From NCBI RefSeq assembly GCF_000006405.1, contig NW_003213327.1, positions 75,727-114,488 on the forward strand: a stretch of DNA of 38,762 nucleotides. The letters are read 5' to 3'. This DNA is from Perkinsus marinus ATCC 50983 (lineage: Eukaryota; Perkinsozoa; Perkinsida; Perkinsidae). Below the pieces are notes generated by a model, which was not told the DNA's origin, made no database searches, and saw only the letters and a list, made by a program, of their open reading frames with translations. Below, piece by piece: positions 1-38,762 of this stretch; within the stretch, counting starts at the first letter, position 1; every line of letters begins with the position of its first letter. Both the position numbers and the translations under genes were made by a program.

Positions 1-1545
1 ACTTGCCAAACTCTCGGCTAGTTCCCCACCGGTGGGCTCGTCGTGGGGGTCGTGGTCAGATCCGTGTTCGTTGGAGGAGCCATCAAGCTCCCCCGACCCA
101 ACACCGTTACCATTGTCGATGGTCTGGGTGGCGTGAACACGATGCTCGGGCACCTTCTTATAGTCAACGGGTGCTCTAGCAGCTGCCGCTCTCCGAGAAC
201 GCAGCGTCCGTATAGTGGGGCCCTTGGTCCCCCCCGACTTATCAGAGCTAGTCGGGACCTTAGTGTCGGACTTGACCAATCGGCGAGCCTCGGCCTTATC
301 AGTCTCACGGTGCGGACACTGGGGGCGTCTATGACCAATACCGTGACAGTGGTAGCAGACAATGGTGGCCTCAGTGTCATCCTCAGAGCCGGAGACCGCC
401 CCTCTCGAGCCTCGTAGTGGACGACTATTGCGCACGTGCTGCTTGTTCTTCTTATTTCCTCGAGCCTTGTTCAGTCTTCGCTTGACCGCCTCCTGAACCT
501 TGTCCTCATCTTTAGCCGCCTTTTTCCCACGCCGGCGGCTCTGTGTCTCCACCTTGTAGGAGGCGTAGGTAGACGACTCGGACTTGGTCGGCTGGTACTC
601 GCGGTCGGGTAGTAGTCCCGAACGACGCGAATCAGAACGAATCTGCTTAGCCACCGATACCCACTCGGGTACCGACCTTGCAGACCTGAGGATCTTGTTG
701 AGCTCGGGGGTGAGAACATAACCCCACCTGTTAGACTCTGGTAGACATCGGTTCAAGACGTCAAGACGAGCTTGATCCCCCAACTTCACTCCCTCGTCTC
801 CTGCCCGGGACAGGTAGTGAAAAGCCTCTCTCTCCTTGAGGATGAGTTGGTCAAGAGTACAGAGCTTGGTCCAACGTAAACCACTGTAGTGCTGGAGAGC
901 ATCACTGACAGTAATATCCTCGTGGACCACGCGGGTCCATTCCAATTGCACTGCATCACAGGCCTTCTTGACAAAGCTGAGCCACCTCACACAGTTAGAC
1001 CGGTCCACCTGGATGTTCTCCTCCTTTTCCAACCACAGGTAGGCTGCCTCGTCAGCCTCAGCCAAGTCAATCATGGTATCCTTCACAGTCTGGGCGAGTG
1101 CCGGCGATAGTACCGTGGACAGCAACAGCAGTTGGCCAACCAATCCTAAACCAGTGGCTCGTACTGAGTGCATCAACCCCTCCTTGAACTCGTAGTCGGA
1201 CAGCTGGGTGCGTGAACAGGACAGCCGAGACTCTGCCTCCGAATCCTTCATGACACTCAAGGCGTGATCCATAAGGAAGCCGTTGACGTCTGTGCCCAAC
1301 TCCTTCCCATTGGAGGTGCGAAATACCGACATAGCGTCCAACCATCGATTATAGCCGCCGATACCGAGGATGGCCTCGACCGTTGCCAACGGAGTTAGGT
1401 TGGCTAGGACAGTAGTGCTCGGTCTCGATGGGCCTACATTGTTGTCGTCCATGACTTGCTTCTCCAAGTTGGTAACCCAATCCCACGGAGTGCCGTTCTC
1501 GGCCGTGGAGCCATGTTGAGATGTGGGAGAGTTACCGTTGACCAT
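1..1545 (-). CDS. Gag-like retroelement protein, 3' end beyond window
   Basis: One frame stays open from an ATG at 1545-1543 to the window edge, giving 515 codons without a stop. An in-frame TAA lies upstream (1572-1570), so this ATG is the first possible start. Residues 397-410 form a CCHC zinc knuckle with spacing CX2CX4HX4C (codons 357 to 316), the nucleic-acid binding signature of retroviral-type Gag nucleocapsid. Before it is a basic Arg/Lys-rich stretch of about 60 residues. The first 350 residues are mostly helical-looking with no motif I can name. Downstream of the knuckle the sequence becomes Asp/His/Thr-rich and unstructured. Protease or pol would lie to the left, outside the window. 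I see no clear LTR between 1546 and the next gene at 1809, so this could be a truncated element or a domesticated gag. Gag-like identity is inferred from the knuckle and layout only. Confidence 0.72.
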   Translation of the reverse strand, partial: MVNGNSPTSQHGSTAENGTPWDWVTNLEKQVMDDNNVGPSRPSTTVLANLTPLATVEAILGIGGYNRWLDAMSVFRTSNGKELGTDVNGFLMDHALSVMKDSEAESRLSCSRTQLSDYEFKEGLMHSVRATGLGLVGQLLLLSTVLSPALAQTVKDTMIDLAEADEAAYLWLEKEENIQVDRSNCVRWLSFVKKACDAVQLEWTRVVHEDITVSDALQHYSGLRWTKLCTLDQLILKEREAFHYLSRAGDEGVKLGDQARLDVLNRCLPESNRWGYVLTPELNKILRSARSVPEWVSVAKQIRSDSRRSGLLPDREYQPTKSESSTYASYKVETQSRRRGKKAAKDEDKVQEAVKRRLNKARGNKKNKQHVRNSRPLRGSRGAVSGSEDDTEATIVCYHCHGIGHRRPQCPHRETDKAEARRLVKSDTKVPTSSDKSGGTKGPTIRTLRSRRAAAARAPVDYKKVPEHRVHATQTIDNGNGVGSGELDGSSNEHGSDHDPHDEPTGGELAESLAS

Positions 1546-1749
1546 ATGGGAAACACAATGCACCAGGAGTTAGTGCAAATGAAATCTATCATTCAAGAGT
1601 AATTAGCTCCAGTCAGCGAGCCACATTTATGAAATGGTCAGCCGTTACAGGCGAGCGACGTTATCAATACCCTGGCGGGCGAGACTCACTACAGCATGCA
1701 TGCCACACATCTCGTAACACCTGGAAATTGGACTTAAAGGCGCGCGCGT

Positions 1750-1763
1750 AATTTTGTGGCGCG
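1750..1763 (+). promoter_or_regulatory. GTGGCGCG motif copy 1, 5' of the next gene
   Basis: Exact AATTTTGTGGCGCG, preceded by GCGCGCGT. It ends 45 nt before the predicted ATG at 1809 and lies in the divergent interval with the Gag-like ORF. A near-identical block, including the GCGCGCGTA lead, sits 5' of RPN12 at 20133-20155. Regulatory role is inferred from position. Confidence 0.45.
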
Positions 1764-1808
1764 TGATTGTATTCTTTTGACTATGCATTGCTTAGCAAAT
1801 GCATCTTC

Positions 1809-2326
1809 ATGCTGTGCGCACCCAATCACGTCAGCCTCACATCGGGAGTAGTAGCACGAGGGAGTGCCGCCCGGTTGTGGCGGTACTTCTGTGCTGAACC
1901 AGCAACAGCAGCAACGGAACACCCCGAGCGCCTAGGTAGCCGGACCCCTTCTTATGACCTTTCAGGATCGCTGGTAAAGTCGTTACTGCTCAACTCGCTC
2001 AGATGCCGTCACGGTGGAGCGCTCTCCAGTAACTATCAACACCGACCGAGACGGACGAGCCATTCTCGGAAGTGTATCCACATTCTATGATCTCGGGTCG
2101 ACCCCCCAGGGCAACTGGGAAGGTACTGTCTAAATGGGCACAGTACTTCCGAGAGGCATCTGTAGGGTCGGACATGACGCCTCTATCAGCGCATTTAGCT
2201 GCCGGTCGGGGCTTCAGGATACCCGACGGCGACCTCACTGCTCTGGTGGAAAAGGTAAGGGCTACTGGGATGTACAGGGTGATCGAAACCAAGGGCCCAG
2301 CCCTCGAAATTTCTCACCCTAGGTGA
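1809..2326 (+). CDS. unrecognised 135-aa protein, 3 exons
   Basis: Predicted exons are 1809-1935, 2003-2122 and 2166-2326, with GT-AG introns of 67 and 43 nt. Phases match throughout (408 nt, 136 codons with stop). The ATG is the first in frame after the putative 5' motif. Exon 2 reads cleanly (VTVERSPVTINTDRDGRA and onward) and exon 3 continues with SDMTPLSAHL. The N-terminus is Arg/Ala-rich and could be a mitochondrial presequence, but it also contains Cys and Asn. An alternative last intron (2255-2322, strong GTAAGG donor and pyrimidine-rich acceptor) would splice in frame to a longer tail ending near 2458, so the C-terminus is uncertain. I do not recognise the family. The gene is divergent from the Gag-like ORF and lies 370 bp before the next plus-strand gene. 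Confidence 0.55.
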
Positions 2327-2460
2327 ATATCGGAAAAACTCGGGTACCGTTTTCGAGCTCGCGGAGAGCTCTTTCCAATGGACGTATCATCGTGACTTGT
2401 CGAGATGGAATTAATTCAACTTCAAAATGGCGCCTGAGTTTGTCCGTATGGGAAAATATA

Positions 2461-2599
2461 TAGTCAATCACGTGTGTTAGTAACAATAAATGAATTTTGA
2501 GGAAATTTTAGGAAATGCTCATCGGTTTCTGTGCACATATACCCGAATTTCTGAGTAATTTTCCATAATTATCGAGGAAAGCAAACATATATTTCAACT
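2461..2599 (+). repeat. dispersed repeat, copy A
   Basis: About 140 bp, homologous along its length to 16938-17085 (same strand) and 32345-32507 (opposite strand). Shared blocks include the AGTCAAYCAC edge, a GAGGAAATTTTGGGAAAT-like core and a CGAACATATATTTCAAC-like edge. It lies in the non-coding interval between two plus-strand genes. No ORF; not assigned to a known element. Confidence 0.75.
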
Positions 2600-2693
2600 T
2601 GGGAGTTTGTCTGCCCTTCGGTTCGGATTACCTAGTAGATGCGGAGCCCTTGAGTAGGTGATATCATCCCATTCCACGGAGCGTGAGCGGCAC

Positions 2694-3658
2694 ATGTCTT
2701 TGGGTCATTGCTTGGGCGCGGCTATTGAATCTGATAGGGAGGGAAGTATCACGAGGATTTTCAGCACACTAGGGTGAGTGTAATTCTCATAGCACAGTGT
2801 TATAACCCACAGATCCACTCCGCCCCGTCACCCTACGCTCGCCTCTCTGTTGCTGGTCTACCTTCTGACCCGTTCCTCACCTCTAGAGTACAAGGGACTC
2901 CTAGAGGCATCAGCTGCTTGTGCTGGTGACAGGGAGGATGAGCTCACTGCTGTTGATGCATATCGGATTCGGTAGTATATCTGAACTCGTTTGGTCCTGC
3001 CCTGAGGTTGGTCTATAGACTGGCAACATTAGCATCACCTTTGGCTACTGAGCTGCTGGATGAGACTGACAATGCTCACTCTATGAGTCTGTCTTTTATC
3101 AATTTCGTCAACCATATTGTGCGCGGTAGTGCTCAGGCGAGTCGAGAAGCAGCAAAGAGAGAAAGGATAGAAGGTGGTTGGCGAGAGTAGGTGGTGATTG
3201 TGGTGCTTCGCTCCGCTAAGTGATGGTGGATTTTTAGTATTTATGACATTTCTGAGCTCATCGGGAAGCCCCAGTTGTATCCCCCTGATGCCAGTGAGAA
3301 TGCTCAGTGGGGATTCTATACGGGAACAGCACCGAGTAGTGAGCAATTCGTATTCTGAATTTTATGGCGCGCGACAATTCAGATCGCGAGTTCACGGATG
3401 TTGGTTCGTTGTTTTTCCCTGTGGTCGATCCGATCGAGAAAGTAGTCTATGAGACCAATGACGGCTTCCATTATGTGAATGATAAGGTGATGCTCTTGGT
3501 TATGTTCTCGGTGATGGACTCACTGTTAGACTGAGTCTCGGTGGATCCACCGACTCCGACATAAAGTGGCTGAGAAGAATGGTTACACTATAAAGATGTC
3601 ACCTCTCGCTGACTGGTGCTTAAGGCCTGGGATAAGAGAAGAAAAAGAGGAGCATTGA
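2694..3658 (+). CDS. 246-aa protein, possible RAP-like C-terminus, 6 exons
   Basis: Exons are 2694-2773, 2813-2971, 3019-3186, 3238-3338, 3383-3486 and 3530-3658. Introns are 39, 47, 51, 44 and 43 nt, all GT-AG, and phases agree to give 247 codons with stop. Frame continuity across five junctions makes a real gene likely. The N-terminal half is helical and Leu/Ala-rich. The last about 60 residues (VVYETNDGFHYVND, then KTESRWIHRLRHKVAEKNGY and ADWCLRP) resemble the layout of RAP domains: a DG.HY-type strand, a basic helix, then GY and an acidic/W motif. RAP proteins act on organellar RNA in alveolates (family knowledge). The match is by eye and weak, so the function is tentative. Intron 4 contains a copy of the dispersed GTGGCGCG motif at 3358-3371. 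Confidence 0.65.
3358..3371 (+). other. GTGGCGCG motif copy 2, inside an intron
   Basis: AATTTTATGGCGCG, one mismatch to the consensus (T to A at the eighth base). It lies within the 44-nt intron 3339-3382 of the preceding gene. Confidence 0.5.
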
Positions 3659-4060
3659 TATGGCACGTGTGCATGTGTGGTTGTTTTTGCCCGGTTTCTG
3701 GAAGGGGTACTGGCGTTGAGTTTACCACAGTGGTTAGCAAGGGGTCGAGGATCCAGCACTGGATGCACCCGAGCGTAGACTTGAGTCATTCGAGTAGGAG
3801 AAGAGACAGTGGTATTGCTGTGGTCATTCAGACTCCAGTGCTCAATACCTTCTGTGAGATGCATGAGGAAGAGGCCGCCGGATGAGATGATATTCATCGA
3901 AGTCCCTCCGGCAATAGATGGTTCTAATTCGTCGAAGACAACTATGCAATGGAGATAAGACGCTTCGTAAGACTCTCGAATAGTCCTCTTGATTGTGCTT
4001 CAACTTCGCTGGCTCGTTTGTCCGCCCTTAACACTCTATCATATTATTGTAGAATGTCTG
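3583..4060 (-). other. coding-like minus-strand segments, gene model unresolved
   Basis: Several short frames here read like protein and can be joined by tiny GT-AG introns. One chain runs from about 4030 (RADKRASEVEAQSRGLF) through VFDELEPSIAGGTS (about 3940) to a stop near 3600, but a competing frame over the same bases is also open. The end would overlap the last exon of the plus-strand gene ending at 3658. No start codon is obvious and no family is recognised. The rest of the interval up to 4326 holds nothing I can support apart from the 5' region of the Hsp70 gene. Confidence 0.3.
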
Positions 4061-4326
4061 TTGCTCAATAACATACAGCCATTTAGTTTGTCCGCTCAGC
4101 TTACAGTTCTTCGCTTTGTAAGCAGAGATGTCTTAGCATGAACATTTCCCCAATGCGTACAGTGCTTTGCCTTGAAGCCCAACCTACCGGGTCACCACTA
4201 TCGATCAACCGGGCGCAGCGAAATTGGCTGTGTTTCCTGCAATTTTCTTGCAAATATAGCATTGAGCAAAGATCAGTCCTCTCCATCCCCTTGTACGACT
4301 TTTTAGCCCCCTACAGTAACACTACT

Positions 4327-6845
<2,519 letters not shown>

Positions 6846-7114
6846 CTGTCGTGAAGTTGGCTACTAGCTGTGCAGTTGGTGCTATTCCAAGAAGTATATC
6901 TCGTTTCCGTCGATTCATCGCCACCGGTTGTGGGGTTGCTGCTGAATGATCATTGTGAGGGACCATTAGACACCCATGCCTTTGTTACTATCTCCATCAC
7001 TACTTTTACTAAATACTACGAATGATGATAACGACGAAGGATTGAGTTTCGGAAGCTCATTGATCATGTTGAGTAAAATATCACTCGGGAATTGGGCGAC
7101 GTATCTGTGACAGT

Positions 7115-8032
7115 TCATGGAGGTAATTGCTCTTGGCTCAATAACTTCCTGTCATTGTTATAACCATTCTTCTTTAGATTGGATGGTCTGTTATAGCTCG
7201 CTGGTGATTTCTGTTTGAGGGCTATACCGCTGAAACAGAGTGGGTCAACCATCGAACAGACGTCCTCTAGCTTTGCCGCCCACGGTTTGTAATGGTTCTG
7301 ATGAGAAGCTAATTGTTCGCAGTTAATTTCGAATTTCTTAGTAACCAACTGAGTGGTCTTTGCGGATGTTCACTTCTAGATAGTTGGAACTATCTATCTT
7401 CAATAGGAGCACAAACCAGCCCAATAATGATCAGCTTCATCGTTAACTGGTACTCGAAACTGATCAGGTCAATTGTCTATACTCACGAGATGAGTTGTGT
7501 TAGTAGTACGCATAGGTCTCGGCAGCATACCGAGAATCGTAGACATACCAGGATGAATATTATCAACACAAATGCTGTGCGGTCGCTGATTGGAAGTTAA
7601 CCGGGAATCAACAGTTCGACAGTTTCGTGACATCTGCAGCGACAAAGCGTAGAGAACTACGGTGGACATTAGAATAACATATACTCCGGCAAGAGAAAGT
7701 GTATAGACAATCGTTGAACTGTTTGCGTGTTTCCTTGGCTCCAAACTTGTGTGACAACACTCAAAAAGTGTCCGTTTGAGTTATTACGGGCAAGCGTACA
7801 CATTGAGCGAGAGGACCGTCTTAGTGGCGCGAAGGAGTGGTCGTTCTTGCCGCGAATCAACTTCCAGTCGGAGAGCATCATCACGTGAGTCAGCAGTATG
7901 TCGTGGACAACGGTGGCCCCTCTCGTGTCGCGCGGCCACAATGTAGTCGCGCTCGCCCTGGTATCATTACTACGTTTCGGACTGATAAACCACTGTCATA
8001 TCCTTGCCATGTGATGAAACATCGGGGGGCAT
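7115..8032 (-). CDS. unrecognised 226-aa protein, 6 exons, 5' end uncertain
   Basis: Predicted exons in transcript order: 8032-7994, 7957-7788, 7745-7685, 7633-7487, 7446-7417, 7348-7115. Introns are 36, 42, 51, 40 and 68 nt, all GT-AG, and phases agree (681 nt). Exon 2 is the most convincing: 56 open codons with a charged composition (GERDYIVAARHERGH and onward). The last exon encodes NHYKPWAAKLEDVC and a Lys/Asn-rich tail. I recognise no domain. The ATG at 8032 is only one option. Two other frames in 8040-8300 are open and could splice to exon 2 with an intron of about 86-88 nt, so the true N-terminus may lie further upstream. It is co-oriented with the small gene at 9059-9378. Confidence 0.5.
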
Positions 8033-8600
8033 ATATGAAGTACACGATTATCGTGTGTATTAATAGATGTCGACCAGAGTACATCCAAGAGCGATATAAC
8101 ATCACAAAGAATGGCAACCGTGGAGCAATGGGGAATCCAACGGTTTCAGGATACCCACCAAGGCGGGCGAGATATAAAGATTCTACGAGAGAAAAGCTTA
8201 CGAATCTCATAACATCTGTGAGAGCGACCATCTGTGAGTGTGTGCTCATCATAGGTGCGCACTTGGAGGGAGAGAGGGTGAAGAGTGAGGTAGATCGAGC
8301 GCGTGCAATCGGAGTAATGTGTGCCCATGATCGGGGTCCAGAACAGATTGGTCTCTAGCAATACGAAGTGCTGAATGAACAACTGCAGTATACGCGTCAT
8401 ACTCGAGAGAATGAGGAGAGGCAGCAACAGTTCGTTGCCGTCCACGGTGTTGACATGACCAGTACGGGTCAGTACGTCATCACTGTGGTACAAGCCCATC
8501 ATCATACCGCCCCAACCAGTCTGCATGCTTGGCCGTTTCCAAGTATACTTATCGTAAAGAGTTGTCAATCTAAGAACCCCGGGGGCAGAACCTTGGGAGG
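8033..8600 (-). other. possible upstream exons of the 7115-8032 gene
   Basis: On the minus strand a stretch near 8430-8290 reads as coding (YDAYTAVVHSALRIARD, then DPDHGHTLLRLHALDLPH). It can join through a 47-nt intron to a long hydrophobic frame (YLARLGGYPETVGFPIAP near 8170). The competing frames cannot be resolved by eye. No family recognised. Confidence 0.3.
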
Positions 8601-9058
8601 GAGGGAGGGCTAGTTTCTCAGTTTTCTCACTAGAGTTGCTGCCGACATCAGTAGTCGCGTCGTTCTATCACCTTATGGACTTGACATAGGGCATCCCAAA
8701 AGGACCACAAGTACACATCGTCAACCTCCAGGCCGAGGCGCTGCTGCTAATCACAACTGAAGCGCCAATGGGCCGCCAAGGCCTTCGTCTCCCTCAGCAT
8801 TCGGCTTTCATTGAGGACTATGACCAGTAACACAAATACTCTTTCCAATCAGATGGCAAATGTATAGTGGGAATGCTACAACTGAGAACTACTCATTGCT
8901 ACTGCCCTCAATGAGGGGCGACTGCGGAGGCATTGGTATCAGATTTAGTTATCATACATACCGTTGCCATATCGTCTGGATTGCACCTCTTGTAGTTATC
9001 AGTACCAATTAACCTAAACACACATCGTCATTATTATGCGCGGAATGTGGTCTCTCGA
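8601..9058 (-). other. unassigned interval with one coding-like stretch
   Basis: Minus-strand codons around 8850-8670 read as two protein-like pieces in one frame: a hydrophobic stretch followed by RMLRETKALAAHWRFSCD, then RLGLEVDDVYLWSFWDAL. They are separated by a single in-frame TAG. A pseudogene, a missed intron or a sequence error would all fit. The remainder, including 8880-9058, shows nothing I can support. Confidence 0.3.
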
Positions 9059-9378
9059 CTACTTCTCAGCGAGTGGCCCAGGTGGGATCATGAAGGCGGC
9101 ATAGTGATCGCCGTCACGTTCGAGCTTGGCTACGCCTGATCGATTTCTCCCATTGAAATAGGCGATTTGAGCGTTCAGCTCGGCTTGATCTGAGAGAAGA
9201 GTGAAACTAATGTGGGTGATGATCGTCAGTCGTTTGTGTGAGTGTAGTTGCGTGTAGTGTTGTTATTGCCTACCAGCTGCGGAGTCGGCCTTCATGAGCA
9301 ACAGAGCTGAGCTTTCCGCGTGATTTTGCCGCTGATGCAATACCTACCCATAACGTATTGATCTCGAGAGTTACTCAT
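9059..9378 (-). CDS. small 64-aa protein, 3 exons
   Basis: Exons are 9378-9348, 9306-9274 and 9189-9059, with GT-AG introns of 41 and 84 nt, phase 1 at both junctions and 65 codons with stop. The sequence begins MSNSRDQYVM, continues ALLLMKADSAADQAELNAQI and ends with MIPPGPLAEK. The middle has the heptad-like spacing of a short amphipathic helix. The coding nature rests on matching phases and protein-like composition. No family is recognised. It begins about 85 bp downstream of the stop of the gene at 9463-11119 and shares its strand. It is too short and too split to appear as an ordinary open frame. Confidence 0.5.
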
Positions 9379-9462
9379 GAGAAAGTGATAGCGGATCATC
9401 AAGTACTTCAATGTCCAAGAATTCTCTAAAAACTATACTCGTCTTCACTACACTACTAAACA

Positions 9463-11119
9463 TCATCGAGGGGTGATACTTTTACTGGCTATATTACACA
9501 CACTTGACACGATGATAAAAAGTTCAGCGGAAATGACTCGAGTGACTCCTCCTCTTCCTTGGCGTACCTCAGTGTCAGGAACGCGAAGTTTCAAGTTGAG
9601 CTCGTTGCCGAGTTGTGCGACCAGAGTAGTGAGCAGCGAATTGACTGGCAGAGTTGCGAAGAGGTTCACCTTTGCCTTGTTGACCCCCGATCGTTGGACA
9701 TAACCCGTCCACACCTTATGATCGTATATTGGTTCATTTTGGGCGGACACCCCCGACAGAAGACTGGCCAAGGCACTGTGACTTGATGTAGTCGAGGTGA
9801 GGCCACCAGGCTTTGTGGCCGTGGCTGCGACAACTGCAGCAGCCGCGGACGCGCTCGCTTTACTGATACGCTCTTCTTGGCGTTTGAGGAATAGTCCCCG
9901 CAACCCTTCAAGAATTGCCTTCAAACGCTCAACACAAGCATCGCGTTTAGCCAACTGATCCGGCGACAAAGTAGAAGACGAAGTAGCAGCAGCAGCATCA
10001 GGAGGAGGAGGAGCAGTGGACGACGCCGATTGGAGTTTCGTGATGATCTTCACCACCGACTTCTGTAGATCAGCCAGGCCACTTTCATTCAACTGTGATG
10101 CCACTTGGAGGAGCATCTCAACAACTGAGTATACAAGAATTATGACCACCCCCACAGCGGAAGAGGATACCTTTGGGGTCCTGTAGGAGATCTCCAGCAT
10201 TCTCGCTTGACAGTAGCCTCGTGAGGACATTCTTACGCAGTTCGGTATCACTCTGACCGTTCGAGGGAGAACCTAAAGAAGGGTCAATAACAGTACTGAT
10301 AGACCAACGATCGCCTTTACCTGGAGAAGGGACGGTGGGAGTGGCGGCGGCCTTAGCGATGGGCCCCACGGCCTGCTTGGCAAGCAGGGCAGTCAGAGCA
10401 CCACCACCCAAGGGCTTCTCTTGGACCTTCTCCCGGACCGTCGGACTACTTTGAGGGGAGGTTTTGGTAGGAGCCTTGGCGGCAGCAGCAGCATTCTTAG
10501 CCTGGAAGAGCTTGCGAAGGGCGTTGACAAAAATGGTACTGCCAGGCTGCTGACCATCGGAGTTCATAGACGCACTGCGAGCCTTCTTTGTGGACGGCTC
10601 GCCCTGCTGATCCACGTCCTGCTGTGCCTTGTCGTCGCCACTCGGGACAGGCTCATCACCCTGGTCTGTAGATCCCTCCTGACGACCAGGCTCTTGCCAG
10701 GGTCCACGACCATCATCCCAGCTCTTATGACCATCATTCCAAGCCTCAGGCTGCCAAGGACCATCACCATGTTGCGCCTCCCAGTTCCACCAACGGCCTC
10801 CTCCCCCTTCCCAATGACGGTCACCCTGCCATTCTTCTCCTGCTCCCTCTTGCCAGCCCGAGTGCTGCTGCTGCTGTTGTTCCTGCCAGTCATCTCCCCA
10901 AGGACCTTGATGATGATTATGATGACCCTTAGCATGATTGCTGTGCCACTGAGGTTCAGCAGCCGAGGAGGACCATGGTCTGGCCCTCTTCGGTGGCGTT
11001 GTACCAGAAGCTGCAGTCTTCCGCCAATCGACAATGACAGGCCCTCCAGAGCCCGGCCTCTCAGTGGGTGCATGGTCCATACTGGACCCACCGTCTTGAT
11101 AGGAAAAGGCTGACTGTCT
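9463..11119 (-). CDS. low-complexity nuclear-type protein, possible SPOC-like C-terminus, 5' truncated by gap
   Basis: Two exons are visible: up to 11119 (entering from the N gap) down to 10171, and 10124-9463, joined by a 46-nt intron (10170-10125) in phase 1. The first part is rich in Gln, Trp, His and Gly with repeated WQEG/GPWQ-like pieces, plus two basic clusters (PPKRARPW and STKKARS) that would suit nuclear localisation. The middle has helical segments (ALRKLFQAKNAAAAAKA and LRKNVLTRLLSSENAG). Near the end VWTGYVQRSG, KAKVNLFA and LNLKLRVPDTEV look like the first strands of a SPOC domain, known from transcription and RNA-processing regulators. The domain would be incomplete unless a further intron follows (a GTACGC donor near 9564). 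Function is uncertain. The N gap separates it from MON2, so it may be a separate gene, and the order across the gap relies on scaffolding. Confidence 0.6.
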
Positions 11120-11219
11120 NNNNNNNNNNNNNNNNNNNNNNNNNNNNNNNNNNNNNNNNNNNNNNNNNNNNNNNNNNNNNNNNNNNNNNNNNNNNNNNNN
11201 NNNNNNNNNNNNNNNNNNN
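11120..11219. other. assembly gap (100 N)
   Basis: Exactly 100 N, a conventional placeholder for a gap of unknown size. It removes the end of MON2 and the start of the next gene, so open frames reading through the N are not real proteins. Confidence 0.98.
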
Positions 11220-14200
11220 CATCTCGGCGGCCAGCTCCCAAAGGCCACTGGCTTCCACGACTGCCCACCACCGGTGCCCCCGCATAATAGGTCGTAAGAG
11301 ATCAATAGCTGCTGATGTGGTAGCCTCGAGGACCACCGACTTAACTTCGCTCGAGAGGCTCAGTTTCCTGGCGATGATCTCACAGGTGTTACCGGCCCGT
11401 ACGGCCAAAGCGGCCGTAAGGGAGTCCCTCAGGCAGTACTGGGGGTCCAAGAAGGCATTACATAGCAGCTGGACCAGTACCTCCAACGAGCCCTCAGGGA
11501 CGTCACTAGTGGCCACGAGGTCCAGGACCGACCAGAGCTCCATAAATTTATGTGGTAACCGTTGGGCAGTTCTCGAGAACAATATGGCCTTCGTCGAGCT
11601 CGGCTGGTGACACTCATCGCAAGACTCATCTCTGGCCCTAGCCTCGACAACAGGACCCTTGAGGGCTTCAGGCAGGCGTCGGTAGCGAGCCTCCCAAGAC
11701 GCTGATGAACCAGTCTTACCCCAGAGAAGTTGGGCACATCGTCCTCGGGAAGCAACCTCACAAAGACCAGCACTCACACCGTTCCTCCCTGCACTTGAAG
11801 CCACTGCCTCTCGCTTGGTGGGGTCCGATAGCATAGTGGGAATCCATACGTCCTTGAAGGGGAGGGCCGACTGGAGGTAGGTAGAAGGGCGAGTTATGGT
11901 GGCCATGACCAACAAGGCAAGGACGATGACGTCATCACAGCGAAAGGCTGCCAAGGTCTGCGGCTCTTTGATAAGCTCTGCCAAGTTGAGAGGCAGCAGC
12001 ACACTAGGCTCCTCCGATGTTAGTGACTCCTCCACCAAAGTGTCCGCTATGTAAGCTACCAATTGCCATCCTCGGGACCACAGTTTCGTGTCCTTATCAG
12101 TAGCACCCAGACGGAGGAGCTCAACCAAGGCGTTAGCACATGCCGCATGGACCTCCCCCTCCCTACCAGCCAGGCGGGGCTGAATGAAGTCCAATATGGC
12201 GAGACTAGGCGTATCGAACTCCTCAATTGTCATCAGAGTGTGGTACTTGCTAGCAATAGAGACGGAGCCCTCCAGGACCAGGACGCAGGTCTCGCTCCAT
12301 TGCTTCTGAACAGAGTCCCTTGAATGGTGTACGATGAGACCCTCCGAAGACCCCCGGTTGGAACGGTCGTCCTCTTGTGAGCCGTTGAGGGTAGTGGCAG
12401 TAGTGCTCGCTGTGACCACCTCAGCGAGGGTATCGCACATGACTCCAACCGCAGAGGCGGCATGGACCTCCGGACATCCGCAAGCAGCATTGAGCATCGA
12501 GACCATGGTCCTTATAGCACAGTGCCTCACGGCCGGCCTCGGGTCCAATGATGCACTCTTGAACTTGGTGAGGAGATCGAACCAGAGGCGACCACTCTCT
12601 TGGGGATCGAAAGCGATAGGCTCAGCGTTGGCAGGATTGCCATCACCAGTACTGCTCCCAGTGCTGTAGTGACGACGACTGTGGTCAGAAACCCCGCCTC
12701 CTCTGCCACCGGACATGCGGCTCATCAACGCATCAGAGACGTTCCAGAGTAGACCCAAGGCCTTCAAGGAGGTATTGATGACACTGTTGGTGCTGAGACG
12801 TTGGAGGCCGTCAATGAGCAGGGCCAAGCTAGAGTTGGGCAGAACGTCTATGCATTCCATGACCAGCACTTCGAGTAAGGAGTAGACCGACAAGTGCAAC
12901 TGGTTCACCATCAACTGGCTCGATCGCTTACCGATCGATGAAGCTTGTGATGCTGCGACGACCGTGGGCACATCACAGAGATCACGGACGAGTTCACTGA
13001 GGCACACCCAACCTTCCGTGTCGAGCTTGGTGGCAACAGGAGAGTGTACCATGAGATCCTTAAGGATGGACACGACGGTCTCAGGGGCAGAGGTGGTGAA
13101 GGCCTTGAGGGGCTCAATAAGACCCTTAACGCAGCACCCTTGATGGGATATGTGCCCGACGAGGACCTTGCCGATGCAGACCGCGGCTTCCTCTGGATGA
13201 ATACTCGTCTCGAGGGCAGGAGTAACGATAGTAGTCAGGACCAAGTCCAGTCGCCTCGGCTCTGCTGATGTTAATGCCATTGCTAGCCTCTCTAGTGACC
13301 AACAAGTGTCTCTGTGGACCAGGGCATCTACCATGTCTACGAAGGACCCGTCCGCTTCCGGAGAGGTCGAGAAGAGCGAGTCCATTGACACGGCGAGCAT
13401 TTGGCACTCGAGACCACTATCAGAGTTCGCTGCACTCGACTGCTGTTCTGGGCTGATGAATCGAAGGCAGAGGGTCTCGAAGGTCTTCAGAGCCAGAGTC
13501 CAGCCCGGCACCGACAGCCTTTCACCACTTCTGTGGCAGATGTTGAGGAAGCCTTTAGCACATGTGGCGGTGTGACAGTCCAGCCTGAGTGCATCTTTAC
13601 GAGGGAGGGACTCCTTCGCCAAAGCCTCGAGGCAGCTGTCTCGACCACTGCTGAGCTGGGGGTATTTAGAACACTGTAGAAGTAACCGTTCAAGGGCACT
13701 GAGGACACTCTGGAGGAAGATGTCGAACGCTTCGTCGTCATCAGTCATCATAGTAGTTTCATCGCTCATCTGACTACTAGACTTAGGTAAGCGCACACTG
13801 AGCAGAAGACTGAGTGATGATAGTAGAGGAGCCCATGAACAGGCTAGCATATCGCGAGACTCGATGTGGTCCACCAAGAGGAGTATGGTATCAGCCGCCA
13901 ATGCCGCCCCAAAGGACGGGTTCACAGAGGAAGGAGGGTCCGAGTCGGCCAGGCAGTCGAGTAGGGACACCCGGCCCTCACCGGCAAAGACATGGGAAAC
14001 TCCCAGAGTGAGGAGGTCACTGCCAGTGGTGGGTGTGGACAGTTCAGCATCCTCGAGGAGAGTGGACATCTTCATCATCCTGCTGTCGGTGGTATCAAGA
14101 GGGGTTGGCACTGATGCAAACCATAGATGATGTAGCACATGACTGAGGCTGTTGACAAGCTCGACGAATCTATTGGACTTGGGGTCAGTCGGGAGGTCAC

Positions 14201-15712
14201 GGCGACCTGTTGGGGCGGCCGATGCTGGACTGCTGTCGCTGTCGTTCACAGTGGCATCCAACGGTGAGGAAGTGAACGCACTATCTGATGATGAGCCCAG
14301 GAAGAGGACAGTGAGGAAGCCATTGGAGGAGTCATCGGACTGTAATATCTTCTTGAAGGTCTCAAGAACAGCCGATCTGGCCCACAGTGGACGATCGTGT
14401 CGCAGCAGTAGTTGACGCAGCATCAACGGTACGAGGCCCCGAGCTGGTCCGTGGACCAATTTTTCCCCCGATGGCGAAGGGTCGCCACAGATCTCGCGGG
14501 CCAGTTGTGAGCAAAGAGGCGGGTATGAACAGAGTCGATAGACGATTCTCAATGCACGAATAAGAACCTGTTGGTGGCGCGTGGTCATTGTGGTATGTTG
14601 AGAAGCCTCGTCTTACTTTGAAATCATATTGGCAAACAGCAATAGTACTTTCCACTGTGGGGACGAGGACTTCTCGAGCGAGTTCTGTGAAGTCCGGTAA
14701 GGAAGCGAAAATGTCCGCTTGGGCAGCAAGGGCACCTTTTAAACAACGTGTGTAGGAAAACCATCGCCCTTGATTGCACATTGATAGTCTTTTGTAATGG
14801 TGATTCATGGACTCAACAAAACGCCTACTTTCGATAAGCTCTAGGGCGAGAGTTCGCGATATGGCCAACTCGCCCAACCATTTCCCTCTTGAGGCCCTCC
14901 CCATTGAAATAAGACACAGGTCGTGGACAAAGAGGAACAGTAGTCGTAGTGGACCTGATGACCAATATAAGCCCTTACCTGTAGTGTGCTGCTCTAGGGG
15001 CCGTAGTATTACCACTAGGGAGTCTATCGGGTACTGCCATTGCCTCTACCATTAACGACCCAGTATGGCCCTTGGTACGCCCACTACTGCGGCCCCCCAA
15101 GTTCTCGAAGGCCTCTTTAGACAAACTATGATAAGCCTTACCGGCTTCATCAACAAGGAAATCAGCGACTTGCCGTAGACACGCAACGGCAGTGTGCCGA
15201 ACAAGACTTGAATCACTACCGAGTAAAATAACACAGGACGATAGCAATCGTTCCATTAGGAGCTCAGAGCTTGTCAATAAAGGAGCAAAGGGAGGTGTTA
15301 ACAGCAATAGGATAGTTTGCAGTGCTTTCACTTGAACGGTTGGGTCAGTGTCATTGGCTCGATCGTGCAAATACGTCACCACAGTGGCGAGGCGTTTAGT
15401 AGTGTTCACAAGTTGCCCCATAATGAGCCTTTGAATGCAGCCAAGACAGGGGAGGATCAATCGCGAGTTGTGGGTTTCCGAAGCCACTATCACCACTGCG
15501 AGGACTTCCTCTACAGGGACTTCATCACTCGCGATCAACTTAGCGATCACTCGTTCTGAATGCTCCTTAATCTGACTGTATTTCTTTCGAGATTCGACAC
15601 ATATAATGCGAAGTTCAGCCTCAATGTCACGGACCACACTCTCCCTCGGCGATGAAGACGATGTTGCCTCAGGATGGGCAGGCGAACTAGATGATGATGA
15701 TGATGGTGCCAT
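11220..15712 (-). CDS. MON2: MON2 homologue (BIG-like Golgi/endosome trafficking scaffold), C-terminus lost in gap
   Basis: Exons are 15712-15013, 14954-14829, 14735-14617 and 14567 to the gap, with introns of 58, 93 and 49 nt and phases 1, 1 and 0. At least 1431 residues are visible; the family is usually 1,600-1,700. The start is the first ATG, followed by a Ser-rich leader, then a DCB domain (VVRDIEAELRIICVESRKKY, later LPCLGCIQRLIMGQ and VQVKALQTILLLLT). Across the first two introns come FVHDLCLIS and ISRTLALELIES, joined to LPDFTELAREVLVP, which match the MON2 HUS region only if the introns are removed. The C-terminal MON2 block LTKFKSASLDPRPAVRHCA with LGLLWNVSDAL is in exon 4. There is no Sec7 domain, as expected for MON2. 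It would act at trans-Golgi and endosomal membranes (family knowledge). Confidence 0.9.
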
Positions 15713-15904
15713 CCAAAAAGAGACGAGACGCCAAAAAAACGGGCAAGCGAGAATCTACTACAGCGGAGCGAAGCGTTTCACGTTGTGAAGTTTTCAACAG
15801 CGGTGTTTTTAATAGGGGGAAGAAAACTCAAAGCAGATACGCCTTTGAAGCGATCGCACAGGCGTTCAAATATACCCATACAGTTGTAGAATGGGAATAG
15901 ATAA

Positions 15905-16828
15905 TCATGTGGTGATAGGCAGAAATTTATCCTCCTCCAAAGCATCTAGGCGATCGCGTTCGATCTTCTCTCGAATGCGCTCCTCCATTTCGCGTGATGT
16001 GAACGCTGGTCGAAATTGGGTCAGCTGAACGAGTTCATGTGGGTACTGTTGCACACGACCGTTGAGATCATACATTCTTAACACGAACGTCTCGTTCAGG
16101 GTAGGTCAGATTGGCCTCTTCCTCGCATCGTTTGAAGGCCTAAGCAGTTGTCACCACCACAAAGATGAGAGCTCCTACCGCCATAATGCTCGAGTGACAT
16201 TCCTGTATCGGTTTCTCCGGTACGAATACGTCCAGAATTTCATTACAACGACTGAAAAACGAAGCTCAGTGAGAAGGTCTACCGTACTCACCGTATGCTT
16301 TGGTTCAATGCTTGATAGAAGGAGAGTAGACCAGAATTACTCGGACGATCCGCTGAATACTAAAAGGACCACTAGACACCAACGCGGCAATGACCAAACC
16401 CACGAATAGACATGTTTGATTTATAGTTCGCCATGTCCCTCTTATTTGACGTAGGTCACCTCTCTGAGAAGACCAACAACTGCTATCACCACCACCATGG
16501 GCATCCTTTACCGAGATCAGGCCCGCATCTTTAGGCGATCTAGCATCCTCCTGAACCTCTGGATACCTCACTGGTGGCTTCATAAAGCTGCCTCCTACCA
16601 CCATTACCAGCAATTACATCTACTACTATAACTACTACCACCAACGGACATACACCACGCCACAACACAACAGCCAACCCCTAGGGTAAGTGACATCATG
16701 CTATCATGCAAAACCTAACCCGAGTGGTGGACAGGTTGTGTATCCTCCCAACGCGCTCTTTGGTCCATGAGGGCAAACTGTGCAGCCGCCAGACGAACCA
16801 CGCTCGCCCTCCTAAGACGATAAGACAT
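15905..16828 (-). CDS. about 195-aa protein with mitochondrial-type presequence, 7 exons
   Basis: Predicted exons: 16828-16720, 16594-16512, 16463-16404, 16359-16292, 16251-16179, 16139-16089 (or to 16074) and 16045-15905. Introns are 125, 48, 44, 40, 39 and 43 (or 28) nt. Phases agree. The start at 16828 gives a basic, Ala/Leu-rich leader (MSYRLRRASVVRLAAAQFAL), a classic mitochondrial targeting look. An open frame continues upstream without another ATG. The middle reads LLSFYQALNQSIRRCNEIL and VFVPEKPIQECHSS, then AFKRCEEEANLTYPERD. The C-terminus is charged and helical (SREMEERIREKIERDR). I do not recognise the family. The junction near 16046-16088 is ambiguous because both flanking frames stay protein-like into it. 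The stop lies about 190 bp before the MON2 start, on the same strand. Confidence 0.55.
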
Positions 16829-16937
16829 CGACTTCACTACCGTCAAAGTCGTAGTGTGAAAATACGCATCATCAACTATATTGTCGAGGAACTCGCAATT
16901 CCCTAGTTCGTAGCACAGCTGATTAACAGGGACAGGG

Positions 16938-17085
16938 GTCACCTCCTATGTTGGTGACAACATGAAAATTCTGGAGAAATTTTGGGAAATTCTGGTTGAT
17001 TCCTGTACATTTCTACCCTACTTAGTATACAAACTCCTATAATTAGTGAGGAAACTCCTAGGGCCAGCTGAGGGAAGCGAACACT
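16938..17085 (+). repeat. dispersed repeat, copy B
   Basis: About 148 bp, homologous to copies at 2461-2599 (same strand) and 32345-32507 (opposite strand). It is closest to the latter, sharing long blocks such as GAGAAATTTTGGGAAATTCT and GTATACAAACTCCTAT. It lies just upstream of the minus-strand gene starting at 16828. The stretch 17086-17335 beyond it shows nothing I can support. Confidence 0.8.
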
Positions 17086-17335
17086 GCTTATAAGTGCCAT
17101 TGATTTAAGTGGATACAGTACCCTCACAGACGTATGTACATTTACACGACTACAGACAGCAGACACCATAGTGCAGCATACAGAAGTTACCCACCGTCCG
17201 CATATTCCTAATCGAGTCATCGCGCGGCAACCGAGATCTAACATGGCTGAACTATGATCTAGCGTATTCAAGTCAAGCAATGGAAGGACAATACAGTTCT
17301 GCCCAGGTATTAAAGTGAATAGACATTACTGCCCA

Positions 17336-17675
17336 TCAACGATGCATCCAATGCCTACAGTTCGTATGTTGATCTGCATTCCCTATCAAAGCGATAATCA
17401 TCGGCTTGGTAGTCCATCCGAGAGTGTATGATACCGTCATCGATCGCCGGCCGATCACCATACTGCCATGCCACGTTGGTCCTAAAGGGCCACCACCATC
17501 ACCATCGGCAAATCCCCACTAACACGGAAGAAACTGAATCTCCATAGGGTACCCCACTAGTGATACAACTGATGACCGTCGATTTACCTCGGGTAAAAAC
17601 GCCCGATTCAACCTGTTGATGCAGCGACAATTCAACTGCGTCACTACCACATAAAAGTGAGCGTATCAATAACAT
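17336..17675 (-). CDS. small 101-aa protein, 2 exons
   Basis: Exons are 17675-17553 (41 codons exactly) and 17518-17336 (61 codons with stop), joined in phase 0 by a 34-nt GT-AG intron. It reads MLLIRSLLCGSDAVELSL at the start, FTRGKSTVISCITSG before the intron and WGFADGDGGGPLGPTW after it. The leader is hydrophobic and basic and could be a short signal or a mitochondrial sequence. Other frames in the second exon are also open, so the C-terminal half is less sure. No family recognised. The ATG is only 41 bp beyond the DeSI stop on the same strand. Confidence 0.5.
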
Positions 17676-17716
17676 CTACGACTTGGTCATAGTGTCACTG
17701 GGAGTTCCACAGCAAC

Positions 17717-18526
17717 TCACATGCGTCTTAGAGCTGCATCCCACATTTGCCTCCACTCCCGAAGCATGATCTCCTCCTCATTCACAGTGGATATAGTAAC
17801 CCTCTCAGGAGGGGCCTCCATATCGATCAAGCCTACCATCACAGATGCCCAAAGGCCCCCCAACACATACACGCCCAAGTACCCCGCATCCACTGGTCCG
17901 CAAGGCTAGCTAGAGTTACCACTTTCTGTGGCAGTAGGCAACCTACACAATCCATTCCTGTATTCTGAGATACTCTCACCTTGGTGCGGTATGAGCTTCC
18001 TCAAAAAAACGTCACAAAAATGAGTACAATTCCTATGGAGCAGATCGTAGGAAGAACCAGGCCAGTCGCCCTTCAACTCTTCCAGTATTTGAATGACCTC
18101 AGTGACTGGTAATCGACAACGCTCCACTGGCAGACACTCTCGATAGGTCCCGATGGAGCCTACCAGAATGGAGCATCCGAACTACGGCTCAACCTGGCTC
18201 ACTAGAGGTCGGTGGGACAGCAAATACACCACATCCATACTGACAGTAACCATAACTCCATTCAACGCCATATACCTACGCCCAACGACAACAAGGTCAA
18301 TAAAAACAACAGGTCACCTCCTCTGGAGACATACCACACCATCATTACTTCCACTGCTGCATGAAAAGCTCCACCAACACCCACTACCTCCGACAACACC
18401 GTATTCACTGATGGAGCCGTCAAATCGTAACTGTGACGCCCCCATAACCCCAAGGCCGCCCTTCACCTACAGATGAATCGTTACTGGCGTTCCCAATGTA
18501 GACATAGAGCACTGATGCACAGGCAT
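17717..18526 (-). CDS. DeSI/PPPDE-family thiol isopeptidase
   Basis: Exons are 18526-18471, 18430-18349, 18275-18203, 18159-17980, 17942-17883 and 17832-17717. Introns are 40, 73, 43, 37 and 50 nt with consistent phases, giving 188 aa. The PPPDE fold is legible in order: the first strand HLYDLT (18-23), the catalytic His in GAFHAAVEV (His42), then VYGVEWSYGYC (47-57), the Y.E.L.V strand and helix TEVIQILEEL (90-99), and YDLLHRNCTHFCD with catalytic Cys115. The His-Cys dyad is therefore intact. Family members are papain-like proteases described as deSUMOylating or deubiquitinating enzymes, and some act as S-depalmitoylases. The tail after residue 150 (LIDMEAPPERVTIS and onward) is short and acidic. 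The first ATG after an in-frame stop was chosen as start. Neighbouring genes lie 41 and 90 bp away on the same strand. Confidence 0.88.
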
Positions 18527-18616
18527 CGCCACAGATGAGTACTCCAACTCAATAACTTCTCTGGTGACACTAATTTTGAAACTCGCTTGACACAGTATAA
18601 ATGAAACCGTCCACCG

Positions 18617-20000
18617 CTACCCTCCCCCTCCACTGCCTTGGCTACCGTTCTGCTCTCGAGCCAAGAAGCGATCAATAGTGCCAGTAATGCTACCCAGGTC
18701 GTTACGCACCTTCACCAGGGCGTCCATCGAATGGCTCTCGTGGGCCAACTGAGGACCACCTCTGGCAGATATCAACACCATATTATCGCTTACCCTAGTG
18801 CTATAATGGTGCTCCTGCTTGGTCAGCAATGCGAATAGGCGGCGAGCTTGGTAGGTCAGAACGAAGACACAATGGTTCCTACCAAGGACGGTGGTCTGAA
18901 GAGAGCCAACCATTGAGACACCACCTAACGTTATCATCGATAGGCTTCTTCAACTTGGCCGAGGTGAGGAGGTAGTGGCTGATGGCCTCAACTGTATGCA
19001 TCACTGTTTTAGCCTTAGACATTATATCCGACGGATGCGGTGTTGATGGATCACCTAATATTATGTCGCGCGCCACGAAATTCCCCTCTGGTAGTACTCA
19101 GTTTCCCCACCAACAGAGTAGGCATCCTTTTGACATACTGTTTCCCAAGTCCACACTGACAAGCTTCTCGTCCACGGCGACTACCGTACCATAATGCAGT
19201 CTATTCTCACTTCGTGGTATATAACTATCTCCCCCGGCTGAGACATGCAGAAAAAATTGAAGGTGTAAAAGTTGCATAAACTGCACGTCTGGATGAGCCC
19301 GTCCACCTCCCTACAGTGAACTTAGATTTCCAATCCATCATCATCATCTCCTTGTCCTCCCTCTCAGCCTCCTTCCCCGGTAGCTTATCCGTGTGATTAT
19401 GGCCAATCGTAGAGCTGCCACGACCCACTGACAACCGCCGTCCGCCATCCTCAGGGTTGTCGAAGAGCTGTGCAGGTCAAAACTTTCCTTACCATGCGAA
19501 AGGGCACCTACCAGAGACATCGAGAGTTGGTCGTGGTTACTGTGGCCTTCATCAGAGGTGTCCGGGGTATGCTTGGCCGCCTTGGCCGAGGGTGGACCAC
19601 CCAAGAGGGTCTTGCACTTGGTCTAAGGATCGAACCCAATCTCCATATAGGCATATTCCAACACCTTACCACAGACTCTCTACGACGCTTGGCTGTCGAT
19701 CGTATAGGAGGTGTCCCCTCGTTCGCCCCACTATGGCCATTACGAACCAAAGCCGCCTAAGGCAAGACCCCTTCTTATTTAATGGTACCGTAAACCGGTG
19801 AAGACCTTCTCGATCAGCCGATACCCCCGTTACCTGTGCAGAGGCCTGTGATATCCTTTCCTGATCATCTCTGGACAAGGCTATGGTCCTCGACCCAGCA
19901 CTAGGGTCATACCCACCATTGGGACCTACGACCCATCATCAACCCATCAGGAAGAGGGGGACCTACCTAGTGAAGGCACAGCTGCTTGCGTGGCGGCCAT
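18617..20000 (-). CDS. unrecognised 357-aa protein, 8 exons
   Basis: Predicted exons: 20000-19967, 19925-19684, 19622-19512, 19467-19315, 19280-19139, 19087-18930, 18895-18794 and 18748-18617. Introns are 41, 61, 44, 34, 51, 34 and 45 nt. All phases agree and total 358 codons. The N-terminus is MAATQAAVPSL. Exon 2 includes DDQERISQASAQVTG and RRLWFVMAIVGRTRGHLLYD. Later parts include an acidic Lys/Glu stretch, GTVVAVDEKLVSVDLGN, a helical segment SKAKTVMHTVEAISHYLL and a Gly-rich end. I recognise no family. Two points are soft: the donor of intron 2 (GTAGAG chosen over an out-of-frame GTAAGG), and the acceptor of intron 5, where a second in-frame acceptor 33 nt on would put a dispersed motif copy inside the intron. 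Confidence 0.6.
19069..19082 (-). other. GTGGCGCG motif copy 3
   Basis: Exact AATTTCGTGGCGCG on the minus strand. It lies just after the chosen acceptor (19088) in the 357-aa gene, or inside its intron if the alternative in-frame acceptor at about 19055 is used. Confidence 0.45.
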
Positions 20001-20206
20001 GGGCGTGCCGACACTCTTCCGTCGTAGATTAATCCGAGCTTTCATTGGAGGGGCAATCAAACTGATCACGATCCAATTACCTTCTACATAGCATCTCCGT
20101 CCTGCACACGCGTATTCAAATATGCTCTCGGGCGCGCGCGTAGTTTTGTGGCGAGTGAGGGTCTAAATCAGCTGACATTGTAGAGTTGACAACAAAGTTT
20201 TACAGT
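20001..20206. promoter_or_regulatory. divergent promoter between the 357-aa gene and RPN12
   Basis: This 206-bp interval separates two ATGs pointing away from each other. It contains GCGCGCGTAGTTTTGTGGCG (20133-20152), a motif copy closely matching the one 5' of the gene at 1809. A pyrimidine-rich AG (TTTTACAG) sits one base before the RPN12 ATG and could be a 5' UTR intron or a spliced-leader acceptor, since perkinsozoans and dinoflagellates trans-splice. Promoter role is inferred from position. Confidence 0.5.
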
Positions 20207-21583
20207 ATGGCTGCTGCTGTTGCCATAGACAAAGCGGAGGTAGTCGACTCGGTCCTCGCTCTGCTGCTATCCTCAAGGATCCTGCCTTAGATAGCGATGT
20301 TGGCCCTTGGGTTCACGCCTACCGACGAGATCGTTAAGGCCCGAGACCAACTTGGGATAAAGACCCAAGGTAGTGGTAGTAGTAGTAATAGGGTAGTAAG
20401 CATATCTCAGATGAGTTTATGAAGTGGGCTAGAGGGACCTTGGAGGCTGCTGCTGTTGATGCTCTGAAGGTTGGGGATTTGGGAGGTAGGACACTGGGTA
20501 CGGCTACTAACAAGTATTTCATCGTACCATTACCTTTCTCTTTGTATACCACACTTCTGCCAGAAATACTCAGAGTTGCCTCTCTGACCGACTCTGTCTG
20601 TCGAATACCTTCCTTCTCTGCACTTAGCGTTTGAGAGGAGAGTAACCCAACTCCGCCGATATTATTTCGAGAATCCAGACAGTCACACTGCCTCCCCCAA
20701 CACGGCCACCATCATGGGCCTCTACCTCCTATTCCTATTGGTACTACTGCTACTACTACCATCATGCACACAATCATCATGCCTCAGAGTGCTGACCGTA
20801 CTGGGGAGTTCCACACCGAGCTGGAGCAGTTGCCTGAGGCCCTCACCAAGACCCCTCAGTGCCAGCTACCAGTACCACGCCCTTCGCTGAGGGAGGCTGC
20901 GCACCTTGGTGTCTGTTAGGTTGCTGTCGAGAGGTGCATCATGGAGGGTAACGGTACCAAGCTGAAGGCTTGTGTGTCACAGGCGGCCAAGGATCTGCCT
21001 CATTCAGAGCTCTTACTGCAGAGTGTGGTAAACCAGGTTCGGTAATAACTGTGTCCATCGCGATGGTAGTCTTTGTGATAGTAGTCCTACGTTCAGGATT
21101 AAAATTGCCTCTTCCTTGGAGAGAGCCTACACGTCGCTGAACTCGAAGACGGCTTGTAGGATGCTGCTGATGGACCCCAAGGATAGGAAGTCGCTGGAGC
21201 TGTTCGCCAAGGCTGAGAATGACAGGAAGGCTGCTGATGAGGGTAGTGGTGGGGCAGGGTTCTGTTGGACTATGCTTTGCCTCAGCCAACTTATCAACAC
21301 TGGAATTGGAGGATCCATCGACTCCAGCTCAAGCTAGACTGAGGAACAGGCTGAGTACTCGTTGGGTTGTAGAGGGTGACAGGTAATTGAGAGGACGATG
21401 TGGCGATGGTGTGGTATGGTAATTATTCAGACTTGTTTTCAAGAAGATACGTGATGATGCCTCAGCCATGCCTGCATTGGACCTGATATCCAATATGATA
21501 GGTAGGACTGGTTGCCGTTACTAAGGCTGAATGTTCCCCTCTTCCCTACAGGTTATGCCACGGACCTAGAGCGTATCGTGTAG
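20207..21583 (+). CDS. RPN12: 26S proteasome lid subunit RPN12 (PSMD8)
   Basis: Ten exons: 20207-20239, 20291-20369, 20411-20485, 20628-20740, 20788-20871, 20920-21041, 21097-21242, 21286-21382, 21431-21501, 21552-21583. They give 284 codons (283 aa), near the yeast length. Introns are 41-55 nt except the third, at 142 nt. Landmarks in family order: LALGFTPT, FERRVTQLRRYYF, YLLFLL followed across an intron by SADRTGEFHTELEQLP (101-116), VERCIMEGNG, the PCI-type region with SSLERAYTSLN, and the diagnostic end GYATDLERIV. The EFHTEL block and the YA..LE.IV end are hallmarks of this subunit, which helps assemble the regulatory particle. The N-terminus is short compared with animals. Divergently transcribed from the 357-aa gene. 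Confidence 0.93.
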
Positions 21584-21849
21584 GGTAGTATACTGTGCAT
21601 CGTCGTCGTCGTTGGTGGTGGTATTGACTGTTTCCACTATGTTACTGTTGTATTCATGACGTTAATGGAGAGGAGATGTTGGGGTTCACTATTCTTCTCT
21701 TTGTAGTGGCTGTAGACTGTATGGAGGGATGCCCACTTATGTGTATTACNNNNNNNNNNNNNNNNNNNNNNNNNNNNNNNNNNNNNNNNNNNNNNNNNNN
21801 NNNNNNNNNNNNNNNNNNNNNNNNNNNNNNNNNNNNNNNNNNNNNNNNN
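21584..21849. other. intergenic stretch with assembly gap 21750-21849
   Basis: 21584-21749 follows the RPN12 stop and shows no clear feature. 21750-21849 is exactly 100 N, so its true length is unknown. The 5' end of gene A may lie inside or near it. Confidence 0.9.
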
Positions 21850-22014
21850 TGTTCCTATCATCGTGGCCCTGTCCAGCCCCCCCTCCATCCTCGTGGTCTC
21901 AACTAGACTCACACTCTCCACTGTTCTAGAGGGATATTTCTAGAGTTTGAGTTGTCAATACTCAGTAGTAGGGGATCGACGCCATGGACAAACGAGCAGT
22001 TAGATTGTACCCTC

Positions 22015-24511
22015 ATGATAACCAAGGCTTGTGGGCTTGTAGTGGCCCTAGTTGGTGATTCTGTAGTGGGGTCTCACTCGGATGCTGACTGTCGGGCATC
22101 GATGGAGTCCACAGTATGTAGGCCCTTCGAGGACTATATGGCCACTGGAGGGGCCAGCGTGGTCGGGTTGGTCCATGTAGGCCTTGGGAGGAAGGGCTCT
22201 TTGGGTGTAGTCGTTGGGGCTTCAGGCCGTTTCTGCTGTGGAGAACGTTTGTGCTGAGCAGCTCTACGGATCGTCATCATCGACTTGTGGAGTGAGTGAT
22301 AATTTCGTGGCGCGGTGAAACTTCCTTGTTGGTTTCGGCAGTGCCCCCACCTACTGGAGAGCATCCAGCCCAGCCACTTCTATGAGTTGACCGGCGCCCT
22401 GGCCATGTCTTCCTCTTCAGTCGTAGCTTCCGAGACAGCCTCCCATCGGCAACTGACCACAGCAGCGGTAGGCCGGGAGGAGGTGGTGCTCGTCACTGGC
22501 GATGGTATGGCAGGTGGTCATGGGGAAGGTCAGGCTGCCCTACCCAGTGGTGATGGACCCAAGTGGTCGGACCTCGATGGATGGTATAAAGGACGCTATG
22601 TGAGACCCACTGTATGAGGGGAGGTGATGGTGCACATACGGCTACAGGGCCCATGCTCTGGCGGCTGCTGGCTTCAATCCTGTCTACACTATTATCCGAG
22701 ATGTTGCTAAGGATGGCCTCTTTGCCCAGCTGGTCTTCTCGGTACGGCCTCCTTCTGGATGAGTTGATGCTCACCTCAGACCGAGCCGATACATGTCCCT
22801 GTTGGTAGTGGCCTCACACCAGAGCAGCACGAGGAGATGGCCAGGATGGCCTATAGGGCCCTACATGTAGGGTAGAGGGGATGATGAAGGGCCTGGAAAG
22901 ATCCTGTAGGAATGCTTGGACGAGCTCATGCCCCCGTCGACTGGGGAGACTCCTTTCCAACTGGACGTGTTCCGGGGATGCCCTCTGGATGCCTCTCCCA
23001 TGGAGGTCGAGGGGGAGATAGAGATCCTGAATGCTGAGCCCACTCTGGGGTTCCGGGATAGGGTCGGTGGTCGGTTACTGTGGGTCGTTCAGGGGGGGGG
23101 GCTTCTTTACAGGTTAACACTGTACTGCGGCAGGCGCTGTCAGAGGACCTCGATCTCACCTTTAGGAACGGTAGGCTGACTAGGCCCGGCAGGGGGGACG
23201 GTGATGGTGGTGTGGTAGGGGTCACTGGAGAGGACATGACGGTAGCCACCAGTCCACGAGGCACCATTGTGGCCCACAGCTTTGCCGGGAGCTTGGTCAG
23301 GTGATGGGTACTTAGGCAAGAGACGGGGCATGATGGGGTTTCAGTTTCACCATCTACACTGATGCCAATGGTGGAGGCCTCCGACCGCATCTGGACGTCC
23401 TGGCCGACCTGAGGGACCTGAGGAGGCATCTGGCCGCGGCTGGTATCAAGAGTGTGATCAGAGTTAATGATGTCCGCAGCCTTGGTGGGGTCACCTACAA
23501 CACCAAGCGGGTGGGTTGGGGTTGAGCGTGGGGGGAGTAGTGGTGGGCTGTAGGTCCTCTACTCCTATTGTCATGGGCTCGGGGTCCTGACCAGGGCAAC
23601 TCCTCGAGAGGCCTTGGTCCCACCGGAGATGGCATGGGATAGAGAGGCTACTCAGAGTGCACTGTTTGGTGAGATCGTGAAGGCCCATTATGGCCAGGAG
23701 AAGGACGGCGGTGAGCCAAGTGTGCTGATGGAGATGGGTCGTAGAGAGGATGGGGAGGAGGAGGAGGGGCTGCCGGAGGTGGATGATGGGCCTGAAGGGA
23801 GGGTAGATGAAATGCCCGAGGCTGGAATCGAACCAGGGATCTCTGATGGAGAGAGCGCGGAGGACAGAGTGATGGATGCAGTATTTGGTAAGGAGGAGTC
23901 CCCTGAGGAGGACTCACCCTTGAACCCTGTGGTCCCCGACGGGATGGACGAGGATGGCCGTGAACCTGAGACGGGAGCCGGCATGGGGGATAGAGATCCC
24001 GAGCCAGAGGAAGGGGTCCAGGAAGACCCTCCGGGGGCACCCGAGGAGGAGGGGTCCTCCGCGGACCAGCCATGGTCCCCCAACCCAGCTGATGTTGGGC
24101 AACCATCGCAGCCTCAGCCCGGTTCTCGAGTGCCGAGGGTCCGAAGTGGCGAGTTGAAGGGCATGGCTACTACAATGGGAGGAATGAAGTCACCGGTGTT
24201 GCCGTACAGGCTTACCCCCGGTCAGCGCACCTTCAAGATGCCCATCGTAACGCATGTGGCGGGGTAGGACCCTCGTGTGTCTATCGGCTGAGCTCGTCAT
24301 CACATTCAGGGTGGTCCACTATGCTCCTCTCTTCGCCCCTCATCCCTTCCAACCCCGTATCCTCTTCCATCCGCCGGCACCACATCCCCCTAGGGCCATG
24401 GTCCTCCAGATGCCCTCAGCGGTGGGCTCACCTTACAGGCTGCCGACTAGACCTCCTCATAGCAGCGTATCGGTGGTGACCACGGCAGAGGCATCCTGGC
24501 CTAGGGAGTAG
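22015..24511 (+). CDS. gene A, unrecognised multi-exon protein, paralogue of gene B
   Basis: Exon blocks legible by comparison with gene B: 22015-22176 (KACGLVVALVG and onward), 22213-22291 (LQAVSAVENVCAEQLY), 22342-22468 (CPHLLESIQPSHFYELTGAL), about 22510-22600, 22629-22740 (HALAAAGFNPVYTIIRDVAK then LFAQLVFS), about 22912-23060 (LDVFRGCPLDASPMEVEGEI), 23100-23172, about 23340-23520 (IYTDANGGGLRPHLDVL and VIRVNDVRSLGG), the acidic exon 23614-24267, and last exons to 24511 (LFAPHPFQPRILF). Each has a counterpart in B in the same order, which is the main evidence that they are exons. The acidic exon is Glu/Asp/Pro-rich and likely disordered. I recognise no domain and no clear signal peptide. 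The start is uncertain because of the upstream gap. The stop at 24511 may be in an intron, with an alternative splice to AQTEECAVDDDVAN. Confidence 0.6.
22301..22314 (+). other. GTGGCGCG motif copy 5, inside a gene A intron
   Basis: Exact AATTTCGTGGCGCG within the 50-nt intron 22292-22341. The corresponding intron of gene B (33604-33659), at the same codon position and phase, lacks it. Confidence 0.55.
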
Positions 24512-24606
24512 GTGGGGGGTGAGAGGTGGGGGACAGGTCCCCTTGGGCAGGCCCAGACGGAGGAGTGTGCCGTCGATGATGATGTTGCCAACACAGCTCA
24601 ACCGGA

Positions 24607-27600
24607 GTGGTAGACCGATGGAGGCTGGGGAGCTTGAGTAGGGTGGGCTGGGTGATGAGGGAGGTGATGACCCCTCTCAGACATAGTGGAGTCCCTCATG
24701 CGGTAGAGTATAGGAATGTGCTGGCCCCACAGGAGGCGGACTTCGTGGTGGGCCGCATAGGGAGGGTGGGCAGTGGTCTTGTATTGGTACTGATGATGAC
24801 TATGTTGTGGGCCAGTTCCCTGAGCCGGCTCTGGAGACTGCTCTGACCTGGGTGGACAAGATGGCCCTCTCGACGGTGGAGGGGCTGAGGGAGAAGATGG
24901 AGCATGTAGGTGGTGACCCTCCTCCTTCTCCCGGGCCTGTGGTGGCCTCAGCTTTACAGCAAGTACCCGAGCACGGCAAACACGAGGGCCTTCGCTCGGT
25001 TTGTTAAGGATGGTCTTTTCGAAGGGGACATAAGGCCCATCAGGACCATGAGGGGCCTTCGGAATGCCATCAAGCACGTCAGTGAGAGTAGGACCATCCC
25101 AGTGCATGTGGGAGTATACTGTTGGGCGTCGTGGTGGTGGTCAGTCTTTCCTCGGTTCGCCTCCTTCCGTGCTGGAGTGGCCACCATACTGGACTCGTGG
25201 ATCCTCCTCCTGACCTCTCCAGATAAGCACACGTTGGTCTCGGTGAGGAAGCTGCTGAGTCGGTCGTGGTGTGGAGCATCGGTCAGCTCTTCCGAGAGGC
25301 CCCGTCGGAGATCTATGCCCTAATGGACGCCAATGGGGACGGCCTCATCTCTTTTGACGAGTTCACAGCCTTTGGCCGTACCATTGCCGCACCCTCATTC
25401 GTCTTTTCTAGGGAGGTAGGCAGGGACTGATCGGTAGGCCGAACTCAGAGGCTTTGGGCCTTCTGTCCCGACCAGTCAATATGGCCGAGCTTTTCACACT
25501 CAGCCGAAGTGCCTCAGGCCTTCGAGGGGATGCTGTCGGAGGAAGAAGGGGAGAGTGTTCGAGTGCAGGACTTCGAGGAGTTGTATAGGACCATCGCCCA
25601 GGGGAGGCAACAGTGGTCGAGTTCTCCTTGCCATGAGTGGTGGTCTGGTCAGATTGAGTGCCTCGATAGCGGACAAGGCGGTCCAGTTGGTGATGGACTC
25701 TCTCACACTCGAAAGCCGTTTCTCGGACCTGGATGGGGGCCGCCACAACGACCTCTCGCTGGAGGACATCGGCTGGAAGGGTCCAGTGGGGGAGGCTGTA
25801 ATGGGACCGTGACCACACGGAGGGGGGCGGCCCACCGTCTTTCCTCAGCTCTTCTTCTACCTAGACTCCAACAGAGACGGCGTCTTGTCTCGTTATGAAT
25901 GGCAAAGGCTGGTGATCATCCATCGGGCACCGTTGCTGGTCCGCCGTTTCGCCTTGTGGTAGGCGGCGGTCTTGGCCCATCGTGGGGGGAGTGGCGGTCC
26001 CTGCTCTTTAGGGTGGCGCATAGGGTGGGGGACAACCTCCTGCCATACTCGGTAGAGCCTTTTGTGACTCGGGCTAAGGAGCGTCTAGGGAGCATGCCCG
26101 AGAGGTATGTGCCGGTTATCAAGGGGGCTCTGGACTCCTTAGGAGCTGGTGAGTAATGGCCCTCGGGGATAGTGGAATGATGTGGTGTGTAGGTGAGCCG
26201 TCGGATGGTGACTACGGCCTCTTGCGAGCCATGGCGGGCGGTAACGAGATGAACAACTTGGTGGCCACGGAGTTCTATCTGGGTTATGGTCGCCGCCCGC
26301 GACTCACCTCGAAAGCACTGGGCGCGGATCATCGAGGGAGGCGACATCACCGAGGCCATCACCATCACCACCACCATGGACCGACTTCCTCCTTTCTTGA
26401 GGAAGGACCACAGGTGGGCATAGGTCATGGGTCCTAGCCCTCCTCGCACGGCTCTTGTGAGGGTTTAATGTGCTCAGTGGAGTCGTCTGCCATTGGAGTA
26501 CAGTCTGAGGAAGCTCTCACCGACGACTCGAGTCAGTGCTAGGGACTTTGCAGATTTCGGCAAGTCTATAAAGGCCCCAACCGCTGTGTTTTCTCGGACT
26601 GTGAGGAGGGGGTCACTGTGTGGCCTACGAGTTGGAATGCCTATGGCAGGCCTACGACCTTCTGGAGTATCCTTCTGGTCGGGACGCTGAGGACCTACTG
26701 TCTACCAAGAGTGATGTGTTGCATGCTGTATCGAAGGACCTTAGGTAGGAGGACGAGGAGGCGGGCTTGGTTATAGGAGTCCCCCCAGTAGGGTACTCAG
26801 TGACCGCGCATAGGTATCTTAGGTTATTCCGTGGTTGATACGGATGAGGTTGGGAAGATATCATAGTACAGGGTGTTAATTTAATAAGGGCCATCCCCTG
26901 TCTATTGTGACAGAGTTAGGACCTCAGATCCGTACTGCTCGAAAGCTCTCATCGTGGCATATACTACGCTTGTTCGTTGGGGTGGGTTGATGATGTACTT
27001 GTGATACTGGGGAGTCCTAAGAACAATTCTGGCTTTGTTAGGGCTCCCAGGGAATTGACGGGGCCTGATGATCTTCTTGATAAATGCTTTCAATATCACC
27101 CCATCCATCGCCTTCCCTCAGGAATCACCGTCGTATTCACCTCATTCTGGACTCCCTAATATTGGGCCAACGTTTCAAGGAGTTGGATGCCAACGGTGAT
27201 GGAGAGCTCTCGTTGAAGGAGTTGGGGCTGGGAGCAGCTGATCGAGCGGTGAGGTTTGGTCAGGGTGTGGTATCGAGCCTATTTGGAAATGTGGCTTTGA
27301 TAGTCTCCTGATTATGCTGAATTGCTTGGCCCGGGTAAAGGGCCTCTCAGGGGCTGATGATCTTTAGGAGTTCCCGTAACTGATGTTGTTTATGCAACAG
27401 TTACCTTTCCAAATTACTTCGTTCCCTCTCCTTCTGTGTATTATGATCTCGGGATGCTGTATGCGGTTAGGTCTTTGCTGTGGTGGACCTGGACGGCTCC
27501 AACACGTTATCTTTGGGCGAGCTTCAGAGGTTGGCTGCCTTTGGAGAGGACATGGTCCCTGCTAGTGCGATCTTATTGGCTCAGAAGTAGGTGGGAGGAG

Positions 27601-30600
27601 GTGTCTTTCTCGGGTGCTGTGGCCGTTGCTCAGAGTGCAAGCTAAGGCGGACGGCCCGGTAGAGGCCTATGTCGCTGCCGCTATGCGGGCCATGGAGGGC
27701 TTCACGGGTTTTGAGAGTGCCGAGATAGGGGAGCTTCTTGATTTTGATGACGATGGTAGGCTGGGGGCATGGGGCGATAGAGAGGGGCCGTCCTCAGGCT
27801 ACATCGACCATCGTGAAATTGCGATGCTGAGGGTCTTGTCGTTGCCCCAAGGGGTGGCCAAGTATCTGCCACAGTCAGCTTATGTGATGGATAAGATTGA
27901 CGTCGGCGTTGGATGGGCCGAGGAGGACTTCACCAAGATGGGCTTGGGCCTGCAGGCCAACCGTCGAGCCTTCTCCCATAAGGTGGGACGTGCGTCTCTT
28001 TGGTCGTCATCGTCGTCGATGGTCCGGTCAGAGCTTTGAGTCGCTGGCCCAGTTATGGGACGGGAGGATACCGAGGGAGGCTGTGGAGGTGTGGATGAAC
28101 GCCGTTCGCCACAAGTGAGGGGGCAGCGGGTGGTAGGGTAATGGAGATAATTTCGTGGCGCGGTGACGCAGGCGGTTATGGCGGCTTCTGGCGGTCTTCT
28201 CTGCGGTGAACACGGACGCCTTCTTCACGGCATTCGATGGGAATAAGGACGGCAAGCTGAGTGACGATGAGCTTCGACGCTGGATGGGCAATTTTCCCTT
28301 GGTCAGCCTCGTGACGGTAGGTCCCATGGGGGAAGGGGCGCCAGAAAGGGTTGCTGGGACAGGTCCTGGAGGTCCTGGGCCAAGGTGAAGGCGACCAGAG
28401 GGGTATAACCCGAGAGGGGCTACAGAGGTTCTCCTTTCTCTTCGCGGTCGGCCCAGCTGTGAAGCTACTAGCATTGAGGTGAGCGTTGATGGGGGGGAGG
28501 GGCTGATGCCGCCTTCGGCAGTATCCCACGGTCGGCCGCCGCCCCAGAGAAGTTCGTGGAGGAGTTCTCCACAGTGTTGGCACGAGTGAAGTCCCCTCGG
28601 GTCCGGGCGAAGATTGTCCATGCTCTCGATCTGGATGGCGATGGTGAGGGCCTCCGTGGGGCCGCTGGAGCATCAGCGCCCTTCCATGTAGGTGAGCTTA
28701 GCCGAGGGGAGATCCTTGGTCTCCGAGTTCTGCATCAAGCAGAATTCCTCCTCCTCCTTGAAAGTCTCCTCCATCACGGCTTCGCTACCATCACTGAGGC
28801 CAAGGCCAGTAGCTTCTTGGAAGAGGCCAGGAGCTCGGAAGTGGTAGGGTTAGCTGGCCCACTGTCGACCTGATGTTATCGAGGTGTGCAGGTGTTAACG
28901 GAAGGCTATGCTGAAGGAGCCTTCGTGGAGCTGGACTCAGTGAGGGCACGGTCGGCTGGGTAAGGTCATGGTTGGCTCAGGTCTATCAAGTGCTTGGTCC
29001 GAGTGCCCACCATGGCCGTAGGAATGTAGGATGGATATGGACGATGGGTCTTCGCAATTGGGACTGTCGTTATCAGGGGCATCATTCGCAGTGGTCCCGG
29101 CGGTCGGAGGGGAAGAGGAGGAAGGGAAGGAGGCATCAACGGGAGAAGAAGGGCAGCGATGGCAGCGTGAGGGAGGCCCCTGATCAACAACACGGTGGTG
29201 GTATTGCCGAGGCTCGGCCGTCACGGGGGAGTTTGGCGTCAGAGGCGTCCGCATTGATGGCCGCAGCGGAGGGTATGGGCGACGGACGGCACGAGGAAGG
29301 GGTTATTGATGGTGTTGGAAGGGACCACCACAGAGACGCGGCTGAGGAGGTGAAGCCAGACCATGCAGAGGACCATAACAGTGAGACCGTTGAAGAGGTG
29401 AAGCCAGACCATGCAAGGGACCATTACAGTGAGACCGTTGAGGAGGTGAAGCCGGACCATGCAAGGGACCATTACAGTGAGACCGTTGAGGAGGTGAAGC
29501 CGGACCATGCAGGGGACCATTACAGTGAGACCGTTGAGGAGGTGAAGCCGGACCATGCAGGGGACCATTACAGTGAGAGTACTCCAGAACAACGAGTTTC
29601 AAATGAGTCTGTGGAGTCGGGCCAAGAACCTCCCCGTCGGGACGGCTCAACTCAGGATGCAGCAGGGGAGGGCACTACACCCAGGTCGGGGACAGCTGGG
29701 GTCGGAGAAGGAAGGGAGGCGGCCGTTGATAATGCGGGTGATGAGGAGTTGCTGGTCGATGAGTGGGAGGAGGAGGATAAGGGGGGCGAATATGGAGCTG
29801 ACCATCAGGGGGGCCACCAGAGCAGAGACAACAACACATGGAGCATCTCAATGCACGTAGGCCTGTTGATGGAGGGGTGACAGCAGATGACTTCATCACC
29901 TCTTAGGAGTATCCCTCAGAAGGCTTTGAGAAGGTCACTGGGCAAGCCCTAGGGGGCACGGTATCGGTCGAGGAGTTCCAACAGACTGGTGTACGGCTTG
30001 GGGTCAGTCAGGCCTATACTAAGGAGGTGGACCCCTTCACTACAGCCCTTTATACTCTCCCGCATAGGTGTTCAGTCTTATGGCTGGCAAGGACGCCTCG
30101 GTGCTGCCAGTTGGCCACTACGCTGACCTTTATCGTAGCTTCAAAGACGTCCGGTGGGGACGGCCCCGGTCTAGCATGTTGGTCACTGGGGCCTCTTAGG
30201 AATCTGGCAAGGGTATTTCATATTCTGGACTCCATTAAGATGGAGATGCGTTTCACCGACTTGGACCTCCATCGAGACGGCTTGATCTCGTTATCGGAGT
30301 TTGGGTGTGGCGAGTGCAAGTCCGATACGGTATCGGAAGAGGAATGTGTAGGTTGGGCGGAGCGGAGCAGTCAGTGGAGCCATCTGCTTAGATGGCCGTT
30401 GGGGAGCTCTTCCTGTACGTGGCCGATGGTCTCAATCAGTCGTCAATTGCCCGACGGAACTGGCAGAAGCTCGTTCGGGTGGATGCGGACACCATACCCC
30501 CAGCGGTGGCTGTGGTGTTGGAGGGGTGAGGAGGAGGAGGCCTGCTGTGGTGGGGGGACTGGATGCGTTGACTTGTCAGCATGGGAGAGGTACCAAGGCA

Positions 30601-32345
30601 GGCCACCAACGAGGAGTTCATAGAGAAGTACATGGCGGAGGCTGGTAGGTACCCAGGTGCCCGAGAGGAAGCAGGGGCGTTTCTTGATGACGAGACTGGT
30701 GGGCCCCCTAGGGTAGATGGGGGTGACGCTACTGTCGTGTGGCAGGCCAGAAGCGCAACGTTGGCTTTGTAAGGGTCGCGGCTGCAGGACCACGACTGGC
30801 CGGCTTCCTACCGAGTTCCTTCGATTTCACTCGGAATTTATCAACGCTTTTGAAGTCTGGCGTCAACAGGTTGGACGAAGAGACCTTTGAGGAAATCGGC
30901 AGACATGCGGAGGTTGCAGGGGATTGGTTTAAGGCTAAGGTGCCCCCTTAGATTGAGTGTGGGGATGAGAGGTCCTTTGTAGTCCTTTGGGGCCCTCCTC
31001 TTCCCTGTAGGGGAGACTCTGCCGGTTGACTTTCTGGACACGTATGTAACGGCTAGGCGAGGCGGGTAGGCCTCGGTCGCCTCTGCTGTGGTGCTGCTGA
31101 TAGCTGGTGTAGTTACCTCTATGACTTGGGGGCCTCCCTCGGGGCCATTAGTATGGCGGCGAGGTTCGATGCCATTGACATGGACGGTGATGGTAAACTG
31201 ACCAGAGAGGAGCTTGAAACCAGGGAGTGGAGGAAGTCTATTGCGGGAACGATGGTGAGTTGTTATGCCTCGAGTGAACATTATTAGAAATGCTCAACTT
31301 TTCGTCGCACTATACAACAGCTCGTGTGCAACACATAATGATTAGTTGAAATGATCAACATAGCATCCAGTTGACTCGCAAACGATTAAATTCACAGTCG
31401 GAGATTAATGAGGATTTCAATGCCCAGAGTGGTTAATAAGATGTTGGGTGTTTGCATTGAGTCAGGGCCAAAGCGTAACAAGGTAAGTAGGCCGATCCAT
31501 AGTCTCTCCATATGGGAGGTCAGAATAGGAATTCATCATATCAATGATAGAACCATGAAGGAACTATCACACCGATTAATATGTGTCTGCGTGCAGCCTC
31601 GTTCGGTTGTGAAGTGACGGAGGAGTGGTATGAGCTTTGACGTTGAGGAATTTTGAGATTTCGAGCGTGTCTCCTTGTGCAACGAAGCATGATCCTCCTC
31701 ATGCATGCCTTTTTCAGTTGTTTGCCCTCCTCGACCTCGACCGTGACAGCAGCATTAGTCGAGCTGAGTGGCAGCATTGGGGTTATCTTGTGGCCCAGGC
31801 CCGACCACATATGCGGGCTCTGGCTCTGAGGATTCTACCGGAAGTGAAGATCTCAGCGAGCGAGTATGCTGCGAGGTATAGGGCTGCAGTGAAGGGCTTG
31901 TCGCCGGATGAAATAAAGCTGGTGGAACAGCGTCTGGATTTCGATGCCGACGGTGGGGATTGAACCTGGGTCGTCACTATGGAAGTGTCTCGGTAGGTGA
32001 GCTGTCCGAAGCCGAGATCGGCCTCCTGCGGGTGGTCGGCGGCGGACGGTCTTTGAGGGAGCTCCTCTATAGGGAGCTCTTCTTTGGTTATGAGATTGTC
32101 AACACCGGTACGGGGGCTGGTCAGTCCTTCCTACAGGAGGCGGCCATTGAGGATGATCGGACCCTCAATGGCTTCATGGTGGGTCGATAGGGATCAGATT
32201 GAGGGCACGAGAAGATTCCCCTCAGGGCCGTGTTGGAGCCCTACAGTCGCCTTATATAGAGTCGGCACGGTTCGCCTTCCAATTCTTGGATACTGATAGT
32301 GATGGACAGCTCTCGGATGTAGGGACTCAACTGTTTGCGACAGTG
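24607..32345 (+). CDS. large EF-hand array protein (one gene or a tandem set), many exons
   Basis: An N-terminal domain (about 24657-25080; WVDKMALSTVEGLREKMEH at 24850 and AFARFVKDGLFEGDIRP near 25000) is followed by repeated EF-hand modules up to 32345. Legible 12-residue calcium loops start at 25326, 25864, 27186, 27486, 27740, 28236, 28628, 30264, 31177, 31733, 31937 (partial) and 32289. Most keep D-x-[DN]-x-[DG]-G and the final acidic residue, and all are in coding context on the plus strand. Between them recur non-EF segments of the type GELS..EI.LLRV. I could not fix the gene start, stop or every intron. Whether this is one long gene or several is open, although the 57-nt intron 28115-28171 joins two modules in frame. 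EF-hands bind calcium, so a calcium-responsive or structural role is likely; the overall architecture is not one I recognise. The same N-terminal domain reappears at 38160-38660. Confidence 0.65.
25270..26440 (+). CDS. EF-hand module 1
   Basis: It contains DANGDGLISFDE (25326-25361) followed by FTAFGRTIAAPSFVFSRE; a degenerate EF (AFEGMLSEEEGESVRVQDFE near 25525); a degenerate loop DLDGGRHNDLSLED (25726-25767); DSNRDGVLSRYE (25864-25899); a helical linker (SMPERYVPVIKGALDSLGAG near 26090-26150); and SDGDYGLLRAMAGGNEM (26200-26250). A His-rich run, HHRGHHHHHHHG (26347-26382), sits near the end. Confidence 0.6.
26490..28118 (+). CDS. EF-hand module 2
   Basis: It starts with a degenerate counterpart of the first EF of module 1 (VSARDFADFGKSIKAPTAVF near 26530-26590). 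Canonical loops follow: DANGDGELSLKE (27186-27221), DLDGSNTLSLGE (27486-27521) and DFDDDGRLGAW (27740-27772), then GYIDHREIAMLRVLSL (27798-27845). Between about 26690 and 27120 I see no clear exon. The module ends at a GTGAGG donor after 28114 that splices in phase 2 into module 3. Confidence 0.58.
28149..28162 (+). other. GTGGCGCG motif copy 6, inside an intron
   Basis: Exact AATTTCGTGGCGCG within the 57-nt intron 28115-28171, which joins EF-hand modules 2 and 3 in frame. The nine bases before the acceptor AG are part of the same local block. Confidence 0.55.
28172..28872 (+). CDS. EF-hand module 3
   Basis: It opens with LLAVFSAVNTDAFFTAF and the loop DGNKDGKLSDDE (28236-28271). A helical linker (KFVEEFSTVLARVKSP near 28550) leads to DLDGDGEG (28628-28651) and GELSRGEILGLRVLHQAEF (28692-28748), the same non-EF segment as in modules 1, 2 and 5. 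Confidence 0.58.
28890..30950 (+). CDS. EF-hand module 4 with a long low-complexity insert
   Basis: The open frame 28972-29880 is basic then acidic and carries five 16-residue repeats (29344-29578). It looks like a disordered insertion within the module pattern. EF-like pieces follow: FEKVTGQALGGTVSVEEFQQ (about 29930-29985, degenerate), LHRDGLISLSEFG with a canonical loop (30264-30299), a degenerate QSSIARRNWQKLV (about 30435-30480), FIEKYMAEAGRYPG (about 30618-30660) and GVNRLDEETFEEIGRHAE (about 30859-30912). Confidence 0.55.
29344..29578 (+). repeat. five 48-bp coding repeats (16 aa)
   Basis: Tandem units of exactly 48 bp start at 29344, 29392, 29440, 29488 and 29536. Each encodes EEVKPDHARDHYSETV with few changes (the first has AEDHN). 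High nucleotide identity between units points to recent expansion or homogenisation. Confidence 0.9.
31060..32345 (+). CDS. EF-hand module 5 and following EF-hand
   Basis: DMDGDGKLTREE (31177-31212) ends an exon at 31254. After a 463-nt intron the next exon begins LFALLDLDRDSSISRAE (loop 31733-31768) and continues into a helical linker and DFDADGG (31937 on). GELSEAEIGLLRVVGGGRSL (about 31998-32060) follows, then a final loop DTDSDGQLSDV (32289-32321). Coding similarity stops at the dispersed repeat at 32345. Confidence 0.58.
31255..31717 (+). other. 463-nt AT-richer intron
   Basis: GTGAGT donor after ATG (31254) and TTTTTCAG acceptor at 31717, with both flanking exons EF-hand coding in phase 0. 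It is roughly ten times longer than nearly all other introns here and visibly AT-richer than its surroundings. No ORF or recognisable element inside. Confidence 0.65.
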
Positions 32346-32507
32346 TTGAAATATATGTTCGCTTTCCGCAGCTAAGCTTAGGAGTTTTCTCACTGATCAT
32401 AGGGGTTTGTATACGAATCCGGGTAGAAATGAACAGAAATCAACAAGAATTTCCCAAAATTTCCTCAGAATTTTCCTATTGTCACCGACATATGTGGTTG
32501 ACTATGT
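32345..32507 (-). repeat. dispersed repeat, copy C
   Basis: Reverse-strand copy of the repeat at 2461-2599 and 16938-17085. It is nearly collinear with copy B and keeps both edge blocks (AGTCAACCAC and CATATATTTCAAC). It lies directly after the last EF-hand coding of the array. Confidence 0.8.
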
Positions 32508-33190
32508 GCATGTTTTTCACACTGGTTTCCATTGGTATGGTATGGCCTTGGTAGAACGAGACGAGGGAGTTCGAGCTCATGCGGATGCTCTTTGCTGACT
32601 ATGGCTTCCTCCGCTTCATAGCGGACTTCACGGCCTTGACTGCTTTCAAGGTGGGCTGCCCGGTCAGGGTGAGCTCCGACTGGTCCTACTGTGTGACAGA
32701 AGCTGAAGGGCCCAGCGGGGGGACTGTCGCTGAAGGGGCTCATTGACTCAGCCAAGGCGGGGGACTGCACTCCAACTGAGCTGGCACTGGAGATCCATGA
32801 TGTAGGGGGGTCCTGCCGTGCGTGGGAGGGATTTCTGGTAGGCCTTCGAGATCGACCTGCCTGATGGTACGGTAGAGGTTCCCTGGGCCATCTGGAGGCT
32901 GATTGTGTGGCGGCACCTCACCAACGAGCATGTGAGGCTCCGTGGGGGCGGCTATTGGTAGCAGTCCTCAGACGGTGAACCAGCTGGAGGGCCGTTCCCC
33001 GTTCGCGACTAGGGATAAAGAGGACTATCATCATACTGCTCATGCCAGGAGGCGTATGCCCCACCCGCCACCCCACGTCAGTCGGCGTGTACATGCCCCA
33101 CTTGGCCCTGAGGTTGGACATTAGTGACTATCTCTTTGGCAGTTTGTCTTTAGGACGACGCTTTCCTGCGAACTTTGATGGGCGTAAATT
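32508..33190 (+). other. coding-like exons, assignment unclear
   Basis: Short plus-strand stretches read as protein with splice sites between them: FELMRMLFADYGFLRFIADF (about 32560-32625), LKGPSGGLSLKGLIDSAKAG (about 32700-32760) and AFEIDLPDGTVEVPWAIW (about 32845-32898). An in-frame TAG at 32839-32841 precedes the last piece. They could be the end of the EF-hand gene or the 5' part of gene B. From about 32950 to 33190 I see nothing secure. Confidence 0.35.
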
Positions 33191-33193
33191 GAA

Positions 33194-36100
33194 GTGTGCC
33201 ATGATGGCCTCCTCCTCCTTCTCCTCGAGGGGTGGGCACAGTCGTACGCTTTCTATAATGGTTATGGTCGTTGTGTTGAAGTCAATGAATACCATTTATT
33301 CTCATTGCAAAGGGGGGCCTTGGGTTATCATATGTTAGAGAGAGGCAGCACGCTGTTAGTGAAGGCGTTGGTGATAGCAGTGGCAGCTGGGGTAGATCGG
33401 ACACGATGCGCGTTGGACATGAGGGCATCGGTGTGCGAACCGTACATTGGCTACTATCAGAAAGGGGTTAGTGATGTCTCACAGTTGGTTGAGGTAAGCC
33501 TTGAGGCCTATAGTGTCCCCAGCGTCCTCATCAGATCGTTGAGGTAGCGGCCAGGGTATGTGCCGACTACCAGTACGACCTGTTGTCCTACCCTCAATGC
33601 GGAGTAGGGCTGCTGCTAATGTCACATGTCTGCTGTCCTCTGTATCTGTGGCCTCTCAGTGCGGTGCCCTCATGGAGGAGCTTCAACCGGCGAGTTTCAT
33701 CCAGCTGGTCAACTCCTTCGCGCTCGCCCCACTGCCAGCGTTGAGGTCTCTGCCCTTCACCCGACGGCCGTCTTCGGTGGGCGCCTTACTGTTGGGATAG
33801 GGCATCTTATATCGTGTAGGCGATCGTGGGGGAAGTGAGGCTCCGTCGGCCCCTGGGGTGGACCTGGCCGCCCATGGAGACGGTGAAGTCTGCAATGTGA
33901 CCCCGTGCCGATGGGGGTGGGGGCCTCCTATATTTCCCTTCAGATTGCGCGCACTGGTGGCTGCTGGTTTTGATGAAGATTATACTGTTGTCTACGAGAT
34001 CAGGAGAGATTCTCATGGGCTGGTCTTCTCGGTAATAACGCCTCGTATGAGCATGGTGGGATGCAGCCCCCTTAGGCGGACAGGCGGACACCACATGGCG
34101 AGGCTGCTGAGGCCGAAGCGGCTAACAAGGCCAGCTGGGCCGTCCATGTGGGGGGTCTATACTCTCGATGGGGTCGAAGCTTACCTGCTGGCTTGTCAGA
34201 ACGCTCTAGCGGCACTGACGGTGGGTGGTACCCCTGCCTTCGAGGTGGAGGTCTTCCGAGGGTCATCATTGGACACGTCCCCATTGGAGGTGGAAGGGGA
34301 CATTGAGATCATCAACTGGAGGGACACCATGAGCTTCAGGCGCACGGTACTCGCTGCTGCTGGTGACCCCTCCACGCTGAGTGGTTGCTTAGGTGGCTCG
34401 GATACTCGAGGGGCCAGTACGGGGCGTGGCCGGAAGAGTTCTCCGACATGGTGAGTTGGTTGAGTAACTTGCCTGGTTCCTTCTTGGATGAGGCGGAGGT
34501 TCGATCCCCGGCCTCGTCAAGTATTACTTCTACGTAGGTATTACTGGCGATGAAGTTCTCGTGAGCTCCCATAAGGAGGGGATCCTGCTGGCTTATCAAG
34601 TGCCTGGACCACACATAGGGTACTCTGGAGGTCGATGGGACCAACTACCGTACTGGTCAGGTTTACAGCGTATGTTGAGGCTGCCTGGGGTGGGACCAGG
34701 GCCCATCTGGACATCCTTGATGACCTACACACCCTACAGGAGAGGCTCATGCAGTCGGGGGTTGAGGCCTCCATAAGGGTTCGGGATGTGAGGGTGATGA
34801 GTGGGTTGGTGTATAGGGCCAAGAGGGTAGGGCAGGTCTCAATGGGTGGGGTCATGGTCGTGCCTTAGGCCCTCTATTCGTACTGCTCCCATTTGGACCA
34901 TCGAGGGGTACTGTCGTTTGTGGCCCCAGCCTCGGTGGCGGAGGAGTGGGGGAGGGAGGAGGCTCAGAGTGAGTTGATCTTTAGCATGGTCACGTCCTAT
35001 TATGGGGTACATGAGGGCGAAAGGAGGCCGGCAGGTCAACCTCGAGATAGAGGAGGGTTGGGAAGGGGCTCGAGGGGACCAAGAAGGGGAAGGCCCAAAG
35101 GGCACAAGAAGGGAGAGGAAGGTACTCTATCAGTCTCGAGAGCGATGGCGGTCGATGGTGAGGCCGGGGGGTCAGTTAGGGATACCCTGTATGGTGGCAG
35201 CGATGGGGTGGTTGGGGAGGAGGTAGGGCAGGATGAGGGCTTTAGGGTGGCAGAGGGGCTGGGAGGAGGAGCATCGGGGGAGGACGTGCTCGGACATATA
35301 GACATACCAGCCGAGGAGGAACTTGCTGATACTGGTTACCACATACCGAAAAGGCCGGAGGGGAGCAATCGAGAGGAGGGCGGTTACCCGGAGGTAGAGG
35401 ACGGTCATGCGGAGGTAGAGGACGGTCATGCGGAGGTAGAGGACGGTCATCCGGAGGGAGAGGACGGTCATGCGGAGGTAGAGGACGGTCATGCGGAGGT
35501 AGAGGACGGTCATCCGGAGGGAGAGGACGGTCATGCGGAGGTAGAGGATGGTCATGCGGAGGTAGAGGACGGTCATCCGGAGGGAGGGGACGGTCATCCG
35601 GAGGTAGAGGACGGTCATCGGGAGGTAGAGGACGGTCATCCGGAGGTAGAGGACGGTCATCGGGAGGTAGAGGACGGTCGTGCGGAGGGAGAGGACGGTC
35701 GTGCGGAGAAAGAGGACGATCACCTTGAGGGAGAGGACGGTCACCCTGAGGGAGAGGACGGTCATCCGGAGGGAGATGACGGTCACCCTGAGGTAGAGGA
35801 CGGGCATCCGGAGGTAGAGGACGGTCACCCAGAAGAGGAAGAAAGCCATCTAGAGGGACAAGAAGGCCACCATGAGAAAATGGGTCTTCATGAGGGGAAG
35901 AAGCGGCACCGCGTACAAAACGGTCCGCGCAGGTATGTAGGGAATCTCGAGCAAATTGACAGAACTCAGTTGGGCCCAGTCGGGTCCAGTGACCTTCCTA
36001 GGTGGGAAGATGTAGCCGATGGTGTGGCCCAATCGGACCCTGGTCAGAGAGAGGGGGGAGTACCGGAGATGCCGGGTGATGGAGTAGCTGACGACCCGGG

Positions 36101-38033
36101 CCAGACGGTGGATGGTGTTCCCGATGGCCCCTCAAAATCAGGCCTGACTGCTCCTACTCGGGACTTTGGACCAGGCTTCGATGCGGGCCATCCCGAGGAA
36201 CTCATCCCAGTCGGTCCTGCTAGCGATTTCGGACCAGACTTCGACGCTTACCATCCTGAAGAGGTTAAGCCAGTTGATCCTGCTGAGGACTTTGGACCAG
36301 GCTCGGACGCTGGCTATCCTGAAGGACCTAACCCGGTTGATCCCACTGGGGGCTTCGGACCAGGCTTCGAACCAGAGAAGAGGACTCCTGAGGAGTCGGT
36401 CGGATCGGGAACAGTCGACGACTTCACATATCACTTTGACGAGGACACCATGGAGGAGGCAGCTCGGTTGCCATCACCACGCTACCCTGTAGATAGTGGA
36501 AAAGTTGTGCCAGATGTTGGCCTGGGGTCGGTGGCCAACACTCCGTCAGTCTCCACTCAACCGACAAGGATGCCGGGGAGGGGCCTGAGCAGGCCTCCTG
36601 CGAGGTCTAGGCATGGCCAGGATGATTACGATGATACTATTGTGGAGGGGGTAGCGACTAATGCCACCACTCCGATGTCAAGGGATGCTCTAACTAGGCA
36701 GCCGGTGGGGGCTCCTCAGACTACGGTAGAAAGGCTGCTCCCTCCGGACCTACTCCCAATAACGAGAGCTGATGTCGAGGACCACCGTGTCACCGGGAGT
36801 GAGATTGACCCGGTGGTTCGAGAGAGGGAACTCCACGAACCCGATTTCGGCCCTGGCTTTGGAGTCGACAGTGGGGGCGAGGGTCATGGGCTGCCCGAGC
36901 CGGTCCATGGGGAGGATGGGGTCATAGAGGGTGTCGATGATGGTAGGGATGGGGTGCCTGAGCCGGTCCATGGGGAGGAGTGGGTCCTAGAGGGTGTCGA
37001 TGATGGTAGGGATGGGCTGCCTGAGCCGGTCCATGGGGAGGATGGGGTCATAGAGGGTGTCGATGATGGTAGGGATGGGGTGCCTGAGCCGGTCCATGGG
37101 GAGGATGCGGTCATTGAAGGTGTCGATGATGGTAGGGATGGGCTGCCTGAGCCGGTCCATGGGGAGGATGGGGTCATAGAGGGTGTCGATGATGGTAGGG
37201 ATGGGGTGCCTGAGCCGGTCCATGGGGAGGATGGGGTCATAGAGGGTGTCGATGATGGTAGGGATGGGGTGCCTGAGCCGGTCCATGGGGAGGATGGGGT
37301 CATTGAAGGTGTCGATGATGGTAGGGATGGGGTGGCTGAGCCGGTCCATGGGGAGGATGGGGTCATTGAAGGTGTCGATGATGGTAGGGATGGGGTGCCT
37401 GAGCCGGTCCATGGGGAGGATGGGGTCATTGAAGGTGTCGATGATGGTAGGGATGGGGTGCCTGAGCCGGTCCATGAGGAGGACACCAGCGACAGGCTTC
37501 CGCAGGAGAGGGGTCTCGAGGGAGCTAGCGAGGACATCTTTTCTAAGATGGAGGGCCCTACGAGCTCTACTACTAATCCTCAGCCCGAGAAGGTTGGCAA
37601 CACTCTCGAGGATGCTGCCGCGGCAGGCGGTAGAATACGTCCCCCTCCAACAGTCCCACCAACCAAGCCAGTATCGAAGGTCATAGCAGTAAGAAGGCAC
37701 TCCCATAGATTAAGGGACACCAGCAGTAGGGCCATCTACTGTCCGAGCTGTACCAACACCAGCAGTGGCCAGGGGTCAGTGGGTCCTTCTTGGCAGGGCC
37801 ATGGTCCTTCCATCAGGCCCTACTATGACCCCCTATTCCACCTTCACCCCTTCGCTCCTCGACTGGTCTACAGCAGCCCGGGGACGCATCCTCCCGACTG
37901 GGTAGTCATACCGGTGTCATCATCTAGGGATGGGCTACCGAGGGTGGCTGCAGCCTTCCGCCGCGAGTGGGTGCTACTGGTGTTGGGGACATCATCTGTA
38001 TCTTTCAAGAGTGAACCTATGATACGCCACTGA
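33194..38033 (+). CDS. gene B, paralogue of gene A with expanded acidic repeat exon
   Basis: The same exon order as gene A. About 33330-33500 has KALVIAVAAGVDRTRCA; 33530-33603 has VAARVCADYQYDLLSYP; 33660-33800 has CGALMEELQPASFIQLVNSF. About 33835-33900 is followed by 33950-34032 (LRALVAAGFDEDYTVVYEIR, ending in LVFS), 34190-34340 (VEVFRGSSLDTSPLEVEGDI), about 34640-34860 (HLDILDDLHTLQERL and SIRVRDVRVMSGLVY), and the very long open exon 34893-38033. That exon begins VAPASVAEEWGREEAQSEL, like the start of A's acidic exon, then carries three different repeat arrays. It ends with PLFHLHPFAPRLVY, matching A's last exons. The start of the gene is unresolved. The protein would be strongly acidic and largely disordered in the repeat region; function unknown. 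Confidence 0.65.
35388..35828 (+). repeat. 21 tandem 21-bp coding units (7 aa, xExEDGH)
   Basis: Perfect 21-bp periodicity encodes AEVEDGH, PEGEDGH and close variants 21 times, then a decayed unit. The array is highly acidic with regular His. It lies inside gene B's long exon; gene A's counterpart exon has no such array. Confidence 0.93.
36162..36379 (+). repeat. about 3.5 coding units of 63 bp (21 aa, DFGPGFDA type)
   Basis: Units start at 36162, 36225 and 36288, with a partial fourth to about 36379. Each begins DFGPGFDAGHPEE or a variant. More diverged than the array at 36894, so probably older. Confidence 0.85.
36894..37460 (+). repeat. nine 63-bp coding units (21 aa, PEPVHGED type)
   Basis: Nine full units of 63 bp run from 36894 to 37460, with a partial tenth to about 37484. 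Each encodes PEPVHGEDGVIEGVDDGRDG with rare changes. The period is the same length as the DFGPGFDA array but the sequence is unrelated. Near-identity between units implies recent expansion, and a collapsed or uncertain copy number in the assembly is possible. Confidence 0.93.
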
Positions 38034-38159
38034 TCAGGTTGGGAAGGTCCGGTAACAGCGCTGAAGGCTCTAGCAGCTCTCACCCACCACTGCCGGAGCA
38101 TGCCCGTGGGGAGACCATGTAGGGGTCACGTCCGCTGCCGTTGAGGAGGGCTGACGTAG

Positions 38160-38762
38160 GTACGACGTATCCGAGCCTCGAGAGCCCACACCCTCTGATG
38201 GGGAGTTCGTAGTGGGTATGAGAGGCTTCGTAAGGGGGTCGGCCCCTCCTCTAGCATTGTGATGCTGGTGTCAGGCTCCTCCTGGTAAGGGTTGCCTCAG
38301 TAGGGTCATGCAGTGGGTCGACAACTCCACCATCGCTAAGTTGGAGGGGCTGCGTTCCTTGCTGGCAGAAGTGGGGGCCGCGTTTGGGCTCGTGTGAATG
38401 GGAGTCCATCAGGTGTATTCGATGGAGGCGCCGGTCCATGACCAAGTAGCTTTCGGGGCCTTCGTGAGGAGAGGCCTGCTGGGCGAGGACCCTCACCTTA
38501 CCACCTTCCATAGGCTATACCAAGGCATCGAGCACCTTCGAGGGCGTAAGGGGTGCTTTGTTCGGGGTCTTGGTGGTTTACGGTCCTTTGGCAGTCCTAG
38601 ACACTGGGGAGCCTCTCAGAGAGGGCCTAGCCGCGGTCCTGGATGCCTGGGTGTTGCTGCTTAGGGCACCGAGGAAGCTACCAATACTCAATGTGGGGTC
38701 GTTGATGACGATGTCCGACCACTGGAATGCCCTCAGCTTTTCCGGAATGCTCCTGTCGATGT
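38160..38762 (+). CDS. start of a second EF-type gene, cut by the window edge
   Basis: Exons resemble the N-terminal domain of the EF-hand array gene: GEFVVGMRGFVRG (about 38200-38240) against ADFVVGRIGRVGSG near 24745, WVDNSTIAKLEGLRSLLAE (38310-38370) against WVDKMALSTVEGLREKMEH, and FGAFVRRGLLGEDPHLT (about 38453-38505) against FARFVKDGLFEGDIRP. Order and spacing agree. No EF-hand is reached before the edge, so membership is inferred from this domain only. Start codon not determined. Confidence 0.55.

What the first reader, a model, noticed from the sequence alone, without database searches (positions are those of the whole stretch)
1750..28162. A 14-nt motif, AATTTYGTGGCGCG, recurs in 5' regions and inside tiny introns
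Four exact copies (1750, 19069 minus strand, 22301, 28149) and two near copies (3358, 20142) occur in 38.7 kb. With equal base use, fewer than 0.001 exact hits would be expected. Copies at 1750 and 20142 share a longer block with a GCGCGCGTA lead and lie 45-51 nt before predicted ATGs. Copies at 3358, 22301 and 28149 lie inside predicted introns of 44-57 nt, and 19069 may too. The reading frame after the motif is not kept, so the constraint is on nucleotides. It could be a promoter or splicing element, or the footprint of a very small mobile sequence.
Basis: partly seen in the sequence, partly recalled or inferred. Interest (0 to 1): 0.75.

Follow-up and report, generated by a model that had tools for sequence, protein, structure and literature searches.

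The report
Repeated regulatory-type DNA word in Perkinsus
A DNA word of about 17-25 letters occurs hundreds of times in the genome of a Perkinsus oyster parasite, in front of genes and inside its very short introns, and is best explained as a landing site for an unknown gene-control protein rather than a splicing signal or a mobile element.

Summary
The window is Perkinsus (97% protein identity to P. marinus). AATTTYGTGGCGCG has 826 exact copies in the 54.46-Mb assembly (reversed control 0), 1542 with up to one mismatch (control 6), and 2237 with up to two (control 152). Among 53 sampled copies, my own gene model puts 30 in introns (20% of bases), 22 between genes (35%) and 1 in coding sequence (45%). 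Intergenic copies lie near gene starts in either orientation.

The conserved element is longer than reported: BAATTTYGTGGCGCGYGR plus a weak, partly palindromic right arm to about +25; beyond that, mean similarity is chance-level. Three findings favour a DNA-level protein-binding site. The 24:6 sense bias in introns is what intron composition predicts. Position within introns is free. Two diverged U1-C genes keep the element 36-49 nt upstream of their ATG. Insertion into introns is not supported: median length is 52 nt, not 61 or more, with no target-site duplication. A second word, GCGGAGCGAAG (1249 copies, control 12), behaves similarly.

Best reading: a long, near-invariant cis-regulatory site, with minimal introns serving as regulatory space. 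The binding protein and function were not tested.

The parts
1750..1763 (+). exact copy AATTTTGTGGCGCG, intergenic, with GGCGCGCGCGT directly upstream; about 211 nt from the start of the minus-strand gene ending at 1545
3358..3371 (+). 1-mismatch copy AATTTTATGGCGCG in a 44-nt intron
3339..3382 (+). predicted intron holding the 3358 copy
   Evidence: own HMM gene model
14574..14583 (+). core only, GTGGCGCGTG, antisense inside the 49-nt Mon2 intron 14568-14616 (minus-strand gene)
19069..19082 (-). exact copy AATTTCGTGGCGCG, sense, in a 56-nt intron
19055..19110 (-). predicted intron holding the 19069 copy
20142..20155 (+). 2-mismatch copy AGTTTTGTGGCGAG, 51 nt before the predicted ATG at 20207, with GGCGCGCGCGT lead
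22301..22314 (+). exact copy in a 50-nt intron; homologous copy on C122 reads AGTTTCGTGGCGCG
22292..22341 (+). predicted intron holding the 22301 copy
28149..28162 (+). exact copy in a 57-nt intron; lost by a 5-nt deletion in the 94% homologous region on C122
28115..28171 (+). predicted intron holding the 28149 copy

Best explanation
The element is a long, near-invariant cis-regulatory DNA site, read as double-stranded DNA by a sequence-specific, probably dimeric, chromosomal or transcription factor of Perkinsus. Shown here: genome-wide excess; near-exclusion from coding DNA; proximity of intergenic copies to gene starts in both orientations; free position inside minimal introns, with an orientation bias that intron composition predicts; clustering of copies; and retention between two diverged U1-C genes. 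Inferred: that a protein binds it, that bound sites tune transcription of the host or neighbouring gene, and that tiny introns carry it because in this compact genome they are available non-coding space that stays close to genes.
For: 826 exact copies, control 0. Of 53 sampled exact copies (49 of the first 50 listed places plus the 4 in the window), 30 are intronic (intron share of bases 19.8%, P 3.7e-9) and 1 is in CDS (CDS share 45%, P 1e-12); 22 are intergenic. Intergenic copies: 10 of 22 have a predicted start within 200 nt (random 21%, P 0.010) and 15 of 22 within 350 nt (random 34%, P 0.001); without the duplicate L047 P is 0.022 and 0.002. Of these 15, 14 lie upstream of the start, 7 sense (two of them the near-duplicates L021 and L047) and 7 antisense (my count). 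Intron orientation 24:6; composition alone predicts 5:1 to 16:1 for the 14-mer, and 24 of 30 fits 5:1 (P 0.62) and 6.2:1 (P 0.30). The CGAAA-type long form, for which composition predicts only 1:1 to 2.6:1, is 3 sense and 2 antisense. Distance from donor 2-34 nt in the short introns, no 5' bias of host introns. Homotypic clustering: 30 of 96 listed sites have another within 3 kb, 8.4 expected. Two U1-C-like genes (L017: zf-U1 E 1.2e-18; its relative L051 by DNA, about 78% identical) keep all 14 bases and the nearby CTTCGCTCCGC while the rest of the leader has diverged with gaps. Right flank carries a weak inverted copy of the left arm (CGAAATT, z 7.3 against shuffles).
Against: No binding, expression or chromatin data exist here. 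Intergenic DNA as a whole is not enriched (22 of 53 against 35% of bases, P 0.32); introns are favoured over it (30 against 22), which a plain promoter element would not predict. About 2000 sites need 16-17 bits to be found, while the mismatch counts suggest roughly 21 bits (my hand estimate), unusual for one eukaryotic factor. Pfam on 20 exons of host or neighbouring genes gave 3 matches above the curated cut-off (RRM_2, AtuA, AMP-binding) and 2 below it (Mpp10, FAM32A); 15 gave none, so no regulon can be named. One pair of copies shares 38 nt. One homologous copy has lost the site by deletion. Paralogue retention rests on one diverged gene pair.
Confidence: 0.6

Rival explanations
1. A DNA-level site with an architectural rather than gene-regulatory role (insulator or loop anchor, replication-origin or recombination site), again read by a protein as double-stranded DNA.
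For: Long, near-invariant site, both orientations, clustered, spread over introns and intergenic DNA without regard to position in the gene. 31 of the 53 sampled copies are in gene bodies.
Against: Enrichment near gene starts and retention in the two U1-C 5' regions point to gene control. No test of replication or chromatin structure was possible.
Confidence: 0.2
2. Footprint of a very small mobile element or of introner-like intron gain: each copy was inserted, and most of the insert has since decayed.
For: Hundreds of near-identical copies; two loci without other similarity share 36 of 38 positions; clustering could be local hopping. Motif introns of 70 nt or less are longer than other such introns (52 against 47, Mann-Whitney P 1.6e-4). 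In Amoebophrya, another dinozoan lineage, introners with inverted and direct repeats were reported (PMC7789003, passages read).
Against: Mean similarity at +26..+50 and -15..-2 equals shuffled in 54 copies. No target-site duplication above chance over 360 boundary and length combinations (best z 2.8). Median of short motif introns is 52 nt against 61 or more expected after insertion into introns of median 47 (the cap of 70 nt leaves out 5 of 30 motif introns, of 80-195 nt). U1-C 5' copies outlived the divergence of their surroundings.
Confidence: 0.12
3. An RNA-level splicing or trans-splicing element (intron-definition enhancer, branch-region extension, or outron signal before a spliced-leader acceptor).
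For: 30 of 53 copies in introns, 24 of 30 sense (P 0.0014 against 1:1). Acceptor-like sequence follows several 5' copies by eye, and Perkinsus uses spliced-leader trans-splicing (PMC9399869, passages read).
Against: Sense bias is predicted by composition. 6 antisense intronic copies, 5 of them with strong splice-site scores of 9.7-12.5. Intergenic copies score like background as introns (median 3.0 against 3.3). Distance to the 3' splice site ranges from 9 to 41 nt in the short introns. Most introns lack it: of 442 introns of 40-62 nt, 20 hold the exact sense word and 416 have no GTGGCGCG on either strand.
Confidence: 0.06

Closest known systems
Eukaryotic transcription-factor binding sites in promoters and introns (general kind)
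   Same: Short conserved DNA word, both orientations, near gene starts, homotypic clusters, rare in coding DNA, kept between one pair of paralogous 5' regions.
   Different: About 17 conserved positions with hundreds of exact copies; more than half of the sampled copies inside gene bodies, filling about a third of introns of 44-60 nt; factor unknown.
E2F/DP sites (TTTSGCGC; recalled, no call)
   Same: T-rich arm followed by a GC core with CGCG.
   Different: The core here is TTTYGTGGCGCG with extra bases between arm and core; not the E2F consensus. No E2F test was run.
Introner elements (reported in Micromonas, Aureococcus and Amoebophrya; PMC7789003, passages)
   Same: Repeated sequence found inside many introns of a protist related to dinoflagellates.
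   Different: Those introners carry inverted and direct repeats at the intron ends; here only about 25 nt is shared, at free position, and also outside introns.
Perkinsus spliced-leader system
   Same: Acts at 5' ends of genes in the same organism.
   Different: The reported spliced-leader exon (ACCGTAGCCATCTTGGCTCAAG, PMC9399869) bears no resemblance to this word.

Membership tests
cis-regulatory (transcription-factor) site | genome-wide excess over matched control | tested here: met
   826 against 0 exact; 1542 against 6; 2237 against 152
cis-regulatory (transcription-factor) site | enriched near gene starts and depleted in coding DNA | tested here: met
   10 of 22 intergenic copies within 200 nt of a start against 21%; 1 of 53 in CDS against 45%; gene model is my own HMM; intergenic DNA as a whole not enriched (P 0.32)
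cis-regulatory (transcription-factor) site | conserved between diverged homologous promoters | tested here: met
   one pair only, the two U1-C-like genes
cis-regulatory (transcription-factor) site | bound by a protein and changes expression | not testable with these tools
   no chromatin, binding or expression data
introner / mobile element | end-to-end similarity of inserts | tested here: not met
   mean identity at +26..+35, +36..+50 and -15..-2 equals shuffled, 54 copies; one exceptional pair of 38 nt
introner / mobile element | target-site duplication | tested here: not met
   best z 2.8 over 360 combinations, 52 copies
introner / mobile element | length gain at occupied sites | tested here: inconclusive
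splicing element | sense orientation only | tested here: not met
   6 of 30 antisense; bias explained by composition
splicing element | fixed distance to a splice site | tested here: not met
   from donor 2-34 nt and to acceptor 9-41 nt in the short introns
E2F/DP site | match to the E2F consensus and E2F-type target genes | not tested
   resemblance recalled only

The most novel reading that the evidence does not exclude
Perkinsus uses a small vocabulary of long, near-invariant DNA words (at least AATTTYGTGGCGCG and GCGGAGCGAAG, 826 and 1249 exact copies) placed in 5' regions and in the smallest introns, so that minimal introns form a genome-wide regulatory or architectural layer read by lineage-specific, possibly multi-part, DNA-binding complexes. 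This would be a dinozoan control system unlike the ordinary short degenerate promoter motifs.
Probability: 0.3. Interest if true: 0.8.

Novelty: new variant of a known kind. Interest (0 to 1): 0.58.

Why it matters
How perkinsids and their dinoflagellate relatives control transcription is, to my knowledge, poorly known. I found no report of this word in my searches of the paper library, which cover open-licence papers only. A concrete, countable sequence with hundreds of instances makes the question testable: fish out the protein that binds it, and ask whether genes that carry it are co-expressed. It also suggests that introns of 45-60 nt, often seen as minimal spacers, can carry a long DNA-binding site.

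Tried and rejected
Branch-point extension: the TGAC after the core looked like a branch site, but 416 short introns without the motif core show no positioned TGAC or TAAC signal. Rejected.

First-intron or 5' bias of intronic copies: host-intron ranks run from first to last, and 7 of 30 lie within 300 nt of the predicted ATG (4 of the 30 are in genes cut at the 5' end) against 22% of all introns. Rejected.

All intergenic copies being missed introns: their best intron scores equal background (median 3.0 against 3.3). A few, such as L018:4524 antisense (11.9) and possibly L021/L047 (6.5), look intronic. Rejected as a general rule.

Target-site duplications, Rfam families in the window (0 matches), and a printed name for the motif (361 papers hold the letters GTGGCGCG; only 15 were listed, with unrelated titles, and none was read): nothing found.

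Functional convergence of host genes: too few Pfam hits to judge.

Length caveat: motif introns of 62 or 70 nt or less (medians 51.5 and 52) are slightly longer than the space-weighted expectation of 48-49 (P 0.004-0.04); with a cap of 100 nt the difference vanishes (P 0.2-0.4).

A tRNA-like origin of the repeat at L017:3600-3925 was suspected and dropped: no B-box-like stretch there and no tRNA gene found.
Full report
WHAT THE WINDOW IS. The window is contig C238:75727-114488 of a 54.46-Mb, 347-contig assembly. A Mon2-like protein from it is 97% identical to a Perkinsus marinus ATCC 50983 protein and 71% to one of P. olseni, so the organism is P. marinus or a very close relative. The tool holds no relatives of this assembly, so no cross-species DNA comparison was possible.

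THE OBSERVATION. Six copies are at the stated places. Genome-wide counts are 826 exact, 1542 with up to one mismatch and 2237 with up to two; the same pattern read backwards gives 0, 6 and 152. This is far beyond chance, but the assembly contains near-duplicate regions, so independent sites are fewer. From these counts, net of controls, about 826, 710 and 549 sites have 0, 1 and 2 mismatches. A single uniform decay rate would predict 283 for the last class, so there is a tail of degenerate sites.

GENE MODEL. I wrote a two-strand hidden Markov gene finder, trained on long reading frames and iterated. It recovers exon structure consistent with the Mon2 protein matches and gives 688 GT-AG introns of median 51 nt with AG|GTAAG...YAG|GT borders. 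It is not a curated annotation, misses short first exons (for instance probably at L021) and merges tandem genes (one predicted gene in the window has 73 exons).

WHERE THE COPIES LIE. I placed 53 exact copies: 49 of the first 50 listed by the genome search, plus the 4 in the window. 30 are in predicted introns, 22 between genes and 1 in coding sequence, in DNA that is 20% intron, 35% intergenic and 45% coding. The intron excess (P 3.7e-9) and coding deficit (P 1e-12) are strong; intergenic DNA as a whole is not enriched (P 0.32). Within it, copies are near gene starts: 10 of 22 within 200 nt and 15 of 22 within 350 nt, against 21% and 34% of random intergenic positions. Of those 15, 14 are upstream of the start, 7 sense (two near-duplicates) and 7 antisense (my count). 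Intronic copies show no preference for first introns and sit 2-34 nt from the donor in the short introns. Listed sites cluster: 30 of 96 have another within 3 kb against 8.4 expected, in all relative orientations. I did not test systematically how far local duplication or gene density contributes.

ORIENTATION IN INTRONS. 24 of 30 intronic copies are sense. A composition model of motif-free introns favours the sense over the antisense 14-mer by 5- to 16-fold. 24 of 30 fits 5:1 (P 0.62). For the CGAAA-type long form the model predicts 1- to 2.6-fold, and those copies are 3 sense and 2 antisense. Five antisense copies lie in introns with strong splice-site scores. The bias therefore needs no RNA-level function.

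THE ELEMENT ITSELF. Flanks of 52 copies show that the conserved stretch is B-AATTTYGTGGCGCG-Y-G-R (no A in front in 52 of 52; C or T at +15 in 48; G at +16 in 48; A or G at +17 in 51). Several right-hand versions exist (TGACG 18 of 53, CGAAA 7, CGGTA 6, and others). In 54 copies identity is raised at +20..+25 and falls to chance beyond +25 and upstream of -1. The right flank carries a weak inverted copy of the left arm (z 7.3), as expected for a dimeric protein. The 1750 and 20142 copies, and L046, share an extra GCGCGCG block in front, a possible 5' sub-type.

MOBILE READING. No target-site duplication exceeds chance. Two loci (L022 and L054) do share 36 of 38 nt with no aligned similarity outside. 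This is one pair and may be a composite regulatory module, but it is the strongest hint of copying.

CONSERVATION. Two U1-C-like genes (zf-U1 in L017, E 1.2e-18; the relative L051 is 78% identical by DNA) keep the full 14-mer 49 and 36 nt upstream of the ATG, antisense, together with a neighbouring CTTCGCTCCGC, while the rest of the leader has diverged with gaps. In younger duplicates the word is kept with one change (22301 homologue), kept intact twice (L041 homologue), or lost by a 5-nt deletion (28149 homologue).

A SECOND WORD. GCGGAGCGAAG has 1249 exact copies, control 12. Its 8-base core GCGGAGCG occurs in introns, between genes and also in coding sequence (11, 10 and 14 of 35 in the sample). 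Of 52 sites of the first word, 15 have one of the second within 3 kb against 6.7 expected (P 0.002), but within 1 kb the excess is not significant (5 against 2.3, P 0.08) (expectation from genome-wide density, contigs C1-C21 only).

MECHANISM. Most likely (0.6) the word is a binding site for an unknown sequence-specific protein that acts on double-stranded DNA to control nearby genes. Tiny introns are used because they are non-coding space within genes. Shown: placement, orientation behaviour, clustering and retention in one paralogue pair. Inferred: protein binding and effect on transcription. An architectural role (0.2), mobile origin (0.12) and splicing (0.06) are the rivals. Nothing here identifies the protein.

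LITERATURE. Searches for Perkinsus with introner, intron, promoter or conserved-motif terms, and for the letters GTGGCGCG, gave no report of this word among the listed papers (open-licence papers only, lists capped). Passages of PMC7789003 (Amoebophrya introners) and PMC9399869 (Perkinsozoa spliced leaders) were read; the rest were seen as search listings only.

Pfam count corrected to 15 of 20 exons without a match; U1-C distances corrected to 49 and 36 nt; the length test for insertion is now marked inconclusive because of the small residual gain; a tRNA-like label for a repeat was withdrawn.

Noticed in passing
window 15763 (+), 3209 (-), 30357 (+, GCGGAGCGGAG): Second short word GCGGAGCGAAG, 1249 exact copies genome-wide (control 12); in the window it lies about 50 nt upstream of the predicted Mon2 gene start and in a tiny intron, with a one-base variant in another tiny intron.
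   Followed up: partly
L022:5000-5037 and L054:201-238: Two otherwise unrelated loci share 36 of 38 nt: the motif plus a downstream CCAAAGCGCAGTTT block; could be a third word at fixed spacing or a longer copied unit.
   Followed up: partly
G000:C43:17616-17869: Five exact copies of the word in a tandem array with 41-42 nt steps and one larger gap.
   Followed up: no
window 22001-28700 and G000:C122:136517-143138: Collinear region of 94% identity elsewhere in the assembly (also L041 against C79, 97%): segmental duplication or retained haplotypes.
   Followed up: partly
introns of L009-L048 and window: TAC/AGT triplet runs (TACTACTA) are strongly concentrated in introns: 122 intron, 20 intergenic, 12 coding in 298 kb.
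   Followed up: no
window 34869-38033: 1054-residue stop-free frame with long acidic tandem repeats (EDGHxEVEDGH and DGVPEPVHGEDGVIEGVDDGR types); its start resembles the frame at 23554 by eye; no Pfam match at E 0.001.
   Followed up: no
L017:3600-3925 and more than 20 listed matches: Interspersed repeat of about 326 nt upstream of the U1-C-like gene, matches 73-94% identical across the genome; nature unknown.
   Followed up: partly
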